NCBI GenBank assembly: GCA_963402885.1
Contig: OY727095.1
Span: 8,747,001 to 8,811,000 of the forward strand
Source: Antedon bifida
Lineage: Eukaryota; Echinodermata; Crinoidea; Comatulida; Antedonidae
DNA length: 64,000 nucleotides
Direction: 5' to 3'
Shown here piece by piece: positions 1-64,000 of this stretch (positions within the stretch are counted from its first letter, which is position 1; every line of letters starts with the position of its first letter). The notes under the pieces were generated by a model that had not been told where the DNA came from, did no database searches, and worked only from the letters and a program-made list of their open reading frames with translations. Position numbers and translations under genes: made by a program.

Positions 1-270
1 TGCTATATTAGCGAAAACATGTTGAAAAATACATCACTGAATTTGAATACTGTATGTCATTTATTTTCTGATGGTGGGGCTTGTTTTCCAAAATATGTTT
101 GTTATGTAATGAATTAAATCAAGATAAAGAATATTAAATGAATTGCTTATTATAGACATTTCGGTAACAATAGTATAAAATGTTCTGTAAATAATAAAAT
201 AAATAATTGTTTTAGTGTACTGTTTGTAAATGTGTCAATTCGCTTTCACCCTAGATGGAGGTTCATTCCT

Positions 271-576
271 AAGACCCCATTTACACCTAACTTACGATTT
301 TGGGCCAGCCTAAGGTTTCCAATCGGTAAGTATTAACACTCCATAAATGTAGGCCAGCCCTGGGCCGGATGCAGATCTGGACCACCTCTTGAGTAGGTCC
401 AGGAGTGGCTTTTACATTTGGGCCAGCTTATGCAGTGAACTGTGACCAGTGGCTTGAGAAATGAAGTAAAATTAATCATCAGAGCCGTAGTTTGGAATGT
501 CAACACGCTGGATCGGGCCCAAACGGTTAAATGTGATTTCGGCCCAGGGCCAAATTGTAAGTGTAAATGGTGTCTT
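271..576. mobile_element. GC-rich MITE inserted in the outermost junction copy
   Basis: The ends are inverted repeats: the left begins AAGACCCCATTTACAC and the right ends GTGTAAATGGTGTCTT, with further inverted similarity around the GGGCC blocks inside. About 306 bp, no coding capacity. It splits a degenerate copy of the PANK junction repeat: CCTAGATGGAGG lies to its left and TAAGTTGCTTATTG to its right. No unambiguous target duplication was seen. Confidence 0.7.
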
Positions 577-627
577 AATAATGGGGTCAATAAGTTGCTT
601 ATTGCAGTGTTGCTTATTTACTGATGA

Positions 628-895
628 AACTTTTCAATTCTCTTTCTCAGCCTAGGTGGAGGTACATTCCTAGGTCTAAGTTGCTTATTGAATACTGAAA
701 CTGTTCAATTCTCTTTCTCAGCCTAGGTGGAGGTACATTCCTAGGTCTAAGTTGCTTATTGAATACTGAAACTTTTCAATTCTCTTTCTCAGCCTAGGTG
801 GAGGTACATTCCTAGGTCTAAGTTGCTTATTGATACTGAAACTTTTCAATTCTTTCTCAGCCTAGGTGGAGGTACATTCCTAGGTCTAAGTTGCC
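628..895 (+). repeat. Tandem repeat of the PANK intron/exon junction, ~71 bp unit
   Basis: Each unit holds a polypyrimidine tract, a splice acceptor (TTCTCAG) and the start of the PANK exon (CCTAGGTGGAGGTACATTCC). Exon-like starts fall at 651, 722, 793 and 861, so spacings are 71, 71 and 68 bp. Only the last continues into the full coding exon; the first three run into TTGAATACTGAAAC and the next polypyrimidine tract. A fifth, degenerate copy at about 233-270 is interrupted by a MITE, and its remainder appears at about 584-605. Confidence 0.9.
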
Positions 896-3800
896 TATTG
901 ACTGGTTGTAAAACATTTGAAGAAGCAATAGAGATGGCTGCCAAGGGAGATAGTTCAAACTGTGATAAGTTGGTTCAAGACATATATGGGGGTGATTACG
1001 ATAGATTTGGCCTACCAGGATCTACTGTAGCTAGCAGGTAAACATGTTTTTTAATTTTCCTGAATCAACAAACAAGATACAGTTGATTTTATTAAAATGT
1101 AATAACATAACCAAATTAAAATAAATAATTAGTTACCAATATATCATAATTAATATTTGGTAAATGTAAACACTTTGAATAAATAATCTCCATTGGTGTG
1201 GAAATATGATCTTTGGAAGATGATATGCAAAATTGTTTCCTGAATATGGTTATAGTCAGTATAATAAAATATTATTATCCTACTGGTAAAATTCAATTCA
1301 AACTAAAAAGCATTTTCAGGTATTTTCCTTCTTCTCCATGTGAAGTTCTAGATTAGTGGATGTTACCTAAAAACAGAGGCCTTGGATTTGAATCCTATTA
1401 AATTCCAATGTTGTGAACACACTGCCACCTATTTTCATCATTATATTACTGTCCTATCCTTGGGCAAAAACTAATTAGATAAAAAATAATAAATATATAT
1501 CTCTGGTGCACGTGCGTACAATTGATGGACTAGTGCTATTCCGTCGTACAACGCCGAGAGTGTTAAAGAGTCGCTATCCAATCAGGTTTGAACAATAACA
1601 TGAAAGCCCCAGTGGTCTAATGGTTAGGACATCTGCATATCAAGCAGAAGGTTCTGGGGTTGAATCTCGGTTGGTGCGACTTTTTCTCATTCCGATTTCC
1701 TCATCTTTATCATTTCAAATTCAATTTTAATTAATTAAATTTCAGTATATCACCGAGGGTTTTTTCTATGCCTGTGATGTTTATGTATATATCTCAAAAT
1801 GATATTAAATTAGAGAAACATATTTTAATTGAAATTATACTTTTTACATAAAAGACATTTTTGTTATAGTTTTGGTAAAATGCATCTTGAAGATAGTCAG
1901 CAAGAGGCAAGCAAATATGACCTGGCTCGGGCAACACTTGTCACAATAACTAATAACATCGGTTCAATAGCGAGGATGTGCGCTAGGAACGAGGTATTTA
2001 TTCATTCAATTTTTAAAGGGTTTTTATTTAAAAGTGCATATATAAATGAATCAAATCTTTATTTGTTTTACTATAAAAATGTGTACATGTACATATGTAA
2101 AATTGTTTTCCTCAACAGAAATATGGTAAAAAACAAACATTCACAATTACATCATACATAGATAAAATTATATTTTATAAAAAAGATTCATTAAACATAC
2201 ATCAATCCCATATAAGAATGAAATCAAAGAACTGGCAACAAAAAAGGGAAGACAAAAACATAGTAGAGACCTCACAGCATACTCAGAGACTACCTGGGGA
2301 AGGACAGCAAATAACAGAAAAGATATAATAGAACACATGATAACGTATGAATAAATGAAAGACTTTAATGTTACAGTAACTGCCAGTGCCCTTTTACTGT
2401 TATTTCCTATCTTTTGGATGGGAGTTTAAGCTGTTGGTTCCATTTACTATAAAAGGCACATGTGCACAAGCAAAAAGTCTGTATATATTTGGGTAGAAGA
2501 TAGTTTTGTGGTAGTAGTAGTTAGGCAATCTAGAAACAGGACACTGAGCTCGCCTTGCCAAGATAGGAACTCGTAACAGTCCTTTGATCTTATGTCTGGC
2601 TGCGACAAATAGCAACAGTACTGTACTATGTACATATTCTCTGTAAAGTCTTAAGGGGTATGTCATGATCGTGTCACAGCCACAGATATACCATTTGATC
2701 TCCGAAGCTCAGCATCCTGTTGTTAGATTGCCTTGGCAGAAAGTAGTAAAGTTGGTAGGCTTGAACCAGCTACGATACATTCAATAATCTTGCTTTTTCT
2801 GGCTACCATTTATTCAATAATAATGAATCATATCATAAAATTTATGATTTTTCAAAATGTTTAAAAACTTATTCAGGGCATTGAGAAGATTGTATTCGTA
2901 GGCAACTTTTTGAGAGTGAACACAATAGCAATGAAACTGTTGGCATATGCAATGGAGTATTGGTCACAAGGCGCTCTCAAGGCGTTGTTCCTGGAACATG
3001 AAGTAAGTTTGTTTAATCAACACTTAGTGTTTTAGTTTCATAACTGAAACTAAAAAAAAGAAAAGAAATTACTGAAAAAACATTCTATAATCACATGAGG
3101 CATAAACACAACAATTCCCAGAAAATTCATGGATTAATTTCCGATAATGAAATACGATTATATCAGAAATGATCAGATATTTAATTTGAATCATACTGAT
3201 TTTTACAAATTATTTCCTTATTTTATTTATATTTCCTATAATTATGGTGGATAAATGATGTGGTATAGCACATATCAATCGGTTCTTTTCCTGAATTTTT
3301 TTTGGATATGTGCGGGCAAAACAAAAAGAAAGAAATAAATAAAAACTAGATTGGGTGCTATCGATTGTTTGTTTACATAAGTTTTCTCAATTATGGAAAT
3401 TTGAATTTGGTTCTCTACGAACCCACTGCAGCCACAGTGCAACACCTATTATGAGCGACAGGGACCATTATACCGTGGTAACTAACTACTCTAAAGTTCT
3501 GTCTACACTATCAAACTTTATGTGACAAAAGGATGTGATGTGCCCATATATGGACATGATGATGTCATATCACTACCAAATTTGGGCATATCACCACCAT
3601 ATTTGGACACATCACACTTGTCAAACTAGTTTGATAGTGTAGACAGAGCTTTAAGATACACTTGGTTCTTTAAGTGCACACTGGAATTTTAGTGTTAATT
3701 GTTCTTATCCGAGAAGACTACCACCAGAACTGTGGTCAAGGAGAGCCTTGAACCTGTAAAGCTTTGATTTTCAGTGGCCCTGCTCGCCCACCCGTCTTGT

Positions 3801-4010
3801 CTATACAATTTCATTTTTGTGTCAACTATATTGCGCGCCCAGCTTAGAAAACCAAGAATTTGAATGGTAGCTAGACTTTTTCACGGAAATAGACAAATTT
3901 AACTTTAATTTTTTATTTTGTAGGGCTACTTTGGTTCAGTTGGTGCATTTCTGGAACTCATTTTACCTTACCTTGACCAGCCTGAGCTTCAAGCCAATGG
4001 CTTTTTATAA
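861..4010 (+). CDS. PANK: Pantothenate kinase (PANK), 3' part: four last coding exons
   Basis: Phosphorylates pantothenate, the first committed step of coenzyme A synthesis. Coding exons read as 861-1037, 1870-1993, 2877-3002 and 3924-4010 (stop TAA 4008-4010), all with GT-AG borders and matching phases. The first exon encodes [16 protein letters not shown], then [15 protein letters not shown]. The second carries [19 protein letters not shown], the third [10 protein letters not shown] and LKALFLEHE, the fourth [12 protein letters not shown]. These are the C-terminal acetyl-CoA-binding and dimer blocks of eukaryotic type II PANK as remembered from human PANK1-3. The N-terminal ATP-binding half lies upstream of the window. 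The tail after GAFLEL is longer than in human PANK3 and ends in GFL. Tandem copies of the first acceptor precede exon 861. Introns hold a tRNA-like SINE, a possible LINE tail, a 5S-like stretch and a MITE. Family identity is certain; which paralogue is not. Confidence 0.93.
1606..1677 (+). mobile_element. tRNA-like sequence (SINE head or tRNA pseudogene)
   Basis: It folds as a tRNA cloverleaf: acceptor GCCCCAG (1606-1612) against TTGGTGC (1671-1677) with one mismatch and a wobble, D-arm GTCTAATGGTTAGGAC, anticodon stem TCTGC/GCAGA with loop ATATCAA, and a T-arm around GGGGTTGAATCTC. The loop would give anticodon ATC (Asp). Animal tRNA-Asp uses GTC, and the B box is imperfect, so a SINE head or pseudogene is more likely than a working tRNA. 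A T run follows at 1681. It lies in a PANK intron. Confidence 0.6.
2217..2354 (+). pseudogene. Possible 3' end of a LINE reverse-transcriptase ORF
   Basis: An open frame of about 45 codons reads [11 protein letters not shown], then [16 protein letters not shown] and a stop at 2352-2354. The ending resembles the tail of non-LTR retrotransposon ORF2 (TW-x-ANNR-x-W type). No RT catalytic motif is present; if real it is a 5'-truncated insertion in a PANK intron. Confidence 0.3.
2680..2770 (+). repeat. 5S rRNA-like degenerate sequence (possible SINE3 relic)
   Basis: The segment TTGATCTCCGAAGCTCAGCA resembles the 5S rRNA internal promoter block (GATCTCGGAAGCTAAGCAG), and GGTAGGCTTG about 60 bp on resembles the 5S 3' end. 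CAGCCACAGATATACCA before it is reminiscent of the 5' end. The divergence suggests a 5S-derived SINE or pseudogene. Confidence 0.35.
3493..3652. mobile_element. MITE-A copy (PANK intron)
   Basis: Member of a ~160 bp family with TIRs AAGCTCTGTCTACACTATCA...TGATAGTGTAGACAGAGCTT. Subterminal arms (TGTGATGTGCCCATATATGG) are also inverted, so it folds into a long hairpin; the centre repeats CATATTTGGGCATATCACTAC. Flanks are TA-rich (TAA/TTA). No coding capacity. Confidence 0.9.
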
Positions 4011-6105
4011 AACCAGCAAATGTGATCTCTTCCAACCATTTCTAGTATTCACATATGCATACCAGATAGTGCTGCTGGTGGGCCATAACGATTCTAGCCT
4101 GTAAGCATGTAGGGTGCTACAACTTTATGTAGAAATATATATTGCCAATGTCATAGGATTTTGGCCGAATGTTCTAGGAATTTAGGCTCCACCCCTGGTT
4201 AACCTTCTAAACTTCTAAAATATGCAATAAGTAATTAAATAAACGGTTATATTTAACCAGAACTCTGTTATCTATCCACACAGTGTGCTTCAGGTTGACT
4301 ATTTTTTTTTTCCGATTTAAGTAAATATAATTACTATGTGACATTAAAATTTCCTAGCAACAAAATGTATTTTAAAATTAAAGATGGGAGTGGAGGGTGC
4401 GGTGGTGTTGGGGAAGGGAAAAATATATTTTGTAAAAATGACAGCAAGAATTTCTGTAATAAATGTATTTTAATAAGTTGCCTTAAAGAACAAACATTTT
4501 TCCTTTTGGGTAAATTATAAAAAATTACTTCCATAAATATTTAGAATATTACACAATATAGGTATAAATACAAATAATTTTTACTAAAAATATACCCATA
4601 TTTGTAAAAAAAAAACGTTTTGGCTTCCCAAACAAATTTTATTATTACTTTTAACAGTCACTGCCATTTTTATCTTCTATACCATGAGGGTATATTAAAG
4701 AACATTATATTAGTTCTGTATTATTTTTATAAATACATAGACAGATTAGTATCCCACTGATGCAGCTAATCAAATATTATAGTTTTGTTTATATTTTGAA
4801 AATAGTTTATTTTATTACATTTATAAAACTATATAATACAGAAGTTTGTGAAAGCTAAACATTTTGAAATGGGCATTAACGCAATGGTTCAACATCCACT
4901 TGATACTGTGCTAATTTTTAAGGGGTTAGTCTGTCTATGTTGCAGATTCAGAGACTATGTGTACCTGGGTTGGATTTGTGCAGAAATTGTGTTCAGTATT
5001 GCGAGAGATTTAACATTTTTGTTTTGTAGTTGTGTTGAAACTACTAAAATCTTCTTCCCACTTATATATCACTTTTTATAATCGATTTTTTATCTCTTGA
5101 AAATCCATCAAAACCTTTTCTTCCTGACAGAAATTCTTTACACCTTATCACCACATAGATTATTCTATTCTAGGATCCTAATTCATTGTAAGACCCATGG
5201 TTACAAAAACTAGCAGCAAATAAAACTATGGGCAAAAATCATCAAAAAAAGCTTGGTGGGACCCCAAAATATATTGTACTCTAGTACCTAGTAGTATAAC
5301 AATATAAGAAAAATATATATTACACTGTAAATATATTATAAAATGGTTGTATGTGCCCCTTAATCCCAAAACAATGAAAGAAAATTAAAAGCAATACATT
5401 TTATAATAATAAATAGGTATTTACTATGTTCTAGTTTGAATAGACTAGTATAGTTCTGTTTTGTACTAGCAATATCATTCCTATCCATAATCTGTATATT
5501 GCCCTCTAGTTGGGATTCCATATCAAATGTTGACCAAATGTCTTACATATTGAGATCTTGTACTCATCTTGAATATTGAATAATTTAGGTATAAGTTTTC
5601 TGAAAATCAGCAATTAATGTACTGTATCTCTATATTTTGCATACATTTGTCCAGTATCATAGGCAGATTCTGTAATACAGTGTCATATATGTATCACATG
5701 TGATACCCCTATTACAGAATGTGTACATGACGGCTAATAACAAATGGTCGTGTATTTATCTTTTAAATACACATTGGTTTCTATGTTTAATCTGTTATGA
5801 CCATTTTAAATCAGTTAAAGTAAAATTAAAATTTTATGATTATTTTGTCATTTTAGCAAATTTATTGTTTTATATATTGATTCAAATAGATTATTTTACT
5901 AAATTGCTATTTTTAAATATTATTGTGAATATAATTATCATAAAAGTCTTTAATGTAATAAAAAGAATATATATGTATATTTATGGATGTGGGTAGATAG
6001 TATTTTGATGGGTTATAAATATTGATACATTTTATTAGACAATTTAATTATTTGTATTACTACTACTCACCTTTGAATGTTCATTTATTAAATTATAGTA
6101 TAGTA
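4011..6105. other. Gene-free AT-rich interval downstream of PANK
   Basis: PANK 3' UTR material (AATAAA near 4237) followed by AT-rich DNA. Short open frames here have no recognisable domain and low-complexity composition. No further gene, RNA or mobile element was recognised. Confidence 0.5.
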
Positions 6106-6640
6106 GGTGATGCCTTCAGGACCCGAACCTCTATGAAGGTGACGCCTTCGGGACCCGAACCTCTATGAAGGTGACGCCTTTGGGACCCGAACCTCTATGA
6201 AGGTGACGACTTCGGGACCCGAACCTCTATAAAGGTGACGACTTTGGGACCCGAACCTCCATGAAGGTGACGCCTTCGGGACCCAAACCTCTATGAAGGT
6301 GACGCCTTCGGGACCCGAACCTCTTTAAAGTTGATGCCGTCGGGACCCGAACCTCTATAAAGTTGATGCCTTCGGGACCCGAACCTCTATGAAGGTGATG
6401 CCTTTGGGACCCTAACCTCTATGAAGGAGATGCCTTCGGGACCCGAATCTCTATGAAGGATATGCCTTCGGGACCTGAATCTTTATGAAGGAGATGCCTT
6501 CGGGACCCGAATCTCTATGAAGGATATGCCTTCATGACCCGAACCTCTATGAAGGTGATGCCTTTGGGACACGAACCTCTATATGAAGGTGATGCCTTCG
6601 GGACCCGAACCTCTATGAGGGTGACGCCTTCATCACTGAC
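6106..6640. repeat. Minisatellite, 32 bp unit, about 16 copies
   Basis: The unit is roughly GACGCCTTCGGGACCCGAAC followed by CTCTATGAAGGT. Spacing between ACCCGAACC blocks is 32 bp in regular parts. Copies vary by single bases, and the array becomes more divergent at 6430-6540. It is much more GC-rich than its surroundings and is followed by a fragment of the CTATTAAGGGGACA-type repeat. Confidence 0.9.
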
Positions 6641-7194
6641 CCTTAATATGTTCACCCCCGAATAATTGTTGACCGTATAGTATATTTACCTTGTTTATTT
6701 CACGGTAGTGTGAATAGAGGTGTCCACTCCTAAATAGAGGTGTCCACTCCTAAATGAGGGATTCTACTGTGTTTGAACGTTCATTCGCGACTATTGTAGT
6801 TTTATTATTGGCTGGGATTTTCTTGATAACCTCATGTATGTAACGACGAAATTTACTTTACCCAGTAATAATACCTAAGAGGCTAATTTTATTAAAATAA
6901 TAGGTACACTCCCTGGGCTGAACTGTTTTATGTGTTTTTTTATAATGTAAATTGTTGATAATAATATAAATATTTAGCTTGGTTGGCTGGTGACAATTAA
7001 AACTTCCATAACAAATAAATAAATCAATAATTAAATGAACAATACGGTTGTTTTGTGTGTTTTTGTTAGCCACATACAAATCAAACACAAATAGACAGTT
7101 GTTTTGATGGGGAAGAAACTGGAAATTTAGCAAAAAATAGAAGAAAGTAGTACAATGGGTCACCCGCGGGACCCAAAACAAGTTTGCAGAGTGT

Positions 7195-7490
7195 CCATTG
7201 AATAGGGTTTGGCTGTGTATTATTACACGGTGAAGTGTCTCTTGAATATAGTTTGGCTGTAGTGTTATTGCACGGTACAGTGTCTCTTGAATATGGTTGG
7301 GATGTAGTGTTATTACACGGTAAAGTGTCCCTTGAATATGGTTGGGATGTAGTGTTATTACACGGTAAAGTGTCCCTTTAATAATAGGGTTTGGCTGTAG
7401 TGTTATTACACGGTAAAGTGTCCCTTTAATAGGATTTGGCAGTAGTGTTATTACACGGTAAGGTGTCCCTTTATAGAGTTTCCCCAGAAT
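7195..7490. repeat. Minisatellite, 45 bp unit, about six copies
   Basis: CACGG blocks recur at 7226, 7271, 7316, 7361, 7409 and 7454. The unit contains GTAGTGTTATTACACGGTAA then AGTGTCCCTTGAATA. Because 45 is a multiple of three, the minus strand stays open as 15-residue repeats, but this is not a convincing protein. Confidence 0.88.
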
Positions 7491-7744
7491 GGGAGGGTCC
7501 ATAGACTAATTATAATTCCATAAAGGTTTTACAATATATTTCTAAATACGTATGTAAACCATTTCATTTTATGACACGTATTGTATACACTTACACGTCA
7601 TAAAGTAGCAATTGTTATATGAATATGGTAATTTTAGCAATGTATTGTATTTTCGCTATTAATTCACATTATACGTTTTGAAATTAATCTTAGATAACGT
7701 CAATTATCTACTGGACAATGCTTATCTTTTATGGTCTGAAAAGG

Positions 7745-7880
7745 ACCTTAAAACTGTCCGTAATAAACTAACTAACTCTCCATGACGGTTGTCACATAAT
7801 GCTTTGTATTATTTTTTATTGTATTTATATGTTTCATATGGACAGTTTGTCTGAAATAAAGTTGAATTGATTGATTAATA
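7745..7880 (+). mobile_element. Possible LINE 3' end with ATTGATTGATTAA tail
   Basis: The stretch ends with AAATAAAGTTGAATTGATTG, a polyadenylation-like signal followed by a short tandem tail, as at the 3' ends of some non-LTR elements. A similar AAATAAAGTTGAACTAAATT occurs at about 48,187. No coding part remains. Confidence 0.35.
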
Positions 7881-8061
7881 AATAATTGTCTGTCAACTTC
7901 ATATCGTAAAGAAATTACGGTTACTAAAGAAAATCGATTAAATATGATATTCTTATTACAGTATTTGATTTTTAACTGAGAAATTGTGCATGTACATCGT
8001 TTATATATTAATATAATAATAATCGATCAATCTCCTTGGAAATACGCGTATGGTAGTAGAA

Positions 8062-8520
8062 TATTTAGTGTAGTGGCAAATGCAGAGGACGAAGAGGATA
8101 TATAATGAATATCTAAGAATATCTAGTTTTTAATGGGGAGGATAAGTGGTATGGGGTGGGATCTATAGTGAAGGGAAATATGCAAGATTGAGGATGCATA
8201 ATAGTACCTATGTAGTGTAGTGGCAAATGCAGAGGACGCAGAGGATACCTAGTGGGAAGAATATCTAATTTTTAATGGGGAGGATAAGTGGTATGGGGTG
8301 GGATAATATAGTGAAGGGGAATATGCAAGATTGGGGATGCATATAAGTGTACCATAGTAGAAAATGTAGTGTAGTGACACATTCGGATAATCTTAATAAA
8401 TACTTTAGTTAGGAGGATACCACCTTGGTGGGGAGGATATCCGATTAGTGATGAGAATAGGTAGGGTTGAATCTAGTAAAGCGGAATATGTAAGATGGTG
8501 GATGCATAATGGGATATGAA
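8062..8520 (+). repeat. Purine-rich tandem repeat, ~145-150 bp unit, three copies
   Basis: Copies start at about 8066, 8214 and 8366 with GTGTAGTGGCAAATGCAGAG, then TTTTTAATGGGGAGGATAAG and TGGTATGGGGTGGGAT, ending in AGATTGGGGATGCAT. The first two are about 90% alike by eye; the third is degenerate. Confidence 0.8.
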
Positions 8521-8569
8521 AGAGTAGGGTGCATTTGGGAGAATATAGGAATGAAGATGTAGGCCTACA

Positions 8570-10830
8570 GGTAGTGAGATATGCAAGATGTGTGGAGAGG
8601 TAATTTGCATTCTGTTATTTTGTACATGCAATTCGAGGAATATAATTAATTTCGGTATTATACCATACCATTATATACTTTAATTCAATCGCTATCTATA
8701 CCCATATATCTCGATAAACGTTTGTGCAGTTAACGCGTCAATAGGCAAATGTTAAACGTTTGACAGTATCATGATGACGCTAACGATTTCATAATGCATT
8801 TTCACTTATATCATTTAACGATACCAACATTTCCATGACAACAGTGTCGCGACGATGATAATGATATAATCTGCATTTATAAAATGCAATCAAACATTTA
8901 ATAATCAAAAGTGCGGCACATATTATCGTGAGAAGTTGCAGGGGTCAGTGTGCTCTACATCTGGTGTCAGAATTTTTGCAAATTTATTCAAATTAAATTG
9001 GTTACGTAAGCATGACTGCATTGAAAATGGAGAAATAAACACCGAGTGCTAAAAAATGTCGTATCGTATATGATTATTAAAATATCTTTGCTGTGTGGGG
9101 TAGGCCTACTTCCAATGTGTTTCACATTGTGTTTTGACCCACCCGAACGACAGCAAGATGTTGTCTATTTAGGCGCGGCCTATGCATGTTTTTAGACCAA
9201 AATGTAGAGGCTTACGTCACACTGACTGACACCACATTGTTCTCCACCCAAAAGGTTGCACTTAGTTTTTACGTTAAACTAGGCCTAACTTCGGATCCAA
9301 GTCTTTTATTTAACAGGTAAAAAGCATAATATTTTAATATTTAGTACTGGTAGTATTTTTATGCTGACATAAAGATAGAAATCAAACATTGAATGAAAAT
9401 ATTCGGTAAAACCAGGGAAGAGTGAAATTCTTCCCTGGTAAAAACATGGAGTTAACCATGGTAAAACAAACGAAATTATACGTGAAAAATATACGTGTGT
9501 TGAATTAAAGGCTTTAAAAATAATTGTTTAAAATTTTTTTGTTGAATATGCCATTTTAATGTTCATGCATAATTGGATTGGAAAACTATCTACCTGAAAA
9601 AACTGTAAACAAATTATAGTCCAATTGACTAATGGGTTTCCGTTTGTTTTGTCAACATGATTTGAAAGCTTGATTTTGTCCCCGATTTTTTTTCTGCGGA
9701 ACAACTACAAAATGGCCATTCAAAATCTGATTTTATTAATCATCAATTTTTGGGGGACAATATATCTTTATTCGAATTCATTTTTGACAAATTCAAAATA
9801 CTGGTTGAATGTACTTTGCTCTGTTCATATGACTTTAATAATATTTAAATATTTACTAATGGCTTGCATATCCATTGTTGTTTGTTCATATTCTATATTA
9901 TATTTGAACGTCAGCACTTAAAACGTTGAGCAAATTCCAAGATGGATGTTTGCGTTGGTGTGTATAAAGCTTAACAAAATAATGAAACCGCGTCTAATAG
10001 TCTGATTTATAAACGACTATTTTCCAAGTATAAAAATGTGATGAAATTAAAATCTCTTGTATTTATTAGGCCTTTCTCTTAAAGATGTATTGTCTCCCAA
10101 AAACCTGAAAAATAATGAATAATAAATCAGACTTTTAAAAAAATTAAATAATTTTTAATATATCTTTAATTAAATAATCTCGGTATCGTACGAAGGCTCT
10201 AAGCCTATTTGTGTTTGGAATCACATAATAATAGGCCTATATAACGTTATTTTGAAAACCAAGGACATCATTGTTATATTCCAAGGTTCACAGAAATACA
10301 TTTATTACATATTATTAAATATCTATATATTGTTTATGGCACAGTATGTATAAAACACGTTTGGACCTCCGGCCTATTTGATGATAACGTAGAAACAACA
10401 CGTGTTTGTGTTGCGTCGTTTTGTTTAATTATTGATTATGAAGACGCGACATACATTACTATCATTATTTATGTCAAAGGTTCAAAACAGCTATTAAGTC
10501 TACTTTATCGTCGCATAATGCCTTTAAATGAATTTCTTTAATAAATGAACTCCATTAAATGCTGCTCGGTCATTTAATTATCGAATACGGTATTTCTAGT
10601 TTAATAATATCGTCGTGAATATTACAATTATTCTTCGAAAATACCACGCACCATTATTGATCGCCCTTAAATTATTGGATTCAGACAAATAATAATTAAT
10701 AGTATTTTCGCAGACATACATAAGCCATAGATTTTTTCTTTTACTTTTCTCGCGATCTACTTAAACAAATAAAATAAAAATATAAATTCAGTTTTACTTA
10801 GATTCAAGTGTCAACAATTACCACAGTGGC
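8570..10830. other. Gene-free interval
   Basis: AT-rich DNA with no convincing exon on either strand. It holds TAGGCCTA octamers at 9101, 9280 and 10232 (one lies just upstream at 8560) and a short perfect hairpin at 9411-9439. The longest open frame (about 9670-9921) is hydrophobic and AT-driven and is not supported as a gene. Confidence 0.5.
9411..9439. repeat. Short perfect hairpin, ACCAGGGAAGA stem
   Basis: ACCAGGGAAGA (9411-9421) and TCTTCCCTGGT (9429-9439) form an 11-bp perfect stem with loop GTGAAAT. Related hairpins occur near 46,651, 56,046 and 56,130. Confidence 0.75.
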
Positions 10831-10922
10831 GTAACGCAGAAGCCAGAGACCCCTGGCTTAGGTAAAGTGGCCATCCATTTCTGGAGGCTTCGGGCGTTTT
10901 TAGCCTTTTTCGATATATTATA
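10831..10922 (+). mobile_element. Interspersed repeat beginning CAGTGGCGTAACGC
   Basis: It contains CAGTGGCGTAACGCAGAAGC and GAGGCTTCGGGCGTTTTTAG. A related inverted copy occurs at 57,426-57,578, sharing GTGGCGTAA, AAGTGGCC and CGGGCGTTTTTAG. CAGTGGCGTA-type ends are common on non-autonomous DNA elements; class unresolved. Confidence 0.55.
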
Positions 10923-10923
10923 T

Positions 10924-11234
10924 ATATAAGTTGGGGACCCCTCATGAAACGTCACAAAATAAACATGAATATTCATTATCCATATTCATAAGATGTGACG
11001 CAAGAATTGAGCTACTTAGCTAGTTCGCTAATACAAACGATTTCCGTCGAGTCGTCTGTGTAGTCAAGTGGATTAGACTATGAACTTTACATGTCAATGT
11101 ATAAGTTTCAAATCCCATTAGCAAATTCTTTTTACTTTATAGTGAGAGAGAGATTATTTACAGGGTTTATAGGTTTAGTTATATTTATTAAGTAGTTCGG
11201 CTATCTTTCACATAAGGGGCCCCCAACTTATGTA
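10924..11234 (+). mobile_element. TIR-bounded element with an internal tRNA-like (pol III) region
   Basis: The left end reads ATAAGTTGGGGACCCCTCAT and the right end AAGGGGCCCCCAACTTATGT, imperfect inverted repeats with possible TA flanks. Inside, 11,050-11,130 resembles a tRNA: TGTAGTCAAGTGGATTAGAC fits an A box and AAGTTTCAAATCCC a B box. Either a SINE captured in a MITE or a composite element. Confidence 0.5.
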
Positions 11235-12151
11235 CGAAAAAAAATCGCATCGGCCTCATTACAAGATCGTGTGTCCAACTCTGAGGCAATTCTCACAGGG
11301 CTGTTTCTATATTGGGCATGTGAACAGGTACCACAGGTACCATAGGCATGTCTGTTTTGTTCCAATAATGCTACTAGAAATGTAGTCGTTAACCAATTAA
11401 ATCAATTGTTTTTTTTTTGTCTTTTATGGGCTCGTCCCACTTTTATTTCAGTTTGCTGTACAAATTATTTCAATATATACAAGTTCTCTATATAAGGCAT
11501 ATAATATGTGTATTCTCTTGTATTATTAAAATTAAAAACAAAGGTCATGTTCTCCATCTTTTTTTGTCACATGCAAGTGACGCAGTGCATATTAATCAAA
11601 ATTGTTTATGTACAATTCAACACCTTTGGATTCGTATATATCTGATAAAATAAATACAATTTATGGACCTTCTTCACTCCTGATAAATAATTAATGTCAA
11701 AATATTGAATCCTTCTCAGTAGCAATGGAGGCATTCAAATGACGAGCATAACCTGCAAGTCCCTCGTTTGTTGGTATAGGCCTATTAGAAAAATAATATA
11801 TTGTTTTATACCTACGCCGCATCACCCCCACCCCCATATGACATTTCTGGATGTCCCACTGGGTAGCGTGTATTACTTTTTAAAAATCATACTATTCGGT
11901 ACTTGATGAGAGGTTCTTTTTGTTATTTTAACAGATCACCATTTTTTGTTGTCCGGAAGCTCATTTATCCAGGATAACATGGAAGATCGCAAGTAGCGTC
12001 TACACCCGCATCGGATCGATCAGACCAAGTTGAGATATTGAAAACCGCTTGGTCACAATCGACAAAATGTTAATTATTTTTCAAAAACCAAGGCTCATTG
12101 ATTCCAAATTCTATATTTAGTAGCTCAATACATTGTATTTTGAATTTTCTT

Positions 12152-13467
12152 TTAGGATTTATCATAAATCAATATCATTGCTAGCAGTGTGACGATGACC
12201 AATACTAGTGGATTCAACTTTACAACGCATGTGGTGTTTCCCGCCATAACATCGTTACAGTCTGTCGTGTTGCAACAAGTTGTACACTTTCTATCAAGAT
12301 ATCCTAGGCCTTCGTAAATACAGCCTTCCTGGCACTTTATTTTTTCAATGCAGTTCCGACGATAGTTTGTTATGACGCTATTTCTTCTTACTTCATAAAT
12401 CTAAAAAGGTAAATTTAAATAATAGAAAAATATAAAAATCATCAACAATTAATGTTTAAGAAAATAATAATATAAGCATAATGCTTAAGTGCGTCTGTAC
12501 CACCAGGGCTATACCCACATGTATGCATACACGGTATGGACCACTTCGCATATTATTCCAATGCGAAACAGTGAAATAGGCCTACAGCAACCAAAACTCA
12601 TTCCCTCCTTTTCTGGGATACCATATTTAGACCCTGTTATTGGTTTTAAGTCAGTTCCCTCTTTCAGGGATTTTACATACATAGGCCTAGTCGACACTTT
12701 CTCGTGAAACGAAGAACGGACAATATTTAAGCACACTATTCTTTCACAGGTTTCTCCTTATACTTTCCCGTGAAACGAACGACTGTACTATTTTAACTTA
12801 TGAAAAACTCCTATTAAGGGGACACTTCTAATGGAACACATTGTCGAGGCTTCGAGGGTGTCCTTTTAATAGAGGTTGCATTATAATACTTACATAGCAG
12901 GTATCTTCATGTGGTTGACATTCACGTGACGTATTTGTCTTCGGATCCTCCAACCAGAAACACGGTTCTGCCGTTTCGATGTCATAGTTCTCTCCCGGCT
13001 TCAATAGGTACTCACAGTCAAAACATTTTATTGTTGATGCTGTAAAAGGAGAAATAGATATTTATACCATATTTAACCACTAGGTTCTCTGTCAATTTAA
13101 ATCTTCCCCTCCCCAACCACATGGGACTATAAGTCAAGATAAATTTGTTCAATTACTCTTATTTAAAAGTCAAATAAGATTCAATTATTCGACTTTAATT
13201 ATTGTCATCAGGAAATAGGCCTAACCATTAAAAATGTTTTAGTAATAGCCTAGTAAGTGTATAAAGAAAACATTTAAAGTAGACCTAATTTATAAATATA
13301 TCCGCGCGTCGTTCTACCTGTTTCATCATTTATCTATTAATTTCGCATGTCACTGATCAAATAAAGAATAAAAATAATGATAAAAATGATTTAAATTTAC
13401 CTTTTGGTGGCCCTGATGTAAAGATAAGCAGCGTGATCCACAAATATATTAATGAACAGCAATTCAT
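12152..13467 (-). CDS. Ly6/uPAR (three-finger) domain protein, secreted or GPI-anchored
   Basis: Three minus-strand exons (13401-13467, 12894-13039, 12152-12400) join in phase with GT-AG borders to give 153 residues. Residues 1-18 look like a signal peptide (MNCCSLIYLWITLLIFTS). The mature part opens with IKCFDCEYL and ends its cysteine-rich region with TTCCNTTDCND, the hallmark CCxTDxCN close of LU domains; cysteines between (CFW, REC, DTC, NC, KC, GC, KC) suit one three-finger domain. The last ~20 residues (LNPLVLVIVTLLAMILIYDK) are hydrophobic, as in a GPI-attachment signal or a single membrane helix. Such proteins act at the cell surface or as secreted ligands; partner unknown. Start chosen because it opens the signal peptide. 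Each exon is small, so the gene is easy to miss. Family confident, orthology not assignable. Confidence 0.85.
12800..12885. mobile_element. Fragment of a CTATTAAGGGGACA-type DNA element
   Basis: CTCCTATTAAGGGGACACTT and GGGTGTCCTTTTAATAGAGG are inverted relative to each other, as in related copies at about 33,972 and 34,877. It lies in intron 2 of the Ly6-like gene. Confidence 0.5.
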
Positions 13468-16405
13468 AGTAATGTCTTGTTTTGTTTTTAATTTGTGAGT
13501 TCAAACTGGTCTCAATCTATCGTATAGGTAGCCACCTCATATTTTTGCAGTATAAAGGCAACACTTTCTGTAAACTGGCACGATTGTCGAATGTCACTAC
13601 GTGCTTTGATGACGGTTTAACATACAATTATAATCAACTTAAATGATCCTGATTGTATTCAAATGTTTAATCTAAAATATTGAAAAGAAAACTAACTTTA
13701 GATTTTACTTTTGTTGTGTACGGGTCTTCACATGAAGACTGTGATTCATGTGTTTTGAAAATATTAAAACCAATTGATGTGTTTTGTACCATACCATACG
13801 TAGGCCTATATTTAACTCAACATATTAAAGATGTATTGTTCCCTAAAAACACGAAAAATAAAGATTAATAAAATCAGACTTTGAATAGGCCATTTTGTTA
13901 TAAAGTTAATCACTTCCGTGGACCTTTTCACCTATAAAATGACAAAATAAATGAGCCAATTCAACTAAAAACCCAATGACTGTCAGCCAATTTGACTATT
14001 TTTTGCTTATTACAGTTTTTTAAGTAAATAAATTTTTGTTCGATCCAATTTTTTGTCAAAGTGGATAACTATTAGGTGGCATATTAAAAAAAAAATGTAA
14101 GAATTATTTTTTTTCAGGGGGAAAATACATATAATAAGCTATGAGTAAAGGGAAGGTGGAAACTGCAATTGAGAGGTGAACGCACGAGTGCAAGTTGCAT
14201 CATCTCTAGCACAACTTTCACCCCAGAGTTTATGATGTTTTCATCCCTTCACTGGCGTTGGGATAAACCCTACCAGTTAAATAAACCAGTGGCCTATGTC
14301 CCAATGAAAAGGAACTAACTAATATCTGATCTGATTAAACCGTTTAGTTAATAAGAAGTAAGAAAATACTTACTTTATTCATATTTTAAAATGTTTCCAT
14401 CCAACATTTCGTTCGCGAAAACATATCCAAGAGTATAATGCATGACGAATGTACGTCAGGTCGATCTTCCAATATCTTTGCTACATCATAAATAAAGCCG
14501 TTTGGTTTTCATGCCGATGAATTATGATTAGTTTAAAAAGGCCTATTCGGTGAATCTTAATGGGTTTGTCAACAAACCCTGCAAGCAATGCGATTGGCGG
14601 AATAATGTTGCATGTTAGTCTATAATATTATCGTCTGCTTTCCTCCGATGTAATTAATTTTCTTTAGAGTTGAATATTGCCGCAGCCGGAGGATAATTCT
14701 AGCAAGCATTGACTCTTAATTAATTGTCTCTCATCGATTTCTATGATTATACAGATCATGGATTGGTATAACACCGACAATATTACAAATTCAATTATTT
14801 TACAAGTGTATTGTCTAATTATAGATCTTGCATGCACGCGCGTGCGCATTAATATGCAAAATCGGTATACGTCAAATTATAAATTCCAAAAATTGATTTG
14901 TGGATTTTTTGATCAGTTTATTTTGATATCTTTCCCAAGAAGAATATTGATAAAATATAACCTTGATATTCGACCATTCAAAAAAAAATTATTGATTAAT
15001 GATAATGATATATTGACATTGTGATATTGAACATTAACAATGTAATTGGTGTAGAAGAACTATCTAATTTCGTGTAAATGTTGTTGTACGTTGCTATGTA
15101 AGTATCACATGGTAACATAATAGAAACTATTAAATAAATTGGTGAAGATGAAGGCCGGCTAATTTTGGTTCCGTATCATGACAATCGCACGCGGAGTATT
15201 GTACTCAAATAGTTATAAATTTTATTTTTTTAAAAATGGTTCTAATTGTTCAAAAATTGATTTACGCCTAAACTACAACATATAAGATTGTAATTATTAT
15301 CTGCAGTTTGTTTTTATTCAGAAGTCTGGTATTAAATATTATTTAACTATATTTAGTAGATTTCATATTTAGCCTCCATATTTTATATTTTACTTCGGTT
15401 TGGGGTTTTTTTTTGGCATGGTTGGAATTCCCTTTTTCGTATTAGTTTATGTACAGCTCCTAGAGGTTTCACAACATTAGGCGTTACCAGGATATTATTA
15501 GTATTATTCATTTTTTTTGGCCATTTTCATTTATCCAACTGTAGGCCTATTTTATAATAGCCGATAATGTTCAGAGTACAATTACAATTATTTTCTTTAA
15601 ATCATCAAGATGATGGATACGATAGTAATTACGTATATGAGTTAATAATATAAAATAAATAAATGTTTGGGAATTTGAAAACGAGAATAAAAGGTCTAGG
15701 AGGTCAAATATTCCGGAGCCTAAAAAAGTTTGAACAAAATATGGTGGCGCCCGTTTATTATATGATGATGAGTAAACACAAAAACAATCAAACTGCGAAA
15801 ACGAGGCAAGTTGTCGATGTGGTTGTGTTTAATTTATCGTAAATTTCTGACGTCTGTTCTAAATTTAACGTAGTAATCACAATATTAACAATTTAATAAC
15901 ATTCACTTACACCAAGGTAAAGTACGAACGACTGTATATAGGCCTAAGTCTCGTTTAGCTAACCCCGTTTATAGGAAATGAAAGCTAGGCCCTTGTTACT
16001 TGTTAGATTAGCCTACTCTGGTCAAGACTCAAGTCAGGTTACTCCCCGGCCCGGCCTACTATCTTGCCCCGTCACCAGCCAGAGCTGTGCCGCCTAGCCT
16101 GGCCAAAGTAGAATCTGACATCCATGCATGACCTGAGTGTAATGTGATCAGAAATGTAGCCCTAAATTTAGCTTTTAGAAAATTTAGACGACACATTGGG
16201 ACATACATTAGTCATCATACTGTATTTTGAATTATTAATTTATTTTTTAATACAAATTTTCATTTCTTCCAGTAAAAATATATGCAAATATAAAGAAAAG
16301 AGGCAAAGTCAAGAGGGAAAAGTGTCGAGGAAAACAATACAGATCGTAAGCCTACGAAGTAGCCGTTGTTGTGAGAAATTAGGCTAGTACTACACTCACA
16401 GGACC
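13468..16405. other. Intergenic interval between the Ly6-like gene and YKT6
   Basis: No exon recognised on either strand. TAGGCCTA occurs at 13801, 15542 and 15939. The last ~450 bp before YKT6 are less AT-rich (CCCGGCCCGGCC near 16,050) and probably contain its promoter and 5' UTR. Confidence 0.45.
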
Positions 16406-18361
16406 ATGCGTCTGTATTCTTTAACTATTCTATATAAGGGTGTGAAGGTACTGTCATTAAAGGCAGCCTACGATCTCTCATCCTTTGGATATTTCCAACG
16501 AAAAAGGTAAGACCAAATTAAATTTTGAATTTCTATGACCTACAAAAAACTTTTACTATATTTCTACAGAAATTATACCATTAACTTTCCTACATTTATT
16601 TATGCAGTGTTCAAGAATTTATGCAATTCACTAGTCAGATTATTGTTGAAAGAACACAAGTTGGCCTCAGAACCTCCGTAAAAGAACAAGGTTAGTAGTA
16701 GCTTATAAAATACTTATGTTGAAATTGAATCAAAACCTTACTTATTATTTGTTTCAGATTCGATGAAAAAAAGCTTATGGTTCATCTTAGAAAAACCCAT
16801 ATCAATTTTATTTATGAAATAAAAGACTCCATTAAATACAGTACCAACCCTGTACACATTGTAGACCCAAAAAAGTTTTTCCTTACTTAATAGGGGTATC
16901 CCCAGAATAATGGTTGCAGTAGTAACATATATTGCCCGTAGTAACATGTGTTTTCCACTTGTTTGTTTCACAACAAATGAAAAGACATTTGAAGTGTAGT
17001 ACTGTATATTATTATAGTGTAAAGCTCTGTCTACATTAGCAAACTAGTTTGACAACAAATGTGATGTGTCCAAATGTGGTATTGATATGACATCATCATG
17101 TCCATGGGTACATCACATGTTTTTGTCACATAAAGTTTGATAAGACTACTTCACATGACCATGACATTTTGCTTACTGTGCGCTTTTTTTAACTTTGCAA
17201 ATATGTCTATTCACAGATTACTTATGTCACGCATACATACGTAATGACTGTCTAGCAGGAGTGTTGGTCGCAGACCATGAGTACCCTAACCGTGTGGCGT
17301 TTACGTTACTAACCAAAATACTGGATTTATTTGCAACACAAGTACCTTCAGGATCATGGCCAACAATGGCAGAAAACTCTGCCGATTTTTCAGGATTAGA
17401 TGAATTTTTAGCTAAATATCAGGTAGTATTATCAGATTTCAGAGTTTAAAAAAGCTTGAAACTCATCCTCTTGACCAATTGATACATTATTAAATTATAT
17501 TATTTTTTTAAACATTTAAAAAAAAAATTTATTTCAGAATCCAAGGGAAGCTGATGCAATGACAAAGGTACAAGCAGAATTAGATGAAACAAAAATCATA
17601 ATGGTATGTTACTAAACACTAGGGACATTGGTGGGACGTGCTTTAATACCATTGAGGAGGCACTTCCCCAACGGTCAAAAGAATATTGCAGCTTGCATTT
17701 ATATAATTCCTCATCATTGCATAATACATTTTCTCTGAATTTATAATTATTGCCTATATTTTACGTTTTTCAGCACAGCACTATAGAAGCAGTTTTACAG
17801 AGAGGAGAAAAACTAGATGATTTAGTATCAAAATCTGATGATTTAAGTTTACAATCAAAAACATTCTACAAAACTGTAAGTCCATAGATTGCATTTGAAC
17901 ACATACATTGTATTTGAACACATACATTGTATTTGAACACATACATTGTATTTGAATACATGCATTGTATTTGAATACATACATTGTATTTGAACACATA
18001 CATTTTATTTGAACACATACATTGTATTTGAACACATACATTGTATTTGAATACATACATTGCATTTGAACACATACATTGCATTTGAACACATACATTG
18101 TATTTGAACACATACATTGTATTTGAACACATACATTGTATTTGAACACATACATTGTATTTGAACACATACACTGCATTTGAACACATACATTGTATTT
18201 TAACACATACATTGTATTTTAACACATACATTTTATTTCAATACTTACATTTGCTTTATTTCCTTGTAGGCCAATTTATCACGTTAACTCGTCATTAGTA
18301 AATAGATGTGTTTATCTTTTATTAGGCACGGAAAACAAACTCTTGTTGTGTAGTACAATAG
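16406..18361 (+). CDS. YKT6: YKT6 R-SNARE (synaptobrevin homologue), complete
   Basis: A lipid-anchored R-SNARE that cycles between cytosol and membranes and acts in ER-Golgi, endosomal and autophagosome fusion. Six exons (16406-16506, 16608-16690, 17217-17422, 17538-17603, 17774-17875, 18326-18361) give 197 residues; human YKT6 has 198. Exon 1 starts the longin domain ([12 protein letters not shown]); exon 3 has [11 protein letters not shown] and NRVAFTLL. Exons 4-5 form the SNARE motif, [19 protein letters not shown] then [15 protein letters not shown], with the zero-layer Arg in LQRGEK. The end is NSCCVVQ: a palmitoylatable Cys followed by CVVQ, a prenylation CaaX box. The start matches the family. 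Intron 2 holds a MITE-A and intron 5 a 19-bp minisatellite. Nothing is missing. Confidence 0.96.
17021..17145. mobile_element. MITE-A copy, 3'-degraded (YKT6 intron 2)
   Basis: Starts AAAGCTCTGTCTACATTAGC and keeps the subterminal CATCATGTCC and TTTGTCACATAAAGTTTGAT. The right terminal repeat is lost after TTTGATAAGAC. It ends about 70 bp before the exon 3 acceptor. Confidence 0.8.
17885..18240. repeat. Minisatellite, 19 bp unit, about 18 copies (YKT6 intron 5)
   Basis: Unit CATTGTATTTGAACACATA. Because 19 is not a multiple of three, all minus-strand frames read the same cysteine-rich peptide in turn, making spurious overlapping open frames. It fills most of the 450-bp intron. Confidence 0.93.
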
Positions 18362-18998
18362 CTGTTTCTGCATGAAACATTTTCTATTGTCATGTCAAGT
18401 CTCGTCAGTGAAGTCCCGCCTCAAGTAAGGATTCCTAAAGTGCTGAGGTTGGGGTAGTATGAACAATGTGAATGGACTTAGCATTTTTATACTATGAAGC
18501 GGCTGGCAGGAGCACCATCTGTGGAGTGTCCTAACTGGGAATAAAGGTATTCGTCAGTGTTCTGGTGACAAATTCATACATTTCAAATCCATATGTCCTG
18601 ACTTTCGAAGAGAAAGACTTGTTTATATTACATAGTAGGTTTGAATATATGGTTCTTGGTATGTACATTTGTGGCAATTGGATTATGAAATGCTAGAATT
18701 AATATGAGCTGGTATCACGATTCCCTAGCTATCTTGCCCATGTTGTGTTTATTGTTATATGCTATATAAATGAAACCATTTCCTTTTAAAATGTATATAA
18801 ATATAATGCTATAGTAACAGATGTTAAATACGAAGTATGTACCATCGTCAATTGTATTACTTACAATTTTGTTGAGAATGGGTGTAGGCTCGCTAGAAAG
18901 TTTTCCAGTCATTTAATTTAACCAAGAGAAAATTTTTGCTAATTGTGCATAAATCTGATTACCCAATTCAGGATACTATAATCTGTAAAGTATCGCGT

Positions 18999-19162
18999 AA
19001 AGCTCTGTCTACACTATCAAAGTTTATGTGACAAAAAATGTGATGTGACCATATATGGACATGATGTCATATCACTACCATATTTGGGCATACTGTACAT
19101 ACAGTAATTTGGGCACATCACACTTTTTTTTTCAAACTAGTTTGATAGTGTAGACAGAGCTT
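18999..19162. mobile_element. MITE-A copy
   Basis: Both terminal repeats present (AAGCTCTGTCTACACTATCA and its inverse), flanked by TA-rich sequence, with a small internal insertion ACTGTACATACAGTA. Lies downstream of YKT6. Confidence 0.9.
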
Positions 19163-19530
19163 AATACATGTTATATACAATATGTATCACATAAACCTAT
19201 CCTTAACACAATACTGTGTCATATGTGATACATGTGCCTACTTTATATTACAGAATCTGATACTTATGTAGATATAGTACAGAGTATCGGGCAATCTGTT
19301 TTACATTTCTTGTTCTTTTGTATAGTTTAAACTAAGTTCTTTATAAACCACAGAATTTTGTCTGCACATAGTAGCAAGTAAATCACCAAAACTGAACCAA
19401 TGTGGATTGGGATTATTGAATACCTCAGTATCATGAAAATATGTTTAGATTATTTTTTGCTATTTTATTAAAAATCGTAGATGGTATTATAGTCTAACTC
19501 AATGTGATTGGTGCTTCAATAGATAAATCT

Positions 19531-19690
19531 AAAGCTCTGTTTACACTATCAAACTACTTTGACAAAAAAAAATGTGATGTGCCCATATATATACGGGTTA
19601 TCATATCAGTACCATATTTGGTCATAATACTACCATATTTGGGCACATCACACTTTTTTGTCAAAGTAGTTTGATAGTGCAAACAGAGTT
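19531..19690. mobile_element. MITE-A copy
   Basis: Left end AAAGCTCTGTTTACACTATC, right end TTTGATAGTGCAAACAGAGT. The subterminal arms TGTGATGTGCCC are conserved. Confidence 0.9.
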
Positions 19691-19856
19691 AAGTTGATGT
19701 ACAAAAAAGTATATTTTAAATAGTAATTTTTGTATCAATTTATTGCCTTGGAAATTGGGTGGATTTTGGTTCTTTCAATTGTAATGTTTCTCTTCCATTG
19801 GTGTTTGTTCATTGTGTATTTTGTTTGGAATAACTTGTTGTTGTTTGGTATGCCTT

Positions 19857-20016
19857 AAGCTCTGTCAACACTATCAAACGTTATATGACAACAAAATGTG
19901 ATGTCCATATATGGACATGATGATGTAATATCACTACCATATTTGTGCATATCACTACCGTATTTGGGCACACCACACTTTTTTGCCAAACTAGTTTGAT
20001 AGTGTAGACAGAGCTT
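19857..20016. mobile_element. MITE-A copy
   Basis: Left end AAGCTCTGTCAACACTATCA, right end TTTGATAGTGTAGACAGAGC. Third copy within 1.1 kb. Confidence 0.9.
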
Positions 20017-20060
20017 TAGCTCCACGATTCTTTTACATTGGTAATCACTGTAGTATAAAT

Positions 20061-20094
20061 ACACGTACGTACACGTACGTACGTACGTACACGT
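20061..20094. repeat. ACGT simple repeat
   Basis: Alternating ACACGTACGT units, self-complementary, just after a MITE-A copy. Confidence 0.85.
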
Positions 20095-20929
20095 CATGGC
20101 GTAAATGTATTGTTTGAACTAGATTACAGAACATTGAACCTGTTTCTAGTATCTGAACACCTACTGTTCTTTACATTAAACTGTAATTCTGAACATAGCC
20201 TAAATTTAACTCATTCCTAAACTCTGGTGAATATGAAATTTATAAATTATTAATTGATTTGATTATTAGGTTTAACTCTTTAAAACATTTGAAATATTAG
20301 ATTAAGATTAGAAATTTATAACAAATTTGATACAAATAATGCATTGAAGGTATCCCATATTTAAATTCAAATTACAACAAAACTATGCATTTTCATTTAA
20401 TTATTAATATAATAATACTGAGATGGATTACTATTACCATTTTTCATACAAACATTATCTTCAACAATCTCATTGGCTACTTAGTACTAGTAAACAAGAT
20501 AACATTCTTAATTGAGTAAATACTATTTACTTATGTTTCAAACAAAAACAAAATGAAATTTATTACTTCATTAATTAGTATAAGAATATGAAATGCTATA
20601 TTATATAATATATTTAGTGTACATTTTTTTGTGTACACTTTATAACATTTGTTTTGCTATGTAAATCGTATAATGTAATTGCAGAATATATTGTGTATAG
20701 TAAATTATGTTGTCACAAAAGGTTTATGTATTTTTACAACAACAGTAAAATACTAATACTGTTTTCAATTTGTTCAATTAATTAAATAAGTATAATTTTT
20801 TAATTTAGGGTCTTTATTTCTTTAATAAGGAATCTTGTGATTATAAATGTCTTGTGAAATAAATATTCGTATACAAATTGTTTTTTCATTATCATTAAAT
20901 AATAACTGAAATTTCTGAAAAGTCCATAT

Positions 20930-22760
20930 CTTAGAACAATAGTAACTAGTTATGCCAACAAATAAATAGGAGAATAGAAAATGGCCAAAATATCGACTTT
21001 TTTAAAATTATAATAATATTTATTCGGCAAAAGTTCTTAAAAGTATGTTTTACATTTCATCTTGCCAGGAGCAAGTAATAGGCATGAGCCCAATAAGAAA
21101 ACTGCTCTTACTCTGTCAAATTCAATTATTATGCGATAATATGGCTATATATACGTATATTTTGCTTTGTATCATCTTATAGAGCCATAGTAACCAGTTT
21201 TGTCGAAAAATAAAAGGGTCGAAATTTTGCCATTTTTGGAAAAAATCCCTGTACTATAGTACAGGGATTTTTTCGAAAAATGCCCAAAATATAGACTTTT
21301 TTTAATTCAATTATTATGCGATAATATGGCTTTATATACGTATATTTTGCTTTATATCATCTTATAGAGCCATAGTAACCAGTTTTGTCGGAAAATAAAA
21401 GGGTCGAAACTTCGCCATTTTTGGAAAAAATCCCTGTACTATAGTACAGGGATTTTTTCGAAAAATGCCCAAAATATAGACTTTTTAAAATTCAATTATT
21501 ATGCGATAATATGGCTATATATACGTATATTTTGCTTTGTATCATCTTATAGAGCCATAGTAACCAGTTTTGTCGAAAAATAAAAGGGTCGAAATTTTGC
21601 CATTTTTTGAAAAAATCCCTGTAGGCCTACTATAGTACAGGGATTTTTTCGAAAAATGCCAAAAATATCGACTTTTTAAAATTCTATTATTATGCGATAA
21701 TATGGCTTTATATACGTATATTTTGCTTTGTATCATCTTATAGAGCCATAGTAACCAGTTTTGTCGAAAAATAAAAGGGTCGAAATTTTGCCATTTTGCC
21801 TGATTACAGGGATTTTTTCGAAAAATGCCCAAAATATAGACTTTTTTTAATTCAATTATTATGCGCTAATATGGCTTTATATACGTATATTTTGCGAAAA
21901 ATGCCCAAAATATCGACTTTTTAAAATTCAATTATTATGCGCTAATATGGCTTTATATACGTATATTTTGCTTTGTATCATCTTATAGAGCCATAGTAAC
22001 CAGTTTTGTCGAAAAATAAAAGGGTCGAAATTTTGCCATTTTTAGAAAAAATCCCTGTACTATATAATAGTACAGGGATTTTTTCGAAAAATGCCCAAAA
22101 TATCGACTTTTTAAAATTCAATTATTATGCGATAATATGGCTATATATACGTATATTTTGCTTTGTATCATCTTATAGAGCCATAGTAACCTGTTTTGTC
22201 GAAAAATAAAAGGGTCGAAATTTTGCCATTTTTGGAAAAAATCCCTGTACTTAATAGTACAGGGATTTTTTCCAAAAATGCCCAAAATATCGACTTTTTA
22301 AAATTAAATTATTATGCGCTAATATGGCTTTATATACGTATATTTTGCTTTGTATCATCTTATAGAGCCATAGTAACCAGTTTTGTCGAAAAATAAAAGG
22401 GTCGAAATTTTGCCATTTTTGGTAAAAATCCCTGTACTATAGTACAGAGATTTTTTCGAAAAATGCCCAAAATATAGACTTTTTTTAGTTCAATTATTAT
22501 GCGATAATATGGCTATATATACGTATATTTTGCTTTGTATCATCTTATAGAGCCATAGTAACCAGTTTTGTCGAAAAATAAAAGGGTCGAAATTTTGCCA
22601 TTTTTTGAAAAAATTCCTGTACTATAGTACAGGGATTTTTTCGAAAAATGGCCAAAATATCAACTTTTTAAATTCAATTATTATGCGATAATATTGCCTT
22701 ATATGCGCATATATTGTGTTATCATCATCGTATAGTTATGCCAACTAATAAATGGCCAGG
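20930..22760. repeat. Tandem array of ~185 bp units, each with a palindromic hairpin
   Basis: TAACC(A/T)GTTTTGTCGAAAA blocks occur at 21191, 21376, 21561, 21752, 21997, 22187, 22374 and 22559, so eight good units at 185-191 bp spacing with one stretched to 245 bp. Most units contain AAAATCCCTGTACTATAGTA followed by CAGGGATTTT, a near-perfect palindrome of about 34 bp. Other shared blocks are ATTATGCGATAATATGGC and TATATACGTATATTTTGC. Degenerate units flank both ends. One unit carries GGCCTA inserted in the palindrome at 21622-21629. Long open frames across the array are by-products of periodicity. Confidence 0.93.
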
Positions 22761-23043
22761 GATTTTTATAAATAAATGGTTTTGTAGAGACAAGTGATGT
22801 TAAAAAGCCAGTACTGATGTTCTTGTTTTATTAGACTAATATTGTATAAAAAAGGGAGATATTTACAATTTGAGATTGTGAGTTTAGATTATCACTGTGA
22901 AAAGGCAACAGTACACTAGATATAATATTGACATTTAAAACAACATTAATTATTCTCCAGTCACTTTGTTTCTAAAAAGATCATAGCATTATGAAGTAAC
23001 AATAGATATAGAGATATTTACAATTTGAAGATACATGCATATT

Positions 23044-23212
23044 AAGCTCTGTCTACACTATCAAACTAGTTTGACAAAAGTGTGATGTGCACAAATATGG
23101 TAGTGGTTTGCCTAAATATGGTAGTGGTATGCCCAAATATGTTAGTGATATGACATCATCATGTTCATATATGGGCACATCACATCAAGTTTGATAGTGT
23201 AGACAGAGCTTT
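23044..23212. mobile_element. MITE-A copy, inverted relative to neighbours
   Basis: Full length with both terminal repeats. The internal GCCCAAATATGGTAGTG repeat is present as two to three tandem copies, in the opposite sense to the 19-kb copies. Confidence 0.9.
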
Positions 23213-23264
23213 ACAGCTTCCACAATTAGATTATCATTGTGAAGTACCATAGCTACATTGACAT

Positions 23265-23371
23265 AAAGCTTGGTTCCCACTAGGACGCAACATATAATAA
23301 TTCATTGCTAGTGATTGGTGACTTATGTTGCGTTACGTCCTTGCATTGGGTCTCTAGTGGGTACCAAGCAT
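23265..23371. mobile_element. MITE-B copy, short
   Basis: Family with ends AAGCTTGGTTCCCACTAG and CTAGTGGGAACCAAGCTT and internal GCGTTGCGT blocks. Here the ends are AAAGCTTGGTTCCCACTAGG and CTCTAGTGGGTACCAAGC. Lies just 3' of BUB3 coding sequence, possibly in its 3' UTR. Confidence 0.8.
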
Positions 23372-23447
23372 TACCAACGCTAACTATTGTTCAGTACTGT
23401 CCGCGTCCGTGTCATTTCGTTTTGGTTGTAATTTCTTGCGATTACCT

Positions 23448-26400
23448 TCAAATTTTTGGTTTGGTTTCTTGGTCGGTAACTTTTCTGATGAAAATGGCAT
23501 CATCAGGATGATCAACGTCGCCATTTTCGTACATGTATGATGAAGCGATTGCTAATATACTACCGTCGTGACTAAAAGAGAAAATCATTAAAATAATTAG
23601 TAACATTATACCCCAGAGTGGGCTTATACTCAAGAATAAAATCTGGATCTTTATGTGACAAAAAAATGTGATTTGCCCATATATGGACATGATGACATCA
23701 TATGATTTGATTTGAATTTATTTGGAAAATCATCATAAAAAAAACATACAAAGTGATAACATAAATTACGGACATTACAAATAATACATTTATAAGAGAT
23801 TCTCCACATACCATACCATACATACCATATTTGGGCATATCACTGACATATTTAATCCTTTAAATTGGAAATTAGTGAAAAGATTCATCTGGATCTTTAT
23901 ATAGTATTCATAAATGCAAATTTTCATTTTTTATGATCCAATATGTTTGAAACTTAAACTTACGTTTTTACTTGAGCCTTCGCTGTTTACAATTTTATTA
24001 AAACATATTGGATCATCAAAAAAGAAAATTTGCATTTATCAATAATTAGAAATTATTATGCGCATTAGACAGAATCAGTACATTTGTGAAATCCTAGGCC
24101 TGAAGGACACATTTACAGGGTTTAGGGTAAGGTAAGTATATACCCTAGAATAGGCTTATATACTATATCGTTCATTACCTGAAAGCTAAATATGATATAC
24201 TGGTAGGGTATCTATGAAACTGACATAGCCGCTTCTTGTTAAATCCATCCCAGATGTTTACGAATCCGTCAGAGCCTCCACTTGCAAATGTATTATGTCC
24301 ACTATGAAAGGCAATGGCATTCACAGGGTAGATCTCTTCTTTACCTTCATTCTAAAAAAAAGAAATAATGCTGTTTATTAAAAACAATTTCATCATTAAA
24401 TTATTATTATTATAAAGCTTGGTTTCCACTAAAACGCAACGCAGCGACGTATTGACGCAAAGTGTTATATTGCGTAATCACAAGTGGGAACCGACGGCGC
24501 AACATTACTGCAAACATCGCAGCTACGGGAAATCAAATCAGTTTCATGCAACAACGCAAGGCAAAAGAACACTGGAAAACATAGTAAAGCGCATACTCAA
24601 AAGTCTACGGCATGCTAACGTTGCCACGCAACAAGCAGGTTTGATTTCACACAGGCGGGGGCAAACAAAATTATTGGAAGGGCATTTGCTTATGTTGGGT
24701 TACGTTGCATCGCTAGTGGGAACCAAGCTTAAGAGTGGAGCTGTAGCTTGGTGGTTAACTTCCAATCCAAAGGTGTAGGATTCAATCCTGACCTAGTGCC
24801 AGGGTTGTAACTCACGACTCTTTCAACTCCACTCTCTAAGCATCAAATGAGACTTAGTTTATAAGCATAATCAATTATAAAATAGTTTATCTATCCTACA
24901 ATTGGTGAGTTACTCGCTGTTGGATGCAAATAAAAAAAAAATACATAAGCAATTGATATATATAAAATACTTAATATTCAAATTAAAATAATAACCTTCA
25001 ATCTGTGACATTTAAATGCATATTTCCTTTTCTGTATCTCGGGGCTTGCATCAAGGTATTCTACGGCAACTCTGCCCTCTATACTACTCAAAACGTAGCC
25101 TTGTTTATTTGGAAAGGAGCGAATACAGCGCGTCTGGTACTTTAAACTTGATTCTCGTCTCTGCTGTACATAGCCCATGTTTCGGAGATCCCACACCAGG
25201 ACCTTCCTACCTGCTGTTCCAACAATTAATCTTTCTCCAGAAACTGCCATTGTATATACCTGGAAAATAAATCATATTATATATTGAGATACAACCACAC
25301 AAGCTCTTTTGAGTCACAGTGAAGAGCATCCTGTTTTTCTTATGGGTGTAAAACATAGGCAGTAACCAACGCATATGATTTTAACAAAGATTTGAATTTA
25401 TTAATAGAAAGCTATGGCAACTGTAAAATGTGTGACGGAAAAATAATGTCAGATCTGGTGACCTGAGGAGCATAACAGGAATAAATAAAGACCAGAAATG
25501 ATGTGAATTTGCTACAAAAGGTTAAAGCTACTCTGTGCTGAATAGAATAGTTATACAGAAATGTATGCAAGTTAGGAAGGAATAGATGTCCATCTTTGGA
25601 GCTGTAAAAAGATACTGGAGTGAATGAGTGATGATTGACTATACAAGACACCACAATACAAAATATTACATTACAGGTACATGGCATTGCCATTTATATC
25701 TTTTTCACCAGACCACCACTGTTTAGAGACCAACAGCTAGGCACAAAGATCACTTTGTTAAGCTTGGTTCCCACTAGTGATGCAACGCAATCTACTCAAC
25801 GTAAGAAAATGCCCTTCCAATCATTGCCCCCGTCTGCGTAAAATCAAACATATGATGTTTGCAGCACTATTGCGTCGTCGGTTCCCACTTGTGATTACGC
25901 AATACAGCACTTTGCGTCGAAACCTCGCTGCGTTGCGTTCTAGTGGAAACCACGCTTTAGCCTGATGATAGTTACTCACAGACATGGTCTAAGAACATTA
26001 ATACCGTACCTTATCAGGCTGCGAGAAGGAACCTGCATTGCATGGTGTCCTAGGGTCCCATAGCTTCACTGTCTGATCCCAACTACCAGTGATTATTACA
26101 TTCACATCTGGACAATACTCAACACATTTAATAGCTCCTTCATGATTGCCAACAGTAATTTCTATACATGAAAAAAAGGAAAAATGTATGGGTTGTTTAA
26201 TATAGTTTAATGTAGTATGTACAATCAGGCCTTGTCTTTTAAGGCGAGCGAGTGCGATCATTCACCTAACATATTCACTAAACTGCCCTTGAGGACTGCA
26301 ATTTACAACAACGATGATACACCAAAATACAACAGCACACCTACAGCACCCCTGAATGTATTGAGGAGTGCAATTTGTAGCACACCTATAATTTTCAAAA

Positions 26401-27363
26401 GACAAGGCCTGTACTTTAGACAGACAAGGTCAGTTACTGTCTAAATGTGTGTCATATGAGATGGATAGTTTACCTTGCTGATAATAAACAAGGCTTTAGA
26501 TGCAAAGCTGACCTTGTTGCCAATAAGAAACAATTTCATACATGAACATTATTTTAGGGTGACTGTGGCAGTAAACTGTAAAATTACCAATATTAGCCTT
26601 ATTCGTTCTAATAAGATTTAAGAAGAAGAAATGACCACATTATTTGTGAGGTAAGAGCAAGAAGGGTTGGGGAGAAAATTACTTATTAGGTGGCGGAGGA
26701 GTCAGAACCCAATCTAATTTATTCTGCAAGTTTTTGTTATATAATTATAAAAAGGGCTAGAAAATGTTTTCAACATCCAGATACCTGAGCTTGTATTGAC
26801 ATCAAACACCTTCAACTGCTTGTCTAAACCACCACTGTATGTGTGTGTACCATCCTAAAAAAACAAGAGATAACAATAGCAACATTTAATATCCACTAGC
26901 GGTTCACTTGCTAATATGGACAAACATCTGATTTAATTCACAATGCCCTCTCCAGGATCTAATCTGATTGAATTTTTAAAATAAAATCAATATTGATTGT
27001 AATAGATTGTGTGATGTGATAAACACATTTGAGAGTATCGTTGCCATTTGATTGGGTAATTACAAATGAGTGTTTTTTGTTTGTTTCATTTGTTGAAAGA
27101 TTGTTTCAGTAGTTGAAAGATTGTTCCACTTTCTGTACTAGGCCTGTACTGTTTGCTGAACTTACATAAAAACAGCAATCTAAAACAGCTTGAGAATGGC
27201 TATATTTTGTACGAAGGAGGTTTGACTGAACATCATACAGTCGGACACTCTCATCCCAAGAAGATACTAAAAGGAACTGTGATGACTTGGGGCTGAACTT
27301 AGCAGCAGAAATACCATCATCTGGACATTGGTTTAGCTTGAACTCATTTGATGTTTCCGTCAT
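23448..27363 (-). CDS. BUB3: BUB3 mitotic checkpoint protein, complete
   Basis: A WD40 beta-propeller that binds the GLEBS motifs of BUB1 and BUBR1 and brings them to kinetochores for the spindle assembly checkpoint. Six coding exons on the minus strand (27166-27363, 26785-26854, 26010-26161, 24996-25259, 24179-24351, 23448-23571) give 326 residues; human BUB3 has 328. Signature stretches: [12 protein letters not shown] (N terminus), [78 protein letters not shown] and AIASSYMY near the end; C terminus ETKPKI. The start gives [10 protein letters not shown] as in other animals. An acceptor AG lies 7 bp before the ATG, so a non-coding 5' exon is expected near 27.9 kb, head-to-head with MVP. Introns 3 and 4 hold MITE-B and a SINE. 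Confidence 0.97.
23652..23850. mobile_element. MITE-A fragment split by a reverse-oriented LINE-like tail
   Basis: TTATGTGACAAAAAAATGTG and ATATGGACATGATGACATCA match MITE-A, and CATATTTGGGCATATCACTG resumes at about 23,827. Between them, 23,702-23,815 begins GATTTGATTTGAATTTATTT, which on the minus strand ends in AAATAAATTCAAATCAAATC, a LINE-type 3' tail. Confidence 0.55.
24414..24731. mobile_element. MITE-B copy, longest (BUB3 intron 4)
   Basis: Ends AAAGCTTGGTTTCCACTAAA and CGCTAGTGGGAACCAAGCTT, about 318 bp. Subterminal ACGCAACGCAGCGACG motifs are inverted at the two ends. No target duplication was resolved because a SINE abuts directly. Confidence 0.88.
24732..24945 (+). mobile_element. 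tRNA-derived SINE (BUB3 intron 4)
   Basis: The head GAGCTGTAGCTTGGTGGTTA is an A-box-like tRNA start and GTAGGATTCAATCCTGA a B box. The body (ATGAGACTTAGTTTATAAGC, CTCGCTGTTGGATGCAAAT) is shared with the copy at 37,127, and it ends in an A-rich run. Confidence 0.8.
25760..25958. mobile_element. MITE-B copy (BUB3 intron 3)
   Basis: Ends AAGCTTGGTTCCCACTAGTG and TTCTAGTGGAAACCACGCTT with internal GGTTCCCACTTGTGATTACG, shared with the copies at 24,414 and 41,218. Confidence 0.88.
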
Positions 27364-27895
27364 GGTAATTCTGAAATAAAAGAACATTCATTAATATGAA
27401 AAAACAAACAAAAATGTAAGTTAGTAGTAGTCGTTTTGATTTGAATAACTGTATCATTAATCAAAACTCTAAAATGAAACAAAGAAAAGGAAAAAAAACA
27501 GCCTTCATATTTGATAGCTACCTACAGAATAATTTATTTGTTTTTTTTGGATAAATATTATAGGCCTATTATTTATTTATTAAATTTGTTTCTTAATTGT
27601 TTCTATCTATTTATGACGTTATTGAATAATAATTATGCCTAGGCCATAGTAAAATATTTTAAAAGTATCTCATTGAAAAAAAGCTTAGCTAGGCCAGCCA
27701 GGCCTGGCCTACACCGGCACATGATTGATATCGGTGCGCTGCGAGCGTTTGTATTTTAGGGCCAGGCTAGCCTAAATTAGACTAAGGTGAGACTTGAAAG
27801 CGGTAGCTGACTTTCTGGTTAGAATTAGGCTTCTTTCGATAAATTAAAAAACGTATTATTCACAAATACATATATACCTATTATAAACTTACTCT

Positions 27896-28153
27896 AATAC
27901 TTTGCTTACAGCTTATATTCGATATTTTTTTTATAGGATTTCAAAAACACAAACGAAAAAAAAAACAGCAATTTCCAAAATGTGTCGCCACCAACGGTGA
28001 AACTAGGAGAACCGTTGCCAGCTATATACACGGCTGTGGGTTTAGTATGACATACACAGCCGCTGTGCGTATATCCAGTTAAATTTATAAACAAAAACAC
28101 AGGAAACAAAATAAAAAGTGACACATAACAAACTGCAACAAAATCAACGCAAA
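27896..28153. promoter_or_regulatory. Presumed bidirectional promoter of BUB3 (-) and MVP (+)
   Basis: The BUB3 start codon (27363) has a splice acceptor just upstream; a matching minus-strand donor reads AGA|GTAAGTTT at about 27,895. MVP starts at 28,154. Their 5' exons must therefore lie within about 260 bp of each other. No TATA box was identified, and transcript ends are inferred. Confidence 0.5.
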
Positions 28154-31100
28154 ATGCAGAGATTTGTAGGCGATTCAATCAGCATAAATGGGCAGATGAT
28201 AGGAATAGGCCCTACAGAGTTTGTGCACGTTCTTGATTTGGTATGATTTCTAGGGCGTACTCTACATATAGGCCTACAGTTTGTTGGACAGTGTTATGTT
28301 TTTTTGTAGTTGAACAACATTCAACAGAACAACTATGATGGGGAAAAAGAAAGTGGCTTCCTGCTGGATGAGGTGCTACTACCTCGTCCTAGACTAGTCA
28401 CATAAATTACGGCATATTATATTTTATTAATATATTTAGACGAACCATATTGGCATTGTCTTGAATTATAATGCATTGCAATATCAATCATAATAAATAG
28501 TCTTCTTTTATATCATTATTTTAATTTATAAATCTGGTCCGACCAAAACAATTCACTGTCTCGTTTTATTGACATTTCACAAATTTGTTTTTGTTCTATT
28601 TCAGTCAACCAACATTACTCATCTTGAGACCGGTCCTCAACGTCTTGTTCTGCAATCAAATGAGAAACTAGTAGCTGGACCGCTGTCTTGTATCATTTTA
28701 CCACCAGCTTGTTATTGCACTATTAAAAACCCCGTCAAGTAAGAAAATAAAAAACAAAAAAAAATTACATTTCTGAATACTCTCGTACTGCGAGTGACTA
28801 TCAGCACGGTCAACTGTGCATGTAATTTACTTTCTATGCAAGTTATCAACTATGTAGCTGTTACCTGTGCCGATGCGATGAGACAACCAACAAGCATAGT
28901 TTAGGAAAATTTAAATTACATGTACGGTTACCGATAGTTTCATACTCTTGTGTGTAAAGTAGGAGCACCATGGATAAGTCTAAGATGAGATGATGAGAAA
29001 TCACCCTTACCCTCACCCTATAAGGTTTCGCCCTCACCCTATAAGGTTTCGCCCTCACCCTATAAGGTTTCACCCTCACCCTATAAGGTTTCATCCTCAC
29101 CCTATATGGTTCCCCTCCCTTTCACCCACCCCGACCTCTTTCGTAAATCACATGGACTGAACCACTATTAGTAATTTTTAATTAACAATTAACAACACAC
29201 ATTTAACACATTTTGGTACATAATTTGTTTTTTTAGAAAAGAGGAAGAAGAAGGTAAACAATGTGAGGTAGAACATGGCCATTTTGATGTTCGATTTCAC
29301 CAGGTAAATGATATAAACAGTTTGGTTTCTTTCTTTTCTCTTAAGTGAGCATGTCAATCATTGTGTCTGGTTTCTGTATGTTGTGTCAAAGCAGAGCAAA
29401 TTCATTTCATTTTCTATCATTTTAGGCACCATTTCCTCTGTATCCAGGTGAGGTCCTTGTCAACGCTGAAGAATATATCTCTAAAGGTAAATTACAACAT
29501 TACTAAATTTGTTACTTTTTACCCTACATAGCCTATGTATTCAGGTTGTGAAATTAGTAAAGCGAAATATAGAAATGAAGCAAGCATAAAATAATTTCAA
29601 TACACAGATTAATAGGTTTCAACCCCTCCAATGTAATAATTATTATTATTATTTATTCTGTCTTTATACTGGATGACACTTTCACTCAGTGCTAAATCAT
29701 TTCCAAAGTGGTTCAGTAGAGAACATTTACAATAAAAATAATTCAAAGATAACTAACAAAGTAATTTACATTAGTACACACACATTTACAAAAAGGTAAC
29801 TATCTACAAAACATAGTATATATAAAAAATGGAAGGAATGCAAGGTAAAAGATAGTTAATACTTTTGGATTGATAAAAGTTGAAAGTGTCATAGATTTAT
29901 AGTTTGTTTTTGTGTCTTTTCAGGTGGTTCATATTCAAAAGCGATGCGTCCTCTACCAGTAGTTAAATCAAATCATGCCATTAGACTCCAAGTTCTTCTG
30001 GATCACCAGGATGGCGATTTTCACCGTGCCGCTGGTGATTGCTTTCAGCTTATTGGTCCATTGACATATTACCCAAACCCCAATGTAGTAAGTTTTTAAA
30101 AACTTTTACAAAGACAGATGTTTTTAAGCAATGTAGGCTACAGTACTTTTGAATTTAATTTCAAACCTTGGTTTTTTTCCAGGAAATTTTGGGGATTATA
30201 AAACCATTTACCGTGAAGGAAGGACATGCACTAAAAATGAGAGCTGTACAAGATTTTACTGATGAAAATGGAAAGTTAGTATACATTACTGTTTGGTTTG
30301 ATTTTCTCTTTTTAAACTTCTGCAGTAAGTGGTTTAATATGGGTTTGAATTCTTTTTATTGTTTTTCCTACCTTGTTCTTTCACAATAAAAGTAAATATT
30401 GTCTGCAGTATGTATTCACCAGTAGCTGATAACACTATCTACACTATCAAATTAGTTTGACAAAAAAGTGTAATGGTGCCCAAATATGGTAGTGCTTAAT
30501 AATAATATCCTGGATTTATATAGTGCCTAATGTTGTGAAACCTCTAAGCGCTGAACATCATTCTCCAGTAATTTTTTGGGATCAAACATGTATGGAAACA
30601 TACTCCCCTAATGCAGCTAGTAATCAGCGCAAAGTTGTGTTTTGATCTAACCGGGTTCCCATTTATACACCTGGGTGGAGAGAGGCAAATGTAAGTAAAG
30701 TATCTTGCCTACAGTGATCTCACTATCAGTAATCGAACAACACACTGCGCCACACGCCCTTGACATCATCATGTCCATTTTTTTTGTCACATAAAGTTTG
30801 ATAGTGTAGACAGACAGAGCTTTAGGTGCTAAATATGGTGGATATCTGTCAGTTAATTGAGCAATTTTATTTTCTTGTGCAGTTTAAGTTCACCTCTTTT
30901 TTTAAACACAGGAATCGCGTAACAGATGAGATGTGGTTAGTTAGGACACCAGGAGCATACCTTCCTGGTGTCTATGAGGAGTATTTGGAAGAAGTCAAAG
31001 CGTACATTCTAAACGACAACCTTGGCTTACACATGGTTGCTGAGCAGACCTGTGTTGATGCACTCGGCCGTGAAAGAAAGTCAGGCCAAACATGGTTGAT

Positions 31101-34100
31101 CACGAAAGACGATATTGAGGCATATATTCCGGAGATTGGAGAGGTATTGCAAATACATAAAAAAAAATATGAAAAGCTTACATCTTTGAGGAATGGTTAA
31201 CTGCATAGAACTAGCATATTTTCTGGCTGTTAAAACCATTATCTAAAACATAATCAAAAACACTGGGTCAATTTTTTGAGCTAAAGAAAAACACTTTTCA
31301 GTTTACTTGTCTTACAAAGTGAATACAAACAGTGACATGTTCGATATGTTACTAACAGGTTGCAGCTATTTCAAATCATTATAATTACATGTTTACAGGT
31401 TGTGGCAGACATTGTAACAAAGCAAGTTTTAGCTAAAGGTGAATATTGTGTTATTCACGATCCAGTGAATTCGACTGGAAGGCCGAGACTAGGACAAAAA
31501 GAACTTCGCAAGGGTGTTACAAGCTTCTTCCTCAATCCAAGTAAGGTTTTTTGGTTATTGATTGATATACACTTTTGAGTCAAGAAATAATATACCAATC
31601 CCTAAAATTATTTATCTGAAAGTTTTGAACCATGTAAAGAAGACCTTCCATCTTGTATTCTCTTATTGTAGATGAACGAATTCCAGAGGGTATTCAAAAA
31701 GAATTTGTACTATCGGAAGATGAGGCGATTGTTTTGCTGGCAATTGAAGATTTCATTGATGATGCAGTTCATGGTATGAACAAGAATTTGCTCTGTCTAC
31801 ACTATCAAACTAGTGTGATGTGCCCAAATATAGTAGTGATATGACATTATCATGTCCATATATGGGCACATTTTTTTGTTACATAAAATTTGATAGTGTA
31901 GACAGAGCTTTTTGTTAAACTTATTCAACCCCTGCAAACCTGTTGTATGTACTGTATCTGTATGCTTGGTCTAGAGGCATGACATATGCGACCTATGTAT
32001 TGTTTTCTATATGCAGGTAAACCATCAAGGAAGGCTGGGGACAGATGGATGATCAAAGGGCCTGCATCATACATACCACCCATTCAAGTGCATGTGATGG
32101 AACAAGACGACCGTAGCTTTGTAAGGTTAGTTTGCCATTCAATAGCTGAGTTAGCAGCTGAGTTCTGATTAGTTGGTTAAGAAAGCTAATGCTCTATTTC
32201 ATGCAGTAGGCCTAGATTCTTTTTTCGTTGTTTTGTTTTTTTTATATTATTGATATTAATTTTAAACAGTGTTTGTTTATTTTACCTTTCAGGAAAGCCA
32301 TCTCTCTTGCAGAAAATGAAGGAATCTACATTCGACATTTACAAACGGGAAAGATTCGAGCTGTCATGGGTCCTCAATTGTATCTTCTCGAGGAATATGA
32401 AGAGCTGTGGGAAAAAAAATTACTACCACTAGTTGAAGAAATACTAAAGTGAGCTTTTTATGGAACTAAAGTTTAGTGAGCCCTTTCCCGCTTTCTATTT
32501 TGAGCATTATATTATTTATATTTAATCCACAATTTGTTTTCTTGTATTCTTGCATAAAAGTATGCAGTTAGGTAGTAACAATTATACTCTGTATATCTGT
32601 GAGATATATATATCGGTTTCTTGTGTTAAAAATGAAAGCATTCTATTTCAGAAATGGGGGTGGATGTGGCGCTGATGACATTCGCAAAATGGCTTATTTT
32701 GAAGCATCTATCGATCCACAATATGTTAGTAAAAAGGTAAGTATTCTTATGTTGTTGAATTGATGAGCCATTTTAATTCATGTTTTTGTTATGACTTTTG
32801 TGGCGTACTTTTAAATAGTGAATTACCTATGGCTTGAGAGGCTGTGGTAGCTTGTCTGTGTGTACAATGCAGTGTCGCATAATATTGGGGAGAGAGTAGA
32901 TGATTTCAATCCATTGCAAATGAAATAAATAAACTAAGATTTAATTTTTCTTTACAATATTTTATTTTTCTAGGGAAGAGATAAAACTAGAGTCGTTACA
33001 TATCGTTGCCCAGGAAACACAGCTGTTCAGGTATTGTTAGAATAAAAATTTTGAAAATTTCTCAAATACATAGTACTGATTTATATTATTTTACCATTAC
33101 AATATTATTTTATTAAATTGACAGCAGTACTGTATTACATTTACCAATACCATTTTAGGTTTACAAATACAAAGAGAAGACTGGCAGAGTTGTGTTTGGT
33201 CCTGATATGGCAATCCTAGGCCCACATGAAGACTTTAATATTCTCAGCCTTAGTGGTAAGTAGCAGTACATTCTTTTCTATTCAAGAATATGTAAATACT
33301 CATTTTTGTATGTTTGTGAATTTTACCTTTGAAAAAATGGAAATAATTTCAACTATATTTTACTGTGTTTGACCATGAATAAATGAAATGAAACAGCTTT
33401 ATGGATATAGCGTAATGATATTATTATTCTACCTGGTATTCACATACATGGATTCACAAGATAGCTTGGACATCACACCATTGTTTCCTAGCTGAACTAT
33501 ATCTGATGTACAGGTCTTCTTAACTCCTTCACTATTTATAATCTTACAGCTGGCAAGCCAAAACGAGAGAATGCACTTCAAACAATCTGCCTAATGCTCG
33601 GTCCAGACTACATCACAGATATCATTGAGGTAAATTTCTGTTGCCACAAAATAGCGAGCTCGGTGTTTCGGGACGATAGACAAAGGAGACGTTAATTTAC
33701 TATGATGGTTGTAGAATTTAGATAGAATACACGTACCATGCATCATAGTCGTGTACTCTGTCTCATTTGTGTACCATCCCTGTCTTGATGACCTAATGAC
33801 CAATAAAAGTCATGGTTAAGAAATATCACAAAGAATTTTGATGACAGAATAAAATAAACATGTTATTATGATGGAAATAAATTTTTCAGGTAGAAACTTC
33901 AGACCATGCAAGACTGCGAATCAAGATTGCCTGCAATAATCATTTTGAGGTATAAATTGTTGGCTTTTTACTACAGTAGAACGCCTCCTTTGGAACACAC
34001 AGGTTTAGAGGACATTTGTATTATGGGGAAACCCCAATTAAGGGGTAACCCCTATTACAGTAAACCCCTATTACAGGTAAACCCCTATTAAGATGTAACC

Positions 34101-37100
34101 CTATTAAGGGGAAGACATTATTAAGCGGGAAGCCATTATTAAGGCGAAGCCATTATTAAGGGGTAACCCCTATTAAGTCCCCGTAGTTCTACTGTATTTA
34201 AAATATTGAATTATTTTCAGAATTCTAAGATTATATCTTCAATGTCCATTAACTATTAACACTTTACAGGTCAAAAAAGGCGACAAAAAGTCAGAGCAGG
34301 CTATCTTTTCTGTTCCAGATTTTATAGGATTTGCTTGTCGTGAGATTGGTAAGTCTTTTATAAGTGAATCAAGTAAATAATAATGGTGAGTGGGTGGCTA
34401 TATTAAGCTATCATACTTGAGCACAATCACATCTGAACAACTGTTATCACTAGAGCTTAAAAAAACATGACTAAACTTACCAGACTTGTTATAAATTCAC
34501 TCTTAGGAGGCAGAATTCGAGGTGCAGTATCTCGCATTCGTTTCGATGAATTCCACAAGTTTTCAGTGAAGATAATACGAGCTGCTGTGTTTGGTGTGGA
34601 TGACAATGGAAAGGTGTTAGATAGACTCTATTTTGATGCCAATCAACTGGTAAAACATAACATTTTATATATATGATTATAACTACTACTTATGCTTTTC
34701 TGATGAATCAAAATAATGCTTTTAAAATGGTTCTGTACCTTTTAATGCTTTCTTTAATACCAATGTTTTTCTGATGCACATGACCTTTATGACCCTTCTA
34801 TGACCCCTGTTGGAGCAGTGATGTCTTCTACACTTTTGGAATGTCTTAAATTTAGCAAATGCGTAATTATCTTCTATTACAGTAGAACCCCTATTAAGGG
34901 GACACCTTTGGAACCTACAAAGTGTTCCTTTAATAGATGTCCACTGATTAAGGGTTGTCCATTATTGCGAAGACATATGTATATTGCCCATCGTTAGGTT
35001 CTTAGGATAGGTTCTATGTATATTTTGAAGGTATTTTAAGTGTTTTAGTTGTTGTTTCTTTGTAGTCTTAATTAGAAAGATTTAAGTGAGATACACTAAT
35101 TTGTTAGTAATTGTTTTACCTGAAAGGTGATCACCAATGTTGACGTACAGAGTATTGAGCCTGTTGACAAGCATATGAGAGATAGTCTGATGAAATCTGT
35201 TCAAATGGCAATTGAAATAGCAACAAGGTGAGTATGAAAGTTCCATTAATACAAAGAAATCCATTGTGACAGCGAGTGTGACAGTTCTTTACTTTTAAAA
35301 GTGGGTGAATGATATGCAATTGAAGACACCAATTATTATCAAGGCCTAGTGAGCAGTTAAAATAAGTGGGGACAAAAATATGTTATATATATTAATTATA
35401 TAAGTATACAAGCTGTGTTGAAGATGGGAGTGAAAATTGGAAATTTCAGATGATGCTTGTCCGACTCATGCTGTTTAAGGCCCTGATTATTGTTAGGTCT
35501 AAGCATATTCAGAGGACTTTTGCAACTACAGTACTTTAACAGCTGCTAGGTTTAACTGCATACAGTACACACATCACTCGTATCATAAACATTCCATAAA
35601 CACAGCATATCATGCTTGTTATGTGGTGACTGTATCATGGAAGGTGGCCTATTACATAGGATCTACAATTGAAACACATGAGATGGTGTATTACAAAATA
35701 TGACAATGTTACTGGAATATTTAGATACAGTACCAAACTGTGAACTGTTTTACCAGATAAAACAAAGTTTTTTGAATATGAAAGATTTTATTCAAGATTA
35801 AGTAGAAGTTTTTTTTTTCAATCTTTGTAAAGATCTGTTGAGGCATCAGCAGAGCACGAGGCAAGCAGAATGGAGCAGAAGGCCAGAGGTGAATTAGAAC
35901 GTCAGAAACTATCCAATGAGAAAGAAGCAGAGAAGGCAAGATGTCAGCTATATTCTCTACAAGCAGTGACAGCCGCTATTGAGTCAAGTGGTCAGGCTAA
36001 GGCAGAAGCATCGGTAAACATTTTGTTTGTAGTTGACATTGATGGGACTTGTTTGGCATTCATTTACCTATTTGGCTGGAACTGTCAAGATCCAGGGGTA
36101 GCTGCAATGGGCCTGGTTATTTTGGCACTTTCAGTGAACTGAAAGTTATGATAAAAGTGATTATGCTTGATAATTGACGAGAAAATTGTAGTACCAGTTC
36201 AACTTTGAGGAGATGAGGGCGGACTGGAATATGGTTTCTTTAATCCTAACTGATACATTGACTGGTGAAAAATAAAATAATGGAAACATGTTAAAATGTT
36301 AAAGTTTAACAAATATGAAAAAAAATTATATTATTATACACAATTATCTTTAGGCCCAGTCAGAAAAGCTTCGCATTGAGTGCCAGAGTGAAATAGTAGC
36401 CGCCCAGCTGAAGGCTCAGGCCGAGGAGATTTTACACGCATCAGATTTGGACACAACAACAATGCTTCGCGACTTAGAACTCGCCACTGTTCGAGATCAA
36501 AATAATCTTGAAACCAATAAAGCTAAACGTCTTACATCAATTGAGGCAAGTTTAAATACATGGGAAACCAAGCCAAACAGCTTGCTTCCTCATTCAATTA
36601 TATTTATCAGTTTGTTTTAACAGACTATTGGGCTTTTCATAATTTATTTCTTCATAATTCATTACTTACTGTACTTACTTAGTCCGGGACATACCCAAAC
36701 TTATATGACTAGATTCCTCCATAACTTTCTATCTGCCATTGTGACAGCCAGTTCATCTCTCTGCATACCATTATCTGCCTCTAGTACATCAATCAAACAT
36801 CAATGTATGCGAGTGCTGGTCTTCCTTGTTTTGCAAGCCCATGTTTTGGCTGCCACAGCAGAACATCTGCAATGATTTCTTCTTTATTGCGAAGACAGTG
36901 TCCAGCAAATGTCAGTCTTCTTCAATTCATACCGAACCTAAAATTAAGATGTTGTTTTTAAAAATAGGTATCCAAGTTCAAGAAGATTGTTGATACTCTG
37001 GGAGCAGATACAATATCAGGTATAGCAGTCGCAGGACCAGAAATGCAGGTAAGGAGGATAGGGTACATGCATTCATACAGACTGCATCCTCCGTGCCTTT

Positions 37101-37494
37101 TCCAACCATTACAGTTACCATGACAAGTGGAGTTGTAGCTTGGTGGTTAACATGCTTGCCTTCCAATCCCAAGGCCTAGACCTAGTGCCAGGGTTGTAAC
37201 TCCACTCCCTAAGCCTCAAATGAGACTTAGTTTATAAGCATAATCAATTATAAAATAGTCCATAATCCATCCTGTAATTGGCGAGTCTGTGCTCGCTGTT
37301 GGATACATATGAAATAGATAAAAACATCTTGATGACCAAAACCATAACAACCACCAAGAATGCTAATCTGTTTATTTCTCTTTCTCCAGGTTCAGTTGCT
37401 GAAAGCACTTGGACTTGAGACCACTTTTATCACCGATGGCAACAATCCCATCAACCTTTTAAATACGGCTCACGGTCTCATTGGTACTAAGTGA
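28154..37494 (+). CDS. MVP: Major vault protein (MVP), complete, 23 exons
   Basis: The main shell protein of the vault ribonucleoprotein particle. Coding exons: 28154-28240, 28605-28738, 29237-29303, 29426-29486, 29924-30087, 30183-30274, 30912-31143, 31399-31540, 31672-31773, 32017-32125, 32293-32448, 32652-32736, 32974-33030, 33159-33255, 33550-33629, 33890-33949, 34270-34348, 34507-34649, 35127-35227, 35833-36013, 36354-36545, 36968-37048, 37390-37494. They total 2,607 nt (868 residues plus stop) and every phase closes. N-terminal vault repeats include [44 protein letters not shown] and [19 protein letters not shown]. The shoulder (SPFH-like) region includes [19 protein letters not shown] and [16 protein letters not shown]. 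The cap helix is [20 protein letters not shown], and the end is [19 protein letters not shown]. Intron 21 appears to use a GC donor (GAG|GCAAGT). The start is the first in-frame ATG in good context. Confidence 0.97.
29003..29108. repeat. Minisatellite, 21 bp unit, five copies (MVP intron 2)
   Basis: Unit CCCTCACCCTATAAGGTTTCG. Strongly strand-asymmetric (C-rich on +). No function evident. Confidence 0.9.
30434..30823. mobile_element. MITE-A copy split by a SINE-like insertion (MVP intron 6)
   Basis: Left half CTATCTACACTATCAAATTA to GGTAGTGCTT (ending about 30,496); right half CATCATCATGTCC to AGTGTAGACAGACAGAGCTT. The ~270-bp insert has ATCCTGGATTTATATAGTGC, TACACCTGGGTGGAGAGAGG and a terminal CACACTGCGCCACACGCC, a widespread marine-invertebrate repeat type whose end resembles a reversed tRNA head. 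Confidence 0.75.
31787..31910. mobile_element. MITE-A copy next to the MVP exon 9 donor
   Basis: Ends TGCTCTGTCTACACTATCAA and TTGATAGTGTAGACAGAGCT. It begins about 14 bp past the exon 9 donor (GTATGA at 31774), so almost nothing separates the coding exon from the transposon. Short copy of about 124 bp. Confidence 0.88.
33972..34197. mobile_element. pogo/Tigger-like MITE, ends CAGTAGAAC (MVP intron 16)
   Basis: Left end CTACAGTAGAACGCCTCCTT, right end GTAGTTCTACTGTA. The interior has expanded AACCCCTATTAAGG motifs into an irregular tandem repeat. CAGTAGAAC ends with TA flanks are typical of pogo-type elements; assignment is by that resemblance only. Confidence 0.6.
34876..35000. mobile_element. 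pogo-like MITE fragment (MVP intron 18)
   Basis: Begins ATTACAGTAGAACCCCTATT then AAGGGGACACC, with inverse-related AGTGTTCCTTTAATAGATGT inside. The right end is degraded. Confidence 0.55.
36665..36915 (-). pseudogene. LINE reverse-transcriptase C-terminal relic (MVP intron 21)
   Basis: On the minus strand, from about 36,915 downwards, the translation gives [39 protein letters not shown], then with frame damage an ADRKLWRN-type block. This RR-L-FAGH...GRP order is the conserved tail of non-LTR retrotransposon ORF2 downstream of the RT domain. No catalytic part remains. It is a 5'-truncated, inactive insertion, antisense to MVP. Confidence 0.75.
37127..37325 (+). mobile_element. tRNA-derived SINE (MVP intron 22)
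   Basis: Same family as 24,732: GAGTTGTAGCTTGGTGGTTA head, then ATGAGACTTAGTTTATAAGC body. The B box is deleted (AAGGCCTAGACCTAGTGCC here against AAGGTGTAGGATTCAATCC there). Confidence 0.78.
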
Positions 37495-37670
37495 AATGTA
37501 CGCCAAGTAAATACATTGAAATTGAAACTTGTTTAAATTTAACCAAAATTATATCCTATGATTTAGGAATTGCGGCCTAGTTTACAAAAAGAAATATATA
37601 TATATATTATAATATTATATTCTGTTTTATGTCGGAGAATAAAATGTTTATTCATATATTATTTAACCTT

Positions 37671-37796
37671 AAGCTCTGTCTACACTATCAAACTTTATGT
37701 GACCAAAAAATGTGATCTTCCCATCTATGAACATGATGATGTCATATTACTACACTTTTTTTTTGTCAAACTAGTTTGATAGTGTAGACAGAGCTT
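37671..37796. mobile_element. MITE-A copy downstream of MVP
   Basis: Both ends intact (AAGCTCTGTCTACACTATCA, inverse at 37,778-37,796), internally deleted to about 126 bp. A candidate AATAAA for MVP lies at 37,638, just before it. Confidence 0.9.
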
Positions 37797-38230
37797 TAGT
37801 AGTAAGAGTAGTCTATTTATTTTTGTATCATTAACTGTATTTTGCAATAGAAGTAACCATTTTGTACAAGATATATACATGCAGTATCGTTTTATGGAAA
37901 AAATCAATGGAAGAAAAAAAAATCAGAAACTCCACCATGTAAAGAAATAACAGCATTCACAGATGTGTTACTTAGAAACTAATCTTAAAACCCATCTGAA
38001 AAAAAAAGAAATTATTTAGAAAAAAAATACAATTTTTAAATTAAAAAAAACACATACAGTATGGTAAATAACAGGAACAGGCAACAGCTGATAAAGTCTG
38101 AATATAGTAGCATAACATTTCTTAAAATGCACAATAAAATAAAATGTTAAGTTTTTAAAAAAAATACATTATGTCATAAAAAAATATTAAAAAATGCTAA
38201 TAAAACACTATTTTAAGCACTATTATTTGT

Positions 38231-38470
38231 GTTGTGGCTTGGTGGTTATGATGCTTGACTACCAATACAAGGGTCTTGGGTTCAAGTCCCATCATATATT
38301 TCCTGGATTTTTTCTAATGACAAATTACAACTCCACTCCTAAAGACTTGTAATAAGACATTGTTTACGTAGAGCATCTTGTCTATATGTAGTGTATTGTG
38401 AACAGGATTGCCACTGTGAATGAATTTGCTTATGGTTATCCTTGGCAATTTGCCTAAATATAAAAAAAAA
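38231..38470 (+). mobile_element. tRNA-derived SINE, related head
   Basis: TGTGGCTTGGTGGTTATGAT is an A-box-like head and TTGGGTTCAAGTCCCATC a near-consensus B box. The body differs from the 24.7- and 37.1-kb copies but keeps TTACAACTCCACTCC; an A-rich run follows at about 38,460. Confidence 0.7.
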
Positions 38471-38726
38471 ATAATAATTGTAGTGTAGTGTTTCAAGCAC
38501 CAAGTTTTGCAAAGCAAAAAGTTTATCTTAAAATCCAACATTGGTAACGATAGCATGGCATGCTTATTGGTAAACAAGAGGTAATGAAGCATAGAGAATA
38601 TGTTATGCAATATTGAGTTTATATTTGTTTGACTGTAATATTTTGTGATAATAGTGGTATTATAAGTTTATATTTTATATATATATGATTTATATGTATT
38701 CAGTTGTTTATTGTGAAAAAAAAAAT

Positions 38727-40935
38727 TAATATAGGTATGCTATAATGATGAACCAATGTACACAACATTGTCTATACAAAGAAAGATCAGATCACATGAA
38801 ACAGGTTTACAAACTAAATTGTGAATTGAATTCTTTTATTGACCACAGTTCAAAAGAAATACCAGTGTACAATCTATATTATTGTGAATACATTTGAGTT
38901 GCCTACATATCAATACATTATTATGCATGATAATTAAATAATAAAACGTAGATTTATTTTCAAAAACATTATTGCCTGTATTCTGTTTTTAATAGTATCC
39001 ATAACAACATATTTTCTATATACTGTATTATTTATTCTGCAGGTACTGTAATTATTTTAGGAATTGTTGCAGCTGGAACCTGCACAAAAACAATCTGTTA
39101 TTTGGCTAATAATACCCAATCAAATGAGAATTAGCTCAATACCTGCCAACAAATTCCAACAGATAGACTATTAAAACATTATTTATAATCGGAAGTTAAG
39201 CGACTGTAAAAGAAATTTCCATGACTTGGTCTAGACCAGCCACAATTACATCACCAGACTTCACTGGTCCAACTCCAGAGGGGGTCCCAGTTAATATAAC
39301 ATCGCCAGGTTCAAGGGTCATCGAGCGACTAATATAACTAATAAGTGTTGGAATTTTAAAAATCATATCACTTGTGTTTCCGTCCTGACGCATATTTCCG
39401 TTAACGGACAGCCATAATCTTACATTATCAACATCTTTTACACGATCTTTTTCGACGAATTTACTAATGGGACAAGACGTGTCAAATGCTTTTGCTAGCG
39501 TCCACGGATGACCTTTCTTCTTAGCAGCATCTTGAAGGTTTCTAGCAGTCATGTCAAGACCCAGAGCATACCCACCAACATAGTTCATTGCTGATGCTTC
39601 TGGGATGTTGGAACCTTTGGTTCCGATGACAATTCCAAGCTCAACTTCATGGTGAAGGTCTGTACAACCAGGAGGCATCTAAAGCATTAACAAGAATTAT
39701 TTGTAGATGTTGCAATGCTGAATTAATTATCTATTATTACCTATATTAGAAAATAAAATCTAATAAATAGAGGGGTGTGATGGTGTCCCAAATAAGGGAA
39801 TCTGTATTTAAAAAAAAAATTACCTTAATTGAGTTTCCCTCTGGTAAGTATGCTGTAGTCGGCTTTAAAAATAACAGTGGTTCTGTTGGAACTTTGTTCC
39901 CCAATTCCACAGCATGTTCTCTAAAAAATATGTAAAAACCAATTTATTTAGTGCAATTTTGAATACAAAATTATCTAGGCTATTATTGGTTGACGGTAAC
40001 TCCCTGCATATACGGCAAAAAAGAATTGCATTGAATGGCAGTTAAGTCTAGGCCCTTGTACACTTAGTAGTAGCCTAGTTAGTCTCTACCATGTGGAAGC
40101 AAGCTACTCGGCGGCTTCTCCATCATAGATAGACCTCACTGGGCTGCTGAGTGTTTGTTTACTATTACTAGCTGCTAGCAGTCAGGCCTATCACTAGGCC
40201 TAGGTAGGCAGACCTACTGCTAACTAATAAGGCTACTAAACTTACGCATAATTTCTACCAACACAAACAATCTTCTTTCCCAATTCTACAAATTTCGACA
40301 GACTCATTTTTGCATCAATTTTCAATATATCTACTACAAACAAGAAGTTTAAATCATATGACAATGCCGGGTGGTTTTAGAAACATCTTGTATATGCCCA
40401 CACACTTGATTTATCGACGATCCGATCCAGGGTACTTTTTGACACGCATGGCTGAATGTGGTATGCTCTTCCGGTATCGCACGAATTCGGGGATTTCCCC
40501 TACTTACAACTTTTACAACATCTTATTAACATTATATTATTGTTTATACAGTATTTTCATTACATTATGGGATATTTGTCTACTCATGGAGGAAAATATA
40601 TATATAACATTTTAGATTAATTATTGTTTCCTCCATGGTCTACTGTTTTTAGAAAAAAACACAACAAATTGGCCAAACGTGGTTTTAAAAAAAACCCATG
40701 GAAAATCATGGAAATGAAGTTCGTATGGGTAGAGTATTGTTATTATGGAGGTATAATTATGTAACGATAAATGATGCATAAACCAGTTCAATAATTGTAA
40801 CAACTGCCACCCGTGCACACGGAAAACCAGCAATAGGTTCACCGGTAGTGTGTGTTATGGCATATTTGAATACAGTGGGCGTACAAACATGGCATTATAA
40901 TAAATTATAATATAAAAATAATTTAAAATAATAAA
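38727..40935. repeat. Segmental duplication, copy A (contains FAHD1-A)
   Basis: Starts near TTAATATAGGTATGCTATAA and ends after GTGTTATGGCATATTTGAAT...GGCATTATAATAAATTATAA. The same order of sequence, including introns and the region 5' of the gene, recurs at 41,463-44,210. Confidence 0.9.
39196..40307 (-). CDS. FAHD1: FAHD1 acylpyruvase / oxaloacetate decarboxylase-type hydrolase, copy A
   Basis: Fumarylacetoacetate-hydrolase superfamily enzyme; in mammals a mitochondrial acylpyruvase and oxaloacetate decarboxylase. Three exons (40246-40307, 39824-39920, 39196-39678) give 213 residues in phase. Start MSLSKFVELGKKIVCVGRNY; exon 2 has LLFLKPTTAYLPEG. Exon 3 has HHEVELGIVIG (the metal-binding Glu pair), YALGLDMTARN (Asp), WTLAKAFDTSCP (active-site Lys region) and the Gly-rich ILTGTPSGVGPV. 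Human FAHD1 is slightly longer, with a few extra residues at the C terminus (this copy ends SFTVA). All catalytic residues known for the family are present. Its tandem duplicate lies 2.5-3 kb away in the same orientation. Confidence 0.95.
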
Positions 40936-41035
40936 TCATGGAGGAAGTATTTTAGAAACTCCATGGTTTAATATCTGCAACACTTTGCTTTATACAAAGA
41001 AAACATAATCATGATGCCAACACGTTAATCGGCCT

Positions 41036-41217
41036 AAAGCGTGGTTCCCAATAGCGACGCAACGCAAGGACGTAACGCAACGCAAGTGAATTGACCAATC
41101 ACAGGCGATGGCTTATTCGCTTGTGATTGCTAACTGTCTATAACTTCGCTTGTCATTGGTTAAAACGCTTGCGTTGCGTTTACGTCCTTGCGTTACGTTC
41201 TAGTGGGAACCAAGCTT
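41036..41217. mobile_element. MITE-B copy, between the two FAHD1 duplicates
   Basis: Ends AAAGCGTGGTTCCCAATAGC and TTCTAGTGGGAACCAAGCTT. Abuts the next copy directly at a TTAAA junction. Confidence 0.88.
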
Positions 41218-41439
41218 AAAGCGTGGTTCCCACTAGCGACGCAACGTAACGCAACCTACGCAACGTTAGAAAATGCCCTTCCAATAATTGTGTTTGCCCC
41301 CGCCTGCGTGAAATCAAACCTCAGATTTTTGCAGCAATGTTGCATCGTCGATTCCCACTTGTGATTACGCAATACATAACTTTGCGTCGATACGTCGCTG
41401 CGTTACGTTGCGTTTCGTTCTAGTGGGAACCACGCTTTA
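41218..41439. mobile_element. MITE-B copy, tandem with the previous one
   Basis: Ends AAAGCGTGGTTCCCACTAGC and CTAGTGGGAACCACGCTTTA. Interior matches the BUB3 intron 3 copy (GAAAATGCCCTTCCAAT, CCCACTTGTGATTACGCAAT). Confidence 0.88.
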
Positions 41440-41669
41440 ATAAGATGGGAATGACGGTAAGTTTAATATAGGTATGCTATAATTATCAACCTATGTATAC
41501 ATATACCAACATTGTCTATACAAAGAAAGATCAGGTGACAAGAAACAGGTTTACAAACTAAATTGTGAATGTAATTCTTCAAATTTCAAATCTTTATTTT
41601 TAACCATTGGTTATGTCCAAGAACAAATTCCAACAGATAGACTATTAAAACTTTATTTATAATCAGAAA

Positions 41670-43491
41670 TTAGGCGACTGTGAAAGAAATTTCCATGACT
41701 TGGTCTAGACCAGCCACAATGACATCGCCAGACTTTACTGGTCCAAATCCAGAGGGGGTTCCAGTTAAAATAACATCGCCAGGTTCAAGGGTCATCGAGC
41801 GACTAATATAACTAATAAGTGTTGGAATTTTAAAAATCATATCACTTGTGTTTCCGTCTTGACGCATATCTCCATTAACGGACAGCCATAATCTTACATT
41901 ATCAACATCTTTTACACAATCTTTTTCGACAAATTTACTAATGGGACAAGACGTGTCAAATGCTTTTGCTAGCGTCCACGAATGACCTTTCTTCTTAGCA
42001 GTATCATGAAGGTTTCTAGCAGTCATGTCAAGACCCAGAGCATACCCACCAACATAGTTCATTGCTGATGCTTCTGGGATGTTGGAACCTTTGGTTCCGA
42101 TGACAATTCCAAGCTCAACTTCATGGTGAAGGTCTGTACAACCAGGAGGCATCTAAAGCATTAACAAGAATTATTTGTAGATGTTGCAATGCTGAATTAA
42201 TTATCTATTATTACCTATATTAGAAAATAAAATCTAATAAATAGAGGGGTGTGATGGTGTCTCAAAGAAGGGTTTCTATATAGACTGTATTTTCACTAAA
42301 AACAACCAAATGTATATAAAAACAAATTTACCTTAATTGAGTTTCCCTCTGGTAAGTATGCTGTAGTCGGCTTTAAAAATAACAGTGGTTCTGTTGGAAC
42401 TTTGTTCCCCAATTCCACAGCATGATCTCTAAAAATATGTAAAAAGACAGTTTAGTAAAATTTTAGATACACAATTATCTAGGGGACCTAGGCTATTAAT
42501 TTATTGGTTGACGGTAACTCCCTGCAAAACAATATGGCCATAAATAAAGTATTGTAAATGGAAGTTTAGTCTAGGCCTAGGCCCTTGTACACTTCTAGTA
42601 GTAGCCTGGTTAGTCTCTACCATGTTGAAGCAATATTAGCAATTTCTTTAATAACAAGAACACTTGGTATAGACGACGCATGGGGTTTTAAATAAAGATG
42701 CATCATTACACTTAAAATGCGTGTCATTCTTTTCAGTATCGGTCATCAAATTTGATTTCACTGCTGCTCAACTAAGACTTCCATTTATATTAGATTGTTG
42801 CTGGTAAATCAAGTAATTATAAAGTGTTAGTAGAGAAGGTTGGTGAAATAAAATTAATATAACTGTCAATCTTTGAGGCTCCATTTCAAACTCCGCCTTC
42901 TAATTTGCATGTTATAACGTTCTGTAGTAGGCTCAGCACACAAAATTAATTTTGTCGATATAAAATGAATTTTGCCGACACAAAATTAATTTTGTCGATA
43001 CAAAATGAATTTTGTCGTCACAAAATGAATTTTGTCGTCACAAAATGTATTTTGTTGTCACAGAAGTAATTTTGTTGACACAGAATGAATTCTGTTGACA
43101 CAAAATGAATTTTGTCGTAACAAAATGTATTTTGTCGTCACAGAAGTAATTTTGTTGACACAGAATGAATTCTGTCTACACAAAATGGATTCTGTCTACA
43201 TAGAATGAATTCTGTCGTCACAGAATTGTTTTTGTCCGAATAGAATCAATTATGTGTCACATAATTGTATCATTATGTCGACAAAATGAGTAATGTCCCG
43301 AACGTAGGATAGACGTCAGATAGGATAGACGTCACTGGTCTGCTGAGTGTTTGTTTACTAGCAGTCAGTCTACATTTAGGCCTAGCTAGGCAGACGTACC
43401 TGCTAACTAACGAAGGCTACTAAACTTACGCATAATTTCTACCAACACACACAATCTTCTTTCCCAATTCTACAAAGTTCGACAGACTCAT
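41670..43491 (-). CDS. FAHD1: FAHD1 paralogue, copy B, intact
   Basis: Exons 43430-43491, 42332-42428 and 41670-42152 have the same lengths as copy A (62, 97, 483 nt) and give 213 residues. Exon 3 differs at six positions: Gln to His and Ala to Thr in the RNLHDTAKK stretch, Pro to Ser in GHSWTLAK, Arg to Cys in KDCVKD, Asn to Asp in VNGDM, and Val to Phe in GTPSGFGPV. Exon 1 has Lys5Asn and exon 2 Glu to Asp (NYADHAV, the human-like residue). Metal-binding Glu/Glu/Asp and the active-site Lys are unchanged. The Phe sits in the usually invariant GTPxGVGP motif and could alter substrate fit. No stop or frameshift, and splice sites are intact. Whether both copies are expressed cannot be told. Confidence 0.94.
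42937..43265. repeat. Palindromic minisatellite, 20 bp unit, ~16 copies (FAHD1-B intron 1)
   Basis: Unit CACAAAATGAATTTTGTCGT with variants CAGAATGAATTCTG. Each unit is itself near-palindromic (CAAAAT/ATTTTG), so the array can form repeated cruciforms. Absent from the matching intron of copy A. Confidence 0.92.
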
Positions 43492-43817
43492 TTTTACATC
43501 AATAAGTCTACTACAAACAAGAAGTTTAGATCATATGACGATGCCGGATGGTTTTAGAAACATCTTGTTAATGTTATTTATAGGCCCACACTTTATTTTT
43601 ATCGACGATCCGATCCAGGGTAACTTTTTGTCACGCATGGTTGAATTTATGTGGTATATGCTTTTCCGGTATTGCACGAATTCGGGGATTTCCCCTACTT
43701 ACAACTTTTGCAACTTTTTATATTGTTTATACAGTATTGTCATTACATTTTAAGATATTTGTCCACTCATGAAGGAAAATGTATATATATATATATATTA
43801 AAATGAATTATTGTTTT

Positions 43818-43883
43818 CTCCATGGTCTACTCCTGAGGTATAAAAATAGATTCAAATCTATTTTTATACCTCCATGGTCTACT
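43818..43883. repeat. Hairpin insertion flanked by a 14-bp direct repeat
   Basis: Stem GAGGTATAAAAATAGATT (43835-43852), 2-nt loop, perfect inverse at 43855-43872. CTCCATGGTCTACT occurs at 43818-43831 and again at 43870-43883. Copy A of the duplication has a single CTCCATGGTCTACT and no hairpin. Confidence 0.85.
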
Positions 43884-44220
43884 GTATTAGAAAAAAACAC
43901 AACAAATTGACCAATCGTGGTTTTTTTTTCAAAATGAGAAAAAGTCATGGAAAATCATGGAAAAATGAAGCTTTTAGGCGTAGAGTAGTTTATTATGGGG
44001 CCATAATTATGTAACGATAAATGAAGTAACAACCAGTTAAATTTCCATTGCAATTGTGATGAATTTTTATAATTTATAATTGTAACAACCCGTGCACACG
44101 GAAAACCAGCAATAGGTTCACCGGTAGTGTGTGTTATGGCATATTTGAATACAGTGGGCGTAAAAACATGGCATTATAATAAATTATAATATTAAAATAC
44201 TTAAAAAAAATAATATCAAA

Positions 44221-44649
44221 GTTATTTTCCTATATAACAGTGAACTCTGGATACTAAACAAAAAATTACAAGAGAGTATAGATATATATATTACAGGAAA
44301 ATGTTGCGAAAGATGATAAATATTAAATTAACAGATAGAGTATGTAACATGAAAATATACGAGATAACAAAACAAGAAGAATGGAGTAAAAGAATTAAAC
44401 GAAGGAGACTAAAATGGTATGAACACATAATTAGATTACCGGATGATACCCCATTCACAAACAATGAAGGAAACTAACAAGAAAGTAAAACGACCCGTAA
44501 GAAGACCAAGAAATAATTGGATGAATCAAATAAAGAAAGACTTACAAGGACATGTAGACACTAATACAATAACAAACCATCCTGCCATAAACAGACAAAA
44601 ATGGAAACAAATTGTGGAAAGCGTAATGTCGGAAGACGGAAAACGTTAA
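44221..44649 (+). pseudogene. LINE reverse-transcriptase C-terminal relic with frameshifts
   Basis: Frame one: VIFLYNSELWILNKKLQES. After a shift near 44,295: LRKMINIKLTDRVCNM, EITKQEEWSKRIKRRRLKW, YEHIIRLPDDTP. After another shift near 44,450: KRPVRRPRNNWMNQIKKDL to a stop at 44,647-44,649. The RRRLKWYEH...LPDD...GRP-like order is the tail of non-LTR ORF2. At least two frame changes and no RT active site, so inactive. It begins right at the end of duplication copy B. Confidence 0.8.
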
Positions 44650-46118
44650 GAAGAAAGAAGAAGAATCAGACGGCATATGGCTCTACTAATTTCATTTTTA
44701 CCAACTTGTTCTTTTTATTCACAATTGTTATTAGAACATTGAATGTATTTCCCATTAATGCATACTGTATGCTAATGATATAAATGAAAATGATTTTTCC
44801 ACCGATGAATTTACTGTCGCAAAAATTTTAACAATGAGACTAGACTTTGATTTTTATTTGATTTATTTCGCCACCATTTTTCGACTACCGATATTAACGC
44901 CACGCCTACATAATGGTCTGTTCGCATTTTCTAACAATTTTTAATAAATCCAAATCATTTGTAGATTATACAACACATGGCTAAATTTCTCACACATACG
45001 CAGACAATAAATAACTTGAACCATGCATTTTTTTATGAGCATAACTAAACGATTAAACCTGAATAAACTAAACGTATACAATTAGAGATGAAAATGCAAC
45101 GTGTCTGTTACAAAAATAACATTTCTCTCTGGTAGCTGATTTCAAAAAAGGTTTTTAAAATCCTACTATATAGTATTAATAGATGCTGCCGTATAATATA
45201 TTAATATTATTATTATTCATACACAAAGAGTGCGTCGGAAGATATTTCTTTATACCGGTACCAGGACATTTGAAAAGGAAAATACTGTGCCTTCATTAAT
45301 CAATATCGAATGGAAATATTCTGGTAAGAGAGCGGTTATTTTTATAAATATTAATAGGCCTGTAATAAATTCGTAGTAGATATACGGGAAGTTTGCATGA
45401 TATTAGCAAAAACAACTAGGTTTATAATTTAGATTAACCAAAATATTAAGTTAAATTATTACGATGATCAATAATAATAATAATATAATTATTATTTTTT
45501 CGTTCAATGTCGTGTGTATTTATACCAATTACCAAACAATTACGGCCTAAGAGATGAGTTGAAACAGGGATGTAATATGTTTATGTATACCACCTCCTTG
45601 GTTGAAAGTTCATGAAATAAATAATTGTGCGACGACATAACGTTACATATGTGGCTAATACTATTTTGTTCACAGAATTATTTCTTTTCCCTCCATTATT
45701 AATACGTGGAAGGAAACCATTATAATACATATTTATTTCCTCTATGGCAGTAAGCCTATACAGTAGTATTGAAGTTTTATCTTCCCTGGTTTTACGTTAA
45801 ATGGCGCGTGTCTTGTTCTCATGTGTACACAATGCCATATTTCAAAGTGTACGACGTCTGATACAAAAACACAAGGATTTCCGACACGCGACTAAATTGC
45901 GAAGTGTGAATGATTTCAATAGGGCCTAACAATGAATAACAAAACATTAAAAGGAATACATCCTAATGATTAATAAAAGCATGGAATAATCATTTCTCAA
46001 TGATAAATAAAAAACCTCAACGAATTCCGGACACCTGTTGATCAAAACGATAGGTCTTCAACACCAATAGGCCTACCTTTTTATGAGGCTATCCCTCCAT
46101 GTTTGAATATCATGCTTT
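44650..46118. other. Gene-free interval
   Basis: AT-rich; nothing recognised except a TAGGCCTA octamer at 46,068 and ATCTTCCCTGGTTTTACG at about 45,780, half of the ACCAGGGAAGA hairpin type. Confidence 0.45.
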
Positions 46119-46500
46119 ATTGAATATAATCATTAATAATTAATATTCAGGGGACATACGGTAGCTATTCAGTGAACCACCTATTATAGAACAACTTTCG
46201 CGTGAAAAAAGGAAAATATGTTTTCAAACTATGACGACCAGCATTCATGAAATATATGATATTTAATAAATTGATACTGAATATTAATATTAATGGGACA
46301 TTTTTTGGGGTTAATATAATCATTAATAATTGATATTCGGGGGACACGGTAGCTATTCAGTGAACCCCCTATTATGGAACAACTTTAGCGTGAAGAAAAA
46401 TGTTTGAAAACTAAGACCAACATTCATGAAATATACCCATATTTAATAAATTGATACTGAATATTAATATTAATAAGACATTTTTGGGGTCAAATGTGTC
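46119..46500. repeat. Tandem duplication of a ~190 bp AT-rich unit
   Basis: ATAATCATTAATAATT(A/G)ATATTC, GGTAGCTATTCAGTGAACC and ATTTAATAAATTGATACTGA recur in the same order at about 46,127 and 46,316. Copies differ by small indels. Confidence 0.8.
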
Positions 46501-46997
46501 CTCTGTATATTGGTTATAATAACGATGGATTTTGGGTTGGAATTTTATAATCAAATAATTATGATAGTAAGATTATTGACGTTATATCTCTGATTGATGA
46601 ACAGCCCAGCCTATAGCTTTTTCTCGAAATGTAATTTTTCGAAGTAGACCAAAACCAGGGAAAAGTGAATATATGCCTATAAAGTAAGTAGTCTCAATTT
46701 TCCCTGCCCAAATATTCTGCAACGTAATCTGAGTCCTGATTATGTGGGAACCGGAGCGGGGAGAACGATTCGAGGAAAGTAGTAGGAGAGAGGCGGGGAA
46801 GGTTGTGTAGACACTGAATAGTAACCCATTGTAACTGTATTATTATTGTAAGAAAGTGAAAAGTGTAAAATGAAAACAATAACACTGTTAAATTCCATAA
46901 GGCATGTTCACATGACCTTGATGATGACATGATATCATTAAATTCAAATACAACAAAGAACGAATAGTGTGAACGGAGGAAGTATGAATAGTGAAAC

Positions 46998-47215
46998 TAG
47001 CAACTACCATATATTATTATCTTCTGCCATATATTATTATCTTCTGCCATATATTATTATCTTCTGCCATATATCATATCTTCTGCCATATATTGAATCT
47101 TCTGGCATATATCATATCTTCTGCCATATATCATATCTTCTGCCATATATCATATCTTCTGTCATATATTAAATCTTCTGGCATATATCATATCTTCTGC
47201 CATATATTATTGTTA
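46998..47215. repeat. Minisatellite, 19-20 bp unit, about 11 copies
   Basis: Units CCATATATTATTATCTTCTG and CCATATATCATATCTTCTG. Confidence 0.9.
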
Positions 47216-47289
47216 TGCGCGTTTGTTTGTTCCGTTTGTTGTGGTTGTCTATATGCTGTTTTTAAAGGACCACCCCATTGCAATTAAGT

Positions 47290-47416
47290 TAAGTTTCTTC
47301 GACTTTATGGGCTATCCTTGGTTTCTAATGTAATGTATTTGCTTGTACATTGTTTGTATTCAAATTGTCTTGTAATCTTATGTTGAAACCGAATAAAATC
47401 AAATCAATCAATCAGA
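47290..47416 (+). mobile_element. Possible LINE 3' end with TCAA-repeat tail
   Basis: Ends CCGAATAAAATCAAATCAAT followed by CAATCAG: a polyadenylation-like signal running into a short tandem tail. Confidence 0.4.
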
Positions 47417-50400
47417 ATCCTTTGTTTGCAAATTCAAATCATAATATACGCATACGCTGAGTGGCAAGCGATAAAAAAAAATGCTAGATTTCGTCAAAAT
47501 TATGCTATTTTTAGTCATTATTGCTTAATGCTAAATGGGTCAAAATTATGCTAGATTTGGCAAGTGTGCGTTCGTTGGGACATGTAACCAATTCTTCCGT
47601 GGTTGTATCATGGAGCTATAAAATTGTATAGCTCCATGGTTGTTGTACCTATGACAGGCAGAACTATACCACAATGCAAACCCGGTTTCTTTTACCTGAT
47701 TGTGTAATCCTGTATAAAGTTAAATATTAAATAAAATATACTGAACACACATACAATATTGATTTTTAAATATTGTTATAAATATTACGTTGGTGTATTA
47801 CGTCAGAGATGTTTTTGAATGATTCTCGTTTACATAAACAAACAGGTAAAAAAGGTCACCGTTGTGGCAACATCAAAAGAAAAATATATAAAATGTTCAA
47901 ACATTAATTACGAATTACGTCAGAATTGAGAAATACTCTGGCACAAAATAATATATTTCCACTTCATATGAAAATAGTGCTCTGGTGGCCTTGCATTATA
48001 AAGGTTATCACTTGAATGGAATAACTACCTAACTTAACACTACAATCGTATAAACACAATAATATACATAATATTTTTAGCCTATATATCTTTCAGTGAC
48101 GAATGAAATTACTAATTATTTAATGGTTAAAATTGTATTTTTGTATGCGTATGACCCCATGAGTTGTTCTGGGCATCAGTGGTAAAATAAAGTTGAACTA
48201 AATTGAATGATTTAAATCACCCATGCAAGTAATATCAATGTATTACTTTAGATTAGGCCTAGGCCATTACAACGACAAGAACTGGCACGCGACCTTTTTG
48301 ACGCGTGTCTTCTTTTGTCATTCAATTACCACCACTGTATCTGGTATAAATTAATTGTTACATAATCGATACGTAATTATTTACCATTAATTAATAACAC
48401 ATTAGTTTAATTAAAGGATAATTAAAAGTACCCATCTATTAATTTGTATTGTTATGGGTCAAATTTCAATGCATCTATCTTTTCCTGATCGCGCAAACAA
48501 AGACCCAAAATATACGGGTTAAAATTCCATACTACAATGGAGTGCAGTTTGTATAACTGATATCAAGAGAAAAATTATGCAGTCACTTTAAATAATAATA
48601 ACGCACGCGCCCGCATATACCATGTGTGCTGGTATTCAATGGGTATATAGTATTCGAAAACGGTTGTAAAAAGTATTTGACAACCTTTGAGTGCCTCGGT
48701 TGGTCTACAGTACAGCAGAAGTCACGATACATCAAAGTGATTTTACCAGCATTCAAGTTGACAAATATTACTACCAATAAAATGTAATAGCACGTCAGGA
48801 CCATTTCGTTGAGGCGATAAATGTTTACAAGGATTGGTTCAGGTAAGTTGATTTAATTTACAAGTTTTAAAGTTAATAAAATACGTCGTTCGCAGATTTA
48901 TAATATTTATAATATTACTAATAATATTAAATACGCACTGGTTTGTAAACTGTATTGGATTGTCATATGTACAGTTTTAAAACATGTCATGTACGGATAT
49001 ATTTCTGACACAAGAGTAAATAAATTCAATATTATTGTTGAAATCTAAAACCAAATTAATTATTTTAAATGCTAACACAAACCAGAGTTTTAATCTTAAG
49101 TCCCACGTATGGAACTTATAACATTAGGTGAACGTCAACATTTTCTAGCTTTTTTAGATTTTCCGCACAAGACGGTTAGGATTGGCTGGTGAAATCGCAA
49201 TACCTATTTCCTTGCAACATAATGAAATGTAGGCCTACTAAAAATATAAATATACAAATTAAATTATAAAATGTTATATGAACAATAATTTACAGTTTAA
49301 GACTAAGCTTATTATTTGACCATGTAGGACCTATTATATCCATTATACCGGTAAATCATGTTATTATACTGGTAATATAATCTAAATTTTAACATGAAAT
49401 AAAGCTATCGATAAATTTCTTCAATTTTTCGTAACTACTATACATGTATACATGAGCATATGATCCGAATATGTTTAAAAACAAAATGATTTTACGTAAT
49501 ACAATAATTAGTATACCTCAGATATGTAATAAATATAATCTATTTAAAATAAATATTTATACCTCTATGTACTAGGTAATTATTTCTCCATGCTCAGACA
49601 ATATATTTTTATTTAGGAGATTTTTTATTTTATCTAGTCATCATAGACATAATGGCGTCAATTTCAATGAAACTAAACCGTCATTGTATAAACCACAGAC
49701 CCGCACAAATTATGATTTGAATATATTTTGAAAGTTGTCGTTTGGACTCTACCATTTTATTAACGGGGGCGGGTAGATACCCAACCACTATTAATTTATA
49801 CAATTTGTGGGAAAATTTTCTCCCATTTATTAAGAACTTGAATGAATCTTAATCTAGACTTCGGCTAATTCAGATTTACTCCAGAAATGTGCGTACTGGC
49901 GCCCGTTGAATCCCATCATTTCTGTTGCGTATTTAATCAGAATGTTACTGTGTAGGCATAGGCCTGCTCAGTTTGTATTTAAAATAGCATAACATCATCA
50001 ATACCAATCTAAAGATGTAAACATTTTTGGTTTGTGAAAAGTAACATGTAGTTCGTAGGCTGACTGCTAGGCATAGAACAAAATGAGTGTAAATGAGAGA
50101 AAATAGATAAAAAATACATGACTCAACTCAAATGAATGTCAAAATGTTATTGGAAAAACAAAAATGTCTAGTGGTAGGCTCTGTCTATGCATGCAAAAGA
50201 TACCGTGAATTTAGTATTTATTTTTTCACAACGTTTTCTTTCTAAATGTACCAATTTCGTTCTTGTGAAGTTACAGGCAAAAAAATAATTAAATTCAGCA
50301 GATCAGCTGGTTGGTTTTTCCCAGGTACGTTTTCTACAAGGTCATGTGACCGTGATAATGGGCATTGTCACACTGTATCATGTCCGTTATAACGATTGCA

Positions 50401-50819
50401 CAACTTAGTAGTAAACAGAGCACCGTTTTCAACAAAACCACGACTTCCCAAATGGTAAAAAATAAAAGACGCTTTGTTTTAAAATATAAACACCTTATTC
50501 AAGATCGTCTAGTAAATATCGATGACGCATGTTGTTTATTGTTGTTACACATATACTCACACTACTGCGTGAATTGCAATGCAGTATTCATATTACATCA
50601 CATTATCCGTTGTCATTACAGTCATAGCCTACATTGTTTAATTTCCTGAAATATCAAACCTTGTAATAATAAAACTATTTTATTAGTATTTTGGTGTACA
50701 CATTATCGCATGTCCGGTTACTCATTCATTAACAATACTAGGCTATACGTTTGTTTTCATTTCAAATCATGAGTCGTTGCATCCTTATTACAGTATTCGT
50801 TTTGTATTATTTCTAATCG
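47417..50819. other. Gene-free interval
   Basis: AT-rich. It includes a short palindrome GGAGCTATA...TATAGCTCC at about 47,610-47,635, a LINE-tail-like AAATAAAGTTGAACTAAATT near 48,187, and TAGGCCTA at 48,254 and 49,230. A minus-strand frame at 48,583-48,804 starts with a hydrophobic stretch but has no family resemblance. Confidence 0.4.
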
Positions 50820-50947
50820 AACCGATTCGTATCCGGGATCGTGATTGGTTATTTACACCCCATACAGGAGGCCCGCGGTGATTGGTTGAAAGTTCATTAT
50901 TGCTCGTACTCTACTAAGTAGTAGTGCCGCAGGTAAGAATGACGTCA
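50820..50947 (+). promoter_or_regulatory. Candidate promoter/first exon with ATTGG boxes and CRE
   Basis: Two GTGATTGGTT motifs (inverted CCAAT boxes) at about 50,841 and 50,878, then GTGCCGCAG|GTAAGA, a strong donor-like site at 50,933, and a CRE palindrome TGACGTCA at 50,940-50,947. A second TGACGTCA is at 51,154. No downstream exon could be tied to it. Confidence 0.3.
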
Positions 50948-52142
50948 TACTTTACCTGTACATTGCTGCTTAATAAGGTATTAGTAAATATTTCATACGT
51001 CATCATGGTGAACTATCTGGGTCATATAATCATCATCTATTCATTATTTTCACCATCGCAGGTATTGGTGCCATTCATCTATATTGATATTTTAAGTGTT
51101 TACCATAAATATTGTACGGTAGTCTTATATACCGGTATTGGTACAGTTACCAATGACGTCATTAATATCATCACAAATATCATTTTATTTCCAAAAACAC
51201 TAAAGGCCACCAGCTGTGGCAGCAATACAAAAAATGTTCTCAAAACTTATCATCATCATCATTGTTACCGACTACTTTCAAAAGTATAAATTTACTAAAA
51301 TTAAAACATAATCTTGGAAATAATAATTAATATTATAATGGCATATAGAAAGTACTATGTAATATTAATTAACAAAATTATTTTTTACATTTTTTCCCCT
51401 TTTCAGAGACTTTATTAAATAAATTCTTTTAAATTAATGTTTCTTTATAGGCCTACAATACATTACACATCAATAATAATTATTTTTCCAGTCGAATTAT
51501 TATTGCATTATTAACTTGTTAACACATTAAAATGTCTGCTAAAGTTCGAGTCGTCACATGTTTGACAGCGCATATCCGCCACCACGTGATCATCATTATA
51601 GAAAAAATGGTTTGTGTGTGGTTCTTGCTTGGTCGTTGTTATTATTACCAGAAATAAACATATATCTGGACTACTACCGTACTTGTGTATTTATAATGTC
51701 AAAACGACTCTTTTCTGTAACATTAACTCCTGATATGGTAAGTATTAAAATAGTTATTATTATTACGTAACCAAACATTTTTAGTTTTTTTCTTTCAACC
51801 AAATCGTAAAAAGATAAAGTTATATAATGTTGAATAATTGCGCTTTACTGTATGGACAGCACGTCATCAACATAATCAAATAATAGCCTATCGTCAAAAA
51901 TTAATTAAACAAAAATCATATGTACAAACAAAGTGGTTTTATCGGCTGGCATAGTAAATGCCATGGTTTCCCCAACTTACCGTACGTCGTTATTGGTTCA
52001 CGAAATTAAACAAACATTAATCGTTGGAAGGAAAGTAATTCTGTAATTAATATTAATTCTGAAATTAATATTCACGGTCTTTTTAGGTCTGCTTGATTTG
52101 CCAATGAGAAATAAGTACAGTGCACCAAGTTCGGTGTAGTTC
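50948..52142. other. Gene-free interval
   Basis: Several medium open frames, none with recognisable domains or consistent splice sites. TAGGCCTA at 51,448. Confidence 0.4.
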
Positions 52143-52305
52143 AAGCTCTGTCTCCACTTTACACACACTTTATGTGACAAAAAAATGTAACCATGTCCAT
52201 ATAATGGACATGGTGATGTCATATCACTACCATATTTGGGCATATTACTACCATATTTGGGCACACTTTTGTTGTATAACTAGTTTGATAGTGTAGACAG
52301 AGCTT
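52143..52305. mobile_element. MITE-A copy
   Basis: Ends AAGCTCTGTCTCCACTTTAC and TTTGATAGTGTAGACAGAGC; the left end is more diverged than the right. Confidence 0.88.
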
Positions 52306-52877
52306 ATAAATCAAGACTCTCAGTACATGGCTGTGATCAGTGATTCTACGAATAGTCCTAAAAAGAATAAATATAAAAATCAGCAGTTTACGATACTTAC
52401 GGATAGGCCTGTGGTATGTTTCCTTACTTCAAATATTATGATTACTGTAGGCCTACAATTAACGACATTAAGATTCATACCGATGATGAACAACGCGACA
52501 ACAACGTGTTGCTTCCTCTTCCTGCGTACAAAACGGTACGTTAGGAATTCACATAAGGTCAGCAAGTTATGCATAACTAATTAGCACGTGTACGGTACCA
52601 CCAGCTCCATGCTATTACTATTAATTACAATGCTCTAAATATTTACTGAAGAATTAATGTTGTCATCTCTGTCATTTATGCTTTATTTTGTATTATATAG
52701 TCATGAATGAGAGATGAGCGGTAGTCCAGAACATCAAAGTAATGGTGAATCTATACTAGGCCTATAATATGGTTTATGGTAACCAAATTCCCTTTGATAA
52801 TATATATAATCATACTGTTACATTATTGAAACAGTGCTCATATTCGGAACATGATCTCATACTCGCGTCGAGCATTA

Positions 52878-54489
52878 CTGCCCTGATTTACGAAAGGGCA
52901 TTATCTCAATTTTTTTCAAAATTGAGATTTTTGTCTTACATGACTTTTGAGGGTATAATCTATCATTTAAACTTAACAGCTACTAAAAAATTTTTCTATA
53001 AATATTAAAAATATTAAAAAAATTAAAATCAGTTTGGGCATTATCTTTATTCATACCTACAAAAAATTCAGTAGAAAGCATTATCTCAAAAAAACAATAC
53101 ACAACAGGAAATGATCGCTTGACTGCACACTGCAGCAGTAACAATTATCCAATCAGAGGTCGACTTGATGCATGCTAATTAGCACGCTCAAACTATGTTT
53201 GTAGATGTTAACTAAAATAAATTGAATACTTTTAATCAAATTATTGTATTTGACAACACTAAAATAAATTTATGCGGATACCAAACTAAAATGGAAGAAC
53301 ATGGCTGCAAAGGACATTTTCAAGAGCCTATTGAATGAGTAGGCCTAAAGTTTAATACTTTTTATTACTTATGTCTTCGTTATTATCCTTGAAAATGTAA
53401 AAAAAGTCCAATGGTCATTTGTAGTGTTTTCCAATTGATATTTAAATCAATGTCAAGCAACTTTTGTTATAAAACAATGGCATTGGGAAATTCGTATTAT
53501 AGTCTTTTGAATTACATTTTTTTTTGGGTGTGGCTGTAAGTAAGCGTAGTCATTACATTGAATTCCATTACATTGATTATTCCTTTACATTGATTATTCT
53601 ATTACATATTAATATATTTGCATAATATTAATAAAATTGTACTTTTTATAGACAACAAAATGTCTCATACCGACTTCTACGCATACCAAACGAAAAGAAG
53701 TACTTTTAAAAAGGTTGAAACAAAATTATACTGGAAATGTGAATATATGGATACCAGTTATATGTCTAGAAAGTTTTTAAAGAAAAACAGGAACTCCACA
53801 AATTAAAAAAGACAACATAATAAAAAAAATTGATTCCACAAACAGAAAACTTTTGGAAAAATCCACCAACTTCAAACGTACGCAATCTGTTACAAATGCA
53901 TAAATATATCAAATACAAAACTTGTAAATATAATGCATAAAGCAATAATCTGTATCAAGATAGAAAATGCGATAAATTACTGTAAATCAAGTTTTTATAT
54001 ATGGTTGTTTTATGTTTTTGTCATCAAATTTCATGAAATCCTTCCAAAGCGAGCACCACAATCCCCCCCCCCCTAAACCAATCCCCACCCCCACAAACAC
54101 CTCCCCACCCCTTGCCCAACAGCCACATGTTACTCCCTCTCATTAACTTTACCTATCCCTACTGCAACATATTTGTCTTGTGCTATTAGATTAGTTTTGT
54201 AGTGTACATTCTATGTAAATATAGAGATAATGCCTTTTGTTAAATTATCTATTGTTATTAGTTAGTATGAATAATTTACAAGAAGGAATTATCTCAATTT
54301 TGACCCCCTAAAAAATAAATTATTAAAATAAAATTCATGTTACATATTTTCTATATATGTACTAATACCTATTATAACTGAAAAACCATTAATTTGTCTC
54401 TAGATTTTTAAAGATAAACTCAAACACGTTTTGCTTATTTACTCAAAACTACATTTTTTGAGATAATGCCCTTTCGTAAATCAGGGCAG
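52878..54489. mobile_element. 1.6 kb DNA transposon with perfect 32-bp TIRs, non-autonomous
   Basis: The left TIR (52,878-52,909) starts CTGCCCTGATTTACGAAAGG and continues GCATTATCTCAA; its exact inverse ends at 54,489. The motif TTATCTCAA recurs near both ends (about 53,083 and 54,287), like transposase-binding repeats. The interior has no transposase-like frame; the longest open frame is about 60 codons at 53,618-53,806. Contains a C-rich tract at 54,068-54,115. No clear target duplication (CATTA left, CATAG right). Superfamily unassigned. Confidence 0.85.
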
Positions 54490-57425
54490 CATAGCTCATC
54501 GGCGAAAGTTATGGCTCTGTGGTAGTTGGCTCAGAAATCGAGGCAATATGCCGAATGATATTTTTCGTTTCTTAAAAATGAGTTGACGATGACTTGGCAC
54601 GAAATATATAAAAAAACATGCAATTCATATGATGCGCAACGTGACGAACTATTGATAGATAGGTCATAATATTTAATTACAGTTTAGCATGTGACCAGCG
54701 TTGAAAACTTATAAGGGTAGGCTACTATTAAAGGGTGTGTCATTCGAAAAACAGCCTTTGTTGTGCTATCATCATTCACCATGGTTCCTTTGCAACGTCT
54801 GCTCCTCCTGTGTCTGTCTGCACTTTCTTACTTCTAGGCCTCGGCTACATCTTTCCACAGGTTGCAACAGTAGACCAACAATGGTTACAAACGATTCTAG
54901 ATATGCATCAATGACCAGCTACGGACACAGTTCTTCTCAGTTTTCCTTATAAAGTAACATTTTTTTTTTATTTTAAAAGGGACGATTTTTAAATCTATTT
55001 TTTAAAATGTATGTGTTTAACTGTAGTTAGCGGATGTGTGCTATAACTTTAGTGACACGAATTTTACGTGCGCAATGGATATTTCGTTAGCGTAGCGTTA
55101 TTGTGAATCCATGCGAGCAAGAAAAATAATTAGATATCATGTAGGCCTATATTCTATTATTATTAGACCTAAACTATTTTTATACCGTTATTTTAGGTGG
55201 AACCTGCTTTTCTTTAAAAGGTTTGCATGGCGAATGCAAACTTTACTTTACTCTTTTAGAATAACATGGTTTACGGAAAAGCTGACTGTATATGTATTGA
55301 CTGTTGAACAATGCTACAGTCACGCAGTTCCTCTATGCTACGGTCAATATTTCTTTCCAGTGATAACACAATATCGATAAAAATGAAAAAAGTCTGAATG
55401 CGTAAAATATGTAACCGTATACGCAGACGTTCTTTCTAATGGACATACTAGTTTTGTTTTCTCATACGTCCAACGCCTTCTAGGTAGTACTGTCTTTCCT
55501 TCTCCTGCAAGACATCGTTACAAGACTCCAGCTTCACAAATCTATTTGAGCTGGTACGAATCATCCAGTCGATACTCACTGGTCCTATACTAAGTACTAG
55601 TGCCGCAGGTGTTAATATCAATCATCCCTGTTGTGCTTGTACTTAACATGGGACTTAGTATTATCATCAAGTGATATCATTTGATACAGTAATCAATATT
55701 CAACAAGGATCATCGCAAACATTAGTAGGCCTATACCAATCCAAAATCGGTTATCGGAAAACTAGTTTATTGGAAATGTTATCTACCGCGTGTTAAAACG
55801 TTTTTTTAATGTAATTTAATGTAGGCCTATTCAACAATTTTACCTGAATGACCCCCAGGAGAGGGGGTTTGATTCATACGAATACCAATACATTAATGTT
55901 TAATGTCCGTAAGCTATATAGGCTATATGATTCACTGCAAGATCATGTTAGTTTTGTAAACCGAATACAGTTTCGCTTTGACATGCATGACATAAATATA
56001 TCACATGGTACATTATATCTAAAAACAAACAAATGTTGATAATCGGACCAGGAAAGAAGAATCTCAATATTCCCTGGTCAAATAGGTGTCTCTATCTGTA
56101 TAGTAATGATGTATGCATTAAAAATAGGCCTGATCAGGAAAGAACCACTCTTCCCTGGCCTAATTAAAGATAGCTCAGCCTCGATCAAAGAAACGTTTTT
56201 CTTCGATTTACGCTTTTGTAAATTGGCAACGATGCATCACTAGAGTACCAGTATATCTAATTCATATTGGCGCTTGCCCATACGACCGACCTCGCTTAGC
56301 CGAGGACAAAATACTTTCAAGAGACACCACATTTTAATAATGTGGGTAGGCAGAAAGTTGTAAAACTATATAGTTAAGACTATAAAAGTGAACTCGCAAA
56401 ATTTCACAATTTTAAAGTCATAACGTTTCCATGGTAGATTATCAGGCGCAGATCCACAATTCAGAAAATCGAGGTGGGGAGGGGGAGGGTATCCAGATGA
56501 GGGGGTATCCAGGTGGGGAGAGGGGGGTTAACGTAACATATGTTTTAGGGCTATAACTTCTTTTCTTGGTGCACGCTATTTTGTTTTCTTAAAATGAATC
56601 ATTTTAAATTCAACTTTATGATTGACTATATTGTTTGTTTGTTTGTGTATTATAATAGTTTTGGTACATACTACAGACTGCAGCTACGATGTGGTTATTT
56701 ATGTGTAAGACAATGAAAATGTTTATTATTGTTTTGGGTCAAATAAAAAGTTAAAAGAGTTGTAAGGGTTAAAACCATAGAGATATTACAGTTCACTATA
56801 ATATCCCTATGTTAAAACAAACATTGCATTGATAGGCCTCTCTCTAAGCATAGAAAAAAAAACCACAATATCATGATAGCCTATCACTGTTAATGTCGCT
56901 TCACAAAATAACAACACATTGATACTTAATAAATATATATCCAAATTACGATTTATGTAAATATTTATTAAATTATTATTATTAACATCTTTTCTTATTT
57001 TAAAATGTTTTTCTTATATTTAGCTTAAATATAAATTTAATAGTCTACAATATGGTCCCATTAAATTTGATGTCAATATAAAAAAAAACCATGATTAAAA
57101 TATTTATGACTTTCTTTTGAAGTGATGTGTGGGTAATAAAGCAGGACAGAAAAATGTGAAAATGTTCAAATTAAAAAAAACCACACAACTTTATAATGTT
57201 TATTACATACATGCAGTAATTATTTTAAAATTCGGAATAATGTTTAAATCATTTATAAATACTATAATTAGGTTAAATAAAATATTATTATTACAATAAA
57301 ACAATAACAACAACTTTGGAGCCAACAAAGTGTCCGAAGTGGTGTCCACTGGACAGAGGTTGGTCATAGTGTTAAAACATATACTTCTCTTGGCGGTGGC
57401 ATAATGGCTATGAGCACTCATTTGC
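54490..57425. other. Gene-free interval
   Basis: No supported exon. Contains TAGGCCTA at 55,142, 55,726 and 55,822, a sequence near-identical to the 50.9-kb exon-like block at about 55,590, two ACCAGGGAAGA-type hairpins (56,046-56,079 and 56,130-56,160) and a G-rich tract at 56,463-56,530. Confidence 0.4.
56463..56530 (+). other. G-rich tract with quadruplex potential
   Basis: GGTGGGGAGGGGGAGGGTAT followed by GAGGGGGT and GGTGGGGAGAGGGGGG gives at least four G-runs within about 35 bp. Confidence 0.5.
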
Positions 57426-57578
57426 TAAACCCCAGAGCTTATGGGGCCCCTGAGCAGTTCCCAGAGGAAAAAAGACATTAAAATATGTCGAAGAGGACTA
57501 AAAACGCCCGAGGCCTTCAGCGTTGGAGGGCCACTTAGGGTTCCTAAACCAGGCCTCCAGCATTACGCCACTGGTTTA
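57426..57578 (-). mobile_element. Interspersed repeat related to 10,831 (inverted)
   Basis: On the minus strand: CCAGTGGCGTAATGCTGGAG, AAGTGGCCCTCC, CTCGGGCGTTTTTAG, then CAGGGGCCCCATAAGC. The last block resembles the GGGGCCCC-containing ends of the 10,924-11,234 element. Confidence 0.6.
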
Positions 57579-59251
57579 TAGTAAAGTGCCACTATATTTT
57601 GTAAACAGAAAGAGCCAATGAAAAGATCCTGCTGATGTTTCTACCGACATTTCAGTACGTATATAAATGCGATTAATTCCTGTTTTTCTGGTGTGTTTCT
57701 TGTAGCGCAAGATTTTATTGTCAACACGCAGACCTTTTAAAATTTCTGTGTCAACCTGAACCTCATATTATAAGTTTACATAGTTAAATATCGTGAAAAA
57801 AACAACATGCTGATGTAATAAATATTTAAAACAAAGCACGTAGCTGAATTAAAAAATAATAGTCTGCGACAAAAGTTGCTATACCTTTTCTCTACTACTC
57901 ACATGGCATACAAGTCTGTTTTCAGTTGTTTGTTTTGCCAAAATAAAAAAACTACTTTGTTGTTGATTAATCGTATTCTTTAGAAACGATTTGTTTACAA
58001 GTGAAATGTATATTTGGTTTGATTAAAGTGGACCAGAATGTGGTGCAGGGTAGATAAAATTAAACAAGCGAGTTACTCGGAAAGCCTTTACCCATATGGT
58101 CCTCAAAATGCTCACCAGTGAAAGAAGTAGGACACGCCAGTACATCATAGCAAGAAAACGTCTCTTTCTTTCCGAAATGGCAGGTAAATGTTATTGCACA
58201 CATTTCAAGTTGATTGGTCCACAGTTCGTAGATTGGAGTGCGCCCCCAGAGCTATCCTCGTTCACAAATTACTTCAATTACCTGAAAAGATAAATAGACC
58301 TTATTTAAGATTTTCAAAATGAATGGAATTGACATACACATTTCATATTTGTAGCATTCATTTATGATTAGGTGGGTGTGGTCTTGTCATCATTGCAAAT
58401 CTTACACCACACAATCGGAATTTTGAGATTGTTAGTAAAACTCTTTTGGATTTTATGCATTATGACTATAGTATGTAGCTATCTAGTCAAAAAGTCATTC
58501 TGCAAACATTTCTGATCTAAGATGAATGTTAATAGTATTTGCGTGGCATGAAGTTAAAACGAAAGGTTACTAATAATGATTGATTTTTGTTCATGAAACA
58601 GAAATTATAATTTGCCTACAACATAAGAATCTAACTCTCCAAAAATTAACTCTCTGAAAATGGGAAACTTTCGAAAAACCTAAATTCTAAAGCCAAATTC
58701 ATTTCATATTAAAAATGAATTCTGAAACCCTTTGGGCTAAGGAAATTGTGTGCAGTTTTAGTAAGTGCGTTTACTTTATAAAACTGATGAATAATACAAT
58801 TTCTTGTAATAAACAAATACACTTCTACTAAGCCATTAAATCTGGATTTAAATCAGATGAAAAGGTAAATCAAATGACAAAAAATGTAATAGAATAAAAT
58901 GATAAATCCATTCTCATTTAAATTAGTTTCAAAGTAATGGATAATAAATACAAATATTCTGTTAATAGCAGCTGGCATCCATACCATGCTGTTTATACAG
59001 TGTATATCTAAAGCATGATATTCAAAATAGATTGTTTGCATAGCACATTTTATATATTATCAATTTATAGAAATACTGCTTGTGGAGTTATTATATTTAC
59101 AACTAGAGAAACTGCACCATTTTGAGGAATCCCTGCTCAGTTTGTATTACTTCGCTGTCTCCTAGTTAACTCTCTAGATATATATAATACCTCAATGGTA
59201 GAACATGATCTCATTGTATTTAGCATATTAACAAAGTTGTAATATTATTGT
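57579..59251. other. Gene-free interval
   Basis: AT-rich. An open frame at 58,096-58,293 contains GAAATGGCAG|GTAAAT, which could be an exon end, but no protein family was recognised. Confidence 0.4.
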
Positions 59252-59325
59252 AAGAAAAATTTGATTCGAACCTGTAACCTCTCATTTTACAAGGCGAGTA
59301 CCATACTGTTAGACCGCAGATTTGT
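59252..59325 (-). mobile_element. tRNA-like sequence, minus strand (SINE head or pseudogene)
   Basis: Minus strand: TCTGCGGTCTAACAGTATGG (A box), CTCGCCTTGTAAAATGAGAG (anticodon arm, Thr-like TGT) and ACAGGTTCGAATC (perfect B box), followed by a T run. Acceptor pairing is poor. Confidence 0.55.
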
Positions 59326-59496
59326 TTTATACAATGGAAAATTAGAAATGAGTTTAAACTTGCTTTGGAGTTTGGTAATTTAAAGCATGATATATTTATG
59401 GCATAAAAGGGGACAATTTAAATATGAATAGCAGAGAAGTGGGGAAGAGATATAATCTTGTTAATGCTATGAGCTATGAGATTCTGGATAATGATC

Positions 59497-59621
59497 TGAT
59501 GTGATATGCCCAAATATGGTAGTGATATGCCCAAATATGGTAGTGATATGACATAATCATGCCCATATATGGGCACATCTCACATTTTTTTGTCACATAA
59601 AGTTTGATAGTGACAGGGCTT
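59497..59621. mobile_element. MITE-A copy, 5'-truncated
   Basis: Starts inside the element (GTGATATGCCCAAATATGG, twice) and ends TAAAGTTTGATAGTGACAGG GCTT with a short deletion in the terminal repeat. Confidence 0.85.
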
Positions 59622-60125
59622 AAGTCATACTGTAGGGCTCTCATAAAACACTGCTAAAGGAACCTAAACAATCTCAATATTGTACCTCCTGGACCATGTA
59701 GTGGAGGAAGACTCTGCCTCCCAAGTCATGTACTTCAAAGCTAATTATGGTGGTTTACCAGAATATTTAAAATTGTATGGAAGAATTTATTGAATAATAT
59801 TGAATATGTGGCATGATAAATAGACGAGTGGAAGTTGTAAAATTTGCAGGCATCAGTAATGAATGTGAATACTGACTCGTCAGTATGATTGGCACAGAAT
59901 ATGTGGCAGGTAATGAATATATCAAATCTTATACATACGGGTCACAATATAAACAAGGGAATGTTCTCCACACAAAGCAATAGAGGCCAACAAACAAACC
60001 ACCTATTAATGAATAAATATTGGTAAAAGCTCAGCTGGTAGTAGCTAACAAAAACGGGAGTTTGTGCAAATAATATTTATGTATAGTGATCGAAAAATAG
60101 CGCATGTGAAAACAATTTCTTTAAA

Positions 60126-60540
60126 GAACAGCAAACTAATTTAGTTTATTACTAGTTTTAATTTCATTGATTACTAGTTTAATTTAGTTGACTAGTAGTT
60201 TAGTTTGATTATTAGTTTAGTTTGATTACTTAGTGTATGGTGATTATTAATTTAGTTTAGTTGATTACCAGTTTTCAATGTTGAATGCTACTAGTTTAAT
60301 TGATTAGTAGTTTAGTTTACTCGTCTAGTTTAGTTTATGTCACTAATTCAGTTTCGTTGATTACTATTTAGTTTAGTTGATTTAACTAGGTTTGTTTAGT
60401 TTATTACTAGTTAACTTGATTACTAATTTAGTTTAGTTGATGTTGATTTTAGTTTACACAATTTCTAGTTTAGTTTACTGGATGTTAAGTTTAGCTGATA
60501 ACTAGTTTAGTTTAGTTGATTATTTATACATAGATTTCAG
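60126..60540. repeat. Degenerate TAGTTTAGTTGATTAC repeat
   Basis: Irregular recurrence of GATTACTAGTTTAGTTTA variants over about 400 bp, as in an old short-unit tandem repeat. Confidence 0.75.
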
Positions 60541-61907
60541 AATTCTAAATGTAAGAGAAGATTTTTACCAGGCCACACACACAATTTCAGGGTGCAACAA
60601 CACTTTCGCAAAACATATTCAAACTTGATGATTAATACTACCAGCAAAATAAATCACAAAGTGATAATATTTTATAGTTTAGTATCTACCAAATTCATTA
60701 GAATATTCTGGAATATCTGGCAAAGGGCACTAACAATACACTAGTACTTAAATATATACAAGAAATATATAATGAAGTCTCTGATAACAAAGAGAATCAA
60801 TTAAACCATTGAAATTATGTTAATGTAAATGTTTAACAATCTGATTACTTAGTTTAGGATATACCTTACAATAATACAATAACAAATATGGAAATGATAT
60901 TTAATAGTAATTTGCATGATAATGAATTACGGTAACAAAATAATTTGCTTTGTATCAAAGTACAAATCTCATTTCATCCCACAATTTACAGAAATTTAAA
61001 GTTTCACATATTTAGATTAAGGGTTTTAAATATTCAAAATGTTAAAAGTTTTCAAGCCTGTATACTGAATATTAGAACATTTTTAGTGTGACGTTTATTT
61101 AATAAAGTTGATTTTCAATTTCTAACATGTATGCATATTATGTTGATTTATTTAAATATTATATAAGTTGTGGCAATAAGGACAAATTACTGCAAATTTA
61201 AACGCCATTAAAAAGATCGATTTTGTAAAATTAAATTGCAGATAAATGTACGCTTAATTGTTACGGACAAAACTTTTACCTAACCAAACTCTATGCAATG
61301 AAAACAATGGAATATGACCATATGAAAATTGTAGAAACATTGACACATTACACAGGGATCTAATATCAACACAAAGTAATGTTTTACCGACTAAAATATT
61401 GGAATAAATATATAATAAATTATCTGTGGAAACAGACAAATAAAAAGCACTAGAAACCACAAGTGTGAAACTAATTTTGATACCACAATTATACATTAAC
61501 ATATTGTATATAGTAAAAAATGCCTTCACACAGAACAGTACCATCTATGCATACAAGTGGATGGGGTCATCTAGTCTGTAGCCTTTATACATAACATTTT
61601 ACAATGTTGGCGAATACCCTTACATTTATTTTCACTTGTCCTTGTATATATTATAGCTAATTTTCTAAAAAAACTATGTTACATAATAACTATACTAGAA
61701 TACATTTAACAGTAACACCAATATTTTATTCACAAATAATTCTAAAGTGGTTAATTATACTTAAAAGCAACAAAAGTGTTCTGTGTGCAATTACAGTAGT
61801 AGACGATACTTACACAGGGTTTCATGCGGTTGTGGTAAAGACAGCAATGAATGATTATTGTGAAATTTGTTTTATATACAATTAGTTATATAAGAAAAGA
61901 TACTTAC

Positions 61908-63631
61908 ACTGGGTTCCATGAGGATTGGGTCCAAACAGCGGTGAATAGTACTTCCAATGATTTCATCAAGAAGAAAATGAACCAAACTAACGTGCAGAAA
62001 AAAATAAAATAAAACATTTTGAACCAGCATACATTTTAGTGTTGTTTTTACAGAAAAATTTACCTCTAACTTGAGAGAGTATTTGATAGGAGGAAAATAA
62101 ATAAATATTACAAAAACCATTACATGAAACAAACCCAAATCCGAGCCGTATGGACTGGAAGTCAACTTATTTCTTTATAAAAATCTCATTTACACAAAGG
62201 AAAAAACTCCACAAATGCAGTAAATACAAACTAATGAAAGATATATATACATAAAGTATCCTTACTTTTCATCACTGACAAATCTCCATAGATACATGTC
62301 TAAATAGTGGGTATCCACTTGCATTTGCTGTAACCCATAGCGACCAAATGTCCGTAGACGTACACATTCTAATAAAGTCTGATGAAGAATATGTTTTGAT
62401 AAATTTTTTAGCATTTACTAAACGTAAATGTTATACAAACATTCCTTTTATATTACAGTACTATGTTTTTACGAGTCCATTTTATTGTCGCCACAGATTT
62501 ACTTCTTTATCAGTACTTCTATGAATGGATGAATAGGGGGAACACTAACACTAGTTCCATCCATTCGGGAAACCACCTCATGACTCAATCAATGGACTGG
62601 AGGTAGTGAAACAAAATTACACTTAAAGAGAGCTTCATTGTAAAAATGTTGTGATTGGTGTGCCGCAATATGGTAGGCATAAATATTGTGAGACGGCAAA
62701 CCCACCAATAGAGTTTGCCAATTTGACCTTTTTTTTGACCTTCTTGACCTTTGGTTAAAGATGGAAATGGCTTATTAACTAAATAAAATTTAATAATGGG
62801 TGTTTATAAAACAAATAATAAAGGTTTTGTAAGTTGAATGGGGAAAATATTTTCATTCTATGAAAGCCTGACTGTGCTATTTCACTTGGCTCCACCTCAT
62901 TAAATAGAGCAGACAATCTTTCAACTCATAAAATATTATTTGTATACGATTACTTGCTAAAAAAAAAAAAATATATTTTGTGTATTTAATCTCTCCCTAA
63001 TGCAGTATACACTACTTTATTCCAACATTCAAAATATCTGCTTAGTACTTTAGTTTTTACCTTAAGACTTATTTTAACAATACCAGTAAGCACAGACACT
63101 TTGGAGAATTCTACAGCGCTGAAAATCTCTATTCGTTCAGAAAACAACTTCTGTATATTGCTCATTAGACTATTATCGATATTTGCACTAAAAAAAAAAC
63201 AAAAATAAGTAATTAAACAAAAACATAAACAATGTTTATATAGAAATATTAAACTCTGTCTACACTTTCAAACCAGTTTGAAAAAAAAAAGTATGATGTG
63301 CCTAAATATGTAGTGATATCTTATCATCATGTCCATATATGGGCACATCAGACAGAGCTACACATGACATCTTATCTGAAGGATGGTGTATTTGTAATTG
63401 TACTTACCTTGGTCTTTGCATTCGTTGTTGCTGTTGGCGTGCAGAACTCAAGCTAAAAGCCCTACGACTAGAATCGCTGCTATGCGCCTTACGTACGCCC
63501 TCTTCGTATAGATGTCCAACTTGCGTGTCAATGGCTGTTACATCTTCTACGACTCGCTTCATTACGGCACGGACATTACGTGGTTCAATTGTGTTTAGCC
63601 AATCCCTGGTTTCAACACTTTTCCTCAACAT
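61908..63631 (-). CDS. VPS51: VPS51 (GARP/EARP tethering subunit), C-terminal exons, partial
   Basis: Subunit of the GARP and EARP complexes that tether endosome-derived vesicles at the trans-Golgi and recycling endosomes. Four minus-strand exons (63408-63631, 63061-63187, 62266-62378, 61908-61986) join in phase. Exon A begins [19 protein letters not shown] and continues [35 protein letters not shown] has [21 protein letters not shown] has [19 protein letters not shown] and [10 protein letters not shown] has [17 protein letters not shown] and ends MEPS. These match the human C-terminal region closely as remembered. Upstream exons lie beyond 64,000. The last few codons expected after MEPS (human VVEVICERG) were not found, so the final exon is missing from this model. 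A MITE-A sits in the intron between A and B. Confidence 0.93.
63251..63359. mobile_element. MITE-A copy (VPS51 intron), internally deleted
   Basis: Left end AAACTCTGTCTACACTTTCA, right end GGGCACATCAGACAGAGC: the right subterminal arm is fused directly to the terminal repeat, losing TTTGATAGTGTA. Confidence 0.85.
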
Positions 63632-64000
63632 CTTGTACAAAGAAATAATGGATGTTTCATTTTTAAATACATCTAATAACGTTAAACACAAAATGAAAGA
63701 TGAAAAATATACTTGCATTTTCTAAATCATTGTTTATTGTTGTTGAAGCATCAAGAAAAATATTTGTTGCTTTGACAACAAATCCTCTGAGTGGCATTGA
63801 CATGAACCCATGATCTGGAATTGGTGTGCAACCATGTCAACAACCACTATTAAGGCCAATTTACACAGACGAGCAGTAACAATAAAGAATCTATGTCAAT
63901 CCTTATGACCATTTACACAATGTGAAATGGACGGGCAGTTTCTCTATTTAGTTTAATTTTGTAGTTTTCCCTTATTTGATTAAAATTTAAGTTATTTAAT

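Follow-up and report, generated by a model that had tools for sequence, protein, structure and literature searches.

Elements of the PIF/Harbinger type produce a 3-bp TWA duplication, and their excision is mostly precise. The excision of mariner and Stowaway elements is described as leaving the TSD plus bases of the element ends (PMC4561436), and TAC(A/T)GTA is given as the canonical excision footprint of Sleeping Beauty (PMC4378557, PMC3432063). Ends that mostly begin with GG are reported for ISL2EU elements (PMC4482050), and the HIP1 word of cyanobacteria, GCGATCGC, has been tied to orphan methyltransferases (PMC4390886). A literature search on TAGGCCTA, GGCCTA, TAGGCC and footprints gave no description in the titles or the beginnings of abstracts among the papers listed, which does not prove that the octamer is unpublished; in PMC1939997, TAGGCC occurs only within a cloning oligonucleotide.

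Results

Abundance of the octamer in the window and in the genome

The window, i.e. the whole 64-kb stretch of DNA analysed, contained 28 exact copies of TAGGCCTA by word count, and the 28 positions of the original prediction were all exact and formed the complete list. The features are as follows (strand in brackets where one is assigned):

8560..8567, TAGGCCTA
9101..9108, TAGGCCTA
9280..9287, TAGGCCTA
10232..10239, TAGGCCTA
11777..11784, TAGGCCTA
12577..12584, TAGGCCTA
12682..12689, TAGGCCTA
13216..13223, TAGGCCTA
13801..13808, TAGGCCTA
15542..15549, TAGGCCTA
15939..15946, TAGGCCTA
18998..19164, PIF/Harbinger-like MITE copy, TIR AGCTCTGTCTACACTATCAAAC, TAA/TTA flanks
21110..22735 (+), 185-bp tandem array whose sister units lack the insertion
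21622..21629, TAGGCCTA, clean GGCCTA insertion in one 185-bp array unit
27561..27568, TAGGCCTA
28269..28276, TAGGCCTA
32207..32214, TAGGCCTA
40195..40202, TAGGCCTA, duplicated region adjoining FAHD1 copy A, common to 43377
42572..42579, TAGGCCTA adjoining FAHD1 copy B, +6 bp compared to copy A
43377..43384, TAGGCCTA, duplicated region adjoining FAHD1 copy B, common to 40195
46068..46075, TAGGCCTA
48254..48261, TAGGCCTA, then GGCC
49230..49237, TAGGCCTA
51448..51455, TAGGCCTA
52443..52455, TACTGTAGGCCTA, a TACTGTA word plus TAGGCCTA (52448) with one TA in common
52757..52764, TAGGCCTA
53340..53347, TAGGCCTA
55142..55149, TAGGCCTA
55726..55733, TAGGCCTA
55822..55829, TAGGCCTA

The MITE copy at 18998..19164 also contains TACTGTA at 19091 and TACAGTA at 19100. 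All 28 octamers lay outside the three exon-like ORFs checked (39196-39678, 41670-42152 and 30826-31200), an observation of little weight. They occupied 24 of the 128 bins of 500 bp, the widest dispersal for its expectation of any 8-mer with at least eight copies.

For the expected number of copies in the window, dinucleotide shuffles gave 0.50 (maximum 4 in 100 shuffles) and Markov models 0.56 (order 1) and 0.9 (order 2). The maximal-order model yielded 25, which is the one point in favour of a compositional artefact, but this value is not an explanation through composition, because the inner words are themselves over-represented (AGGCCT, 48 vs. 9 at order 2). The count proposed for the whole genome (315.6 Mb) gave 109,821 copies vs. 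1,444 for the reversed-letter word, i.e. one site per 2.9 kb. With excesses of about 30-fold to 76-fold by orders 1 and 2, shuffles, masked order-2 and the reversed-word control, a compositional artefact is refuted as the source of the excess and keeps practically no probability.

GGCCTA is gained at TA

The insertion of GGCCTA at TA was followed genome-wide at the first TIR TA of the PIF/Harbinger-like MITE, which was empty in 15,930 exact copies. Among the 25 six-base insertions found at this TA, GGCCTA appeared 5 times and AGCCTA, one transition away from it, twice, the rest being local tandem duplications (6) and others (12), compared to 2 for the reversed control pattern. The flanks of these seven GGCCTA and AGCCTA copies had no mutual similarity at E 0.001, and in three of the five GGCCTA-bearing copies (L144, L145 and L146) the opposite TIR of the same copy was visibly empty.

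A search anchored on TAGG at the same site gave 51 matches, much of which is background because the reversed control gave 32. The TIR resumed after GGCCTA in 7 of the 51 (the 5 known copies and 2 in variant TIRs) and after GGCTA in 1; a further 3 read GGCTAT(C/T) followed by AAAC or AAAA, and in the other 40 the TIR was not resumed there. No inserted element starting with GG was recognisable among these 51 matches.

A sixth clean case is found in the 185-bp array, where the unit at 21622 reads CTGTA followed by GGCCTA and CTATAG, vs. CTGTACTATAG in the units at 21245 and 21430, exactly as had been claimed. The insertion is the derived state, because it breaks the perfect palindrome of the sister units. 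The comparison of the FAHD1 copies (AGTCTAGGCCTAGGCCC vs. AGTCTAGGCCC) was likewise accurate and just as ambiguous as announced, since it could be a TAGGCC duplication. In a 174-kb sample, a perfect empty junction was found for 1 of 82 octamers vs. none of 1,487 other TAxxxxTA sites; the octamer of FAHD1 copy B had an empty site with one mismatch. Five sample octamers had a paralogue spanning the junction, and three of them (40195, 43377 and L137:3118) had no clean empty site.

Therefore, the original prediction that GGCCTA inserts at TA, and that presence or absence of the six bases would be seen across repeat copies, agrees with both the MITE family, where the five occupied copies have unrelated flanks, and the array; TA sites have acquired GGCCTA repeatedly and independently. 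We consider insertion at TA almost certain, and most of the 109,821 copies would have arisen like the traced cases.

These cases also bear on a microsatellite origin, in which (TAGGCC)n slips or is duplicated in tandem, a reading in line with the presence of TAGGCCTAGGCC at 42572, 48254 and others, with the possible duplication in FAHD1 copy B and with the GGCCTA runs of the hot spots described below. However, 26 of the 28 window copies lie outside TAGGCCTAGGCC, and the insertions in the MITE and the array started from a single TA with no prior TAGGCC, rather than from the two or more tandem units that a microsatellite has before expansion. Thus, slippage is ruled out for the isolated copies whose origin could be traced, and as a general account it is very improbable, but it may enlarge the hot spots.

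TA dependence and decay

In the 174 kb, TAGGCCTA occurred 164 times on both strands vs. 3.3 expected and was the only common word among the 16 of the form XYGGCCXY, the other 15 having 0-8 occurrences. The largest of these was ATGGCCAT, without excess (8 vs. 6.8 expected, both strands), and a few very rare ones exceeded expectation on tiny numbers, e.g. GAGGCCGA (3 vs. 0.7). These counts show TA as target and duplicated pair, and the MITE site and the array show presence or absence at homologous TA, both as in Tc1/mariner/IS630 elements.

In the base before TA, T was avoided (22 vs. 53) and G favoured (48 vs. 30) among the 164 flanks of TAGGCCTA; a weaker bias was detected in 342 TACAGTA flanks (T 69 vs. 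111, G 88 vs. 62). Two other footprints were rejected on these grounds. PIF/Harbinger elements duplicate TWA, whereas here TA is duplicated and T before it is depleted. ISL2EU, considered for its GG ends, duplicates AT inside A-AT-T whereas TAGGCCTA has TA duplicated, which excludes it, and ATGGCCAT is in no excess.

One-mismatch neighbours of TAGGCCTA were over-represented (105 vs. 42; transitions 50 vs. 14.4), which fits decaying insertions, and two-mismatch neighbours were without excess (462 vs. 491). The high count, the palindrome and the small number of decayed relatives could also suggest a selected motif, such as a transcription-factor site or a methylation-linked palindrome like HIP1, raised by point substitution. 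Against this stand the clean six-base gains in the MITE copies and the array, the obligatory TA flanks and a density of sites that is high for a control site. The insertion data rule out that the traced cases arose through selection for a motif; overall, this reading is even less probable than slippage, although some sites may have been put to later use.

Classic footprints at the same TA

Among the first 100 of 270 insertions of 1-20 bp at the MITE TA, CAGTA was found 6 times and CTGTA 5 times, compared to none in the control, so CAG/CTG (11) outnumbered GGCC (2). When TA-x-TA words of the 174 kb were ordered by z, GGCC was at the top (49), followed by CAG/CTG (17.5). The excesses of the two in the 174 kb (123 for CAG/CTG, 80 for GGCC) were closer to each other than their numbers at the MITE site. 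The word TACTGCAGTA (13 vs. 0.2), tried as a second full footprint, was rejected, as 11 of its 13 copies lay in local repeats, L134 (5) and L135 (6).

Because the canonical Sleeping Beauty words CAGTA and CTGTA are present at the very same MITE TA, TAGGCCTA is probably the excision footprint of a TA-targeting cut-and-paste transposon with ends beginning with GGC. Of the two mechanisms originally put forward, the footprint of a TA-directed transposase is hence the favoured one, supported by these Tc1-type footprints and by the similar flank bias of TACAGTA. Spread of the palindrome by itself retains some probability, since the search found no element with GGC ends.

The footprint would form as follows. 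The transposon would insert at TA, duplicating it, and on excision the transposase would cut slightly inward of the element ends, by a few bases, so that each side keeps a TA-GGC 3' overhang. These would pair via their GC, which is self-complementary, or, if the stagger is four bases, GGCC would pair with GGCC; end joining would then seal TA-GGCC-TA, for a net gain of GGCCTA. We infer that GGCC derives from element ends beginning with GGC, through overhang pairing.

Several observations were counted against the footprint reading: the differing proportions of CAG/CTG and GGCC at the MITE site and in the 174 kb, the lack of an excess of two-mismatch neighbours, the paralogues without a clean empty site, and occupancy. 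At the MITE site, 5 occupied copies vs. at least 15,930 empty ones amount to 0.03% or less. The genome-wide mean is about 0.35% per TA (109,821 over about 31.7 million TA, as extrapolated from 17,483 TA in the 174 kb) and hence exceeds it eleven-fold or more.

Search for a source element

Neither the TIR pairs in the 174 kb nor the surroundings of the 15 DDE_3 loci yielded a convincing element with TA-GGC...GCC-TA ends. The GG-type TIR pairs in the 174 kb corresponded to the repeat inside a Penelope-like element and to a GGCCTA-rich hot spot of L139. The transposase families searched were DDE_3 (15 matches) and DDE_1 (49 matches), and none of the matches was tied to GGC ends; the DDE_1 family also includes host genes of the CENP-B kind.

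One TIR candidate with GGCC ends surrounded a DDE_3 fragment (L161:1046-3080, GGCCTATAATTATGTT / GGCCTATAAATATATT, 14/16). Its inner bases matched at 8 of 10 positions, whereas none of 187 control pairs there exceeded 7 of 10, a result superseded by the alignment test. It was rejected, as a window octamer pair without transposase scored equally (24; 180 pairs) and homology to the other DDE_3 loci was confined to L161:1263-2843. A TIR pair with CAGT ends (L139:3441-4736) was also discarded because its reading frame looks Penelope-like, presumably so given its reverse-transcriptase and GIY-YIG-like features.

The failure of the TIR pairs, the DDE_3 loci and the MITE site to yield a source element argues for insertion without any element. 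An enzyme activity, supplied by a TA-specific transposase that has been domesticated or by DNA repair, would add GGCC and a second TA at TA breaks, turning one TA into two per event, so that insertions breed targets and hot spots. The octamer would thus be a self-multiplying micro-insertion, each insertion a further target, and would have reached 110,000 copies with local hot spots in this way. The sites are indeed clustered (11 of 71 gaps of 100 bp or less vs. 3.3 expected), with runs spaced 6 bp near C1:18365-18407, and two dense hot spots are composed of TA-GGCC, TA-GGC/GCC and TA-C/G words; GGCC, GGC/GCC and single C/G are enriched there and CAG is not, a mixture unexpected under a simple footprint model. 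On the other hand, classic footprints occur at the same TA, so the type of event is already explained by a known process, and we know of no enzyme that adds GGCC plus TA directly at TA. We regard insertion without an element, and likewise a self-multiplying micro-insertion, as unlikely.

Wider searches

The MITE 20-mer had no matches in genome_contigs, and in viral_contigs a 23-mer had none and an 18-mer had three; a miR-252 word gave no matches. Pairs of TAGGCCTA were present in at least 120 stretches of viral_contigs, and triples at 27 loci of genome_contigs with prokaryote titles, with equal or multiple spacing in 20 of the 27.

Discussion

If TAGGCCTA is a footprint, the genome would hold a countable fossil record of excisions, on the order of 100,000, readable by an eight-letter search, and excision history, as opposed to insertion, would become measurable for each lineage. 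Otherwise, it would be the mark of a hitherto unknown mutation process that inserts one fixed product. In either case, it is a common +6 indel class to be taken into account in variant calling and motif finding within this lineage.

Among the systems compared, HIP1 and TAGGCCTA are both very abundant, dispersed palindromic octamers, but unlike the methyltransferase-linked HIP1, the traced copies of TAGGCCTA arise by insertion. Hexanucleotide microsatellites form tandem runs, as GGCCTA does in the hot spots, whereas TAGGCCTA is mostly single in the window. The footprints of Tc1/mariner/IS630 elements are, like TAGGCCTA, flanked by TA with few bases between, gained at TA and dispersed. In contrast to their three-base cores, TAGGCCTA has the four-base palindromic core GGCC, in about 110,000 copies, and the search of 174 kb and of 15 DDE_3 loci found no source element.

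Abundance and sequence context of the octamer

The octamer TAGGCCTA, a palindrome with TA on both sides of GGCC, was found 28 times in the window, exactly at the positions of the original prediction; this count is 31-fold above an order-2 model, and none of 100 shuffled windows held more than 4. The excess over background holds genome-wide, as the 315.6-Mb assembly (27 contigs; 11 of the 20 of known size longer than 19 Mb) contains 109,821 copies, about one per 2.9 kb and 76 times the count of the reversed word. A 174-kb sample (the window plus stretches L132-L142) held 82 copies (81 non-overlapping), where an order-2 model built on octamer-masked sequence predicts 1.6.

Within this sample, TA was the sole flanking pair making GGCC common (each of the remaining 15 XYGGCCXY combinations occurred 0-8 times). 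Among palindromic four-mers set between TAs, none other approached GGCC in ratio, the runner-up being TACCGGTA (4 vs. 1.1). When TA-x-TA words were ranked by z, GGCC (82 vs. 2.1) and CAG/CTG (171 vs. 48) came top; the next-ranked word, TACTGCAGTA, was discarded as derived mostly from local repeats. Before the TA of the octamer, T was depleted (22 vs. 53 expected) and G enriched (48 vs. 30) over 164 flanks (p 3e-8), a bias shared more weakly by TACAGTA. Flanking homology between window octamers (matches of at least 60 bp) was limited to the 40195/43377 pair.

One-mismatch neighbours numbered 105 vs. 42 expected, a ratio of 2.5 (95 control palindromes: mean 1.03, sd 0.27, maximum 2.04). Transitions were in excess among them (50 vs. 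14.4), the pattern expected of copies in decay; two-mismatch neighbours showed no excess in the sample (462 vs. 491). Judged from these counts, the profile would fit a process with a fairly recent onset or peak.

Gain of GGCCTA at TA

The clean gain predicted in the 185-bp tandem array proved exact:
21622, array unit with insertion, CTGTA+GGCCTA+CTATAG
21245 and 21430, sister units reading CTGTACTATAG

In sister units CTGTACTATAG lies within a perfect palindrome, which GGCCTA at 21622 breaks, so that the insertion is the derived state. Three sister units supply a perfect empty junction, and further ones carry other small insertions close by (22051, 22241). In the 174 kb, a paralogue spanning the joined junction was found for 5 of 82 octamers and a perfect empty site for one; for 1,487 other TAxxxxTA words the respective counts were 143 and none.

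Copy B of FAHD1 does have six bases more than copy A, an FAA-hydrolase ORF to which it is 89% alike over 1 kb, and the ambiguity foreseen also stands, duplication of TAGGCC being an equally good reading. Together with FAHD1 copy A, an exon of major vault protein and a pair of mir-252 genes in the window mark the DNA as that of a bilaterian animal. The mir-252 genes share a strand, are separated by about 4.7 kb and read CTAAGTAGTAGTGCCGCAGGTAA and CTAAGTACTAGTGCCGCAGGTG in the mature-arm region:
50906-50981, mir-252 gene
55582-55654, mir-252 gene

A second test site was provided by GCTCTGTC, present 17 times in the window, mostly as the start of a small TAA/TTA-flanked element with ends AGCTCTGTCTACACTATCAAAC, probably a PIF/Harbinger-like MITE to judge by those flanks.

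MITE copies with TIR AGCTCTGTCTACACTATCAAAC, among others
3491-3653
17020-17142
18998-19164
19529-19693
19854-20018
23044-23212
31790-31911
37668-37798
52143-52305

The TIR word CTCTGTCTACACTATCAAA has 15,930 exact matches genome-wide. A whole-genome search for CTGTCTA + 6 nt + CACTATCA returned 25 six-base insertions (the reversed control pattern gave two): GGCCTA 5, AGCCTA 2, local tandem duplications 6, CCTGTA 2, CACATA 2 and singletons 8. Pairwise comparison of the flanks of the GGCCTA and AGCCTA copies revealed no mutual similarity, and their interiors differ. At the other end of the same MITE copy, the TIR was empty in L144, L145 and L146, and not recognisable within the stretch covered in L143 and L147. 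As GGCCTA is expected in about 1 in 12,000 random hexamers of window base composition, five in 25 is not chance. Together with the empty array junctions, this presence/absence bears out the claim that GGCCTA inserts at TA, leaving very little doubt about it.

Insertions of 1-20 bp at this site numbered 270; the first 100 of these listed included CAGTA 6 and CTGTA 5 (giving TACAGTA and TACTGTA), CACTA 3, CGGTA, CCGTA and TAGTA one each, TA 9, GGCCTA 2 and 22 members of a one-C-insertion TIR subfamily. The MITE TA thus carries insertions typical of cut-and-paste elements that target TA, TACAGTA and TACTGTA being described as canonical Sleeping Beauty footprints in PMC4378557 and PMC3432063. The one-extra-C subfamily has at least 22 copies on contig C7 (11.7-18.0 Mb), all on the minus strand over 6 Mb, and seven DDE_1 matches lie on the same strand at 13.6-16.7 Mb, which hints at one large block of spread-out repeats.

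Origin of the octamer

The original prediction left open a self-spreading palindrome or a transposase footprint. We favour the latter, and TAGGCCTA is probably a footprint left on excision by a transposon that targets TA and carries GGC at its ends. The 5' cut of Tc1/mariner transposases lies 2-3 nucleotides inside the element. Three-base GGC overhangs on both sides would pair via GC into TAGGCCTA free of mismatches, and CAG/CAG overhangs would pair with a central mismatch, giving TACAGTA or TACTGTA. PMC2170065 describes Tc1/mariner 3' ends as cut exactly and 5' ends some nucleotides inside; according to PMC4561436, mariner/Stowaway scars retain the TSD together with bases from the element ends, and end joining is the main means of closure. 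The overhang model predicts some TAGGCTA/TAGCCTA (45 vs. 17.6 expected in the 174 kb, although copies of TAGGCCTA that lost one base would read the same), few TAGGTA/TACCTA (73 vs. 105) and GGCTA insertions, one of which was detected at the MITE site. TAGGCTA words also bound a near-palindrome of 34 bases, CTCTGTCTAGGCTACTATTTATAATAGTAGGCTA, identical at C1:22043218-22043251 and C12:15891918-15891951.

Three observations keep alive an element-free, self-seeding insertion process, which we consider unlikely. The 174 kb and 15 DDE_3 loci inspected yielded no convincing element bounded by TA-GGC...GCC-TA; a source of a few hundred copies would escape a search of this scope. GGCCTA occupancy per TA at the MITE site is at most one eleventh of the genome average, for which age, the CTAC local context or silencing are possible reasons. 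Finally, hot spots at L128:1430-1760 (C1 ~18.1-18.4 kb) and L139:7310-7750, which may be built by reuse of newly made TAs or by slippage, are rich in TA-GGCC, TA-GGC/GCC and TA-C/G, their 138 inter-TA words including GGCC 22, GGC/GCC 9, C/G 20 and CAG only 2.

One candidate element, L161:1046-3080, has GGCC ends (14 of 16 bases matching) around a DDE_3 fragment; it was dropped, as a transposase-free window octamer pair reaches the same score and its homology with the remaining DDE_3 loci is confined to 1263-2843. What resembles a TA-flanked transposon with CAGT ends at L139:3441-4736 appears instead to be Penelope-like, its inverted ends measuring 116 bp. Close to DDE_3 transposase-like frames there is a GGCTCTTTTCAGAGCC stem-loop in inverted copies (L152 ~557-610 and ~1306-1356; L155 and L158 alike), which we take to resemble histone 3' ends.

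Comparison with known systems

The octamer also recurs every ~22 bp in bacterial records (L169, L177, L181, L186, L191; Prevotella/Prevotellaceae, Butyrivibrio, Bacteroides), a spacing resembling operator arrays, and, among the matches listed, with irregular spacing in two viral contigs (L080:2626-3905, 8 copies within 1.3 kb; L089:4561-4786, 7 within 0.2 kb). Literature searches on the octamer, GGCCTA/TAGGCC and excision footprints found no prior description of a footprint of this type. Excision footprints are of a known kind; the one proposed here, its parent element not found, differs in its four-base palindromic core and its approximately 110,000 copies.
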